A DNA stretch of 64,000 nucleotides from Tachypleus tridentatus (Eukaryota > Arthropoda > Merostomata > Xiphosura > Limulidae), in assembly GCF_004210375.1 (NCBI RefSeq), contig NC_134831.1, positions 1,674,001-1,738,000 on the forward strand, given 5' to 3'. Each line of letters opens with the position of its first letter. Position 1 is the first letter of the stretch. Of this stretch, positions 1 to 64,000 are shown one piece after another. Below the pieces are notes generated by a model. The model searched no databases, was not told the origin of the DNA, and saw nothing but the letters and a program-made list of their open reading frames with translations. The translations under genes and the position numbers were made by a program.

Positions 1-550
1 TGCAGGCTGAGTGGACAGCCATTCTACAGGATGTGATTCGTCATCTCATTGCTTCCATGGGCAGGAGATGCCAAGCAGTTATTGATGCTCACGGTATTGA
101 CGTTGAGTGACGTTAAACTTCAACTAGTGAGCGTGGACTTCGCCTTTGCAGACTTTGGATGTTCAGCAGTGAATGGCAAAGTTTCACACATGTCATACAG
201 AACTACCCGGAATAAACTTGTTAACAATTTGTCTCATATTTTGCCTTTTGCGTTTTTTTTTTTTTTTTTTGAAGAGTATACTTTAAAGTTCCGAGACTTT
301 TTCTTCTGAAGATTTTTTTTAAATCTTTAAAAACAAATTAATTAGTTGGGAAAGAAGTTGTTGATTTAAAACCAACTCCATCAACTAACTTTAAAAAAAT
401 ACATTAAAATATCGATACTTTTTGTGAAGACTTAACATTAAAATTAATGAAATTTTAAAACTAATTTTATTTAAAGTCGTACACCTGAAAATTTATGTCT
501 GTCAGAGATTTTATAATAAACTAGCTGTATTGTGGATTTATAATGTGTAG
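1..550. other. Unassigned AT-rich sequence
   Basis: No recognisable gene or repeat. Contains a T run near 254-270; the short open frame across it has no homology I recognise. Confidence 0.5.
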
Positions 551-792
551 TATGACCACGTGGTTAGAGCGATCGACGCGTAATTAGAAGGTCGCGCGTT
601 TGAATCCCTATCATACAAAATATGCTCACACTTTCAGCCGTGGGGGCGTTATAATGTGACCGTCAATCCCACTATTCGTTGGTAAAAGAATATCCCAAGA
701 GTTGGTGGTGAGCAGTTTTGACTAGCTACCTCTCTTCTTGTCTTACACTGCTAAATTAGGGATAGCAGGCGCAGATAATCCTCGTGTAATCC
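551..792 (+). mobile_element. SINE-A copy, diverged
   Basis: tRNA-like head (A-box-like TGACCACGTGG; B-box region degraded to CGTTTGAATCC), then the body ending in the CAGATAATCCTCGTGT stretch. It is the upstream member of a direct pair with the next copy, about 11 bp apart. Confidence 0.85.
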
Positions 793-803
793 CTCGCTGT
801 TAT

Positions 804-1067
804 TCCGACATGACCAGGTGATTAAGGCACCCGACCCGTAATCCGAGACTCGAGGGTTCGAATCCCCGTCACACCAAACATGCTTGCCCTTTCAGCCGTG
901 GAGGCATTATAAGTGACGGTCAATCTCACTATTCGTTGATAAAAGAGTAGCTCAAGAGTTGGTGGTGAGGAGTTTTTACTAGTTACCTCTATTCTAGTTT
1001 TACACTGCTAAATTAGGGACCTCAGGCGCAGATAGTCTTCGTGTAACTTTGTGCGAAATCCAAAACT
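804..1067 (+). mobile_element. SINE-A copy
   Basis: Intact B box GGTTCGAATCC within the tRNA-like head, conserved CACTATTCGTTG body motif and a TGTGCGAAAT tail. Confidence 0.9.
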
Positions 1068-1489
1068 AACAACTCCCCTCCTATCACACTATAGTTAAGT
1101 CCATGAAGCCAATATGATCTGTAGTAGTTCAATAAACAACTCCAGAGAAACATCTAGATACTAAATGATGTGTGATTTATATTTTTAAAACAATATTAAT
1201 AAAACAACCTCTTTGTTTATGTTTATATATATAATTACATTACTGAAACAAATAATTTCAGCCTCGTTATTTCTATTACAATGTATTTATTTCTGCAGCC
1301 AGTTTAATTTTTTAACTAGAAAAATGATAAATCTTATCTCCTTCTATACTACGTTCCTCTCTAGAAGAAAGTTTGTTTAGTTTGTTTTACCTATTCTCAC
1401 ACCAGGTTTCATTCAGCCGGAGATAAACCACTACTCTTGTCCTTCTGAGGTCCTCAAACCTCCTTTATTGAAGTGATCAGATAATCAGG

Positions 1490-1612
1490 GTCCCCCAGTG
1501 GCACAGCGGTATGCCTGTGGATTCGTACCTCAGGAAACTGGGTTTCGATACCCATGGTAGGCAGAGCACAGCTAGCCCATTGTGTAGATTTGTGCTTCAT
1601 TCTAATTCTGAA
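1490..1612 (+). mobile_element. SINE-D copy (short tRNA-derived element)
   Basis: Starts CCCCCAGTGGCACAGCGGTA, has a B-box-like GTTTCGATACCC, then GGCAGAGCACAG and CCATTGTGTAG. The same order of motifs recurs at 9806, 39695 and 62492, defining the family. Confidence 0.75.
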
Positions 1613-1924
1613 CAGATAATCAGGTGCTCCATCTATAGCGCTGTTTTAAAATTCCAAGTTCCCATGACAACTCATATCTTGCTCATCCGTTATAGACTTC
1701 AACTGCACGGATCATATGGCCTTGTCACTTTGTTCACTCTAACATGAACCAAACGTGCGACCGACATTAGTTTTCAACACGCCATATGTTCTTCAAATAT
1801 ATGTATATTATATTAATACACTTACTGGCAAACCTTAAATAATGAAATCGCACGTACTTAGCAGTTGTGCAAGTTGAGATTTTATATGGATATCTAGGGA
1901 CCTAGTTAAATATAGTTTGTTTGT

Positions 1925-2042
1925 TATTTATATTTAGCACACACCTACACAATGAGCTATCTGTGATCTGCCCACCGCGGGTATTCAAACCCAAATTTAG
2001 CTTTGTACTCTGAGAAGTTTACCGCTGAGCCAGCAGGTGACG
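1925..2042 (-). mobile_element. SINE-D copy, reverse
   Basis: Reads in reverse as tRNA-like head, GGGTTTGAATACCC, GGCAGATCACAGATAG and the ATTGTGTAGG tail. Moderately diverged. Confidence 0.65.
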
Positions 2043-2273
2043 TCGAATTTAAGTGTGAGATATTTTTTTAGATGTAATTTATAGTTATTACTACGCGTAA
2101 ACGGAAATGTGACATCGCAAAAAACAACAAAATACACACAAAAAACCATAAATCATTTATGATTTATAAATATAATTATTTTATAAAGATTATAATTACG
2201 TGAAATTACTTTTTATTCTGATGAGGAAGACTCCATTCTTCAAAAGGTTTTGAGCTCTAGGCCACTTTTTTGA

Positions 2274-2340
2274 TGGGCCAGAATGGCCTAGTGGTTAGTG
2301 TTCAAGATCAGTTGGCCATTGATATTTCTAATTATTTGCT
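2274..2340 (+). mobile_element. tRNA-like SINE head fragment
   Basis: GGCCTAGTGGTTAGTG is A-box-like and resembles the head of the SINE-B copy at 54680. No body follows. Confidence 0.35.
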
Positions 2341-2742
2341 CTTTACTTAGTCTCGTAAAAGTTCAAACTTATCGACGGCTGTACGAAGTTAGCGTCCCTA
2401 TGTAACTTTTGTGCAACATTCTGAAACAAACAGTTATGTTCATTTAGTAGAGTATGGATATTAATACATAAAAATGAACATTTCCTTTCACAAAAATGCC
2501 ATAAATATTACAGTGTTATAAAATAGTTCTTTCTTAATTGGTTATTTTGAATTACCAAATGAAAAAAAATATTCAAGTCCAGTCACAGATCAGGTTGTTT
2601 TCATATTTAAGGTTATTGCTAGCTTGAACGCTGTTATTTCTCTAAGGCCTAAGTTTACAGCCACACCAAATGTGCTACACAATTTAAAAATCAACGTACT
2701 TGTGCGATGAAGCGAAAGGACAAAGATTAACTAACACCAATG

Positions 2743-3008
2743 ATCCGGCATGGCCAGGTGTTAAGGCACTCGACTCGTAATCCGAGGGCCGCGGGTTCGA
2801 GTTCCCGTCACACCAAACATGCTCGCCCTTTCAGCTATGAGGGCATTATTATGTTACAATCAATCCCGCTATCCGTTTGTAAAAGAATAGCCCAAGAATT
2901 GGCGGTGGGTGGTGATGAATAGCTGCCTTCCCTCTAGTATTATACTGCTAAATTAGGGACGGCTAGCGCAGATAGCCCTCGTGTAGCTTTGCGCGAAATT
3001 CAAAAACA
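2743..3008 (+). mobile_element. SINE-A copy, near full length
   Basis: CCGGCATGGCCAGGTG head, CGGGTTCGAGTTCCCG arm and GCGCGAAATTC tail are all present; one of the better preserved copies. Confidence 0.92.
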
Positions 3009-4091
3009 ATATTTTGGTATATTCATCGTGCTATATATACTTTTTATTTTAGAGAAAAGAACGATTTCATCTTTTATTGTTTTATTATGTGTTTGTGTGT
3101 GTATGTGTTACTACAAACGTTTTTGATCTTATTTACGAAGAAATTTCAAAAACTGATCGACCTAAATTACACTAAGTGTTTTCATGTTTTACTACATATT
3201 TATTTGTCCCATCCAGCGTAAATGTGAAGGTATTATAGGTGGCGTCATATCTTAAAGCGCACGGAACTTGAGCTCACGCAGTGACCGCCGGTTATTTTCT
3301 GGACTGAGAAAAACTCATTTTGGACGACTTGTGCTTTAATCTGTAGCGCTTTGAGATAACCGTAAACTCTGCTCGTGACAGTTGGTTAACTCTCAATTTT
3401 TAATCATGTAGCGCCCTCTTTGTATTCAATACAACAAGAATGGATAGAAGCAAAAGATCACGATTTCGCAGACTGTATTCCTTATTAATATTTTTTATTG
3501 GCGTAGCAACTAATAGCATTTGCTTGATTTTATCAGTTTCAGTATCCACTTAAATGTTACCTATCGTATTGCTTGAATATACGTTCTCGGATGGCGTCTG
3601 TTTATGCACGTGACAACGATATCCTTGAATGTCATAGTGATGAGTGACAGACTTTGGTGACAATTATAGATCAGTTCCCAATAAGCAAATAAATTAGTGA
3701 GATTGGTATAGCTACCTAAAAATGACATATTTTTTAGTCTTGTTTTCCACTGGATCTCTTTCGAAATTTAAGTTGTGTGTCAAAGGTTGACGTTATTTCA
3801 AAGTCACATGGCATATTAAAAACCGAAAAGCAAACCACAGTAGAGAAATTTAAGCCCTTCCAGGCTAAGCGCATTCGTAAATCACTTTCACTACATCGTC
3901 TGAAGTGAACATCACTAAGATGTAGCAGTTTGTTAACAGCTTATTTTCTTTCTCTTTTTTTTTTTTGTGGATATGCATGAGGATATTCGGTCATATATGA
4001 TGGTACTTCTAGGCCCCTGTAAAACTGCACGCTCGAATATGCTACTTTTAATACACTATTTTCGGAATTCTTCTCAGTGTTCACTGACTAA
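3009..4091. other. Unassigned sequence between SINE and 37-bp array
   Basis: AT-rich, with a T run near 3956. No gene or repeat recognised. AGCGCCCTCTT at 3410 resembles a CTCF core on the reverse strand. Confidence 0.4.
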
Positions 4092-6609
4092 CAATACTCA
4101 CAGTACTTATACTTACTGAACACGACCTCACACAACACAGTACTTATACTTACTGAACACGACCTCAGACAACACAGTACTTATACTTACTGAACACGAC
4201 CTCAGGCAACACAGTACTTACACTTACTGAACACGACCTGAGACAACACAGTACTTACACTTACTGAACACAACCTCAGACAATACAGTACTTACACTTA
4301 CTGAACACGACCTCAGACAACACAGTACTTATACTTACTGAACACGACCTCAGACAACACAGTACTTATACTTACTGAACACGACCTCAGACAACACAGT
4401 ACTGACACTTACTGAACACGACCTCAGACAACACAGTACTTAAACTTACTGAACACGACCTCAGACAACACAGTACTTATACTTACTGAACACGACCTCA
4501 CACAACACAGTACTTTTACTTTCTGAACACGACCTCACACAACACAGTACTTATACTTACTGAACACGACCTCAGACAACACAGTACTTATACTTACTGA
4601 ACACGACCTCACACAACACAGTACTTACACTTACTGAACACGACCTCAGACAACACAGTACTTACACTTACTGAACACGACCTCACACAACACAGTACTT
4701 ATACTTACTGAACACGACCTCACACAACACAGTACTTACACTTACTGAACACGACCTCAAACAACACAGTACTTACACTTACTGAACACGACCTCAGACA
4801 ACACAGTGCTTACACTTACTGAACACGACCTCAGACAACACAGTGCTTATACTTACTGAACACGACCTCACACAACACAGTACTTACACTTACTGAACAC
4901 GACCTCAAACAACAGTGCTTACACTTACTGAACACGACCTCAGACAACACAGTACTTACACTTACTGAACACGACCTCAGACAACACAGTGCTTATACTT
5001 ACTGAACACGACTCAGACAACACAGTACTTATACTTACTGAACACGACCTCAGCCAACACAGTACTTATACTTACTGAACACGACCTCAGACAACACAGT
5101 ACTTACACTTACTGAACACGACCTCAGGCAACACAGTACTTACACTTACTGAACACGACCTCAGACAACACAGTACTTACACTTACTGAACACGACCTCA
5201 GACAACACAGTACTTATACTTACTGAACACGACTCAGACAACACAGTACTTATACTTACTGAACACGACTCAGACAACACAGTACTTATACTTACTGAAC
5301 ACGACCTCACACAACACAGTACTTTTACTTTCTGAACACGACCTCACACAACACAGTATTTATACTTACTGAACACGACCTCAGACAACACAGTACTTAT
5401 ACTTACTGAACACGACCTCACACAACACAGTACTTACACTTACTGAACACGACCTCAAACAACACAGTACTTACACTTACTGAACACGACCTCAGACAAC
5501 ACAGTACTTACACTTACTGAACACGACCTCAGACAACACAGTACTTACACTTACTGAACACGACCTCAGACAACACAGTACTTATACTTACTGAACACGA
5601 CTCAGACAACACAGTACTTATACTTACTGAACACGACTTCAGCCAACACAGTACTTATACTTACTGAACACGACCTCAGACAACACAGTACTTACACTTA
5701 CTGAACACGACCTCAGGCAACACAGTACTTACACTTACTGAACACGACCTCAGACAACACAGTACTTACACTTACTGAACACGACCTCAGACAACACAGT
5801 ACTTATACTTACTGAACACGACTCAGACAACACAGTACTTATACTTACTGAACACGACCTCACACAACACAGTACTTTTACTTTCTGAACACGACCTCAC
5901 ACAACACAGTATTTATACTTACTGAACACGACCTCAGACAACACAATACTTATACTTACTGAACACGACCTCACACAACACAGTACTTACACTTACTGAA
6001 CACGACCTCAAACAACACAGTACTTACACTTACTGAACACGACCTCAGACAACACAGTACTTACACTTACTGAACACGACCTCACACAACACAGTACTTA
6101 TACTTACTGAACACGACCTCACACAACACAGTACTTACACTTACTGAACACGACCTCAAACAACACAGTACTTACACTTACTGAACACGACCTCAGACAA
6201 CACAGTACTTACACTTACTGAACACGACCTCAGACAACACAGTACTTACACTTACTGAACACGACCTCAGACAACACAGTACTTACACTTACTGAACACG
6301 ACTCAGACAACACAGTACTTATACTTACTGAACACGACCTCAGCCAACACAGTACTTATACTTACTGAACACGACCTCAGACAACACAGTACTTACACTT
6401 ACTGAACACGACCTCAGACAACACAGTACTTACACTTACTGAACACGACCTCAAACAACACAGTACTTATACTTACTGAACACGACCTCAGACAACACAG
6501 TACTTATACTTACTGAACACGACCTCAGGCAACACAGTACTTGCACTTACTGAACACGACCTCAGACAACACAGTACTTACACTTACTGAACACGACCTC
6601 AGACAACAC
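4092..6609. repeat. 37-bp tandem array, about 68 copies
   Basis: The unit reads CACAGTACTTACACTTACTG followed by AACACGACCTCAGACAA. Variants include CTTAT/CTTAC, CACACAA/CAGACAA, a CTTTTACTTTC type and 36-bp units with CGACTCAG. Variant units recur in the same order about 550-590 bp apart, so the array has grown by multi-unit duplications. The unit is not a multiple of three and there is no long reading frame. Confidence 0.97.
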
Positions 6610-7480
6610 TATACTTTTTTTTTGTTTTGCAGTTACCTAAAATGAAGAAAAAATGTTGCGAGACATTATTTTAACACTTTTAAAGATAATGCAATATTAA
6701 TTTCACGTATTATTCTGTATCATATCAATGTGCATTAAAATGTGGGTGACAGTAACGGTCGTCATCAGTGATCTAACGTCTCACGTATCGCAGGACGCGT
6801 TCGACTACCAGATGATATGTGAACTTCAGTGATTCAACGCGTGTTTTGTGTGCGTTAAATCAGCGATGTTGAAATTGTGAGGTGAACAAGAGGTAGGCGG
6901 ATCCATAATCGCCACCATCTTTGAGATTGTTATCTTCACGACAATGTACTCATTTCCGGTTCACAGAATCTTGCACAGGAAGCATTCACTTACACTTACT
7001 GTGGTTATGGTGGTTATGGGTGCAAATATAGCAAACACTCCACGGACACACCCCTCATTTTACCAGAAGCCCGAATTCGAGAACAATAAGTAAACGCTGA
7101 GCATTTACAATTAACGATATAACTAAAAGAAGATTTCCTAAGATATTATTGTATAAGAAATGAATGATAATAATAGCAACAAAAATCCAATTAAGTAAGT
7201 TACAATAATTCTATTTAGAAAAACTTCTTAATAATTAGCTTCTTCCATAATTAGCGGTCTTACTGTTAATTAAGACCTTAGATGAGTTGCTGTGAATAAC
7301 GAACGTTTTTCCAACAATAATAGTCAGGTTTGTTTTCGGTTATTTTGTGTGTGTGTGTGTGACGTAACATGTATTAGAGAACTTACAGGATAACGCTTTA
7401 ACTTGTGTACAGTGTTCTCGACAGATGGCCGAATATTCTTTTTCTTCCTCTATTGGAAATTGAAGCAGATTTACATAAGA
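6610..7480. other. Unassigned spacer between two tandem arrays
   Basis: No recognised gene or repeat apart from a short GT run near 7348. The minus-strand open frame extending into the 49-bp array is not homologous to anything I know. Confidence 0.4.
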
Positions 7481-7822
7481 GCTGTCCGAGCTAATAGACT
7501 GGATGGAAGACAGTTGGTCAACAGTACCAGCTGTCTGAGCTAATAGACTGGAGGGAAGACAGTTGGTCAACAGTACCAGCTGTCTGAGCTAATAGACTGG
7601 ATAAAAGACAGTTGGTCAACAGTACCAGCTGTCGGAGCTAATAGACTGGATGGAAGACAGTTGGTCAAGAGTACCAGCTGTCTGATCTAATAGACTGGAT
7701 GGAAGATAGTTGGCCAACAGTACCAGCTGTCTGACCTAATAGACTGAATGGAAGATAGTTGGCCAACAGTACCAGCTGTCTGAGCTAATAGACTGGAGGG
7801 AAGACAGTTGGTCAACAGTACC
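7481..7822. repeat. 49-bp tandem array, 7 copies
   Basis: Unit built on GAGCTAATAGACTGGATGGA, AGACAGTTGGTCAACAGTAC and CAGCTGTCT. Copies differ by scattered substitutions such as GGATGG/GGAGGG and GGTCAA/GGCCAA. Confidence 0.93.
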
Positions 7823-8319
7823 CTGTGCCTGTTCTTATCTTATAATCAAAAGATTTCTTCATTTCCTTACTTTATTCAATGGGAACGAAGATCTTATTTC
7901 AAAAGCAATGTGACAGTGTCCATTCAACGTATGACAAGAAATCACGAACTAAATCAAAATATCTCCTCTGACCTTTCCTCTGGAGTCATCTAACCATTCT
8001 TTTTAACAGCAAGAAAAATGGTCTTAAACTCTCGCGTAGAAATACCTTCAAAGAATAATATTTATCCGTTGAAAAAAAAAGACATCTCATAAACAAAAAT
8101 CATTGTGTATATTTAAGTTAGACAATGTCCATGGAAAATAAAAACCGATTTTGTAATTTTAAGCGCTTAATTTTTGTATAAGTAGTCCCGATCGGTTTTA
8201 TATATTAAAATACGTGATAAAGTCAACCCTTAACCATATAATTGGGGGAGAAGCATCTTTATTAAATATTACACTGGAGTACTAGTAATATTACTCTCAA
8301 GTACACAGTATAGAAATAC

Positions 8320-9150
8320 TGTAGTACTCCAACAACTTGCTGCAGACTTGAAATCCTCCCCAAACACTGTCAAGTACTTCCTAGATCGTGAGTAAATCTA
8401 AAACTAGGAAAGGAAGAGACAGAACACCTAAACTCAGTGCTACTGATGTTAAGTATCTTTGTTCATGCAGCCTTCAGGACAGAAGGAAGACTGTCACTGA
8501 TCTCAAGCATGACGTAAATGACAGAAAATTATCCAGATCTACAGAATCAAAAAAACTTAACAAGAATGTAATGTTTGGTTGTATAGCAGTGAATAAGCCT
8601 TGACTTTGATCACCAAATATTGTTAAGAGACTGAAATGTACTAAAATGTATAAAACCTGGATAGTTGATAATTGGAAGAGGGTGTTGTTGTTGACAAATG
8701 ATTCCCCGTACAAAATATTTGGTCCAAATTACGTTTGGCTGAAGAAAGGTGAAAGATACTTACCTCAAGGTGGAGCACTACATGAGACTACAGAAGATAT
8801 TTGCAAAATATATGGAATAATGGACCAGCGCAAGTATCATCAGACACTAATCTGTCGTGGTAATCCCCAGCGGTTTACATATTATTGGTAAAGAATTCTA
8901 CTGCCAGGAATATAATGGCCCCAAACACTCATCCAACCTATGCAGACGTTACTTAGCTAAGAAAGAAGCTACTGGAATCATTCAAATGATACAATGGCTC
9001 CCAGAGAGCCCTGATCTCAACCCAATTAAGCAGATCTCGAATTTGATAGATCAAAGACTTGACAAATCAAAAGTTACACGTTAAATCTACCCTAAATATT
9101 CGAGAGATTTGCAAAAAATAGAAGTTTTTCCCGACCTATGAATATCTCCT
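8320..9150 (+). pseudogene. Tc1-like transposase pseudogene (DD34E type)
   Basis: Frame-broken translation keeps clear Tc1 blocks: NDSPYKIFGPNYVWLKKGER (around 8695), GIMDQRKYHQTLI (8815), NGPKHSSNLCRRYLAKKE (8912) and WLPESPDLNPIKQI (8996). The usual D-N-D-P-K-H is changed to YNGPKH, and the catalytic Glu after SPDLNPI is Lys, so two of the three catalytic acids are lost in addition to frameshifts and stops. Terminal inverted repeats were not found. A long-dead copy. Confidence 0.85.
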
Positions 9151-9442
9151 GCGGTAATTTTTTTTTTAAAGTAGCTTAATTATGCAGAGATATATTGTTG
9201 CTGCAACAACACCTGAAACTGTCTGTAATTATTAAATGTTACACATCGTGACCTCTGTTGGTTGAACCTCCAATTTATTAGTTTACGCTTTACGATTTTA
9301 AATATCCTAAAACTGACTGAAACTGTAGTTTAGATTTAGAAGTTAGAAAAATGTTGATATATATTAAATTTATGATATTTGTCAACAAGGTTGATGCACA
9401 GTTTTCTTCTTTAAAACATATGTATTTGACTATACAAACAAA

Positions 9443-9699
9443 GCCTGGAATGGCCAGGTGGTTAAAGCACTCGACTCGTAATTTGAGGGTCGCAAGTTCG
9501 AATACCTGTCGCATTAAACATGCTCGCTCTTTCAGCCGTGGGAGCGTTATAATGTGACGGTAAATCCCACTATTCGTTGGTAAAAGAGTAGCCCCAGAGT
9601 TGGCGGTGGATGGTGATGACTAGCTGCCTTCTCTCTAGTCTTACACTGCTAAATTAGGGACGGCTAGCCTTCGTGTAGATTTGCACAAAATTAAAAAAC
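9443..9699 (+). mobile_element. SINE-A copy
   Basis: Full head and body with a small internal deletion near GGCTAGCCTTCGTG (the CGCAGATA segment is missing). Confidence 0.9.
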
Positions 9700-9805
9700 C
9701 CTATACAAACAATCACACAATTTATAATAACGATTATTACAACTAATGTTTCATATACAACATGTTCACAAACTTGCAAGCAATACTGAGTCTTCTTCAG
9801 CAGTA

Positions 9806-9903
9806 TGTTTGCGGACTTATAACGCTAGAAACAAGTTTTCAATACCCGTGGTGGGCAGAGCACAGACAGCCTAGTGTGTAGCTTAAATTCAAACAAACAA
9901 GCA
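9806..9903 (+). mobile_element. SINE-D copy
   Basis: TTTGCGGACTTATAACGCTA, then GTGGTGGGCAGAGCACAGAC and an AAACAAACAA tail. The tail lacks the usual TTTGTG segment. Confidence 0.7.
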
Positions 9904-10483
9904 ATTTCTACCCAATTTTCTTGAACTTCTTTGACATTCTATCGAGGGTTCACAACGATCAAATTAATTCTGAGTTGATATAAATACAATTCACTTAACA
10001 GGGAGCTAGCTAGCTCTTTTTTGACCACACGCGACCTTTTCACCGCTAAAGTTATGTAATGTCTTCGTAAAATTACAAATGTCCGAAGTTAATTTGCTGA
10101 AGATAAAAGGTCTGTAATGTTTGAAATTTGTAGGCGTTTCTGACCCAATATTTGTAACTTCGCGATTAATAAGGGTTAATCGCAGTTATAGCTTCCAAGG
10201 TTTGTAGTACACCAGCTGTCGTAAACCAACATGTTGTTTGGTTAATTTTATAAGAGTTGGGCAAGTTTATAGAAATTTCAGCTTGCACAAGAATACTCAT
10301 GATCACTAATAGTTACGTACACACATGTGTTGTTTCTTACGCTCGAGAATCTTCTAGAATTTCAGTGAATAGGCAGGAATTTCACAATATAGATTTAACA
10401 ATACAAGTTATGTACATTTATAAATATATATTTAACTGAAATAAACTTTAATATTAAAATAAATGTGTAACAGTTTGTCCGTT

Positions 10484-10612
10484 CGTTCGTTTGTTTGTTT
10501 AGAATTAATTACAAAGCTATACAATGGGCTATCTGTGCTCTGCATGGGTAACGAAATCCGGTTTCAAGTATTGTAAGTCCGCAGACATACTGTTGTGCCA
10601 CTAGGGGTGTGT
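10484..10612 (-). mobile_element. SINE-D copy, reverse
   Basis: In reverse: CCCTAGTGGCACAACAGTAT head, GCAGAGCACAGATAGCCCAT body and the TTGTATAGCTTTGTAATTAA tail. Confidence 0.72.
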
Positions 10613-11639
10613 ATAATGATAAATCTGTCACATAAGGTAAAAGAGGGACGTACAAAATGTAAAGTGTTTGTTGAACTCAAAGACTTCCACTGAGTTTTTG
10701 TTTTACTAAATATGATTTTAATACAATTTTCAGGTTTCACCTGTAGTTTACCTTCAGTGTTATTTGAAAGTAGCCTGAAATCTCATGTTTGACTTTGTCC
10801 TAACGCTTGCACAATACTGTATAACGTATAGTAATAACTGTTCTACTAAAGCTTGTACCTGTTTGTCCTCGCTTCTGTACCTGCACTCTGGAGTGAGGTT
10901 TACGTTTATTTGAAGGCAAGACACATAAAATAGAACGAGTTGAGGCATTGTCACTCATACTGTACATTAACAACTGTTCTTACTTGTTGATGTCTCCTGT
11001 TTCATCTGCAAAGTCTTCCAATAATTCAGTCGATGAGTATCATTCAATGAGTATTTGACTAACCAGGACTACGATTTACCGTGTCTAATGAAATATATTA
11101 TTGTTTAAGTTTATGGTGGTCTAAGCCTCAGCAGTTACATCTAGTTTCCTTTTATTTATTCATGGTTGAGATTAGAAAAAAAAACTTTTGGATTGAAAGG
11201 CGAGCACACAAGTCGGCAGTGCTATGGAATACAAAATCTGAACGCTAATACCCTATATCCACGAAGGTGTCCCTAAAAACTACTTGATTAATTAGATTTT
11301 CGCTTAAATGAAACCTCAATAAAAATCCTCTTGTGTACGATCAGATATTGTTGACAATTTCTTTAATAAAACAGACATATATATCAGTTCTTTATCTTGC
11401 TTTGGAATATCTCAACATTATGAGGAGATGAAGATAAGCTGATTAATTTCCGATTCTGCTGGGTTATTAAACCTTGAATTGCAACTAAGCGAAAAAGAAG
11501 ACGTGTGCGATCAGCTTTAATGCAGATGGAATAAAACAGTTGTGATCTGTGTGATACAAAGACACCTTTACCACTCAGTGAGAACAAGAAGGAAGGTTGG
11601 CCTCCCTTAGGCATGTCGTCTGTGGTTCTTGTTGATGGT
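10613..11639. other. Unassigned sequence
   Basis: AT-rich; the short minus-strand open frames here have no recognisable domain. Confidence 0.4.
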
Positions 11640-11877
11640 TGCCTGGTTTTGTTAAAACATTTGACTCGCTACCCTATCATCGAACATGCTCACTCGTTTA
11701 GTCATAAGGGCGTTATGGTATGAAGGTCGTTCTCTCTTTTTATTGGTAAAGAATATCCCTAGAGTTAGCGGTGTGTGATGTTGAGTGATCAATTCTCTAT
11801 CACTTCTAAATTGAGGACGACTTGCGCAGATAACCTTCGAGTAGCTTTGCGCGAAATACAGTAAACATACAAACAAA
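11640..11877 (+). mobile_element. SINE-A copy, old and diverged
   Basis: Head and B box are degraded, but the body order (AACATGCTC, GGGCGTTATG, TATTGGTAAAG, AGAGTTAGCGGTG) and the GCGCGAAATACAG tail are clear. Confidence 0.75.
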
Positions 11878-12745
11878 TTATCGACAGTTTTCCACCTTCT
11901 CACTCCTTGCTACAAATTTCCAACTTTATCAAAAGATACAAATTGGCCGCTAAACTGCAAGGAGAGAAAACAAAGACCTGGTCGTAGTGACCTTATTGAA
12001 CCAATAATAGTCAAAGATTTCACCTTTGTATGATCTCTATGGATTTGAGAATCACAAGTAAACTGTCATCCCCCAGGAAACAGCTAAGCCTATTTGATAT
12101 CTTCATAGGGATCATAATCTCTAACATAACTAACTACTCATCAACTTAATCAATCCATAGAAGGCCATCTGCCAACCCAAATTTATATTGTTTGAAAGAT
12201 CACATCCCGAAATACTAAACTGTGTGTTAACGAAGTAGTTGTAACAACTGCTAACTAGCTTATGGAATGTTTCACTGAAATGTTGCAAGATATCTTTTCT
12301 TTTAACCTTGTTTTTAGAATGTTTAGATTGGACACCAATTCAAAGTGGAATCCAATTTTATTACCTTAAGCAGAATTTTTTAACAAAACATATATCATTT
12401 TCTATTTGTATTCTTAATTCAATTATTAAAATTTTATTTCTTTATAATCAAATGACAGATAAAAAAACAACGGTAACTGAGTGACTTGCATTTAGAACCG
12501 AACCATTGGGCTTGATTTAGGAACATAAAATATAAATGACATTTGTAGCGTTATTTAATAAATAGATGGCGCTTCTACGTACACTCAACAGTAAAAGTAA
12601 TACGTTGACAGAAGGAACAAGAAGTTTGTGGCTGAAATATGATTAATAATCACAACTCACGTTTTAGCTTTAAAGTGTTTTCTATTATAGTTCTGATTTT
12701 TTGAAATCACTAACAAAAAGTATCTTCTTTAAGAAACATGATTTC
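11878..12745. other. Unassigned sequence with one CTCF-like motif
   Basis: No gene or repeat recognised apart from TAGATGGCGC at 12563. Confidence 0.4.
12563..12572 (+). promoter_or_regulatory. CTCF-like motif TAGATGGCGC
   Basis: One of six exact YAGATGGCGC matches in the window; followed by T. Resembles the core of arthropod and vertebrate CTCF sites. Binding is not shown. Confidence 0.35.
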
Positions 12746-13012
12746 GTTTTTGAATTTCGCGCAAAGCTACACGAGGGCTATCTATGCTAGCCGTCCCTAA
12801 TTTAGCAGTGTGAGACTAAAGGGAAGGCAATTAGTCATCACCACCCACGCCAACTCTTGGGCTACTCTTTTACCAACGAATAGTGGGATTGACTGTCACG
12901 TCATAACGACCCCGCGGTTGAAAAAGCGAGTATGTTTGATGTGACGGGGATTCGAATTCTCTACCTTCGGATTACGAGTCGAGTGCCTTAACTACGTGGC
13001 CATGCCCGGGCC
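12746..13012 (-). mobile_element. SINE-A copy, reverse, near full length
   Basis: Reverse reading runs from GGCCCGGGCATGGCCACGTA to GCGCGAAATTC. Confidence 0.92.
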
Positions 13013-13493
13013 TCAAGAAACATGGCAAACAACTATATACAATGAAACGCTTATAAAGTAGCACATGTAACAAACTATGTACGGTGGTTATTGTATCCTA
13101 CATAGATACGTATTTTGGTAAATATTTTATTACGAAACTATATCTCATATGTGCTGACTACACTGTTGACCTTCCCAACCCCAGTGTGGATTTTTTAATT
13201 AAAAGTAGAAGTCGAAACGCTGATCTCTATTCTCCAACTCATTCGCTTGGCTTAGTGAACTTCTTTGGTGGTTTTGTAAGGGTCACTCGTGTGTCCGTGG
13301 TGGACAATATGCCATATAAGTATGCTTCGTATAACTATTACAGGTTTATATATATACACATAGAATGAATATAAATTTTTATTGATAAAATGACATATAC
13401 AATACTTGTATGAAGAAAGAGGGAAGAGCTTATTAAATTTAGATATTTGTCTCACATATGTATATCAAGAGAATTTCCATGGTGTATTTAAAA

Positions 13494-13695
13494 CAGGCCA
13501 GTACGAAGGTTGCAAATCTGAGAGTTCGGAGTTCGCGCCCCGTTCGTGCAAAAACGAGATCCTCAACACATGACGAGTCTGTGGGTGGCACTATAAGAGT
13601 GACTGTGAAATTCTATTATTAAGTCAGACAAAAGAAAAGTCCGAAAATTGACAGTGGACACTAATGACATAAAAATTCTGAAACAAACAAACAAC
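13494..13695 (+). mobile_element. SINE-B copy (second tRNA-derived family)
   Basis: tRNA-like start, then GTGGGTGGCACTATAAGAGT, GACTGTGAAATTCTATTATT and AAGTCAGACAAAAG, ending ACAAACAAACAAC. The same motif order is found at 54680 and, reversed, at 63387. The body is distinct from SINE-A. Confidence 0.65.
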
Positions 13696-14444
13696 ATTTC
13701 GGGAACTGGGAACTGCATTCCATTCGAGTACCAAACTTGTACGAAACAACGCCGAATTTTCTAAGCAAGCTTCCTGGGCTGACCTGGTGTAAATGACTGA
13801 TTAATGTTAAAATGTCAACACCCTCCAGTGGCGCCAGAGAACAGGATGCGGTCAGGTCTTGAATGAACAGAATATAACTTAAGAAAAAAGTTGACAAACT
13901 GGAAATACGCAGAGATATTTGTAAAGATTAAAAGGTTCTCTGACTCATAAAATCAATTAATTCAGCACAATATTGCGTTCCTCTTGTGCTTCAAACTAGT
14001 AGAACCAGCAAGTGGGGAGGGAAATCAAATATGTAGCTACTTTTATATTTTATACCAAACTTTACAAGCACTTAAAACGTACATGTTATTAAGCTTCTGT
14101 GAAGTAATGTACGACAGATTGTGCATCAAGTTGACATGTGAAACTGTGATTTTAATTATTGTACCACTTTTTCCATTATCCAGTTAATTGAACAAGTCGT
14201 GTGTCAAAAAGGTAATGTTAGATACTGCACACTAAATAATGTATGTTTAGCTAGCTTCTGCTTAGAAGAAGTAAAATTTCCTTAAACATGTATCCTTCTG
14301 TCATCTAGTTGGTTTTGTAGTTTTAGATGTGATGTGATTTCAATTATTAAACTGCCTGCTGTCATCTGACGTGTCTCTCAACCAGCTGTATAAGAATAGT
14401 ATAATTTGCAGAAAGAGAAAATCTCGTAATGTTACCAGTCTGTA

Positions 14445-14551
14445 CCCTCTGGGACGGCGGTTTAAATCGCTAAAATCAGGGAGTTCGATTCCTCTAGGTG
14501 GACACAGCCCGATGTGGCTTTGCTATAAGAAGAATACACACACAAAACACT
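14445..14551 (+). mobile_element. SINE-C copy with target-site duplication
   Basis: A 107-bp element (GGGACGGCGG head, GGGAGTTCGATTCCTCTAGG arm, GCCCGATGTGGCTTTGCTAT tail) flanked by exact 14-bp repeats GTTACCAGTCTGTA at 14431-14444 and 14552-14565. A third copy of that sequence lies at 14580-14593. Confidence 0.88.
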
Positions 14552-14730
14552 GTTACCAGTCTGTAATACTTAAAACACTGTTACCAGTCTGTAATACTTG
14601 TTCCTTTGTAAGAACGAAATGTACTCGCGTATCACTTTATCATTGTGACCCACCGTATTACTTAATATCTCTGATAATCTTGTAAAATATCATGTTACTT
14701 TTTCTACAAAATTACTTTTACTCTGTTCTC

Positions 14731-14868
14731 CTCAGTGGCTCAGCAGTGCCTCTGTAGATTTATCACACGAAGAGAAGAGAAAAGCAAACAAACGAGTTTT
14801 GATACTCGTGGGAGGCACATCACAAATAGCCCGTTGGGTATCTTTTCGCTTAACAACAAACAGAAAAA
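14731..14868 (+). mobile_element. SINE-D copy with internal insertion
   Basis: CCTCAGTGGCTCAGCAGTGC head and GTTTTGATACTCGTGGGAGG arm are separated by an extra GAAGAGAAGAGAAAAGC stretch; ends in ACAACAAACAG. Confidence 0.6.
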
Positions 14869-15152
14869 ATATAACAAAAATATCTCTTCCCTATTTGAAG
14901 GGAAAAACTCGAATCACACACAGATGTTCGATGTCAAGCTTTTTAAGTTGTAAGTGTTTGTGTGGTAGAAAGTGTCCTTTACTTTCATGCCTATCAGTAA
15001 AGTAGGTTACACCTTATTTATCTACAATGTCTTGAAAAGTATTCACAGTTCCTGTAAAGTTTGTACGTTTTGTTGCTGTCTGAGCTTGCAAAGGTGAAAT
15101 TTTCAAATTAGATTTTATGTTTAGAATGTAAAAAAATCTACTTCAAATTGAA

Positions 15153-15317
15153 AATCCCACTATTCGTTGGTAGAAGAGTAACCCAAGAGTTGGCGGTGGG
15201 TGGTAATGACTAACTGCCTTCCCTCTAGTCTTACACTGTTAACTTACGGACTGCTAGCGCAGATAGCCCTCATGTAGCTTTCCGCGAAATTCAAAACAAA
15301 CAAACCAAAACAAAACA
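15153..15317 (+). mobile_element. 5'-truncated SINE-A inside the Tc1-like element
   Basis: Begins at CCCACTATTCGTTGG, lacks the tRNA head and ends with an AAACAAACC-type tail. It must be younger than the transposon. Confidence 0.88.
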
Positions 15318-16545
15318 AACTGATAAATCTGAAAAAAACCACCAATATTATGCAATCCTAAATCAGTTCAGGTTTAAAATACTAGTTTAAAATGTCACAA
15401 AACTGGTGTAACGTCCCTGTCTGTATGTAATCAAAGTTGTTTGACTTTACTTCAAGCCATAACTCGCATAGTGACATGTCAAACCAACAACAGAGACCAA
15501 GGAGCTTTCCAAACAAGTCATGGATAAAGTGGTAAAGAAAACTGATAAGAAGAAGGTTACAGAAACTTTCCAGTTGCTGATTATCCATTTGAATCTGTTA
15601 TTAAAAAATGGAATGTGCTTCATATCATCCAGTTACTACCCAGCTCAGGCAAGCAAGAAACTGATTAGAAATGACATTGTAAAGCCAACAGTTACTTTGA
15701 AAGATTTGAAAAGTTCTATGTTCGTACATCGACAATATCGCAGTCCCTACACAAAGCTGACCTGTATAAGTGAGTAGCAAGGAATAAATTACTGAAAAAA
15801 AAAATCGTTTTAAATTTCGTATGGAATCTGTGACAAAGCATGTAAAGACATGTGGCAGAGGATTTTGTGGTCAAACGAGACAAAAATTGAACCTTTTGAT
15901 CTACATTCAAATCGCTACGTCTAATACAAGCCCAACACAGCACATCACCCAGTGGATACTAACTCTCAAGTATGGTGGTAACAGATTATGTTACACGCAT
16001 ACTTCCCTTCAAAAGGGACTGGGAAGCTTGTTAGGATTGAGGATAAGATGGATGGTGTAAAGTAATGGCAAATTCCAAAGAAAAACATGCTTAGATCAAC
16101 CGTAAATCTAAACATTAGTCGAAAATTTACACTTCAGCGGGACAATGTCTCGAAGCATAAGGTCAAAACCACACTGGAGTGGTTTTAAAAGAAGAAAGGG
16201 AACGCCACGGAGTGGAGCAGTCAAAGTTCTGACTTGAATCCAATGAAAATTAATGGCGAGCTTTGAAGACTGCAGTCCATCAATGATCCCCAACAAACAA
16301 TCATAATAAAATTGGAACAATTTTGCCAGGAAGAATGGACAAATATTAGATCATCCCATTGAGCAAAGCATATAGAGACCTATCTAAAAAAGGTTCATTA
16401 TAGTAATTGCTTGTAAAAGTGCCTCCACCAAGTACTGACTTAGGGGGCTGAATATTTACGAAATCAGAAATTTTCAATTTATTTATTTTTAACAGTCTTT
16501 GACATACAACCTCTTTCACCCATAACAGTGTTAAGTTTGATCATT

Positions 16546-16594
16546 AGAGTCTCGAATACAAACAAGTTATAGAGTCTCAAATACAAACAAGTTA
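16546..16594. repeat. 25-bp direct duplication
   Basis: AGAGTCTCGAATACAAACAA-GTTA is repeated twice back to back with one substitution, inside the 3' part of the Tc1-like element. Confidence 0.8.
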
Positions 16595-16780
16595 CTTAAC
16601 AAAATTGTTTACATTACTTGTAGGGGTGAATCCTTTTACAAGGCATGCACACACATACACGTTTCACAGTAGGGAACATTTTGCCAGTTTCCTCGAGCTA
16701 TGAAACAACTTTGAAAACCAAACATGTTGTGCTGTGTCTAGTTTCTTGTTGACTTGTAAATTTATTCAGTATCATCCACT

Positions 16781-17546
16781 CGTATACATTTCAGAAACGG
16801 TAAGGTAAGCATCCATACATTACTCTTTTAGAACGGTAAGGTAAGCATCCATACATTACTCTTTTAGAACGGTAAGGTAAGCATCCATACATTACTCTTT
16901 TAGAACGGTAAGGTAAGCATCCATACATTACTCTTTTAGAACGGTAAGGTAAGCATCCATACATTACTCTTTTAGAACGGTAAGGTAAGCATCCATACAT
17001 TACTCTTTTAGAACGGTAAGGTAAGCATCCATACATTACTCTTTTAGAACGGTAAGGTAAATATCCATACATTATTCTTTTAGAACGGTAAGGTAAGCAT
17101 CCATACATTACTCTTTTAGAACGGTAAGGTAAGCATCCATACATTACTCTTTTAGAACGGTAAGGTAAGCATCCATACATTACTCTTTTAGAACGGTAAG
17201 GTAGAAGGTAAGCATCCATACATTACTCTTTTAGAACGGTAAGGTAAGCATCCATACATTACTCTTTTAGAACGGTAAGGTAAGCATCCATACATTCTTT
17301 TAGAACGGTAAGGTAAGCATCCTCTTTTAGAACGGTAAGGTAACATTACATTACTCTTTTAGAACGGTAAGGTAAGCATCCATACATTACTCTTTTAGAA
17401 CGGTAAGGTAAATATCACTCATTACTCTTTAGAACGGTAAGGTAAGCATCCATACATTACTCTTTTAGAACGGTAAGGTAAGCATCCATACATTACTCTT
17501 TTAGAACGGTAAGGTAAGCATCCATACATCCATACATTACTCTTTA
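16781..17546. repeat. 36-bp tandem array, about 20 copies
   Basis: Unit ACGGTAAGGTAAGCATCCAT plus ACATTACTCTTTTAGA. Near-identical copies with a few truncated units after 17200 (an extra AGAAGGTA at 17213; short units near 17290-17350). The unit is a multiple of three, so the minus strand stays open as a 12-residue peptide repeat from 17219 to 16791; I do not consider this a gene. Confidence 0.96.
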
Positions 17547-17904
17547 AAAAATTTTGAAAAAAAAACTGAATGATTTTGAGATAGAAAGTCAAAATCCAAA
17601 TATTTACTTATTATGGATAGAATGTAAAATTAACAGTCGCTTCCTGCAGGGATAGATCCAAGATATTCAAGGATAAGTGTTCATAATGAATCAATATGAG
17701 AGAGTCGTCCAAGGAGATTTGCCTCCATTTCTGAAGCAGAAGACTTTTTGGAATCTCTCTAATTCACAGTACTTTTCATTGAGTTTTGCCAGTTTCTCCT
17801 TTTTTTATGCAAGTTAAAAATAAGAAATTAGAATGGACAATACTTTCTGGTAATTTCCACGAGTAAGAATAAATAGGGTCAGGTGACCCTGCCCCTGCCA
17901 CGTG

Positions 17905-18197
17905 GTTTGGTTTGAATTTCGCGCAAAACTTGTTTGTTTTCTCGCGCAAAGCTACTCGAAGGCTATCTGCGCTAGCCGTCCATAATTTAGCAGTGTAAGG
18001 CTAGGGGGAAGGCAACTAGTCATCACCACCCACCGCCAACTCTTGGGCTACTCTTTTACCAACGAATAGTGGGATTGACCCTCACATTATAACGTCCCCA
18101 CTGCTGAAAGGGCGAGCATGTTCGGTGAGACGGGGATTCCAACCCACGACTTTCGGATTACGAGTCGAGTGCCTTAACCACCTGGCCATGCCGGGCC
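17905..18197 (-). mobile_element. SINE-A copy, reverse, with duplicated tail
   Basis: Intact head (GGCCCGGCATGGCCAGGTGG in reverse). The tail has a second GCGCGAAA-like segment: TCGCGCAAA occurs twice around a TTGTTTGTTTT linker. It abuts the LINE remnant. Confidence 0.92.
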
Positions 18198-18720
18198 ACT
18201 TACCTCAGGAAAGACGTCAATTGTTGGAAACGGTTCAGAGAATGGTGCTGAGATGGAAGGGGTTGTTTGTCATACAAGGAGAGACTTAAATTTTTGAAAT
18301 AGTTTTCTCTCGAAAAAGAAGAACTAGAGGGTATTCTGAGTGTTTAAGATCGTAAAAGGAATTCATAATGTTGATACATCATCATTTTTATATTTAACAG
18401 TGAAAATAGTAGGTCTAGGGAACACAAGTATACATTTCGGCAGGGTTGGAGTCATCTCTAACCAAAACAGTTTCTATTTTTTCTAATGGGGTGATTGACT
18501 TTTGGAATGGATTGCCTTCGGTTGTTGGGGAGGAAATAAATGTAAGTTAGTTCAAGAGTAAGCTTAGTAAGTATACGAATGATAAGGGCTGACTTCAAGA
18601 TTTATTTATTTATTTATTTCTAATGATTTTAATTTAGTTTAAAGGACGGAATAGCCGAGATGGACCAATACTCCCTCATTGTTCCAAAATGTTACGTCAT
18701 AAGATGCGTCTCGGTTTACA
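18198..18720 (+). mobile_element. LINE 3' end remnant (CR1/jockey-like)
   Basis: Frame-broken translation resembles the C-terminal region after the reverse transcriptase of CR1-like LINEs: a LETVQRMVLRWKG-like block, a FSLEKEEL-like block and FSNGVIDFWNGLPSVVGEE (from about 18480). A TTTA repeat follows at 18600-18620. No reverse transcriptase motifs remain. Confidence 0.6.
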
Positions 18721-19109
18721 TGGTACTGCAAGAACCAATAAAAAGGCTGTTTAGAAACAAATATATACTTGCTGTAACTTTGTTAGAGGATTAATTTAAT
18801 TTGTTGATTGAGAGCATGGAAAGCGTACCGAATACAGTGTCTTGTATTTCAGAATAATGTGTCTTTTTAACGTACTGTACTATGGATAACTTTCATAAAT
18901 CAAACTTTCTGATTCTCAGTGTGTTTTTGGTTAATTAATACTAGTAGTATTTAAAACACAATACTTTAAAGTACAGAATTGTCTTTACACTCTCCTAATA
19001 TGTATTATATATAACAACAACGTAATGCTTCTTCCAGAACGGAAATCTTGAAATCATTATAATAAAGCTAGTTGTTCTGTCTGCTATTATAGGTTTACAT
19101 ATGGTTGGG

Positions 19110-19380
19110 GCCCGGCATGGTCAGGCGGTTAAGACACTTGACTCTTAATCCGAAAGTCGTGGGTTCGAATCCCCGTCACACCAAACATGCTCGCCCTTTC
19201 AGCCGTGGGGGCGTTATAAGGTGACAGTCAATCCCACTATTCGTTGGTAAAAGAGTAGCCCAAGAGTTGGCGGCGGGTGATGATGACTAGCCGCTTTTCC
19301 TTTAGTCTTACACTGCAAAATTAGGGACGGCTAGCGTAGGTAACCCTCGTGTAGCTTTACGCGAAATTAAAAACAAACCA
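19110..19380 (+). mobile_element. SINE-A copy, near full length
   Basis: Head CCCGGCATGGTCAGGCGG, exact GGGTTCGAATCCCC arm and ACGCGAAATT tail. Confidence 0.93.
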
Positions 19381-19902
19381 ACCCAAGGTAAGGAGCCCAA
19401 AACCAAATACAATACTTCAAATGCGGCCTAACCAGCGACCTATACAACGAAATTATAACAACGAATTCTTTATTGTTGAAGAAAAGTGGAACAAAAGCAT
19501 TACTAATTTCCGAGAAAAGCGATTTTGGAATGCTGTATAATACTTAATACTTATTAGAGGCCCTGTATCACGATCAAACTTTCCTGGAAAATATTTATGA
19601 TTTTCAATGTGTCTCTGACAAAATTTTGTTTACTAGGGCAATCACTTTGTTGTCTTTTGGATTTACTAATTTTAAATATGTCAATTTTTTATAATTACAT
19701 AACATATCTAATAACAGGTTAAAAACTTAAGAAGTTAAAATTAAACTAGATATGCATTATATTAAAACGTTTCAAATTCTTCAGACCACAAACGTAGCAA
19801 CAAACATGTCAGAAACATGTTTTATAAGCATCATTCAGTATTTTGTAATAGGCTGTTTGGACTTATGGAATCATTGTTGTTAGTTTTTTTTTAATTACAA
19901 TC
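19381..19902. other. Unassigned AT-rich sequence
   Basis: Nothing recognised. Confidence 0.4.
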
Positions 19903-20026
19903 TGGGTCCTCTGCTGGGACAGCCGTAAGTCTGCGGATTTATAACGCTAAATTCGGAGGTTTAATTCCCCTCGGTGGATACATCAAATAGTCCAATGTGG
20001 TTTTTCTATAAGAAAAACACATATAT
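19903..20026 (+). mobile_element. SINE-C copy
   Basis: GGGACAGCCGTAAGTCTGCG head, TTAATTCCCCTCGGTGG arm and a CTATAAGAAAAACAC tail. Confidence 0.75.
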
Positions 20027-20048
20027 ACTAAATATTGTCCCATATTAA

Positions 20049-20152
20049 TAAAGCGGTAAGTCTACGGATTTGCAACGCTGAAATCAAGGGTTCGATTCTC
20101 CTCGGTGGACTCAGGAGATAGCCCGATGTGGCTTTGCTATAAGAAAACACAT
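20049..20152 (+). mobile_element. SINE-C copy, directly after the previous one
   Basis: GGTAAGTCTACGGATTTGCA, GGGTTCGATTCTCCTCGGTG and GCCCGATGTGGCTTTGCTAT. Lacks the first few bases of the head. Confidence 0.8.
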
Positions 20153-20279
20153 ATACTTAATAAATCTGGACATAAGTTTTCATGAATAAATTTAAGTTCG
20201 CTTATTCAGTAGATTCTAAGGAAGATGCTTTCAGTGTGTTTATTTTAATCACAAAGAAACGAATTATAAAGTTTTTTTC

Positions 20280-20967
20280 AGTGTTCGTGAAATCGGTCTC
20301 TGTGGGTTTTTCGATCACGATAACGCAAAAATAGGCTAAACTGGCCTTGTCTTCATGGTGGGGTTGAACCATGTTCGTAGCACAAAAACTACCGCGGTCA
20401 TGTCTTCGTTATTTATGCTATCAGCACGCGGCCGACCCTCTGGCACGTGTCGCTTAGAACCACACTGCACGATTTTCCCACGCCTCCTATAGCGAAGCTC
20501 CTTTCCCCTTTCGACTTTACAGTGGACTTGGCCATCCAGGCACTTGCTGTACAAGCAAGAGATCACGTTTATAGCCAGTGAGAGAGAGTGGATCGTAGGT
20601 TTGGTGTATTTAACGCTGAATGTGAGCAACTGGTGGTACCAAAGAAAGTTCGTATAGCGAATCTTATCAGATTATAATCTCGCTACCCAAGATGGACATC
20701 TAAATCTTTTTCCTGATAAACTAAGTAAAAGTTTGGGAAAAATCGTAATCGACAATTTGTAGTTGTAGTGTTGAACTTTGGCTAGTTACTGGGGGATGTC
20801 GGTTACTTAAAGAAAGGGCTATCTCAGTTTTCAGCGGACTTTGATTCGGTCAAGAAATATTCTGCATCGACGTTATACGGTGGTAGTACCGATACTAATA
20901 GATACCAGACCAGATACTCTTCTGCGCCAGGATGCAGGCGTTTTATTAAACCCAAGTGACGTTTCCG
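20280..20967 (+). promoter_or_regulatory. Probable meteorin promoter and 5' UTR
   Basis: This stretch directly before the meteorin start codon is visibly richer in GC and CpG than the flanking AT-rich DNA. It is free of recognised SINEs from about 20153 on. An open frame on the opposite strand (20336-20629) is best read as a by-product of this composition. No TATA box or transcription start can be placed with confidence; a CAAGATGG motif lies near 20690. Confidence 0.4.
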
Positions 20968-21071
20968 ATGGCTTGTCTCAGACTCTGGAATCTTTTTCTG
21001 AGGGTGATTGCTTTCAGTGTATTTTGTGCGTGCGTTTGTGGGGCGACTGACGAATGTGATTGGATTGGAAG
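20968..21071 (+). CDS. metrn: Meteorin-family protein, coding exon 1 (signal peptide)
   Basis: First coding exon, residues 1-35 of a 285-residue secreted protein. The ATG follows TTTCCG, and an in-frame TAA lies 21 nt upstream at 20947, which fixes the start. Residues 8-26 form a hydrophobic signal peptide (core around LFLRVIAFSVF); cleavage is likely near Gly25/Ala26. The exon ends with the family signature DECDWIGS, matching the C-x-W-x-G-S-G start of mature vertebrate meteorins (recalled from memory). It ends in phase 2 (AG) before a GTAAAT donor at 21072; the T opening exon 2 completes Ser35. Meteorins are secreted neurotrophic and metabolic factors in vertebrates; the role in arthropods is not established here. 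The exon lies in a locally CpG-richer stretch, as expected for a promoter-proximal exon. It is too short to stand out as an open frame and was found through the splice phase and the motif. Confidence 0.87.
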
Positions 21072-24000
21072 GTAAATTAATATTTTCAGAAAACAGCATT
21101 AACTTTTATAACTAATCGTTCTTACTTTTAGTGTTAGAGTAAAACCTATTATGTTATATTAATACCATTGTAGTGGCAGTTACAGATTTGTCAAAATAAT
21201 AATAGATCGACTAGTATTAATAGTCAGTAGTAATAATAAATTTCAAAGTATTGTACGCTATTTAAACATAGTAAATTTAATGACACTTAGTACTAAAATT
21301 ACTAAATTTCTGTATATCGGTCTATGGAGTACAACTAGTTTACACGAAATCTGAATGTTTGTTGGTTTTTTTTGCAAGAAGAATTTGTGATTAGGCCTAA
21401 TATATGTATCACAGTTCTTTTGGACTGCAGTGGTGACTGTTCGGTAAACAGTAATTCATGGCTGTGTATAAATGTATTCTTTTATATATTAGGTTAATAA
21501 AACGTAGAAGAAAGGGAAAGCTAGTAATCTATTCTTTTATCAGTTATTTTCGAAGTAAAATTTGGAGTCTCGTGCAATGAAAAACTAGACTTATCAAACT
21601 CTCATTGAAGTACAGAGAATCCGGGGCGGTTTTAATAGAATCGGGGCAAAATGCGACGATTCCAGTGTTACTAAACCGTCTGGCTGAGATGTGGGCGCAA
21701 GCCATGTTAGACGAGTTTTGTTTGTTTTCAGAACGTATTTGATTTGAAACTTCTCTTGTGGTATTGGGTGACGTTGAAGTAAGAAAATTATGCCAAGTTT
21801 AGTGTCTTATTTACGTCGATCATCTACGTTGACGCTGACCTTAAGTCCAAGCTCGAAAACGTCAATATAGTAAACAAAGTGTCACATTTAGTAAGTGAAG
21901 CTGGGAAGGAAATCCATAATTCTTTCGTTGTACACCGCAACACTGAATGTACTCGTGAAGTTACACTTGTTAACTATTTCAGTTTATAACAACGTTAAAT
22001 ATTACTGATTATTTAATAAAAATTCTTTGTAAGAACGTAATTTAAATTACTTAACCTTGCTACTTCAATACCACAGTTATTTGTGAAAAATAAAACATAT
22101 GTACTTTGTTTTTTTTGCATTTTTTTAGACGAAATACACATAAAAGTAAAGAAACAAATGTAAAACTTAATTCGTAAGATAACATAGAAGAAGCTTAAAT
22201 GATTGTCATGTTACATTAGGAAGAAAGAGAAATTTTGAATTTTCTTTACGCATGTATACGAGGAGAGTACATGTTTTTAAAAGCGTAAGGTTTTCGCGCT
22301 TCTTGCATACCTTTAGTTTAAACTGCACACGACTAGTTATTTTAAGAAACATATTCTACGTCAATCGTAGAATAAGCGGACGTGTAAATATATATTAAAA
22401 TTCACAGAAATTTGAAGAGAGAATTTGGTTTCTAGAATTACAGGATAAGCGCGCTGTCTGCTGTAAATCTCTTCTCTGAGTACCATTTTATTTTACCAAT
22501 TACAAATTGCTCGTTTTACACATAACTGCTTGTAAGTCTGGCTAAATGTGCTTGGGAGTGATGTTATGGTGGTTTTAGTTATTCTAATGTAAATATGGCC
22601 TGTTTAAGTGTAGTAGTTAGTGTTCGTATAACAAGTCTAAAGACGTGTAGGGGTCACTTAGCCTAGAGCCATGTTCATGAATTCTTTTATAAAAATAAAA
22701 ATATCGATTTAAGTTTAAATCGTTTCTGAATTGAGCTATTTTTTGTTATATCACCAACGTTTTTAGTAGAATAAAGCTTTTTTATCAACGGAGACTAAAT
22801 TGAGAAAGTACCGAAAGTTTCATGTTTTGTTGTCCTTATACTTTGTTGTATACTTTAAGAACGTAGACCATCAACAATATTAGGTTATACCTTTGCCAAG
22901 CGACATGACATAAGCCATTGTTTGGGATGTAGTGTTACCAAAATGCACTGGCTGTCAATACATTAATATTGTTAATCTAATTGATTTTTAACGATAATTA
23001 TTCCATGAATACGTCACAAACTTGTTTCATGAATGGTCTTAATTTTTGTTGGCTTAGTAAAGAATTTACCAACGTATGACTGCCTTGAGTACACTTTTCT
23101 GGGTCTTTTGTTCGTCAAGCTTGACTTTGCAAAATTTATTTATTTCAATTAACCATGAAGTGAGAGGTGAGGGTATACTGTGGGGTGGGGAAGAAAGTAC
23201 TTTCTACGTCATTTCTGATGGGCTATACAGATAATTTTTGTGTGTAATCCTGACACGTCTATCACTCCAAATTTTTGTCAGAAGTACAGAAAAATCCAAC
23301 TTGCACTGATGAGAATGAATTAAGGTTTTAGTTGAAATAAATAATATACTTTTCAGTTAACCTTTACTGTAGTATGACTTAAATAGCCGTCATGTAGCGG
23401 TGCAACTTCATTAAGGTTTAGCGTACAAAATTATTTACTGTAGTAATGGACATCAACGTCATAAAGAATTAAGTGTATTTTATATCGTTTGTTTCTATTG
23501 CACATTTGTGTTGTAGCTTTACAAGACGATTATAGGAAGGGGCATAGAATGATTCACAGGAACAAGGTTATTATTTTTAACGTAATTACAACCATAGCTG
23601 GAAAGTGTGTGTGTGTAATTTCTTTTTTCTTTTTGCAATTACACATGCACAGAATGCATATGTAACATACAAGTCACAATACCTGTCACGTGCATGTTTC
23701 TGTAATTATGATAACATCATGTCTGTATACTGTAAACCATTTATATTGTTAATTACTCTTCCTTTCGTATTCTTTGTGTGTATTTTACATGACAGAGCAA
23801 AAAGATGTGAAACCAAAATATTAAGTTACACGCGTGTCTTTCAAACACTGCAAATTCCGGACTGTCACGTGCTTTACAAATGATTGGTTGTATCGGGATG
23901 TCAGTAACGCACGCCAAACTGTTGCTGTATTTGTCGTACTCGAATCGGATGTTGTAGGATCGCTTTGTCGTTTGATAACATTGTTTCGAGACTGCACAGG

Positions 24001-24785
24001 TTATTGGATTGTTCGTTGACGTAAATGCAACTATTTTAGGCCTAACATTGTTCTTTTAAACCTACAGAAAATTGGATGCGTCAGTATTTTACATCAAGTC
24101 AAAATATTTTTTTTTTTTTAAGAAAGGGAAAACAAACTAAAGTTTTAACCATTGTTACTCATTTCACCAATTAGTATCAGATTTGTTGTATTTTACGGTC
24201 CTCTGGACGTTTTCAGAGAAAAGTGTGTGGCAAACAAAAGTCCTGTAGTCGAGGTTTGCTTGTACGTCCTAACAGGACGTGTTTATTTCAACTGAATATA
24301 TGTTTAACGTGTGTAGTACAAAGGAAATAAGAGTTTCAAGTTTTCATGGCATTTCAGGTGTTGTTACTCAAATTGCCAGGAAGTATCAATTTAAAGAACA
24401 TGACAATGAACTTTTGTTGTAACACTGTCTGAATTATGAACAATGAAATTACATTTAAGACCATTTATTTAAACAACTTAATTTTTATCTAAATATTTAA
24501 TTTTGAAAACGAAAATTACGCCATCTACATTAAATCTTGAGATACTATAATAATCGTTATTTCTTCTGATAACATAAAACAGGTTTTGATGACATGCAAT
24601 CATTGAACATCCTACACTGAATTGATCAAGGCTGCTTTAGAAACAATCCAGCAACTTTTAACTTTGACGTTGTATTGTATTAATTGACATTGATTACAAA
24701 ACAGTTTTAACTGTGAATTGGATGCAAGGGCTAATAACTTGGTAACAAGGGAATTATTGTAATTGTAACTTCAAAATATATTTTT

Positions 24786-24915
24786 CTTGATGATGAGAAA
24801 CTCACTTGAAATACAAATGAATCTCAGAACGGCTGCTATGGGTAGTAATACTTTTATTGATAAAGTTTATCAATAGAAATGTGAATACGCATAGCAGCCG
24901 TTCTGAGATTCATTT
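24786..24915. mobile_element. Foldback fragment of a Penelope-like element
   Basis: Starts with the terminus motif TTGATGATGAGAAACTCACT, shared with 32183 and 56245. The 26-nt arms AAATGAATCTCAGAACGGCT-GCTATG (24815-24840) and its exact reverse complement (24890-24915) enclose a small palindrome, TTGATAAA-G-TTTATCAA (24857-24873). The ACGGCTGCTATGGG part matches the ACGGCTGGTATGGG end of the element at 32182. Confidence 0.6.
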
Positions 24916-25422
24916 TTACGTCAACAGATAGGTGACAGTAAAGTGAACAACTAAGCTTGTGGCATTACATGATATATGAGGAAACAATTTATTAACGACA
25001 GTAATGGTGAACAAACCTTTCATTTCAGATCGTGTGTTCTGACATATCTGGTCGTTCAAGATAATTTAGAAATTGAGTTTGGCAATTTACACTATGAACT
25101 ATAACTGGAACACTGACAGTTGAGCTGTTGCTGAATTTCTGACTGGGAACCTTTTGCAGAAATCTGATAATCTATACCATGAACAGATTCGTCTTGAGAA
25201 TTATTTATTTACATAATTATTAATACTTCTCACATTAGGGAGCGCCTTTTCCTTTAACTCTGTATTTGTAACAAAGTTACCACATTTAGTAATGCAAAAG
25301 TATTGTTGATTGATTGGAAAGTTTTCAACACTAACTTATAAGAAGAATTAAACTGTCTGCTTGTATATCACCGAAGTTAGTAAAAATAAACTGAAAATGA
25401 GCCATAAATTGACGTGTACGTC

Positions 25423-25541
25423 TTTTATTACGGTTTACAGCTTTTATGGTGAGATTACTTTTTAAAACAGGTACGTTGTAGTCACTGGTTCAATCATTAT
25501 TTTACTTAATCTTACTGTGAAAGCTGTAAACTGTAATAAAA
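25423..25541 (+). ncRNA. Candidate intronic hairpin RNA (35-bp stem)
   Basis: Bases 25423-25457 pair with 25507-25541 without a gap: 30 Watson-Crick pairs plus 5 G-U pairs on the + strand, around a 49-nt loop. On the - strand the five G-U positions would be A-C mismatches. It lies in meteorin intron 1 in the sense direction. It could be a microRNA-like precursor or a decayed foldback transposon; no known microRNA seed is claimed. Confidence 0.35.
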
Positions 25542-25953
25542 CACTATCAGTAAGTAAGCTCGAAGCGAAACTAACATGGACATAACTCGTTCAACGCGTA
25601 ACATTGTTGGTCTGACAAATATCGTGATGGTTTTGTCGTTCAGCGACGGTGTATAGGACTGATTATTCGTAACACGAAGACAAAAACTGAATTAAAAGCG
25701 AAAAAATAGTTTTTTTGTGATAAACTTGATGGAATTTTCGCTATTCATTTTAGTTGCCAGTATGGTTGGTGGTGACTGGTTAAATAGTGTGCGAGGAGTT
25801 AGCGCACGGACAAACAATTTCGCTTTTGTGTATATAGATGAGTAAGTGTGGATCTGTGAATTAACAGTTTAAAGAAATTACAAATAATGTGTACATTACA
25901 CACACAAAACTGCTATATGAATGTTGAGCTGTTAAAAAACCTACAGAAGGCAA

Positions 25954-26636
25954 AACTAACGACCGGATCGTATGATGTGTCTACTATAACTAACGACCGA
26001 CCGGATCGTATGATGTGTCTACTATAACTAACGACCGACCGGATCGTATGATGTGTCTACTATAACTAACGACCGACCGGATCGTATGATGTGTCTACTA
26101 TAACTAACGACCGACCGGATCGTATGATGTGTCTACTACAACTAACGACCGACCGGGTTGTATAATGTGTCTACTACAACTAACGACCGACCGGGTTGTA
26201 TAATGTGTCTACTACAACTAACGACCGACCGGGTTGTATAATGTGTCTACTACAACTAACGACCGACCGGGTTGTATAATGTGTCTACTACAACTAACGA
26301 CCGACCGGTTGTATAATGTGTCTACTACAACTAACGACCGACCGGGTTGTATAATGTGTCTACTACAACTAACGACCGACCGGGTTGTATAATGTGTCTA
26401 CTACAACTAACGACCGACCGGGTTGTATAATGTGTCTACTACAACTAACGACCGACCGGGTTGTATAATGTGTCTACTACAACTAACGACCGACCGGGTT
26501 GTATAATGTGTCTACTACAACTAACGACCGACCGGGTTGTATAATGTGTCTACTACAACTAACGACCGACCGGGTTGTATAATGTGTCTACTATAACTAA
26601 CGACCGACCGGGTTGTATAATGTGTCTACTACAACT
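25954..26636. repeat. 38-bp tandem array, about 18 copies in two blocks
   Basis: Unit AACTAACGACCGACCGGATC-GTATGATGTGTCTACTAT. The first five units carry GGATCGTATGATG; the rest carry GGGTTGTATAATG. The first unit lacks one GACC and another has lost one or two Gs. Confidence 0.96.
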
Positions 26637-27939
26637 TTTCATAGCTGTTTCTAGTGTTGTTGTATATTTGCTACCGATTATTTAGGGTTGATTAATTTTA
26701 ACACCACGACCAAAGTCGTCCATTTCAGTAGACGGTAATTAATGCAAGGTGTTCTAAAGGAGGAAAACGGCAGCTGTTGTTTTGATTTTTCGAAGAATGA
26801 ATGGATAAAACGGGGTGAGTTGATAAACAGACGGATATGAATTCGGTTTGTTTGTTAAATAGTCAATAATAAAAATAAAATATGTTACCAGTGATGACAT
26901 GACTTCATGTCAGAGACATTAAACTTTAAGCTCAGATGTATGTTATGAAATGTTTTAAAATGTTTCATGTAAAACAACAACAAAATATCGAAGACTTACG
27001 TTATGTCGTATTATTGTCATGTCCCTGCTCAGAGCCTGTGTTATGTAATGATTTAACTGGAAAACTCAAATATCCTGTCAGGTTTAAAAAAATTTAAAAC
27101 TTGGTAGTGGAGGGAAGACTGGGAATCTCGCCAGCATGTGCAGAGACAGTTGTTTACAGCTAATCTCCGAATTACATTTCGACTATAATGCGTAGGAACT
27201 GAACAGGTTTTCAAAATTGTCACATGTATATACTCTATATGCATACAAGTTTCGGTTAGATTTTTCTTTGAGAATCGAGTCACTAATGTTGTAGTTTCGA
27301 CACTATTATTAAGCTTTGGGACAGGTTTTAATCGGTTATTCAGTCACCGTAGGCTACAAGTTTTACAGAAGGTATATCTGTATTCAATTACGGAGATGTC
27401 CCCAATATGTTAATATACAATAGTTTTGGGGGATTTGAGTGTTGAATAAAATATTTTAGATTTGAACACTGATGTAAATTTCATAATGATAATAATGAGC
27501 CCTAATTAGAATTGTCGTCTGTTCATATACATCAGATACTAGATTCTAAAACAATTTTCTTCCAGGTGCAACAGGTTTTGTTGTTTTAATTTTATGTATA
27601 TGTTAGTTATGTTTAGTGTTTTTCTTTACTCATAGTTTTCCATTAATGTTTCCACATAACTGACTTTTGCCCAGGATTCAAATTATGATTGGAACTTTTT
27701 TAAATGTAACGTTGTCAAAAGCCCAACGAATTTGAGACAGGGAAGTTTTTTTGTTTATTTCGAGCTTAATCGGTAATCGAAAGTTGCTGGTTTTATCCCG
27801 TGGCTTCTGAAGCAACTCCAAAAGGGATTTTTTAAAAAGAGAATTATAAATATTTCTTGTCTTAACCTACCCTCTTCTAGTTCTTTTCTCTTGAGGTTTG
27901 AGGAAAACCTTAAATGTAATCTAGTGTCCTTGTAAGACA

Positions 27940-28320
27940 ACAGGCTCTACCAAAACGAAACCCTACCAATCTCTGCACGTGCATCCTCCATTATTTGAAG
28001 CCCCAGGTGTAGGGCAGGGCAGTTTACCTTTTGGTGGTCTCCCGCTGTCTCCATTCTGTGTCTTTCCCTCTTCCTTTCCTGACCCCCTTTCCCTGTCTTA
28101 TTTGCCCTGCTAACTTTTAGGTGTGTTTTATCCGAGTCTTTCAGATGTTACATGTATACCTTGTAGCCTTTTCGGACCTCCCACATCAGAGATGTAAAAT
28201 TACATGTCCTACTGTTTACGATTTCCAACTGGTTTCTTTTTTACTTATTGTCTTGTAACACATTTTTGACTTCTTTTTTTTTAACCTTTAAGTTATACAT
28301 TCCTTACAAGTACACGGATC
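27940..28320. other. Pyrimidine-rich block, unidentified
   Basis: A stretch of C/T-rich sequence (for example 28060-28100) inside intron 1, unlike its AT-rich surroundings. It may be the end of an unrecognised retroelement; no reading frame supports this. Confidence 0.25.
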
Positions 28321-28834
28321 GTGTATATTTTTAAGATTATCCATTAATGTAAAAAAAAATCTGTTTTAATATTTGTACCATTTTAAGACATGCCTGTTAT
28401 CTAAAAATAAAAGGGGAAAATATACCTACAGTCGGCCTGATGCAACAGTAATGACGTAAGAAATCTTAGGTACTCTTCGGGTTCATTTGTTCACTTTACC
28501 TTGATAATGTCTTTCTTCTGCATTTGCTGTAGACCCTAAACCGGTTGTTGTCTTTCAAACGAGTTAATATTAACAACAGCAAGAGGACCCGGTTTAAAAC
28601 AAAACTTGAGAAACGAGACGTTTGAGGTTGGATCGGTTTAGTATTAATGTCTGTAAACTGAATAAAACTACTGGAAAACGTTCACTTTGTCAATGTATTA
28701 TGAAATTTACATCGTAAAAAAACTATATCCCTTACCTCCTAAATGTCATTGTGATATTGGCTTGTTATCTTACAATACCGCATTCGATGATCTGTCCTAG
28801 ATGTGAAAGAACCTGTTTCCACGTTCGTTATATA

Positions 28835-29160
28835 CTACGTTAAACTTGCACGTAAGCATGCACAGGGGTGGGGTTCGTTTTTATAATCTCTGCAATAGGG
28901 GCCGTCTTGTCGGAGATAAACGCGGAAAGTTTCTAATCTTTTGTGATCTTTGTAAAACTCCCGCGAACGAAGCAACCCACCCTGTATTGGCAGGTAAGGC
29001 CACGGAAATTCGTGATTAGGGGTTACGAAGGTTATAATTACAGCGTTATGATGTGGTGTCTGTAGCCTTTCGACCACTGGCCACCCCGTTATGGTATTTA
29101 GGGCGCTGTAGCCATTGTGAGTGCTATGTCCAAAGCTTCTTTGATTCTTCATCGGGCTAT
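28835..29160. other. CpG-richer block in intron 1
   Basis: Locally GC-rich and CpG-rich, and open on the minus strand over 105 codons. I recognise no domain and no splice-bounded exon. An enhancer or an unknown repeat are both possible. Confidence 0.25.
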
Positions 29161-29993
29161 GTCGTATAAAACGTCTTTGTGTGTTGTAATAACCAGATGG
29201 TATCAGTTTTAATGCAACAGGACCTAATAGGAGTAGACTACAAAATTTCTTGGTACTTAAAGTGCGTTCCCTTTGAAAAGCACTTTAGGGAGGTTGAGCA
29301 CGTGTCTAGCAGGGGGAAATGCTGCTATGTTTTCCTGAATTTGTAGGTATTTGTTTAAAAGCTACGATGGTTTTTAGATGTTAGATAAAGATGTTTTGAA
29401 ACCTTTTTATTTCATTATATTTTGCTTAATTGTTATCAGTATCTATAAGAATTTTATGGATCCTATGTGTAACAGGAAGTTGTACAGTCTACTTGGACAC
29501 AATACGTAATATGTAGAATTTCTGGAATATAGAAATATAAATGCACAGTTTACCGGAGATAATACAGGTTTATAGGTTGTTTTGTATGCCAGGCTTGTAA
29601 ATTTACATTTAGATGTATATCACAGTTGAAGTTTCGTGATGGACCGTTAGTTATTCCATAAACAACTTGATTCTTTATAGACTTGTTTACAAGTGGGCTC
29701 ATGTCAGGGTTTTCCCACTAGCTAAATCTTTGTTATTAGTCACGTGCTCATTCACGTGACAACAAACAATGCACAGTGCTTTCCAACAGTATTCACTCTT
29801 GCCAGTGATGTCGCATTTTGAGGAAATAATAATAATAATAATAACAATTGTATTTGTTTTTATTCAACACTGATGAACAAACTGAATACTGTTATGGGTG
29901 AAGGAGGTTGTATACAATAACTACTTAATGGTTATTTAAGAACAGAAATCTTAATCATTATAATAAAGCTAGGCCTCAACATATAGTTGTTCT

Positions 29994-30034
29994 ATCTAGC
30001 CTTCGTGTACCTTTGCGCGAAATTCAAAAACAAA
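29994..30034 (+). mobile_element. SINE-A 3' tail fragment
   Basis: Only the last part, TAGCCTTCGTGTACCTTTGC-GCGAAATTCAAAAACAAA, is present. Confidence 0.75.
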
Positions 30035-30564
30035 TTTTCATGGAAGACTGGAAAAACAGTTATAATTATTTTTGCAATTTTCAGTGAACCGCGAGTGCGT
30101 TTTGTTGGATATTGTTGTGTATACGTGTTTTTTATATAAATGAAACTGTAAAACACCAGCTTTTGTTTCATTTTGTAATTAAAGAATCATTTTTAAACTT
30201 CCGTTTCTAATAAATGTGAACAATTTATTATTTTATGTATAATAAAGTAGTATAATATTATAGTTTCGTACTTGTTACTGTTTGGAACAGCTTATAGCAT
30301 TAACTTTCTGCTCTTTACGTGTTTTGGACATGAAGAAAACTAAGCAATTAGGAAGCAGTTTGTTGGCCCATAGTTATGTTTCCCATCAGCTAACCCATCA
30401 ACTTTACGACCTGTATTATAGTTAGTGAGATTACTTGTGTCATAAAAGGAAGGAAATGGTGGCGCTGGTGTATCGAAGCCGTTAACTTAAAAGCTTGTCG
30501 AAAAAAGGTGGCTTTTATTATTCCGATTTAAATAGTATGTGTACTGTTCAAGCAAGTTGACATA

Positions 30565-30780
30565 GGTTTGTTTTGAATTTCGCGCAAAGTTACACAAGGG
30601 CTAGCTTCCCCTAATTTAGCAGAGTAAGACCAGAGGGAAGGCAGCTAGTCATTACCACCCACCGCCGACTCTTTGGCTACTCTTTTACCAACGAATAGTA
30701 GGATTGATTGTAACTTCGTAACGCCCCCACGGCTGAAAGGGTGAGCATATTTTGTGTGACAGGGATCTGAACTCTCGGAT
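30565..30780 (-). mobile_element. SINE-A copy, reverse, head replaced by tandem repeat
   Basis: Body is clear in reverse, but the tRNA head stops within the B box region, where the 61-bp tandem begins. Confidence 0.85.
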
Positions 30781-30936
30781 AGTTGGCATAGGGTTTATAG
30801 ATCTCCGCTGACCTGTGTGACAGGGATCTGAACCCTCGGATAGTTGGAATAGGGTTTATATATCTCCGCTGACCTGTGTGACAGGGATCTGAACCCTCGG
30901 ATAGTTGGAATAGGGTTTATATATCTCCGCTGACCT
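30754..30936. repeat. 61-bp tandem, 3 copies, seeded by SINE sequence
   Basis: Unit begins GTGTGACAGGGATCTGAACT, which is the SINE-A head in reverse, and continues GGGTTTATAGATCTCCGCTG-ACCT. Units 2 and 3 are nearly identical; unit 1 differs at a few bases. Confidence 0.92.
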
Positions 30937-32167
30937 AAAGGATCGACCGTTTATTTGCTATTTTTCATCTCCTATCCATTTATTAATCTTACCAAGTTTC
31001 GAGCTTTTTTCAAATTATTCACAATTTAACCAGCTCCATAAATTACAAACCTTTACTGTTTAGCCGCACATCACCTCTTATCCACGAGCGGGTTAAGGGA
31101 AGATTGTTTTCCTTGATGATTAATTATTTATTCTCACTTGATTATTTTTACACGAAAACAACTGTCAGAGAAAAAGTGCCTACTTTTGTTTAGTATATAA
31201 ACAGACCAGTACTTTACTAGTGAGAGAGGCAGAGATGTTGACATTATTTTATTATAAAAAGGTTGAGATTGATGTATAATCATACTCAGTTTTTTTTAAG
31301 CCTAGAATTTTTTTCATCATGTTCTAATAGTTACTACCATACCTTATTAACTTTTTATAAATTTATAAAAGATGGATAATAGCATAGTCTGGATTAGTTT
31401 GCAGATAAAGTAACAATGTTATCGGACGGGTATGGGTATCTTCATCCAATGAGTAAATAAAGGTTCTTGGTTGGATGCACGCTATGACCGCTCGGGATTG
31501 AGAAGCTAAATTTGTTTTTTTCCCCAATGAGTTAAGTTATTTTAAACAATTTTCATCAGTGAATAAAAATAACAATTTGTTATTGTTCTATAGTATTAAT
31601 TTTTATTAGGAATGCGATATTTCTAGGTTATCTTCGAGGTTGCGTGAGATAATGGTCTGCATAGTTTGGAGGTATCTGACAAGAAATTATTTAGCGCCTT
31701 TATTGTAGCTGTAATTTCGTCGGTAATAGAACACTGGAAAAAACCGTGTAGTGCTGTGACAATATTTTTTTCGAACGCCTTTTACTAGTGGAGAACTTGC
31801 GGACGTTGGGTAATGACTTTATTGGTGGTATAAAGCTGAATAGCTGCAATTGAATTACTTTGACAAATAAATCGATTTACAGGTGGAGCCCTGAAGGCGC
31901 CACTCAAGAGTAAGTCGTGATACGAGTCCAACCACTATAAACAAAAGGATGGCACCTTCAGCGTTAGACCTACCACAATTGTCTGCTCCCGCAGGGCTCC
32001 GATTTGTGTGCCATAAACATAATGCCGCCTCTGTGTTTTTGGGAGACCTGTATGGGTTGCTTTCAAGCTAACGTAAAGCTAATGTATTATAATATCTAAT
32101 ACTTTTTGTTTTTATAATGATAGTTTATATTTGAATCTGTTAACTTTGACGCTAACTAGTTAGCTTT

Positions 32168-32181
32168 AAAATTTATAAATC
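32168..32181. repeat. Candidate left target-site duplication of the Penelope pair
   Basis: AAAATTTATAAATC here and AAAATTTACAAATC at 35012-35025 match at 13 of 14 bases and flank the whole inverted pair. Confidence 0.45.
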
Positions 32182-33332
32182 CGTGATGACGAGAAAACCC
32201 ACTTGTAGAGAAATATATATTTAAAAACGGCTGGTATGGGTTGAGAATTTTTTTTTTTTTTTTTTAATGTAGAGGAGCGAACAACGTTTCCACCTTCTTC
32301 GATCATCGTCAGGTTCACAAAGAAAGAAAGAGGTAACTGACCGGTGGCTGACCACATGTTTCAAGGGAGTTGTGTAATTGAGTGTGGGAATGTAGAGGGC
32401 GTGCTTAGATGTAAAATTATATTTATTAATATAGGTATAAAGGTGTTTGTTTGTATTGGTTTATTTTGGGCTTGAGTTGCTGTATAAGTAAGGATTATTT
32501 AATTTTGCGTTTGTTTATGTTTGTTTCTTTATTTAGTATTTGGGTGTTTTCTATGGTTACGTTGTGTTTATATGACTTGCACTGTTCGAAAACGTGTGGT
32601 GACTTTTTACCTTCTTTGAATCTGGTTTCCATTTTTCTACTTGTTTCTCCAATATAGAAGTTGTGGCAGTTATAACATTGTATTTTATAAATAATGTTGG
32701 TGTGGTGTTTGTCAGTGTAGTTTTTACATACTATAGATCTTAGTTTTGTGCTTGGTTTTTGAATAAATTTGGTATTAACTGGAATGTTATATTTTGTTAC
32801 TAGTTTTTGCCAAATGTTTGTTATTTTTCTGTTGATGTCGGGAATATATGGTATGCAGCAGTATATGGTTTTGTGATTTTTTAAATCCTGGGGTATATTT
32901 ACTTGTGTTTAGTTGATTTTGCTTTTTGTCCAGGTGTGTGTGTGTATAATGTTTTCTACGGTTTGTGGAGGAAACTTATTGATGTTGATGAAGTATTGTT
33001 TTATTTTATCTAATTCATCGTTAATTTTATCGGGTGAGCATAGTTTTATGGCTGTGTTTATTTGGTTTCTTAGTATGTTGAGTTTTTGTTCTGTTTCATG
33101 TGCTGAGTCCCAAGGAATGTATAGTTCAGTATGGGTGATTTTTCGGTGGATTTCTGTTTTAAATTGTGTATTGATTGGTTCTTGTAATTTTGAGGTTAAG
33201 AAATGATATTTGATTGCTTTCTTCCTGTTAACATGTGAAGTTAATGTTGGGATGTATAGAGTTAATGTGATTGAAAAAATTAAGTATGTGTTCTGTAGAT
33301 GTGAATCCCGCAATCGTGTCGTCTACATATCT
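32182..33332 (-). mobile_element. Penelope-like element, 5'-truncated minus-strand copy
   Basis: Reverse reading starts inside the reverse transcriptase at RYVDDTIAGF (33332-33303), the catalytic YVDD box. It continues through the thumb region (an open frame of 134 codons, 33313-32909, in a shifted frame) to a GIY-YIG endonuclease: IIYKIQCYNCHNFYIGETSR at about 32692-32634. It ends with a 3' tail that includes CTGACGATGATCGAAGAAGG (32292-32311 in reverse). Multiple frame breaks; not functional. Confidence 0.88.
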
Positions 33333-35011
33333 GTACTCAACGAATTTTCTCACAAAACCATCAACATAATTTCACAAAATAGAAACCTAAAAAATAATCT
33401 TACAAAAAGAGGCATTAATTCCGTTAAAAACCTAAAACAAGACAAAAACATAAATTATAAAAGCAGATAAAGGAAACGCTATAGTAATAATGAACACGAA
33501 TGAATACATCCAAAAAATGAAGAACATTCTATCAGACACTAACAAATTTAAACCAATACACACAAATCTAACAAAGACGCACGAGACGCAACTAAACAAA
33601 TTACTACTACAAATGAAAAAAGCCAACACAATTTCACAAACACTTTATTCCTACCTACGTAAAACCGACTCACGCACACCACAAATATAAGGCATCCCCC
33701 AAACCTCGTAAACCATTGTCCATTACGACCAATAATGTCCACATATGAATTGTTTAATTACAACCTTGGTAAATATATAGCATGGGCATTCTCCAAATAT
33801 GTAACATCAGCCAGGTCATTCATCAAATACTCTTTTAATTTCAAGTCTAATCTTAATTAACTTAATCATAAAGCCTTAATGGCCAGTTTCGATGTTATAT
33901 CCCTCTTTACAGAAGTTCCAACCACTGAAGCCTGCAAGATAGCCTTAGAACTGTATATCCGAGACCCTAACCCAGCAGTTGACATTCCCAGTAACCAATT
34001 AGCAACCCTTATAGAATTAATCACGATGAAGACAAATTTAATGTTCAACAATCACAACTATTTACAATCAAATGGCTTAAGTATGTGCAACCCAGTATCG
34101 CCAGTTCTAGCCAATATTTTTATGACACAAGTTGAAACACAAGCAATTAGCACAGCATTGCATCCACCACTATACTGGTACAGATATGTAGACGACACGA
34201 TTGCGGGATTCACATCTACAGAACACACACTTAATTTTTTCAATCATATTAAATCTATACATCCCAACATTATTTTCTTCCTGTTCACATGTGAAGTTAA
34301 TCAAATATCATTTCTTAACCTCAAAATTACAAGAACCGATACACAACTTAAAACAGAAATCCACCAAAAAATCACCCATACTGGCCTACACATTCCTTGG
34401 GACAGAAAAATAACCAACATTTGGCAAAAAATAGTAAAAAAAAAATGACATTCCAGTTAATACCAAATTCATTCAAAAACCAGCCACAAAACTGAGGTCC
34501 ATACTGTGTAAAAACTACACTGACAAACACTACACCAACATTATTTATAAAATACAATGTGATAATTGCCACGACTTCTATATTGGAGAAACAAGTAGAA
34601 AAATGGAAACCAGATTCAAATAACACAAAAAGTCGCCTTCACACATTTTCGAGCACTGCAAATCAAATAAATACAACATAACCATAGAAAACACTCAAAT
34701 ACTAAATAAAGAAGCAAACATAAAAAACGCAAAATTAAAGAAGCCTTACTTTTACAACAACTCAAGCCCAAAATAAACCAATACAAAGGAACACCTTTAT
34801 ATCTATATTAATAAATATAATCAAACATCTAAGTAAGCACGCCCTCTACATTCCCACACTCAATTACACAATTCCCTTCAAATATGTGGTCAACTATCGG
34901 TCAGTTACTACTTTCTTTGTGAACCTGACGATAACCGAAGAAGGTCGAAATGTTGTTCACTTCTCTACATAAAAAAAAAATTTCTCAACCCAACCAGCTG
35001 TTTTTAAATAT
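33333..35011 (+). mobile_element. Penelope-like element, plus-strand copy
   Basis: Encodes, with stops and frameshifts, KADKGNAIVIMNTNEYIQK (33462), then an intact 189-codon stretch with MASFDVISLFTEVPTTEACK (33879), GLSMCNPVSPVLANIF (34074) and YRYVDDTIAG (34180), which are reverse transcriptase motifs of the Penelope type. A frameshift near the A run at 34437 separates a GIY-YIG endonuclease, NIIYKIQCDNCHDFYIGETS, at 34540-34599, interrupted by a stop at 34621. The 3' tail has CTGACGATAACCGAAGAAGG at 34926. Head to head with the minus-strand copy. Confidence 0.9.
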
Positions 35012-35025
35012 AAAATTTACAAATC
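35012..35025. repeat. Candidate right target-site duplication of the Penelope pair
   Basis: Partner of 32168-32181, in direct orientation. The AT-rich composition lowers the weight of the match. Confidence 0.45.
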
Positions 35026-36728
35026 TTTCAGGGGATACGAAATAAAACAGCGAAATGCGAATAGAGTACTAAACTATAACATTCATTACTGAATTATTTT
35101 TATAATGTATAATTAATTAGTGTATAAATTTAAGAGATGATCTTTTTAGATAAGAAATCTGCTACATTCAGAAATTTGTTTCCGAATTGTATTCTTACCT
35201 TTCAAAATACACATACATATGCCCAAAACGTAACTAGATTTTAACCGTATTCGTAGAATGGTTCCGAGCATTTTTACCAAGTACAAAATTTTCCCCTCGT
35301 AGCTCCATCTTTTGACCGATTTCAGATCTATTTACAGCTGCAGCTGTTATTGAGATGATTTTTCTATCTTTACGTTAACCCGCATGAGTGGATTAAAAGT
35401 TATTAGGAACACACTCATAAGAGTTTTCTCGTACAAAAATAAGACAAGAAAAGTATCCAGTTTCAAAGAAGGTTACGTTCTAGTATATTAAGCCTTAAAT
35501 GTAGTAAACCTAATTTTACTAATGTGAAGTACAAGACCCAGTTTCTGATTGACCTTAATCTAATAAATAGCACATTAGGAATTCACATGTAATTACACTT
35601 TTCGTTGCAGTGTGAACAAGCAATACAAGCTAGATAGAAAACGTAAACTCAGACCGATCATAGAAGCTTCTGGAACTGGATGAATTGTAGAGAAAAGCTC
35701 CGGTTATTATACAATGTGTTCGTTTGTGTTGACATATCCACACATTGTGTGTAACTGTATTTCATTCGTTATGCATATTTGATAACAAGACTGGCGTTGT
35801 ATTAAAAAACAACAACAAAAAACGCTCAAAATTAACACAGATTAGTAGAAGCAGCCACGATTCATGTTTTGATGAAAACTAACGTAACTATTGTAACAAA
35901 ACGACGAGTATGATACCGTTTTAGGATTTTTTGCCTGTTAACGCGGGGTTCTGTCTGAGTAAAGGTTTCAGCGTCAATACAAGAACCTTCTTTGTTCGAA
36001 GTTCTGCGTCATTTCGGCTTCTGGTGAATCATTTGAAACGCTGTCCACGTGAGGTTCATGTCGAAGAAAAGGGAGTTTTCAAACAGAACGGTCAGAAGTG
36101 CCACTTGGTGTCAAGTTTCATCTTGCTTCCAGTGCCCGGCTGTCTGTGTCTTGAATGTCCAAATGACGTTACTGGAAAGTTATACTACGACCTTGATAGG
36201 GGTGAGGGGAGGTTGGCGAATAGTTGGTGGTGAGCGAGAACTGATAAGACAGCATACATGTTAATATTGTCTTGGAGGAGCGGGTCACAAAAATATGAAA
36301 AGGATAGATAGAATAAAAAAAAAAACTGATGTTGCTTAGGCTTAAACTCGTACGTGTGTTTTTCATTATCTCTGTTTTAATAGTCTGTTTTAGCAACCTA
36401 CTTTCTGTCCATCATTACTACCTATCTCCTTGGGGGGTACTTTTAAGTTTTTTTATTGTTGCATGATAATAGGTAGATAATGTACGTATAGTGTGTTTTA
36501 AAAAATTACCAGAAATGCCACAAATAGCTAAGTGCTGCACCGGTGTTATGAAATGTGTAATTTATCCATTGTAATCGGACATTAAGCACGTGAGCTCTCA
36601 ACACATTGCAACTTAACTTGTCCGTAATCACGAATGTTTAAATGTGTGTTATGTCATCAGTAATAAATGAATATCAAAAATTCTGTGTACTGTGATGTAT
36701 GGTAACGAGGCTACAGTTGCTCTCGAAA

Positions 36729-36842
36729 GGCCCCTCGCTAGTACAGCGGTCTGTCTACAGATTTACAACGCTAAAATCAGGGGTTAGATTCCCCTCGGTG
36801 GGCTAAACAGATAGCCCGATGTGGATTTGCTATAAGAAAACA
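36729..36842 (+). mobile_element. SINE-C copy
   Basis: GGCCCCTCGCTAGTACAGCG head, GGGGTTAGATTCCCCTCGG arm and AGCCCGATGTGGATTTGCTA tail. It ends about 500 bp before meteorin exon 2. Confidence 0.82.
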
Positions 36843-37340
36843 CGTGCTTTCGAATGGTATAGCAATTATACTAGCACTAATTATTAAGTTGAAATAAGTT
36901 AGATTTGATCGTATCATGGCTATATGTCACAAAATCATGAAACACTTTGAATTATCATGGTACATTATTTTTCCAGTTTTTAGTTTTGTAGGTTGGATGA
37001 AAAAAAGGATAAAACAGTGTAGATAAACTACATTGTAATATGTAACTGTACATAATGTTTATGGAACTATTGTGTGTAAATTGAAAATAATCATTTTTAT
37101 GGTTTTTATAAACTTCTATTTCGAGTATATATGTAAGTTGTTTTTTTTGTTTTTCGACGTTATTATTATGTTTAAGAAATTCTTGTAGGTGTCGCTGCTC
37201 CTTTGCCTTTTGATCTGTTTTTCTGTCTCGTCACGGATTCGGTGACGTGAAACCAGTTCCTACAGCAGATTTAAAGTTATTTTGAAATAACTGAATCTCT
37301 CTTTTTTTTCTTTATCAGATTTTTTTTTTTAATCTTTTAG

Positions 37341-37726
37341 TGGACTAAGCCAGGGGGAACGATGTATTCAAGCCATTTATTTACGTTGTGCACAAGGTAG
37401 TATTGAATGGAAATATCCACGAGGGGCTTTGAGAGTTGTACTACGACATGGTACTTCCGGAAGAGAGTTCCGTGGTTGCTTGCGGGTTAATAATAAATTC
37501 AACGATGCTCAAATATATGTAGAAGGACATCGAAAACTTCATTTACTGTTCAGCAAACGTGACGGAAAACACCCGGAACTGTTACGATGTTTTAACTCTC
37601 ACCACGGGCAGGTGGCGCTGTACGTGGAGGCAGAAACTGTTAGTAGCACTTTGCAGAAAGAGGAAACAAGGTTCACCTACGAACTTCAAGCTGTTTCAAC
37701 CGCAGCTTTGTTAGATGACTTGGATG
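37341..37726 (+). CDS. metrn: Meteorin-family protein, coding exon 2 (N-terminal domain)
   Basis: Residues 36-163. A T-rich tract ending TTTTAG precedes 37341 and a GTAAGT donor begins at 37727. The exon opens with GLSQGERC and continues YLRCAQGSIEWKYPRGALRV, closely matching the LRCAxGAVEWxYPxGAL block of METRN/METRNL (recalled). Family cysteines at residues 51, 81 and 118 are kept. Cys43 is extra relative to the human proteins I can recall. The exon ends with a TRFTYELQ block, matching the F-x-[FY]-E-L segment of the family, then an acidic linker. The final nucleotide is phase 1 and joins exon 3 to form Val164. Splice phase, length and residue order all agree with the family, so this is a real exon and not a retrocopy. 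Confidence 0.95.
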
Positions 37727-37935
37727 GTAAGTAAAATTAAAAATGAATCTTAAACGTAAATTTACAGGTAATCTAGTTCCCACAAGTTTTATTTCTTTTA
37801 TTGTTAAGCAAATTTTTCATTAAATTATTTTTTTAAACCCATATTTTTGCTGGTTACAGCCTTCGAATATATTTTATGTACATACAGATATTGAAAAATG
37901 CAATTAAATTTGCAATCTAATTACAACTCAGTGCT

Positions 37936-38038
37936 GGAATAGGGGAAATTCTTTAGATTTAGAACGCTAGAATCAGGGGTTTGATTCCCCTCAATGGACA
38001 CAGCAGATAGCCCAATGTGGCTTCGCTATTAAAAAATA
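37936..38038 (+). mobile_element. SINE-C copy, diverged
   Basis: AGAACGCTAGAATCAGGGGT, then TTGATTCCCCTCAATGGACA and AGCCCAATGTGGCTTCGCTA. About 210 bp after meteorin exon 2. Confidence 0.75.
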
Positions 38039-39369
38039 CTCGCGCGCTCATACTTATAGGAAATAAAGTTCACTCTTTTTTTTGCCAGTTTTTACATTAA
38101 ATGTAACAGGCTTTTACACAGTAATTTGAGCTGAGTATAGCATGTAATGTTAAGACTTGAAGTATGGAATTTTATTTAATAACAAATCAACCAACTCTTT
38201 TTAAAACCACTTAACGAGTGGTTAAAGGTCAAAAGGTCACTGATACATACAAAATACGCCCTAATCATTAGGACATATTTGAAGATTGGACAGGTACTAC
38301 CTCATCAAACTGGGGGAAGGGAACTTGAACACTCTAACATCAGTGAGAGCTTGGGGGTTTCATAAACACAATTTGCACTCATATTTTGGGCAACATCAAC
38401 ATAATTTATTTAATCTCGAATCGTACGTCACACTTAACTTCTGAAATCTCCTTAAAGGTGGTTTTCCAACACTAGGATTATAGTGAGGTAAGTTAAGAGT
38501 TGAAAAAAAAAAGAACAGCAACAAAAAAACACGAACCTTGAAGTAACAGATGCAAGCCATTATGGTAAACCAAAGACGTCTTAATCCCACTTTTATACCT
38601 CGTATCACCTTATTCTAAGGAGCGTAAACGCGTACTAAGACTTGTACGAATGGTTTAAGAATACCGAATCCCACAGATTTAACGGTTATTGGTATATGAA
38701 ATTGGTCATTCCAAGTCCTACATTTGGAGGCACACGTTAACTGTAAGTCTAATCAGCTTAAGTTATTGATCTAGGTAACTGTGAAACGAACTGAGAAGAA
38801 GAAGCCATTGTGGAGGTTAATAAACAGTTGACACTGGACATTGCAACAATATAGGTTTAACGGTAGGAACCACCTTCTTAAAGAACCCGTAGCTCAGTTA
38901 GTTTATTGTCCGCATCCTCGCGCGATTCACTGTGTTTGACGTCACAATAAAACTTCCGATACATACACCATGCATCACGACAGGTCTAAACGAGGAAATC
39001 CTTCGTTGGTTAGAATGCATTATATGATTATACTGTTATGGATATAGCAGCTGGTATCATTTGACAAAACGTTTCAAGATAATCCGCTTACTACGACTTC
39101 TGAGTGATTCTCTGCCCGTTTTGTGTAGCCTTTTTGCTTATAGTATGCGCAGGACGATGACAGATGGAATTTAAAAAAAAAAAAAATCCATCATTTTAAT
39201 CCAAAGTCAACATCATACTTGAAACTTCTGATGCCAGGTGAAAATTTACCGTAAAAATGCACTTACATGCTGTGACTAGGACTTGTTTGTATTCGGAGTT
39301 GTTTTTTAAAATAGTTGTATAAATTTGGAGATGAATGACTGCTTGAGTTACGTGTATCGTATTTAAAAT

Positions 39370-39465
39370 GCCCCCGGCCTGACCACGTTAAAATCAGAGT
39401 TTTAATTCCTTGTGAATGAAACAGCAATTAGTCTAATGCGGCTCTGGTCTAAAAGAAGCACTTTA
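39370..39465 (+). mobile_element. Degraded SINE-C-like fragment
   Basis: CCCCGGCCTGACCACG head, GTTTTAATTCCTTGTGAATG and TAGTCTAATGCGGCTCTGG keep the family order at low similarity. Confidence 0.4.
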
Positions 39466-39694
39466 AATGATTTACAAAGTTGATAAACTTCTTTAGTTTC
39501 GTGGAAGAGAAGTGTACTTGAAACCGGACGACTGGTATTTTGAGATTGGTCCCAAAACAAAATTTCTAAGAACTGATACCAGTTCGAATGTAATCATTCA
39601 TATGTTGTTTTCATGTTTTCACAAATTAATACTCAGCTTGATAACGTGTCCTTGTAAAGGTATTTCCAGGTCTGCTAAAAAAAACATGTTAATA

Positions 39695-39821
39695 ATGCCC
39701 CCTTCACTCTGTCTACGGATTTGCAACGCTAGAAGCAGTTTCGATACTCATGGTGGGCAGAGCACAGATAGCCTATTGTGTAGCTTTGTGATTAATTCTA
39801 AAGAAACGAACGAACAAACAG
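39695..39821 (+). mobile_element. SINE-D copy
   Basis: TCTACGGATTTGCAACGCTA, then TTTCGATACTCATGGTGGGC, AGAGCACAGATAGCC and TATTGTGTAGCTTTGTG. Confidence 0.78.
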
Positions 39822-42191
39822 TTGCACATTTATTTTAATATCGATGTTAAATATATAAATGTTACATCCTACTGTATTGCGAGATTCCCGCCTCTATATT
39901 TTACTTCAAACAAACATATTGGTAACGCACCCATAACTGACCATGCGGTCGGGCAACTGACAAGAAACAGTTTGTGGAGTTTGATGTCAGGGAGTCCATT
40001 TTTATTTTACCCATTGTTACTTTTTCAAAATCAGATCGCACTCATTGTTAAGCACGTGTTCTAAGATTATCTAACAGGGGCGCTGCAATTATTGGTCTTT
40101 TATTATGGATGACTTTAATTTAAACTTAAGTAAAACGTACATAATCATTTTTTGTCAGTAATACTATTTCTTCCAGTAGTCATCGCCCAGTTCGTATTCC
40201 TGCTTTAGTATTAACAATTTTAATCGACAGGGTTGTTTTACAAATTACCTCTTTCACTAATTATCTCTTAAAGTTGATGTTAGAGGACTCCTACGTGTTT
40301 TGTTATGGTGACATAGTTCAGATGCCAACAGAAATGACTACGTGAAGAGAAAGTTAGCTAGATGCTTGCAATTCTAAAAAAAAACCTGTACGAGTGAAAG
40401 TAAACAAGAGTGTATAGCTAGCTATGTTAATCACTATAACCAACGATACCTTTGAATAAATATCATGACCCGCTATGCTGGTTAAGGTACGACAAACATA
40501 GTATTAGTTGATAAACTGTTCATATTACCAAATTACACGAACAAACATCATCATGGCAATGTTTAATTTTTACCACTTTTTTATCTACGCATAATTAGGG
40601 TTACGGATTGAGGATTAATATTAAACTCATTATTTTATTTTTAATTACCATTCAGAAAGCTGGCTAACCAGCAAAAACTAGGCAGTCTTGTTTGTTCGAT
40701 CGGGTCAAGTAACTCCAGCGTTCATAACTGTAACCAATAACGTTATTGGATAGTTATGTTTTCATTTTTTGATATTTTCTGTAATTGCAATATTTCCGCT
40801 TGCAAAAGTTATGTTAAAAATTGTAAGTGCGTTGAGTTTCGATCGTGTGAACAGTGGGTGAGGACTGTAATTTAATTTTGTTGATATTTAATTACATGTT
40901 GATCTAAAAAAAACAAAGCGCCATCATTGTCGGTCTGCCTAAACCTAGTTGTGATCCGTTTTTGCAAAGGTCATCAAATGTACCCCACTCGCAGATACAG
41001 CCGGAGGAATAAATTTAATTCGCCATCGGCCATGTTTAGGGTTGCAAAAAATGTGGCTAAAGATAAAGCGTGTATTCCTATCTGTCGTGTTATGTTCTGT
41101 AAACAGTTATGTCTTCGCTCTACCTTATATACAGTCGTAAGCCATATTTTCAGGGTTTTGATTTAGTTGTTTGCTACAGGGAGCTACAAACATGATGATG
41201 TTGATGATGACAAAAATTTATAAAAAAGGTAACAGAATATCCAGAATGTTCGTGAATGTTAATGATTGAGAGGTTTTGCGAAATCTGGAAACGGTGATCA
41301 CTTATAAATACAAGAATAATGACGTATTGAGATAGTTCAGTTCGTTCATTGATTGAGAAGTTAGTTAAGTGTTCACAACAGTACTGGTTATTGTGCATAT
41401 TTAGTTACCCTCTCAATTAGCCATAATATTGTACAAGTGAGTTTATTTCAATATTAGTAGCAGTACAGTTAATGAGTCAGTTTCTGTTGATAGTGAGTGA
41501 AAACACTAACTTGGGCCTCTAACTGCGTACAACTGATAGGAACCTGTAGCAAATGTTAAGAAAAAATCATTTGTTATCGTTATCTAGACTGAACTTCAAA
41601 TTATTTTCACCTAATAGAGGTGTTATAACAATAGGATTCTCGTAATTCGTAAAGTGTTTTAAAAAGTAAGTTGTAGTATTGATTTCAGAAGTACCATACC
41701 ATCAGATTTGAGAAATGTGTTACAACATACATTACCACTGAATGTCAACTGTAGTGTATAAACTAGCCACCAGTGGAAGGTGGTCTTCAAAAAACCTGTA
41801 ACTAATCGTTATAAAAATCTAATTTATTAACCTTATTAAACTTATATTCATTGTAAAGTAGGAAGGCTCATAAATTGTACATTTTGAGTTAGAATTGTTA
41901 TATCGACCTCGAAAAACAAGGTAGATGCTAACTGTAGACTTGCTTGATGTAGGTGCGCACTTGGGCTTTTGTAAAGTTACTACTGGACTGGTTACTCAGT
42001 TGTTCAAAGTTAGGGACGGCGGCAGTTTTAGTAGTTTTACCATAAATATAAGACAGAAATAATAATTTTATTTCTGGTGTGTCTCAGAAATGTTCATATT
42101 AAATATGTGAAGTAACAAGTTTAAAAATCGTTTTTATCTTTATTGAGAGCTAAATTACATAAAAAAAATCGTTACAGAAATTAAGTTATCA

Positions 42192-42201
42192 CAGATGGCG
42201 C
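42192..42201 (+). promoter_or_regulatory. CTCF-like motif CAGATGGCGC
   Basis: Exact YAGATGGCGC followed by TGTCAG, in meteorin intron 2. Confidence 0.35.
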
Positions 42202-43200
42202 TGTCAGACCTTGCTCGAAATACGAGTACTGATGAGCGTGCGAGTGATTGTTATCGCAACGATGCCCCTAAAATACGAAACTGGGAGTCTTCCTTTCTGT
42301 CACTCTTGTATGACTCATAAGGTGCAGTGAAAGGATTATTAAATTAACTCAAGCAACTGTTCATCATATAAAGCCGACTTTTCTAAGGTATTGTGGTAAA
42401 ATTAATATATTTCAACTTTCAGACTTTTAATGAAATTATCTACTTGCGTAACTGGGCAACCCCGGCGTCCCTTGATGTTCACACTCGAACACTGATGGAT
42501 AGTTTTACAGACCAGAAACAATCGACGTGACAGGGTTGTCTTCGTACCCGCGTTGTGCTTGGATAAACACGGTTACTTGTTAGCGGTGCACGATGCATGT
42601 TGGATGTTCTGGGAAATGCAGTGCTTGGTGGATTACAAAAGAAATGTAATATAGTCTACAGAATGTAATATTTTTACTCTATAGCTACTTTTCTTTGTTA
42701 ATGAACTCGCACATGCATGAAATGTCGTTTATTATGGACTCTCATTTTAATCGAATTTTGTATTTTTTTCTTCTTCTGCACGTGCAAAACTATAAAGTGT
42801 CGTTGATTTAAATTTTGCAATTTTCTAGGTATACACCCACGATTGTATATTTTAACCAAATACAGGAGCCTGTGCCTATTGGCTATTTTGTATGTGTGTG
42901 TGTGTGTTAGCGTTAGTAATTTAGCTGTCACGTTTTTGACGTTGTGGCTTGATGTGTCACGTAATATGTGATCGCTTTTGTTGGCGTGTGTTCGTTATTC
43001 CTAGCAGCAGATAGATAACTTGATTGTTGTCTTGTGTAGTGTTTGTGCGTGCGTGAAGAGTTTTAAACGTCAGGGTCACTACAACAACCGTGTATCATCT
43101 CTATTTAAACGGATGAATGTAAGGTTGAGAAAAACTGTTCTTTTGAGGCATTAGGGGAAATGCTTGGAAACGTTTTGAGGTTTCTAGAACTATTTTAAGG

Positions 43201-43366
43201 CAGTGGTTCCTAACTTGTGGGTCGCGATGAGTTTATTACAATTAGGCTTACTTTTGTTATAGATTTAAACGATTTGGTACTTGTCTTGTGAATTCATTGG
43301 TTGCTACCTGGGTGGCGATTAAATGTTTCAAAATGGTGTCACGTAGGGAAAGTTCGAGAAGCATTG
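43201..43366. mobile_element. hAT-like short element (MITE)
   Basis: Begins CAGTGGTTCCTAACTTGTGG and ends GTTCGAGAAGCATTG; the ends are imperfect inverted repeats (CAGTGGTTC against CAATGCTTC). The GTGGGTCGCG segment is typical of hAT short elements. The 8-bp flanks are only partly alike. Confidence 0.55.
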
Positions 43367-45014
43367 TTAAAGGACAATTGGATATTATAACGTTGTGTTA
43401 CATTCTAATTGCTCAGTCACGTCAATGCCACCTGACTTTATGAGCTAATTTATATTTTAACCGTTTTAAAAGTACTACTTACAGCACACATTGAGCCACA
43501 AATAAATAATAGAAGCCGTGTAAACTTCCGGTTAAAATTATCAAAATGAAAAGTCGTGCCACCAATATTAATCCGTTACTGTGCAGTACAAGTTAATCAA
43601 AATTTGGCAGATTATTTCCAATTATAAACACAGGCATGATTGTGTTAAAACAAAATCTAAAAATGTGTGTAAAAATGTCAACAAATAAAAAAAAAAAAAA
43701 TGTTTCGATTGCACGATCAGTTTTTCTTTATAAGACAATCTCGAGGTGTGTGATCAAAAGTGGGAATTTTGACTTGCATTACTGATATTTGGGAAGGTAA
43801 CTCCCATTCGTTTATCTACTCTCATACCTGTCCATTACTCTGATTATCTCAAAATTAGTTAAGGAAGCGTTGTAATGTGTTTTAAAATCAGTGTAGAGCT
43901 AAATAGAAATAAGTTACCTTGTTTTAACAATAAAATAAATTGATGGAAAACTAAAACTAAAATTTCACACTGAGTAACTAAGAAACAAAATTTTATGTTT
44001 TATTTCTGATGAATCGATTTGTAGGTATTATTAGCAGAAAACGTTCCTCATAATGGATACGATCTTGAGAAATTATAGGGGGAGCTAAGATCTAAAACTG
44101 GGGTACATATACTTAATGTTTATTTATAGGTTAAATAACTAAATTCAGATATCTAATTCGTAAAAGTTAACATTTACGAATTATTTTAATTCAAAATTTG
44201 TAATAACCAATTTTTATATAGAAATTAGATTTTTGTTATCGGATTATCTAAAAACTTGCAATAAGATAGCAGGTTCGTACCAACATTTTCAAAGTTTATT
44301 TATGTATTACTGAAATTAGATTTAGGCGAATTTTAATTCAATTTTGAAATGTGTGCACTTGTGTCTTTGGCCTAAAGCCACGATTCTAGTCAGCTTGTGA
44401 ACGTTACGCAGAAGTAAATTATTCAGAAAAGCTCAAAAGATTCGTAGTTGTTTGAAGATAAACTAACTTCAAAGTATGAGTGTGATTTTTACGATATTCT
44501 GTACCAAGTATATCTCTTGAATGATTACTTATAGGTTTGGAATCCATTACTTTCAGCCATTGTATTTGAGAAAAATGTAGGCCTGCAGGTGAAACGTCAA
44601 AGTACGATAATTGGATGCTGTGTACCAGACTAAGTAGTGTCAATACTTCGAAATATGTATTTATGTTTAGGAGCGTACTATTGTATTTCATTTTTATTAA
44701 CGTTGTTATTTTTTTTGTGAAAAAGTTTCTCCACTGCTAACAGACTCATTATATAAAACTTTCCATTTTACTAGTATTTCACCAAATTCTGCCTCCATAA
44801 ACATAAAAAAATAAGCAACTAATTCTGAAGCTTGACTCAACATGGCCTTTTCAGGGTCGTCTGATACAGGAGTATTACGGCATTCTAAACAATTTAGTAA
44901 CTGACAGAGACGAGAATCATTATGATAAACCGGAATTACTAATACCCTAGTGATAGGTTGCTAGTTGACTTACTGGTTGGAGAGCAAGGCTTACATTAGA
45001 AAGCTTTAAATATA

Positions 45015-45253
45015 CAGGGTGGCTCGTAAGTCCCTACCCATCAATATGTTATTATGTTATATTCAGTAATATTAATGAAGAGTTGAAGGCAGCTGTTACC
45101 ACGGCATTTGGAACAATAACCCCTGCTATGTTGAGGAAAATGTTTCAAAGAACATGGCGTCGCATAATATTATGCAGCAAGAATGAGGGACAGCACACAG
45201 ATACACTGGATACGTAAGATATATGGATGGGTAGGGACTTACGGGCCACCCTG
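45015..45253 (+). mobile_element. Mariner-family remnant with TA duplication
   Basis: Bounded by CAGGGTGGCTCGTAAGTCCC at the left and the inverted GGGACTTACGGGCCACCCTG at the right, each next to TA. The 239-bp interior translates to ELKAAVTTAFGTITPAMLRK and QRTWRRIILCSKNEGQHTDT, the C-terminal end of a mariner-type transposase; the catalytic part is deleted. Ends 45 bp before meteorin exon 3. Confidence 0.88.
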
Positions 45254-45298
45254 TACACTATTTATATTGTAATAAATGTTTTTTTTTTCGTTTTTCAG

Positions 45299-45355
45299 TT
45301 TGTCGTCCTTGTTCGGAAGAAGAAATGCTAAGGTTTTTCTGCGTGAGTGATTTTG
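45299..45355 (+). CDS. metrn: Meteorin-family protein, coding exon 3 (CRPC micro-exon)
   Basis: A 57-nt exon between TTTTTCAG and a GTGAGTAAG donor. Joined in phase it encodes V-CRPCSEEEMLRFFCVSDF-V, residues 164-183. This matches the CRPCSDxExLLAxCTSDF motif of METRN/METRNL (recalled). It contributes Cys165, Cys168 and Cys178, which in vertebrates take part in the disulfide network linking the two halves of the protein. Both borders are phase 1, so skipping the exon would keep the reading frame. A mariner-family element ends 45 bp before the exon, leaving a very short stretch for the branch point and T-rich tract. Confidence 0.94.
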
Positions 45356-46320
45356 GTGAGTAAGGGCATCTGTACGTTTATAATTGATAATAAAGATAAA
45401 ATTTAGTAATATTAACGGCACTTAGATTACGTGTTCCCGTTTTTTTCTGGTTAAGTAAGCTTTGAGAAATGTATATTGCATTAAAAAAAAAGGTGTACTG
45501 TGTGACGTTACTATAGTTGTAGGCCTATCTGTGGTGTCTGGGCCTCGTTTCTGAAGAAGTTTTTATTTGAACCATATATTTTCTCTTATACCTACTTTAT
45601 TAAATTATATACCAGCATAACTTTTGGTTCTATTTAAAATAGTTTCTGATAAAAAGTTAGTGTTAAGTAGATATTAAATTTGATACAATTTACCCAAGTT
45701 TTTAATATGAATGCTAGTTTTCAGTTACAAGTTTGTTTTTGAAGTAACTTACTCCGTGAATAATGTATATTTTAACTGTATTTTCGAAAGAAATAACTCT
45801 AAAGTCCACAACAAAGAATTTCTTTAAGCCAGTGATGATGGTAATAATCGCCACTTAAGCCTTCTTTGGGTACACCAGTGATATCGATAGGAAGGGTAGA
45901 GTAGGCTAAGCGATAAATAGCCTTCAGCAAGTCTGTGTCACTTAATTTCTGTACCTTTCTTATACACTCAATCTTTCACACCTATCTTTGTGGACTCTTA
46001 GAATGCCTGGAAAAAGGATTAGCTCGTTGTTCGTGCAGCTTTGACTTACACGGACCTGCTGACCAAGAACATGAAGGGCTTGACCGTTGTTCACATTTAA
46101 AAGCAAAGAATGACTTGTTGATTTTGGCAGCCTGTCGGGTTTTAAGTCAATCTCCAGTTAAGATGCATACGTACGTATGTCTGTAGAAGCTTTTGAATCC
46201 AACCTCACTTCTAACCCTTTAGTACTCAGTTAAGATGCTTTGGCCTAAATCACTAAGTGAAAGACGCAGGTGTCTTTGACTGAAATAATCCACCGGTTTC
46301 ATTCATCAGTTCCTCTAAAC

Positions 46321-46330
46321 GCGCCCCCTG
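46321..46330 (-). promoter_or_regulatory. CTCF-like motif CAGGGGGCGC
   Basis: GCGCCCCCTG on the + strand; reverse reading CAACAGGGGGCGCG matches the G-rich CTCF core. In meteorin intron 3. Confidence 0.35.
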
Positions 46331-46664
46331 TTGTGAAAGGGTAAAAGTATTCAACTTAAGCTTAACTCTTAACATTTTACATTGGTCTTTCTCGGATCAC
46401 AACTGACTTAGCTAACCGCATTTTGTCTGGCCACATTATGTTATAGTCAACTCTGTTCCATCAAGTCTAAATGATATTCTTTAGACTGTAGCATGCATGC
46501 ATGGTGTAAGCGAGACTAAAATATTCAGTGATTAATAAAATAAAAAAAAAGCTTACAAAATTTGAATAAAACAGGTAGAACTTTCTACCACCCACTTTGT
46601 AATAAGTTAGACCAAATACATATATGTTCTGTTGATAGGACAGCAAACAGAATTTGATACGCTA

Positions 46665-47082
46665 GGTTAGTTGGTTGGTTTGGCGTTTTATGGCGCAAAG
46701 CAACAAGACTATCTGCGCCAAACATCCGGTAGAAAGTTAAAATTAAAATACGTTAGGTGACGTTTGACTGGTACAACAGATGTATGTACTTATTTGTAGC
46801 AAAATTAAAATCGTTTAACTTTAAAAATTGGAGAACTTTGAATAAAAAGCTTTTAAAAGGTAAACTTGATGTGAAACAAAATGGCAAAAGAAATAAAACT
46901 CAACAGTACTCTCTTGACGTTGTAGACTAGATGTAAACATTGGTTTTATGCTATTTATGTTTTTTTAAAACTGTTTTATTTTACCTTAATTTTACTAAAT
47001 TTACTTTTAACTTTTTACCGGACGTTTGGCGCAAATAGCCTAGCTGCTTTGTGCCATAAAACACTAAATCAACCAACCAACC
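46665..47082. mobile_element. 418-bp non-autonomous element with about 85-bp inverted ends
   Basis: The left end GGTTAGTTGGTTGGTTTGGC continues TTTTATGGCGCAAAGCAA and GCGCCAAACATCCGGTA. The right end is its imperfect reverse complement (TACCGGACGTTTGGCGCAAA to AACCAACCAACC). The AT-rich centre has no coding capacity. Superfamily not assigned. Confidence 0.75.
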
Positions 47083-47474
47083 TCATCACTACTGCCGGAC
47101 TTCAGAAAATGATTTTTTACGACATATCGAATTATTGGACTTTTTCTGTGATAACTGCACATGGTCAATTCTGAACGTTCCACTTTCTTTTTTCAGCATT
47201 TTTCGGCTGAAAGTTTCATAATGGGACATGTGCACATGACCCGTCTCTTAATTTTAAGCTAACAAGTTAAATGTTATTAGTTACTTAACAACAACAACTT
47301 ATTCTCGGAATATATAGTGAGATTTTGCTGTCACTGTTTAGCGCAACCATTGTCTTAAGGTGCGGATAGGGTTTTTGCGAAGATGTCGTAAACCATAAAT
47401 CTTCGGTTTCACAACCGAGCCTGCTAATCATTAGATTTCGTATAGTCCAATAACACTCATCTAAGCATTAATTG

Positions 47475-47724
47475 GGTGCGGCACTAAACTCATAATCCGA
47501 GGATCGCGGGTTCGAATCCCCGTCACACCAAACATACTCGCCTTTTCAGTCGTGGAGACGTAATGTGACAGTAAATCCCACTATTTGTTGGTAAAAGAGT
47601 AGCCCAAGAGTTGGCGGTGGGAGGTGATGACTAGCTTCATTCCCTCTAGTCTTACACTGCTAAATTAGGGACGGCTAGCGCAGATAGCTCTCGTGTAGCT
47701 TTGCGCGAAATTCAAATCAAATCA
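47475..47724 (+). mobile_element. SINE-A copy
   Basis: Exact CGCGGGTTCGAATCCCCGTC arm and full body; the head is shortened at its 5' end. Confidence 0.92.
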
Positions 47725-48248
47725 AGCATTTAACAGTACATTTAATGTAAGGTTTTGATATTCTTATATTCATATCTTTGGAAAAATACACATAATAGGG
47801 TTGTTAGAAATCCCAGTTTTAAAATTTGTAATCGCAAAATGGCATGACATGATGTGTAATCTTGCGCTTTCAATAAAGAAAAATGTACAGTGGCAGGTTT
47901 GTGCCCCAAGGTCATGATTATCTGACTGCCGAAAACCTATTGTTCTCTTCTAGTGGTACCTACTTCGGACAAAAAAGAGACTTTTCAACCTTTTATTTAC
48001 GTCCTAGCTTAAGTCACGCCCACGTAGGTTGCCAGAATCAAGCTAGTAATTTCTGTAGTAGTACTTACTCTGTTCGGTGTTGACAACTGTGATTCTTTTC
48101 GTACATGGAAAAAGGTTGCGAGATTATGGTGGTGGGGGAGGGGGGGGGTAGTCTGCGAGTACATAACTTGTGTGATGTAACTGTCTATTTCGTTTAGAAT
48201 GTTCTGAATGTTTATTGCATTAACGTCAAAACGCCGTATTCATTATTC

Positions 48249-48513
48249 AGCTGGTTAATGTACTCGACTCGTAATCTGAGGGTCTCTGGTTTGAATCCCC
48301 GTCACACCAAACGTACTCGCCCTTTCAGCCGTGGGAGCATTATAAAATTACGGTCAATTCAACTATTCGTTGGTAAAAGAGTAGCCCAACAGTTGGCGGT
48401 GGGTGGTGATGATGACTAGCTGTCTTCCCTCTAGTTTTGCACTGTTAAATTAGGTACGGCTAGCGCAGATAGCCCTCGTGTAGCTTTGCGCGAAATTCTA
48501 AATAAACCAAACC
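48249..48513 (+). mobile_element. SINE-A copy
   Basis: Head begins at CAGCTGGTTAATGTACTCGA; body has one extra GAT in the GGTGATGATGAC run. Confidence 0.92.
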
Positions 48514-48712
48514 AGTTTGTGAGCCCGCTTTTGGTTGTTAAGCGCTGAGTAATAAAACTAATTTAATATGTTGTAAAATAAAATATTAACCGTAGCCGCA
48601 CTAGTCTTGAGTGAGGTTCGTGATGTCAGCTTATTTATAGTATTTTATGTAAACTGAATTTGTTTGACTTGTTTTTGTTACTCGTCACAGTTTGATTTGT
48701 TCCTTTACTGGT

Positions 48713-48990
48713 GCCCGGCATGGCCAAGTGCGTAAGGCGTGCGACTCGTAATCCGAGGGTCGCGGGTTCGCGCCAGCGTCGCGGTAAACATGCTCGCCCT
48801 CCCAGCCGTGGGGGCGTATAATGCTACGGTCAATCCCACTATTCGTTGGTAAAAGAGTAGCCCAAGAGTTGGCGGTGGGTGGTGATGACTAGTTGCCTTC
48901 CCTCTAGTCTTACACTGCTAAATTAGCGACGGCTAGCACAGATAGCCCTCCTAGTAGCTTTGTGCGAAATTCCAAAAAACAAACAAACAA
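48713..48990 (+). mobile_element. SINE-A copy, full length with 12-bp target-site duplication
   Basis: Flanked by exact TCCTTTACTGGT at 48701-48712 and 48991-49002. From GCCCGGCATGGCC to the AACAAACAAACAA tail it spans 278 bp and gives the best definition of the element's ends. It lies 97 bp before meteorin exon 4. Confidence 0.96.
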
Positions 48991-49087
48991 TCCTTTACTG
49001 GTTGTGTTGAGAAGATTCATAACGTAACATTCCGTAAATGAAACCAGAGTTATTTCATTTATATTTCTTTCACTCTTTTGCTTTTAG

Positions 49088-49398
49088 TTTTGCAAGGCAC
49101 AGTTAGTTCTCTGAACCACAACAGGCGCCTCCAGCGGTCAGAGCTGACAGTTCAAGTGAAAAGAATTTATCGAGATAGTCACGAGTCAGTTTTGAATTCT
49201 GTCCCAGACGACCGCAAAGAAACTGTTCTTCATAGATCCCTGAAGTGCGATACTAAAGTTGGACCTGGGGAATATGTGTTTTTTGGCAAGTGGACACTGG
49301 AAAGCCCGGTTATTCAGTGCGCCCCTCGATTAGCGGATTGGAGAAAGATTAGAAGAAAAGCAATAATGGAAGGAACTAACCAGTGCCATCTGGATTAG
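49088..49398 (+). CDS. metrn: Meteorin-family protein, coding exon 4 (C-terminal domain, stop)
   Basis: Final coding exon, residues 183-285, with a TAG stop at 49396-49398. The acceptor is CTTTTAG after a T/C-rich tract. It begins VLQGTVSSL, aligned with the (V/A)xxGxIxxV segment after CTSDF in vertebrate proteins, and holds the netrin-like C-terminal half. The LKCDTKVGPGEYVFFGKW block matches the family L-x-C-G-V-x-P-G-x-G-x-[FL]-F-x-G. QCAPRLADWRKI matches GCAPRF-x-x-[FL]-x-x. NQCHLD matches the terminal P-C-E-V. Cysteines at 236, 260 and 282 are the last three of the conserved ten. Total coding length is 858 nt, close to the human proteins (about 290-310 residues). I cannot say whether it is closer to METRN or METRNL. 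Confidence 0.95.
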
Positions 49399-49900
49399 GA
49401 AATTTTATTTCAATTTACGAGGAAAATGGGACTTTTTTTAAGAATTATTGCCAAAAATATTTCTGTGATTATGGTTATGAGTAACGTGAAACACAACAAC
49501 GTATGTAACACATTGTCATCATATGGTAACACTTCTGAATGCTTATCTGAAGCATTATTGCTGTGAAAGTAGTAAAACGTTGTATATAGTTTCGTATTGA
49601 TCTCATCCCTAACAGTGTACAGATTTTAAGTAAAAAATATTTTGAAAAAGAAACTTGATGACAAACAACTGTTTCTTGTTAAAATTGCTCCGAATATTAG
49701 TCACTGATTGAAATATACTTAGTGGCTCTTTCACCTTCCTCAGATCATCTGTGCTGAGTTTTGTTTATTTAACTTGTATAATTGTAATCAAATACTTAAA
49801 CTGGTGTTTGATTACTCTTTGCAATTTTTTTACATGGTGGTTTTGTGTAACAGAATTAACTGCAATATATTTAACGGGAAACCAAAAATAAATAATAAAT
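49399..49900 (+). other. Probable meteorin 3' UTR with candidate poly(A) signal
   Basis: AT-rich non-coding sequence follows the stop codon. The first convincing AATAAA hexamer is at 49887-49892 within an AATAAATAATAAAT run, which would give a 3' UTR of about 0.5 kb. Earlier near-signals are weaker. Confidence 0.4.
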
Positions 49901-49985
49901 AATGCCTTTTACCGAAGATAATTAAAATCTTTAGAAAATACCTGTTCAACTGGTCAGCCAAATTATTGGAGCTTGTTCTTAAACA

Positions 49986-49995
49986 GCGCCATCTA
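49986..49995 (-). promoter_or_regulatory. CTCF-like motif TAGATGGCGC
   Basis: GCGCCATCTA on the + strand, extended to TAGATGGCGCTG in reverse; about 590 bp after the meteorin stop codon. Confidence 0.35.
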
Positions 49996-51052
49996 TAGTA
50001 TTATTTCGTTACCTAATAATATTTGGTGAAATTTAAACAGAAAATGGAATTTTTCATTTATTTAAAGTTACGTAACGTATTCATATTTTTAAAAGTTAAA
50101 ATTTTGAAGATTATATCTTAACACTTCGCATGCTTTGCGTTTTGTTGTTAAGAATTAACTGGATCAAGGGATCTTTCAAAAGGTTTGAGAGATTTTGTTA
50201 TTTAAGCTTAGCAACGTCAAATTTTGACGATTATAAGTTGATTTAGCGGTATGACTTATCAGTTAGCGATCTAAAACAAGAATAAATTGGTAAAATAAAG
50301 AAAAATGAAGATTTTGTGACGTTAAAATGTGCATGACGTTTTTAAGACCTTGTACCACCTGGTGTTAATTTTGTTTATCGAGTGATTGTTATTTGTAATG
50401 TTGATGCTTAAAAAGTAATTTGAGATATCTTTAGACTTTTAATCTCTTAAAGAAAGCCCTTCTATTGTATATGAAATTTGACTGTTTCTAAAAATAGCTA
50501 AAGTTTCTTTGCTGAAACAATTATTCGAGGTAGAAATCAATACCTTTCGTTCACGAGTACACAAAACGTTCACTACGGGATCAAAGATGCTTGTACACGT
50601 GTTATAACAAAAATAATTTTTCTTTTACATGTGAGATTTTCACATGTTCGATTAATTTTAGATATTATTAGAAAAGAAGATGATCGTAGATATTTAATAA
50701 AAAACCAAACACAAAGATGCGACAAGGCTCACGCTCTACTGAAAAATAGACACACACAGAGAATGTTGAAATTTAAGTATACGAATTTTCCTTTGCTTTT
50801 GCTGACCGTTTTTCTTAAACTGTGACATTTACTTAGATTCACATATAGTAAATGTTTTGTTGTGCGAGTTATTTTTAGTCACTTTTCTTGATTTTTCTTC
50901 GTATTATTGTTCTGTTATAAATAGTGACATGGTAAAATTAAGACTGCGTCTGTAGCATTTCTTTTATAACTGTGTATTATTTAATTTTGTTTTATTTCGA
51001 AGGTTATATATGAACGAATTTTACTCTTTCGTGTACGAAGACTAAATTTTAG

Positions 51053-51053
<1 letters not shown>

Positions 51054-51087
<34 letters not shown>

Positions 51088-51103
51088 AATAATAATAATA
51101 ATC
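51054..51103. repeat. Compound microsatellite (AC)n-(AAT)n
   Basis: About 15 AC units followed by about 6 AAT units. Confidence 0.95.
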
Positions 51104-52044
51104 ATTTGCACACTTATGATCCGTAACTGAAGTTTAGATGCACTTGGTAAGTAGGAAGTAAGATATAACATCGAAAAACTATAAAACAATGTTTTTTACA
51201 AAGTTGATTTTTGCTTTTCTTTGGAATTAGTAATGGTATTTTGAAAACTCCTTGTTAAAATATTTGATTCGGTATGGATTTAAGTGTTAAAAGAAACGCA
51301 AAAATTGGATTTAAGTGTGTGTTGATAAAATGGTTTCCTTGTGCTGACTATAGTGGTGGTCACTTTTATTTTTTGTACAGTTTACAAGTGTGAATAATAA
51401 AATTCAAATTCGATAAATTGTGCCCTAAATTTGGTCTGCGTAAAACAGTAACGAAGAATACAACTAACTAGAAACTAAAAATATATTAATTTAATACATA
51501 CCGTTTCTTTTGACAAATAGATTTTTCCCGTCATATTCAGTGATGTTTATAGATTCTTGTCTTATTGTAAGGAAATGCTTTATTTCCTACTTATTACTGT
51601 TATACTCATTATATTCTCACACTTAACGTGAACCGGATGTGGCCTTGTGGATCCAAACGTACATGACTTGCGAACTATTTGCCGCAACAAAAAGCCAATA
51701 ATTAAAAAAAAATCGACTATGCGAGTAGGGCAGGACTAAGACCACGCTGAACAATATTAGTTCTGTACCCCCTTCCCAGTTTCACAAACTCCGCGTTTTG
51801 CCATTGAAACATTACTTATGACAATGTCCTTTTATCAGTATAATGCTTGTGAAGTACTAGTTCCAAAATCGAATGAAATTCTTTTAAGCTATCACTTTGA
51901 CGAACTCGGTACATATCTCACATTGTACTGCTTTCGCATTAATCAAAACAATCGTGATATGTTTATAGATGTCTAAATCAGATTAATTGGAAAACGTACC
52001 AATTACCTATTTTTTTTTATATAAACTTATATCTATGGTAAAGG

Positions 52045-52054
52045 GCGCCATCTG
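52045..52054 (-). promoter_or_regulatory. CTCF-like motif CAGATGGCGC
   Basis: GCGCCATCTG on the + strand, followed by TTGTTG. Confidence 0.35.
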
Positions 52055-52558
52055 TTGTTGAAATGAAGTTTTTTGGTATTTTTTCTCTCTCTTTTTTTTC
52101 TACTAGTTTTCGTAATTATGGGTACATTCCAGTTGAATTCCATAATAACTTAAACTGTTTCAGCATATAAGCTTGTAATTGTTTTTTTTTTTCTCAGACA
52201 TGTTGAGAAGGAAACTTAGCATGTCGATACAACAGTATATCATCACAGTCTTTTAGTGATACAACTAACCTCGTGTCTAAAAACCCAGAATTATAGAATA
52301 AGTAATAGTTTCTATATCCACAGCGTCTCTAATGGTAATTTATTTTTTTCATTTTTTACATAAATAACTAAAATTACTTCTAACCTTTTCATTATAAAAT
52401 GAAAAGTACGAGAGACAAAACAAGTATTGTTCTGAACAGAACCACACTCTTGAATAAATCTGACGTCAATCCTGCGTCGCGTAGTAGTGGGACGCGCCTG
52501 TGAACAGGCAGTATGGAGTAGCCCAACCGACATAGTCGGTCTCAATTCCTTTTAAAAG

Positions 52559-52822
52559 TGGCCAGGTGGGTTAAGGCATTCGACTCGTAATCCGGGGCGC
52601 GGGTTCGAATCTCCATCGCACCAAACATGCTCGTCCTTTCAGTCGTGGGGGCGTTATAATGTACGGCCAATCCTACTATTCGTGGGTAACAGAGTAGTCC
52701 AACAGTTGGCAGTGGGTGGTGATGACTAGCTGCTTTCCCTCTAGTCTTACACTGCTACATTGGGGACGGCTAGCGCAGATAGCCCTTGAGTATCTTTGTG
52801 CGAAATTCAAGAAACAAACAAA
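52559..52822 (+). mobile_element. SINE-A copy
   Basis: TGGCCAGGTGGGTTAAGGCA head, GCGGGTTCGAATCTCC arm and TGTGCGAAATTC tail. Confidence 0.92.
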
Positions 52823-52884
52823 ATGACGTCATTAAATTCTGGGACAAAGAAAACGATTCGTGATAATTAACAAGACGTGTGTTT

Positions 52885-52968
52885 AACAAAATACACAACG
52901 GGTTATCTGTCCGTTACTAATATCAAACCCGAGTTTTAGCGTCTTAAGCACATGAACTTACCGGTAAG
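52885..52968 (-). mobile_element. Degraded SINE-D-like fragment, reverse
   Basis: Reverse reading has TAAGTTCATGTGCTTAAGAC, CTCGGGTTTGATATTAG and ATAACCCGTTGTGTATTTTG. Low similarity. Confidence 0.4.
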
Positions 52969-53132
52969 GTATTCTTTTGTAACTATATTTTAATCTGTGT
53001 TAGAAATTACTTTACAATAACATAGAGCGCTTATTCTTGTTAGAAGATAACGAAAGAAAACATAAACAGCGAAGGATTTCAAGACGTATAATTAGCGATA
53101 CATCAAGAACACAGGTTTTAGTTTTTCATTTT

Positions 53133-53388
53133 TCATTCCACGCAAAGCTACACGAGGGCTATCTGCGCTAGCCGGTCATAATTTAGCACTGTAAGACTAG
53201 AGGGAAGGCACCTAGTCATCACCACCAACTCTTGGGCTACTCTTTTTACCAACGAATAGTGGGATTGACCGTCGCTTTAGAACGCCCCCACGGCTGAAAA
53301 GGCGAGCATGTTTGGTGTGACGGGGATTGGTACCCGCGACCCTCGGATTATGAGTCGAACATCTTAAACACCTGGCTATGCCGGGTCC
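53133..53388 (-). mobile_element. SINE-A copy, reverse
   Basis: Reverse reading from GGACCCGGCATAGCCAGGTG to GCTTTGCGTGGAATG; a small deletion removes part of the GGCGGTGGGTGG segment. Confidence 0.92.
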
Positions 53389-53671
53389 TTATAAAAGATA
53401 AAGTATTGTAGAATGAAATATTCTGTGCCATGTGTATTATAGGTAATAAAATTATGAAGGTGAACATATACAAGTTTTTATAAAAAATAACGAAATTACA
53501 TGATCAGAATATTTTAGCGTCGAAATATCTTTTACTAATAGTAATTTCTGAAAAGATCAAACGTAATCTGAGTTCACAGTGATGTTTACTTATAGATGTT
53601 TTGTCATTATTAAGTCGCTTCTGAAGAGTTACCTGTGCATAAATGTTGACTTTTAAAGTCACTTAAGTCTA

Positions 53672-53681
53672 GCGCCATCTA
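53672..53681 (-). promoter_or_regulatory. CTCF-like motif TAGATGGCGC
   Basis: AGCGCCATCTAG on the + strand; the reverse CTAGATGGCGCT is the best match of the six to the extended CTAGRKGGCGCT core. Between two reverse SINE-A copies. Confidence 0.4.
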
Positions 53682-53758
53682 GTATCGAATATGTTTATTT
53701 TATGGAATTGAGTTGTTGTTCTTCGATTAATTAATAATATTCTTATTGTAAACGATTT

Positions 53759-54020
53759 GGTTTGTTTAGAATTTCGTGCAAAGCTACACGAGGACTCTCT
53801 CACTAGCCGCCCCTAATTTAGTAGTATAAGCAAAGAGGGAAGGCAACTAGTCACACCACCCATCTTGGGCTACTCTTTTACCAACGAATAGTGGGACTGA
53901 CCGTCACATTATAACGTCCCCACGTTTGAAAGGGCGAACATGTTTGGAGTGACTGAGAATTGAACCCGCGACCCTCCAATTACGAGTCGCGTGCCTTAAC
54001 CACCTGGCCATGGCGTGCCT
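53759..54020 (-). mobile_element. SINE-A copy, reverse
   Basis: Reverse reading from GGCACGCCATGGCCAGGTGG to GCACGAAATTC. A run of the GGCGGTGGG region is deleted. Confidence 0.9.
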
Positions 54021-54370
54021 ATTTTAAATGGAGGTTAAAATAGCACATGAGAAATAGTGGATTTCTTTCAAATAATTAAGTTATTTCACAAAGTCATCCT
54101 CAGAACCATTATTAAAGGAATAACATCACAACATGTTACATCAGCCTTTAAATATATCTAAGTATAGATACACACAAGTTTCATCAATAGTTTGCAATAG
54201 CCATATCCCGTATCCAATGTCTGCGGTTCGTTTTAGGCCTAATAACGCTATGATTCTGGGTTTGATCCACGCAGTTGGAAAATACGGATATCCTACTGGA
54301 CAGCTGTGTGTTTAACAACCAGTAAATTATGACCGTGTAGTTAATGTGAAAATATTCTTCCAATAAAACG

Positions 54371-54490
54371 GTCTCTCATTGGGTAAGTGGTAAGTTTATG
54401 GACTTACAGTGCTAAAATATGGGTTTTGATACCCCTGGTGGAACAACTCGTGTAACCTATTGAGTAGCTTTGCGATAAAACAAAATAGTT
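54371..54490 (+). mobile_element. SINE-D-like copy, diverged
   Basis: GTAAGTTTATGGACTTACAG, GGTTTTGATACCCCTGGTGG and ATTGAGTAGCTTTGCGATAA. Confidence 0.6.
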
Positions 54491-54679
54491 AATGTTTGCA
54501 AGTCTATATTAGCAGCATATACACATCTTACGTTAAGCCTCTTAAGTGAATAGTTGTAATCCTAGCATAACACATCAATAAAGTGAGGAATCCTAAACCG
54601 TATAAAAATATGCAGGAATAACCAGCTGGTAATAGGTTTGATAACAAATAGTGTTGGAATATTAAAGACCATATTTCAT

Positions 54680-54923
54680 CCTGGTCACGCGTGGCCTAGT
54701 AGTTAGCATGCCCAAATTTGTGATTCTGAGAATTCATGGTTCTCGACCCATTTCAACTAACTTTAGGCTCTTGGGTGCGTTATAAAAGTAACTATTAAAT
54801 TCATTGTTTGGTCAAACGAGAGTTGGTAGGAGATACTGCCTTCTTTGTTTCAGTTTAACACTGTGGTGGCCGAGAAGCAAATAGTTCTTTGCAGCTTTGC
54901 ATCGAATATTTTGAGAAACAAAC
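54680..54923 (+). mobile_element. SINE-B copy, longest in the window
   Basis: CGCGTGGCCTAGTAGTTAGC head (A-box-like), GGTTCTCGACCC arm, GGGTGCGTTATAAAAGTAAC, CATTGTTTGGTCAAACGAG and a GAGAAACAAAC tail. Confidence 0.7.
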
Positions 54924-55322
54924 GATATATTCCATTATACATTCTCATCTGCGTTCGTTAAAACTATATTTTAATATTTTGTAGTAAAGATAATTAAATG
55001 TGATTAGTGTGTTATTCTAAATCACGGAAGATCTACACAAAAAACAAAGTACTGGTTTCCCAATACATTTCGCTGATATGATGAGCCCTGGTTTTAGACG
55101 AAAGGCCTAATCGGCAATGGATATAATAGATGTAGTGTGGTTGCCATATTGTTATACATTTTTCTTCACTTTCACTTTTATTCTCTTAGAATTACTGACG
55201 TAATTTTCTTTCGATGACACTGTAGTTTATATAAACCACTCTGGAAACGATAAGAGAAGTTTATTGGTTCCCTAGTTCTTCTGAAAATTAAGTATAAAAT
55301 TATTTCAAATAAACATAAGTAT

Positions 55323-55445
55323 AATACATAATTCATGTTAAAATAAATACATAAAATACATAATTCATGTTAAAATAAATACATAAAATACATAATTCAT
55401 GTTAAAATAAATACATAAAATACATAATTCATGCTAAAATAAATA
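55323..55445. repeat. 32-bp tandem, 4 copies
   Basis: Unit ACATAATTCATGTTAAAATA-AATACATAAAAT repeats at 55326, 55358, 55390 and 55422 with almost no change. Confidence 0.92.
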
Positions 55446-56245
55446 AGTAGTATTGTATTATTAATCTTGGTTCTAGTTTATGAATGACTCATGTAACATT
55501 ATTAGATATTTAACTTCATCATCACCTAGTTAACACTGTAACAACTATTGTTTCACAACCAGACCTGTAGCAGGTCGCCACTTTTAATTTTTAAAATTTT
55601 TTTGAAGGGAAGTTGGCTACATATTCTGTTAAGTCTTGTTATTTAAAAAAAAACTACGGTGGCTAAAAATCACCAAAACTGAATATTTTGGATGAAGACA
55701 ACAACAATATAAAAAGTAACGCGCAGTTTTCTGTGTTATATGATATTGTGAGTTCACATCTTATTTACATTTTAACTTCAGAACTTGGTGCCCTTTAACG
55801 CTATTTTCAAATTTCCTTTATTTATCACAGAACAGAAAACTGTGTGTTCGTTATCAAATCAACTCCTGAAAACTATAAAACAGATATTTCCCACAAAACT
55901 AGAAGCTAGCGTCATTAAACACTTCAGGTAAAAAGCATCTCTTTCATATACATGAGTCAAAGCCGCTAAGAAAACAAACTTATAACACTAATAGCGCATG
56001 GTAACTAAACATACAGCATTAATAGCACATGATAAAACATTACTAGCACATGATGAAGAAACTTCAAACATTCTCGCTTCTTTATCCTTTCAGATTGTTC
56101 GGTTTTTAAAGATAAAATAAAGATAATAAAAGTAACAAAGATATGCAAAGTATTTGTGTTTTAACGAATTGGTGTTGTCATTGCATCATAAAGAGGTGCC
56201 CAGTTCATTAGCTGATTATAATATAATACATTCTGTGTCTTCTAT

Positions 56246-56653
56246 GATGACGAGAAACCCACTTGAAGTAAAAACGTATTCTAAATGTATTCATCTTCTT
56301 GTTCCTAAGACGTGTCCAGCGACGGTCAGTTGCAAACTCTCTTTGTTTACCTGAGGATGACTTAAGAAGGTTGAGGGGTCGCGGGTTCGAATCCCTGTCG
56401 CAACAAACATGCTCGCCCTTTCAGCAGTGAGGACGTTATAAAGTTATGGTCAATCCCACTATTCGTTGGCAGAAGAGTAGCCCAACAGTTGGCCTCTAGT
56501 ATTACACTTCTAAATTAGGGACGACTAGCGAAGATAGTCCTCGTGTAGCTTTGCGCGAAATTAAAAAAACAAAACAAGAATTAAGAAGGTCGAAACTTTG
56601 TTCTGTACTTTAAGTTTAATTAAAGTACTAATATCCATACCAGTCGTCTTTAG
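56246..56653 (+). mobile_element. Foldback Penelope-like fragment split by a SINE
   Basis: Left end GATGACGAGAAACCCACTTG as at 32184 and 24788. Then 3' tail sequence CGGTCAGTTG...CTTTGTTTACCTGAGGATGA matches the tail at 34900-34935. After the inserted SINE the tail resumes at GAAACTTTGTTCTG and ends CATACCAGTCGTCTTTA, like CATACCAGCCGTTTTTA at the other end. No coding part remains. Confidence 0.72.
56375..56580 (+). mobile_element. 5'-truncated SINE-A inside the Penelope fragment
   Basis: Starts at GGGTCGCGGGTTCGAATCC and ends in an AAAACAAAACAA tail. Flanked by TTAAGAAGGTTGA (56362-56374) and TTAAGAAGGTCGA (56581-56593), a 13-bp target-site duplication with one change. A body deletion removes the GCGGTGGGTGGTGATG segment. 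Confidence 0.9.
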
Positions 56654-57399
56654 CATACATTCTGTAATTTTTTAGTGATTTTAATGAAATAGAAATCGGC
56701 TTAATGAAACAAAATCACAAAAATTAAGATATTTCTATTATTTCTATAATATTACAGTATTTAACACATTTGCAAAGATGCCAACCATTACGATTTGAAT
56801 GTAATCATTACGATTTTGGTGTATACATTACGACTATACACTCATACAGACAAATATTACGACTTGTTGCAACTCCCAAATTATTATATATTATATAGGC
56901 CTATACAATAAAGTGATAAATTGTTCCCCCAGGGCTTGAAGTGGGTGAAAAGAAAATTTCTAGTGAGATACAAGTAAATTTTGATCATAAATAAAAGACA
57001 TAGTCTAAATGGCTACTTGCGATAATCATGTTTGTTTTTGAAATAATAAAAAATATCTGTATCTCCGATGTCTACCAATAGTTTGAGTGCGGTGCTTCTC
57101 CATACTGGGTACGTGGGGGAATCCATAGTTACATCATCAGTGCTTGTCTGCCAATCAGCGCTCGCGTAGATGGGTATTTCTCCTTTTCTAAGCGGCATAG
57201 AAACACCAATGCGTTCGTTTACAAGTTGGAAAAAAAAGAGGCCTAGTTCACCAGATAGTCTTGTTTCTGGCAAATCTAAAAGGACTAAAACTGTGAAAGG
57301 GGTCTGTCTACAATCATTACGCTCAGTCATAGGAAATAGTTGGCATCTCTACATTTGATGATGAAAAGTATCGTATATCCTACTTGCATATACTACCTA

Positions 57400-57409
57400 T
57401 AGATGGCGC
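57400..57409 (+). promoter_or_regulatory. CTCF-like motif TAGATGGCGC
   Basis: Exact match preceded by CCTA, 1.5 kb upstream of the nudE start codon. Confidence 0.35.
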
Positions 57410-57587
57410 GGGATGTAAATGACCGTGTAATATTAAATTATACACCAGTGTTTAAAGCCTTTCTGAACACAAATAAATGTATATTTGTTGGCTGTTTTCA
57501 TCTCGTCTGGTAAGTATAAGTCTGTTGCCTTAACATTTCGCGAACTAAAATCACACTTTCATGGACTTTGTAATGTGACTAAATTCT

Positions 57588-57861
57588 AGCATGGTCAAGC
57601 GTGTTAAGGCGTGCGACTCGTAATCTGAGGGTCGCGGGTTCGCATCCCCGTCGCGCCAAACATGCTCGCCCTTTCAACTGTGGGGGCGTTATAATGTACG
57701 GTCAATCCCACTATTCGTTGGTAAAAGAGTAGCCCAAGAGTTGGCGGTGGGTGGTGATGACTAGCTGCCTTCCCTCTAGTCTTACACTACTAAATTAGGG
57801 ACGACTAGCACTGATAGCCCTCGAGTAGCTTTGTGGGAAATTCAAAAACAAACATAAAACA
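57588..57861 (+). mobile_element. SINE-A copy with 11-bp target-site duplication
   Basis: Flanked by GACTAAATTCT at 57577-57587 and 57862-57872. Shares the variant head AAGGCGTGCGACTCGTAATC with the copy at 48713, so the two may be one young subfamily. Confidence 0.95.
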
Positions 57862-57872
57862 GACTAAATTCT

Positions 57873-58499
57873 GAACCGAAGTGTGAAAATACAATATGCC
57901 AATTTTAATCAAAACAAATTAAATCAGAGCCATATAGAATTTGTGTGTGGAGGCTTCCAAACAGTGTGTACCTTTTTTCTCAAACAAAGAATTTACAAGC
58001 AATTTGCTTAAAAGTTGATTGTTTATTATGAAAACAACAAAACAGAAGCAAGTTGTCATTTTGGACTTTTTTAGGAAATTGAGGTGGTTGTTCGACCTCT
58101 TCTTCTCTGACGACCTCTCTATAAAGTATTTCTATTGTAGACTAACTAATGGTGAGCCGTTAAATATTTTTTAACACTTTGTGCCTCACTATGTACAAAA
58201 GAACTAACGAAATCTTCAAGTTTACACTGCATGTCGAATATTAAACATTTAACAACAGAATGCCACAAAACAACACGGGAGGAAATGTGAAAATCAAATA
58301 AAGACAGATTGTCGATTTAAATAGCATGAGCGACAAACCCATTGTTTTTACAAAATGTTATGTCTAATTCATGAAAACAAAAGTTGACCAGTCCCTTGGG
58401 ATTTTAAGAATGATTGCATCCGATAAACACTCATCAGTTTTGGCGCTTTAAACCTATTTTTAAGTAAATGTTTTACTTTGTTCGCAGTAAGTCTTTACA
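57873..58499. other. Intergenic sequence before the nudE promoter
   Basis: AT-rich, no recognised feature. Confidence 0.4.
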
Positions 58500-58903
58500 A
58501 CGGTCCTCGTTTTATTTCCTTCGCTTCTTATTCTAAGAGGAAGCTACATTGGGGAAGTGACGTAGAGATGGCTGGTTGCGCATGAAAACGCATCGCGTTT
58601 CCACGAGCGACAAAATAGTTAAGCGAAGTGTAGTGAAGAGACGTATCTTTTGTTTAGGCTTAACGTGTCTGAAAACGAAGTGAAACAAAATTTAAAAACT
58701 CGTAGGAAGTTTATCTCTATAAGACTGACATTCTTATCACCGACGAGGAGTTGATAGATACACAAAATATTAATATACAAAGTGTAAAATACAAAAACAA
58801 AATAGTGTTACATTGTAATTATTTCTCAATTTGCTCTCGTTGCTGTTGAGTATTATATTTATAGCTCAAGTCCGAAGTTAACGTCGTGGTTTTGAAACTA
58901 AGG
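58500..58903 (+). promoter_or_regulatory. Probable nudE promoter and 5' UTR
   Basis: Sequence before the nudE start codon is CpG-richer than its surroundings and has no evident TATA box. GGAAGTGACG at 58553-58562 joins an ETS-like GGAAGTG to a CRE-like TGACGT half, a layout typical of housekeeping promoters. AGATGGC follows at 58566. The transcription start is not defined by sequence alone. Confidence 0.5.
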
Positions 58904-58986
58904 ATGGAAGAAGAAATGCCAAGTTTTTCATCATCAAGAGAAGAAGCTGCTTATTTTAAACAGTTGGCACTGGAATATAAGGAAAA
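58904..58986 (+). CDS. nudE: NudE/NDE1/NDEL1-type protein, first coding exon (partial gene)
   Basis: The ATG at 58904 opens a 27-codon exon ending before a GTAAGT donor at 58987, in phase 2. It encodes MEEEMPSFSSSREEAAYFKQ followed by LALEYKEK. The N-terminus of human NDEL1/NDE1 (recalled) is M-[DE]-x-E-x-P-x-F-S-S-x-[KR]-E-E-x-x-Y-[WF]-K-x-L-x-x-x-Y-K, the start of the long coiled coil that binds LIS1 and dynein in nuclear migration, mitosis and axonal transport. Length, start position and the exon end just after the first coiled-coil heptads all fit. The coiled-coil exons should follow on the + strand, but none is recognisable before 64000, so intron 1 exceeds 5 kb. Only 27 residues support the assignment, but the match runs over the whole exon. 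Confidence 0.82.
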
Positions 58987-61741
58987 GTAAGTAATTTAAA
59001 AATTAGCACTAATGCTGTTGAAACTAATATATCTTCACATACTTCCTTCTTCCCGACCCTTAAATTTTGAAAAGTAGGCCTTCAGGATTGGTGATTTTTT
59101 TTTTGCTGAGAAATAACCTATTTTAATATTTGTATATTATGATTATAACTTAGAGTAAATATCGCTTCCACAGAAGAAAATGTTCATATGATACTTTTAG
59201 TGGTGGGGGTGCTAAACTCATGCTTTGTGTGATTTGTATTTCCTGAGCAAAGATATCTGTACAGGTGTTCGATGAGTTATGAGGAGAGACGAGGAGTGAT
59301 TTTCAGTCTTATACACATGTACTTGATACCAATATTGTACGAGTATGTATGAAGCAATTCTTTTAAAATTTCGAAATACTTGCGGCGTTAAATATGTTAA
59401 GTCGGCCTGTGTTTCAAAGAAACGTCACTCTGTATTTGTTAGAAAAGCGCGAATGAGTTGATAAATTGAATGGTAAGGCTAATGTTTAAACCTAAAGTGA
59501 AAAAAGTACGTATACTTGGTAAATGAAAATAAAGACTTATTTATTCAAATTTAAACCATGATAAGGTTAGGGCCACGTTTGTTGTGAGCTTTCGGTAAAA
59601 CAGATGTAATAAAGAAATAAAGCCAACGTTTAATATTACGTGATAAATACTTAAAAGCGAGACTGGCTTTAGAGTCAGAATATAAAAAAAACTATTGTTT
59701 TATATAGTAATTTACTGTGTGAAGATAAAGTATCATGAGATTGGAAACAGTTTTGTGTCATACACTTCATTCATGTTTTAACGCCTGACTGCGTCATCAT
59801 AAGGAGTAATACATGGAAACGTAGTGTAAGAGACTGCTTTCAGTTTCACGCTACTTTGTAAAATAAATTAAGTAAAACAAAAGTTGTATTGTATTTTGAG
59901 ACTGGGAACGACCTAATATTTGTATAACCATTGTGTACTATTAAAATTGGCTGAATTTATTTTAATACATCTGTGTTGTTAAACATACGCAACTCTTAAT
60001 CTAAACCTATATTTCAAACGTGGTGTTTCTTTCGAACTTCGGTCACTGGAGGTCGCAATACTCAGTTATTGTTGAACTTAATGAATTATTGTGTTATTAA
60101 TATAGGTCGATTCCTAGTTTCTTCTAAGTTTGAAGGCATGTTTAATCTATGTTTAAATAGCCTTTGGGGTTAATATATACAGTAGTATGAGAGTACAGTA
60201 ACGGGAGTGCCACCGGATTTGTAGCAGATATTAATGTTGAACGAATCGTTAGCTTTGGTAATCAAACAAAATATTTTGTAATCATGGTTAAGCAGTTTTT
60301 GCTGAACATAAATACTTTATAAATTATTGCAGACTGAACATTTTTTGGGTGTGGAAAGTGGTTTTGTGTGGAAGTAATATCTCAGGTAATATTATTACAA
60401 GATGAATAATAATCAATTTTTAAAGGTGTTTGAATAATTATTATGTACGACCAGAAATGACGAACGTTAGTAAAACGATACCATGAAACAACGATCTAAC
60501 GTTAAAAATCAACGCTAGATATTTGTATGAACGTCAGACCATAAATGAAAACTAATAAATTATATATAGTTTTGAAACATTCGCTAGGCATATATTCGTG
60601 ACCTTTAAATGTAAATATTCTTAAGTGTTTGTTTAATTTCGCCCAATAATTTTTCAGTCCCACGGAGGGTAGGTAGAATGGATGCAACGAAACGTTTTGT
60701 CTATTAACCTTTTTATAGATAGTGGAATATAAATAAGATTAGCAAGTATGATAAAAATTCGTTGTTGCGAAAAGAAGCTACTCTGTTTGTCAGAACACGG
60801 TGGAAGGTATAAAAAATGGAGGGTCTCTATCTCTATGGAATTCGATCTACCTCATCGCGTTCAAATTAACACATCAGTATTTACGTTTCGTCTTCGTAAT
60901 TGCAGGTCCCGACTGTGTCATGATAGAGGTGAAAGTAGGGAAACGGGTAAGAAAGATGAAAAACGTTCCGCTTGGCTTATGGTCTGGAAAATCTGGAATT
61001 GAGGGCCAACAGGGCAAAATATTATAAACACATCACGTGTAGTAGGTGTTGTTATAGGGACAGCGAGAGACCTTCACTTCCCGATGGAAAGGGTTGAAAA
61101 AGACGCGAATTATACTACCGAGGACTACGTGTACTGTGCGTGTGAAGGCTCAGACGGTCCGAGCTCTTTCCTGGCCTTTAAGAGTGACTCATTTCCGTAA
61201 TTACGGGAGGAGGGGTGGGTCAAGATCTATTTAATAACTGTAAAAAAGGCCGCTGGATTTTAAATAAATCAAAGAAGGAGTGAAGCTACAGGGATGTTTT
61301 AATTTATCAAAGTTCAGTCGCCATAATTTTGTCTTTTCTTTTATACAGAGTTTTTTGTTTTCTACATAAAGCACTGAACGAACTGTATGCAACTGTTTTC
61401 TACGTAACGGACATGGCGCCCTCACCCCTTGATTACAACGTCATTTGGTTAGTACCGTATTTTGCGTACAACGAAACTAAATAGCCCTTGACAATAATAC
61501 ATTTCATTTTTAATTGTATATTTCACGGGATTTGAGATTTCTGTAAATTACACATGAAATAGTTGCATCAGTTGATCTATCGAAGTCATTTTGCGCCGTT
61601 ATACTAAACCAAATATTTAAATTAAATGCTTGTAATCAGTTTGTGTGTGTATTTGTGCGTTATTAAATTGTGAATAGGTAAACTAACACATACAGTATTT
61701 TTACTTGAACAACTATTCGTTTATCATGTTTATTTTCTTGA

Positions 61742-61760
61742 TACACACACACACACACAT
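61742..61760. repeat. (CA)n microsatellite
   Basis: About nine CA units. Confidence 0.95.
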
Positions 61761-61992
61761 TTATGAGAATTTTTAAACATTTTTTTTACGATTGTCAACA
61801 TCACTTATAATGAATTTAAGCTTAAGATAATTATAAAGATAAAAATGGGTGGTTTTAAACATTTGTTTATTTTGTTATTTCGACAAAACGACTTGCACAG
61901 TTGAGCCAAAGGATGAGTTAGTTTACGGAACTATTTTTCTTGTCACCAACTATTGTCTCAAGGTTTTCTGAACACCTTTACCTGGAAGTGCT

Positions 61993-62006
61993 CCTAGGGG
62001 GCGCTA
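61993..62006 (+). promoter_or_regulatory. CTCF-like motif CCTAGGGGGCGCTA
   Basis: Close to the vertebrate CTCF consensus (C-x-C/T-A-G-G-G-G-G-C-G-C-T). In nudE intron 1. Confidence 0.4.
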
Positions 62007-62491
62007 TGTGAAGTTAAAGAAAACTCTAATACATCTAATTTCTATCTGTTTATTTGTGGCTCCTATAAGTATTCGAACTTGGAGTAGTTTTCAAATGTTC
62101 AGAGTTTATTAAAGCCGTGAATATTAAACTTCAGGTGATATTGTTTCATTGTAACGTCCATATTAATATCGAGGGAACGTTTCCAAGAGAACCCCGTGTT
62201 CAGTTCTGCGAAAATGATTAAACTGTAAGCTATGGAAAATAAACTTTAATAAAATTAAAATAAACTACTTTGTAAACTGAAATGGTAAATAAGGCTAGAG
62301 ACAGGAAAGTTATTTTATTCAATGAGTTATGATTGCATTTAAATTATTCCAAGAAAACAAAACAGAACGAGTGAAAATAAACACATTCGGTAAGTTATAG
62401 AAGGCGACTGTTAGTGAAAAAATTACGCACAGAAATGAAAATTCTGGGAGATGTATATTATTAAAACAACGTTATTATTGAAACAGTAAGG

Positions 62492-62602
62492 CTAGCTTTC
62501 CCACATAGGTGTCTGCGGACTCGTACGGTTTCGATACTGATGATGGGCAGAATACATATGGCCCATTGTGTAGCTTTGTGCTTAATAAGTAAAAAACAAC
62601 AA
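62492..62602 (+). mobile_element. SINE-D copy
   Basis: GTGTCTGCGGACTCGTACGG, TTTCGATACTGATGATGGGC and CCCATTGTGTAGCTTTGTGC. A short deletion removes the middle of the head. Confidence 0.75.
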
Positions 62603-63386
62603 TCTCTATGACAAATCTTCAAGTTTCAACCATGTCAAACATCTAGGAATTTTGTGATTATAATCCAAACGTATGGATTATAAATGTTTGTACAGTAGTA
62701 AACTGTTATCTAATGGGTTCTCAGCAATCGTATTTAGTAAAAGACGATATACATACACACATATCATCATAGTGGTACTACGAGTTCCTACGTAAAATTC
62801 ACGAGCTGTAACTTTGCGTTTTATAGTGCTAACCCTTCTTTACACGTGTACGTCCCTCAAATCAGCCCTTACGGACGTATACAGGGAAGAAACGGTGTGA
62901 CTTGTTGGAGACATTTTTAGTATCTGTTCGTGGTTTCATTTTAAAATATGCTTTGCAGTGATTATTAAAATGAAATTAGCACCAATACGTCTTTTTTTTA
63001 ATACTTTATTTTATTAAGAAAACAAATCTTTGAAAATATAACAAACTTGCCCGTAAAGGAGTTGTCATTTTCTTTTATCCGCTATAAACCAAGATGGTGG
63101 TTGACCGTACCATTCCATATTTAAATATTGGTTGTATTACGATAATTGGACTGTAGAACTATGTAGATGTTGTAAAGTCATCAAGAAGGTACGCCACTGT
63201 TTTATTTAAAGGAGACATCTTTGTGGTTTCACGAGTTATATGATATTCGAATGCTGTTTTCCTAAGTCCTGGTATTTAGCAAAAGGCCTCTTTGGCATTG
63301 GATATGGCAGAAAAAGCATGGTTGACACACTATAAAATACTTCCCTTTGCTTACACTCACAGGTTATTAAAACCGATTTATATTAA

Positions 63387-63570
63387 TTGTACATTGACAT
63401 CACCCACCGTCAACTCGTGGGTTACTCTAATCAAATAATAAGATTTGACCGTCACTTATCTAAGTCACCCACGCCCCCAAAATGCAGAATGCGACTTCTT
63501 TTGACCTATAACAGAATGCGAGCCTCTAGAAGACGAGTGTTTCTCAACCACTGGACCGTCACAACTACCT
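63387..63570 (-). mobile_element. SINE-B copy, reverse
   Basis: Reverse reading gives a GTGACGGTCCAGTGGTTGAG head, GGGGGCGTGGGTGACTTAGA and GTGACGGTCAAATCTTATTA, the SINE-B order. The open frame across it is not a gene. Confidence 0.55.
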
Positions 63571-64000
63571 TACCGGTTGATGGGGTTTCACGAAAACAAA
63601 TGAACCTAATATGAATATCTAAATCGTAACAGTTTTTAACTTATACTTGCGTTTTAACGGTCCCTAACAGTTTATGGAAGAAGCGAGCCGGTTCGTGACG
63701 GTAACGTCCGCCCATAAGAAGCTTTCAATTATTTATCGTGTGCTCCAGATAGTTATAATAATTACCGAAAATAAAGCTGGTGTGTTTGCGAAATTCATAT
63801 TGGAAGTTTACTAAGACTTTTTTTAAATTCTAATTCTCGCCCAGTTTCATTTGAAAAGGTAGTTTTTCGATATCACGTTTTATTTTATTTTGAATGTTTT
63901 GTTTTGTTTTTAAATAAACTTCTCGGAGATGCGTATAAATATTAATATGTTTGTTCCAGCATTGTGGTGATTTAATTTTTCCATGTCTTGCGAATGGAAT

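Follow-up and report, generated by a model that had tools for sequence, protein, structure and literature searches.

The vertebrate meteorin METRNL is described as a protein with CUB and NTR domains that binds receptors (PMC11756984) and as the product of a gene with four exons (PMC12110803), and KIT and HTR2B are named as vertebrate meteorin receptors in PMC12316458. The same paper proposes a chordate origin of meteorins; passages in a review and in an eLife paper of 2025 describe them as confined to vertebrates or chordates. A claim that the family is poorly described outside vertebrates, made in an earlier note on the DNA studied here, is a fair one, yet wasp, other insect and spider meteorins are in print. 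Nv-meteorin of Nasonia vitripennis was reported as expressed in the embryo, along with meteorin in most other insects (PMC4968023), and these arthropod family members (PMC4968023, PMC7372847), which we liken to our gene by their descriptions, have been in print since 2016. Among chelicerates, LOC107455759 of the spider Parasteatoda tepidariorum is annotated as meteorin-like and is reported to share two embryonic expression groups with Pt-hh (PMC12159194); here the likeness is one of annotation.

We analyzed a window of 64,000 nucleotides from the horseshoe crab Tachypleus tridentatus and confirmed that it contains a predicted complete four-exon meteorin-family gene, here called copy a. It resembles METRNL in its number of exons. 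An arthropod meteorin as such is already in print (wasp, spider); copy a is a new member, and the expansion of the family in this genome is the interesting part.

Gene model and family membership of copy a

Joining of the exons (104, 386, 57 and 311 nt, in sum 858 nt; Table 1) gives a protein of 285 amino acids followed by a TAG stop. This is exactly the 286 codons including the stop counted in the earlier note, whose exon boundaries, phases and upstream stop were reproduced to the base. All introns are GT-AG, and the cumulative phases after the four exons are 2/1/1/0; the donors read GTAAAT, GTAAGT and GTGAGT, and the AG acceptors are preceded by T-rich tracts. Exons 1 and 3 are indeed so short that a search by frame length could overlook them, but there is nothing unusual in this. 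The hydrophobic leader, recognized by hydropathy only, has a 12-residue mean of 2.75 at residues 13-24. Other AATAAA or variant hexamers 3' of the gene also occur between 49571 and 50294.

Table 1. Features of copy a, with positions in the window.
Feature	Position	Strand	Basis
Upstream in-frame TAA, first before the start codon	20947..20949	+	Reading of the exon 1 frame
Exon 1, coding part: start codon, hydrophobic leader, mature start TDECDWIG, donor GTAAAT	20968..21071	+	Block C-x-W-x-G aligns with 7tl6
Intron 1, 16.3 kb, phase 2	21072..37340	+	Splice sites
Exon 2: N-terminal (CUB-type) domain and hinge	37341..37726	+	7tl6 alignment; copy d alignment
Intron 2, phase 1	37727..45298	+	Splice sites
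Exon 3, 57 nt, phase 1/1, CRPCSEEEMLRFFCVSDF, 3/6 NTR cysteines	45299..45355	+	57-nt exon 3 in copies b and e; boundaries as in copy d
Intron 3, phase 1	45356..49087	+	Splice sites
Exon 4: remainder of NTR-type domain, stop TAG	49088..49398	+	7tlh and 7tlw alignments
Two AATAAA hexamers, possible polyadenylation signals, ~490 nt past the stop	49887..49899 (at 49887 and 49894)	+	Consensus only

The joined protein matched solved meteorin domains in the PDB, from entries named Meteorin and Meteorin-like (7tlh, E 5.9e-18; 7tlw, 1.4e-17; 7tl6, 1e-11), while its reversed sequence gave 0 matches at E 1. Both domains of vertebrate METRN/METRNL are matched in the same order, with 31-40% identity in the aligned stretches: 36 of 91 aligned residues are identical to 7tl6 in the N-terminal (CUB-type) domain (residues 27-119), and 37/121 (7tlh) and 41/120 (7tlw) in the C-terminal (NTR-type) domain (residues 164-284). 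Each of the 4 + 6 cysteines in the 7tl6 and 7tlh stretches has a cysteine of copy a opposite it in the alignment. These comparisons support the proposed membership of copy a in the meteorin family (METRN/METRNL). Its second domain scores much the same against METRN as against METRNL (68.3 and 67.0 bits), as expected if copy a predates their split. The N-terminal domain of paralogue b matched a PDB meteorin as well (E 5.6e-12). Unlike the vertebrate proteins, copy a has an odd eleventh mature cysteine, C43, and no N-glycosylation sequon, whereas paralogue b has two sequons. Regarding the motif blocks given for the family in the earlier note, C-x-W-x-G does align with 7tl6, but the supposed CTSDF reads CVSDF in copy a. 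A Pfam scan of the copy a protein returned 0 families, AlphaFold single-sequence models reached a pLDDT of 45 for exon 4 alone and 33 for exon 2 alone, too low to be of use, and a pattern search with the exon-4 protein gave 6 matches in viral_contigs and 54 in genome_contigs, with no relative confirmed.

A chance origin of this gene model is excluded by three lines of evidence. The homology to solved meteorins crosses junctions 1 and 3, with a null result for the reversed protein. Equally long open stretches are rare in the window: among random single-frame stretches from positions 1-20000 and 50001-64000, 4/20,000 of 384 nt and 28/20,000 of 306 nt were open. Finally, in paralogue b, located on another contig, the three junctions fall at the same alignment columns and in the same phases.

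It is improbable that the gene is real and its exon model incomplete, with a different first exon or a further in-frame exon lying between exons 2 and 3. The latter is possible since junction 2, which lies between the domains, is crossed by no homology alignment. Against an incomplete model, the CxWxG block directly before junction 1 aligns with meteorin, all three junctions of paralogue b agree with those of copy a in column and phase, and copy e yields a 292-aa protein of the same plan. Copies b and e were modelled with copy a as the guide and so are not fully independent support.

The window has 172 reading frames of >=60 aa; Pfam searches with 20 of them gave one match over the cut-off, a reverse transcriptase, and four sub-threshold matches (DUF3605, ELM1, a Tc3-type helix-turn-helix and DUF5844). 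Intron 1 of copy a contains a reverse-transcriptase element as an inverted pair and a 38-bp tandem array. Comparison of window frames with C9 at 30.33-30.43 Mb returned the meteorin exons and the reverse-transcriptase element, along with numerous short matches, presumably repeats. Rfam families and tRNAs in the window numbered 0 each, and SINE strings of the window had 0 occurrences in paper texts, viral_contigs and genome_contigs.

Paralogous copies in the genome

A genome search detected 18 meteorin exon matches. Besides copy a, these lie on the minus strand of C7, on both strands of C9 at 30.26-30.39 Mb and again at 101.23-101.29 Mb, and on C13. Copies b and e are two further complete genes that share the exon plan of copy a. 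Exons 2 and 4 were read for copy c and exons 2-4 for copy d, and in each case the exons were grouped into one gene by strand, order and spacing. Exons 2 and 4 are thus both present in five copies; the sixth, copy f, has exons 3 and 4. The 57-nt exon 3 of copy a recurs in b, d and e. All ten conserved cysteines are present in the three fully read copies a, b and e, while C43 was found in copy a and is absent from b, c, d and e; copy c has one additional cysteine in exon 4. The horseshoe crab thus has at least five or six paralogues, copy a included.

Could copy a itself be decaying, with its extra cysteine and missing sequon, and its role be carried by paralogues? Decay does happen in the meteorin family of this genome: the C13 relatives are decayed fragments with in-frame stops, and no exon 2 of copy f was found in the 40 kb searched. 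The frame of copy a, however, is open and its splice sites are intact, and dN/dS between a and d is 0.13 over 230 codons, so that we give decay of copy a only a slim chance. Pairwise dN/dS among a, b, c and d is 0.13-0.21 with dS near saturation (for a and b, dS 1.37, dN 0.277 and dN/dS ~0.20). Purifying selection on copies a-d is shown by these codon comparisons, as estimated from sequence.

The earlier note regarded copy a as the single chelicerate orthologue of METRN/METRNL. The chelicerate part stands, the genome being that of a horseshoe crab with coagulogen exons (best E 1.5e-25; controls 0/14). Within the window there is indeed one copy only, tblastn of the window giving no second at E < 1, but the matches on C7, C9 and C13 and the completeness of b and e lead us to reject a single orthologue for the horseshoe-crab genome. 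Just as untenable is the view that there is effectively one gene, its other copies being haplotypes left uncollapsed or duplicates produced in the assembly: they occupy distinct positions on C7 (196 Mb), C9 (169 Mb) and C13 (276 Mb), differ by 16-41% in exon 2 proteins and 33-56% in exon 4 proteins, and are separated by dS of 0.94 (b-c) up to beyond saturation.

The paralogues are arranged as three pairs of neighbours in divergent orientation, c/a on C7 and d/b and f/e on C9, possibly with intervening genes. Copy a is nearest to d (76%, 97/128 identical, in exon 2; 67% in exon 4), and the two are sisters in the tree (98.4/98). Copies b and c, grouped with moderate support (86/79), are probably sisters too. 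The tree supports an origin of the pairs c/a and d/b by duplication of one ancestral pair. Copy e is unplaced (19.2/51), and copy f groups, with weak support (69.9/66) and long branches, with the PDB meteorins. A search for minus-strand coding exon-1 ends (C-x-W-x-G followed by a GT donor) found none in 21 kb before a, 25 kb before b or 38 kb before e. This disfavours a close-spaced bidirectional promoter with start sites within ~1 kb, which is not supported for the meteorin pairs in a search that covered coding exon-1 ends only.

Predicted role and significance

Very probably, copy a is a functional four-exon horseshoe-crab gene that encodes a putatively secreted, disulfide-rich meteorin-family ligand, one of several duplicated paralogues and a predicted extracellular signal. 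The protein would consist of a leader peptide, an N-terminal CUB-type domain from exon 2, a hinge, and an NTR-type domain from exons 3-4. If secreted, it may act on a receptor at the cell surface, with a part in embryonic patterning or tissue signalling, and the copies may share out this role. Such a role would fit the domains and receptor binding described for METRNL, the vertebrate receptors KIT and HTR2B, and the embryonic expression reported for the wasp and spider genes. Whole-genome duplications could be the source of the meteorin duplications.

A more far-reaching proposal, which we offer as a doubtful one, is that horseshoe crabs kept an ancient divergent meteorin pair and multiplied it via genome duplications, with roles shared among the copies, and that the C7 pair gained odd cysteines with which it could form disulfide-linked homo- or heterodimers. 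Vertebrate meteorins are not known to form such dimers. Under this proposal meteorin signalling would be ancestrally bilaterian, contrary to the chordate origin put forward in PMC12316458.

The occurrence in a chelicerate of at least five meteorin genes under selection, with both domains and all ten cysteines present in copies a, b and e, puts the family in the protostome-deuterostome ancestor unless it was transferred. The several horseshoe-crab meteorins may also serve as a system for comparing copies.

Structure and family of the gene in the window

The meteorin-family gene of the window (gene a) was read as four coding exons, and every number that the earlier note gave for this model was reproduced to the base. 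The introns have GT donors and AG acceptors in phases 2, 1 and 1, the joined exons form an 858-nt frame that encodes 285 residues and closes with a stop codon, and the nearest stop upstream in the same frame is a TAA at 20947. In the rest of the window, one random frame was open over 384 nt in 4 of 20,000 cases and over 306 nt in 28 of 20,000. Since exon 3 is 57 nt long with phase 1/1, skipping it would preserve the frame while losing three of the six cysteines of the NTR domain. The domain names CUB and NTR are taken from a description of METRNL in PMC11756984.

Comparison of the protein with PDB by phmmer supports the proposed membership in the meteorin family. Residues 164-284 match Meteorin 7tlh (E 5.9e-18; 37 of 121 aligned residues identical) and Meteorin-like 7tlw (E 1.4e-17; 41 of 120), and residues 27-119 match Meteorin 7tl6 (E 1e-11; 36 of 91). 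All four cysteines of the 7tl6 stretch and all six of the 7tlh stretch align with cysteines of gene a; C43 is one further cysteine in the mature protein, which begins after about residue 26 and has no N-glycosylation sequon. The reversed protein had no PDB match at E 1. Two weak extra rows, 7koe (E 0.015) and 2d1h (E 0.69), were taken as chance. A Pfam scan of the protein returned no family, and single-sequence structure models of the domains were of too low quality for use. Bit scores of the second domain to METRN and METRNL are nearly equal, which would fit a lineage older than the METRN/METRNL split, as judged from bit scores only and not from a tree.

Meteorin copies in the Tachypleus tridentatus genome

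The genome (2,167,478,450 bases in 205 contigs), in which the window occupies C7:1674001-1738000, was searched with the gene a protein. Scoring of 19 candidates (E up to 10) yielded at least 18 exon matches; the two weakest (E 0.86 and 2.25) were counted solely as exon 3 of copies b and e, where they lie in the expected position. These matches resolve into gene a, copies b to f and fragments on contig C13, which refutes the suggestion that gene a is a single orthologue.

Coordinates of meteorin exons and fragments (gene a in window coordinates, the others on contigs C7, C9 and C13)
Feature	Location	Strand	Basis
Gene a, coding exons 1-4	20968-21071, 37341-37726, 45299-45355, 49088-49398	plus	window reading
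Copy b, exons 1-4	C9:30352979-30353109, 30365574-30365962, 30378051-30378107, 30387206-30387534	plus	exons read
Copy c, exons 2, 4 (exons 1, 3 unread)	C7: about 1614656-1615045, about 1584368-1584733	minus	exons read
Copy d, exons 2-4 (exon 1 unread)	C9: near 30278036-30278431, near 30262805, near 30260098-30260412	minus	exons read
Copy e, exons 1-4	C9: from 101267346; 101276065-101276450; 101284739-101284795; 101287213-101287529	plus	exons read
Copy f, exons 3, 4	C9: near 101234408-101234461; near 101228695-101229024	minus	genome search
L026, exon-4-like fragment	C13:61676331-61676636	minus	in-frame stops
L027, exon-4-like fragment	C13:61713895-61714053	minus	in-frame stops

Copy b encodes 301 aa, with phases as in gene a and an in-frame stop upstream, and copy e encodes 292 aa. 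Splice sites are intact at all four exons of b, exons 2 and 4 of c, exons 2-4 of d and e, exon 4 of f and the donor of exon 1 of e. A TGA counted for exon 4 of c sits ahead of the acceptor within the match and not in the exon, and one counted for exon 2 of e is likewise not part of the exon, which translates without a stop. No exon 2 of copy f was found across the 40 kb searched (101229201-101269200). The two fragments L026 and L027 are much alike and lie about 38 kb apart on the same strand; this part of C13 is perhaps a fourth meteorin region that has lost its function.

Purifying selection on the copies is clear: NG86 estimates of dN/dS from exons 2 and 4 (230-237 codons) lie at 0.13-0.21 between any two of a, b, c and d, and at 0.13-0.33 for pairs with e and f where dS is defined (f with a shortened exon 4). 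These ratios are rough because synonymous sites are near saturation: over the whole frame a and b differ by dN 0.277 and dS 1.37, and a-e and d-f are saturated in dS. Gene a alone has an extra cysteine in exon 2, with four where each of b to e has three, and exon 4 of c also has one extra.

The copies form three divergent pairs, c/a, d/b and f/e, each made up of adjacent meteorin copies on opposite strands. They are spaced by about 80 kb (upper end of c exon 2 to the start of a), about 75 kb (d exon 2 to the start of b) and about 33 kb (f exon 3 to the start of e). Closely spaced starts within these pairs are unlikely: a pattern search limited to coding first exons covered 21 kb ahead of a, 25 kb ahead of b and 38 kb ahead of e, and none of these stretches showed the end of such an exon on the minus strand. 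In a tree of exons 2 and 4, without an outgroup giving a reliable root, a and d are sisters (support 98.4/98; 97/97 for exon 4 alone and 91.9/93 for exon 2 alone), the grouping of b with c is moderately supported (86/79) and e has no firm place (19.2/51). Copy f joins the two PDB meteorins weakly and on long branches (69.9/66), a grouping taken for long-branch attraction. This branching, with c and a paired on C7 and d and b paired on C9, is the pattern that duplication of one ancestral divergent pair would give, one of the resulting pairs now being in reverse orientation. Horseshoe crabs went through whole-genome duplications, and we infer such an event as the source of these two pairs. No gene besides meteorin was seen to be shared between the window and 100 kb of C9, the many short matches there being taken collectively for repeats.

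Genomic surroundings and chelicerate source

Intron 1 of gene a contains element arms in inverted orientation (32211-35017; 79-98% complementary in 10 pieces) with a reverse-transcriptase frame between them (33861-34445, PF00078, E 2.1e-7); we take this element to be Penelope-like with a GIY-YIG-like part. A tRNA-like SINE occurs at 17 places between 573 and 57823, counting the query copy at 48151-48480, with 76-86% identity to the query. It is presumably one known from horseshoe crabs, and was not traced in any collection searched. Tandem arrays were observed at 4099-6616 (37-bp, 68 copies), 7480-7822 (49-bp), 16796-17529 (36-bp) and 25960-26636 (38-bp), and GC skew is -0.314 in block 4001-8000. 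A possible remnant of a Tc1/mariner-type transposase lies at 8385-9081; PF01498 matches 8385-8600 below the cut-off (E 0.017), and the remainder is a putative part of it.

The Coagulin family PF02035, the clotting protein of horseshoe crabs, matches 19 places in the genome (best E 1.5e-25) and none in the 14 control genomes. One coagulogen exon is nearly identical across 51 residues (E 6.6e-30) to the solved coagulogen 1aoc, presumably from Tachypleus tridentatus itself. Horseshoe crabs being chelicerates, these matches bear out the chelicerate source proposed in the earlier note. The Coagulin-family exons are clustered at C7:19.2-20.6 Mb, C7:29.07 Mb, C11:9.02 Mb, where a coagulogen gene lies, and C11:42.93-42.96 Mb; the repeated matches on C7 and C11 suggest that a coagulogen-like family may be multi-copy.

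Possible role and significance

Gene a is predicted to encode a secreted ligand with two domains. Of the vertebrate family members, METRNL binds KIT and Metrn is reported as a ligand of HTR2B, and zebrafish work suggests other receptors in early development (PMC12316458). In the wasp embryo, meteorin expression marks a circle in the ventral anterior region, which may correspond to the anterior midgut primordium (PMC4968023), and a spider meteorin-like gene shares two expression groups with Pt-hh (PMC12159194). By analogy with this embryonic expression and these receptor reports, gene a could act in embryonic patterning or tissue signalling via a putative receptor.

According to PMC12316458, metrn/metrnl are not found in invertebrates, orthologues are present in amphioxus and tunicates, and the left-right function of meteorin is proposed to have arisen during chordate evolution. 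Among the openly licensed papers listed for invertebrate, arthropod, insect and chelicerate meteorins, none was recognised as dealing with a meteorin of a horseshoe crab. Gene a by itself is an ordinary member of its family; the meteorin family in the horseshoe crab is larger than the vertebrate literature would suggest, and hence worth attention.
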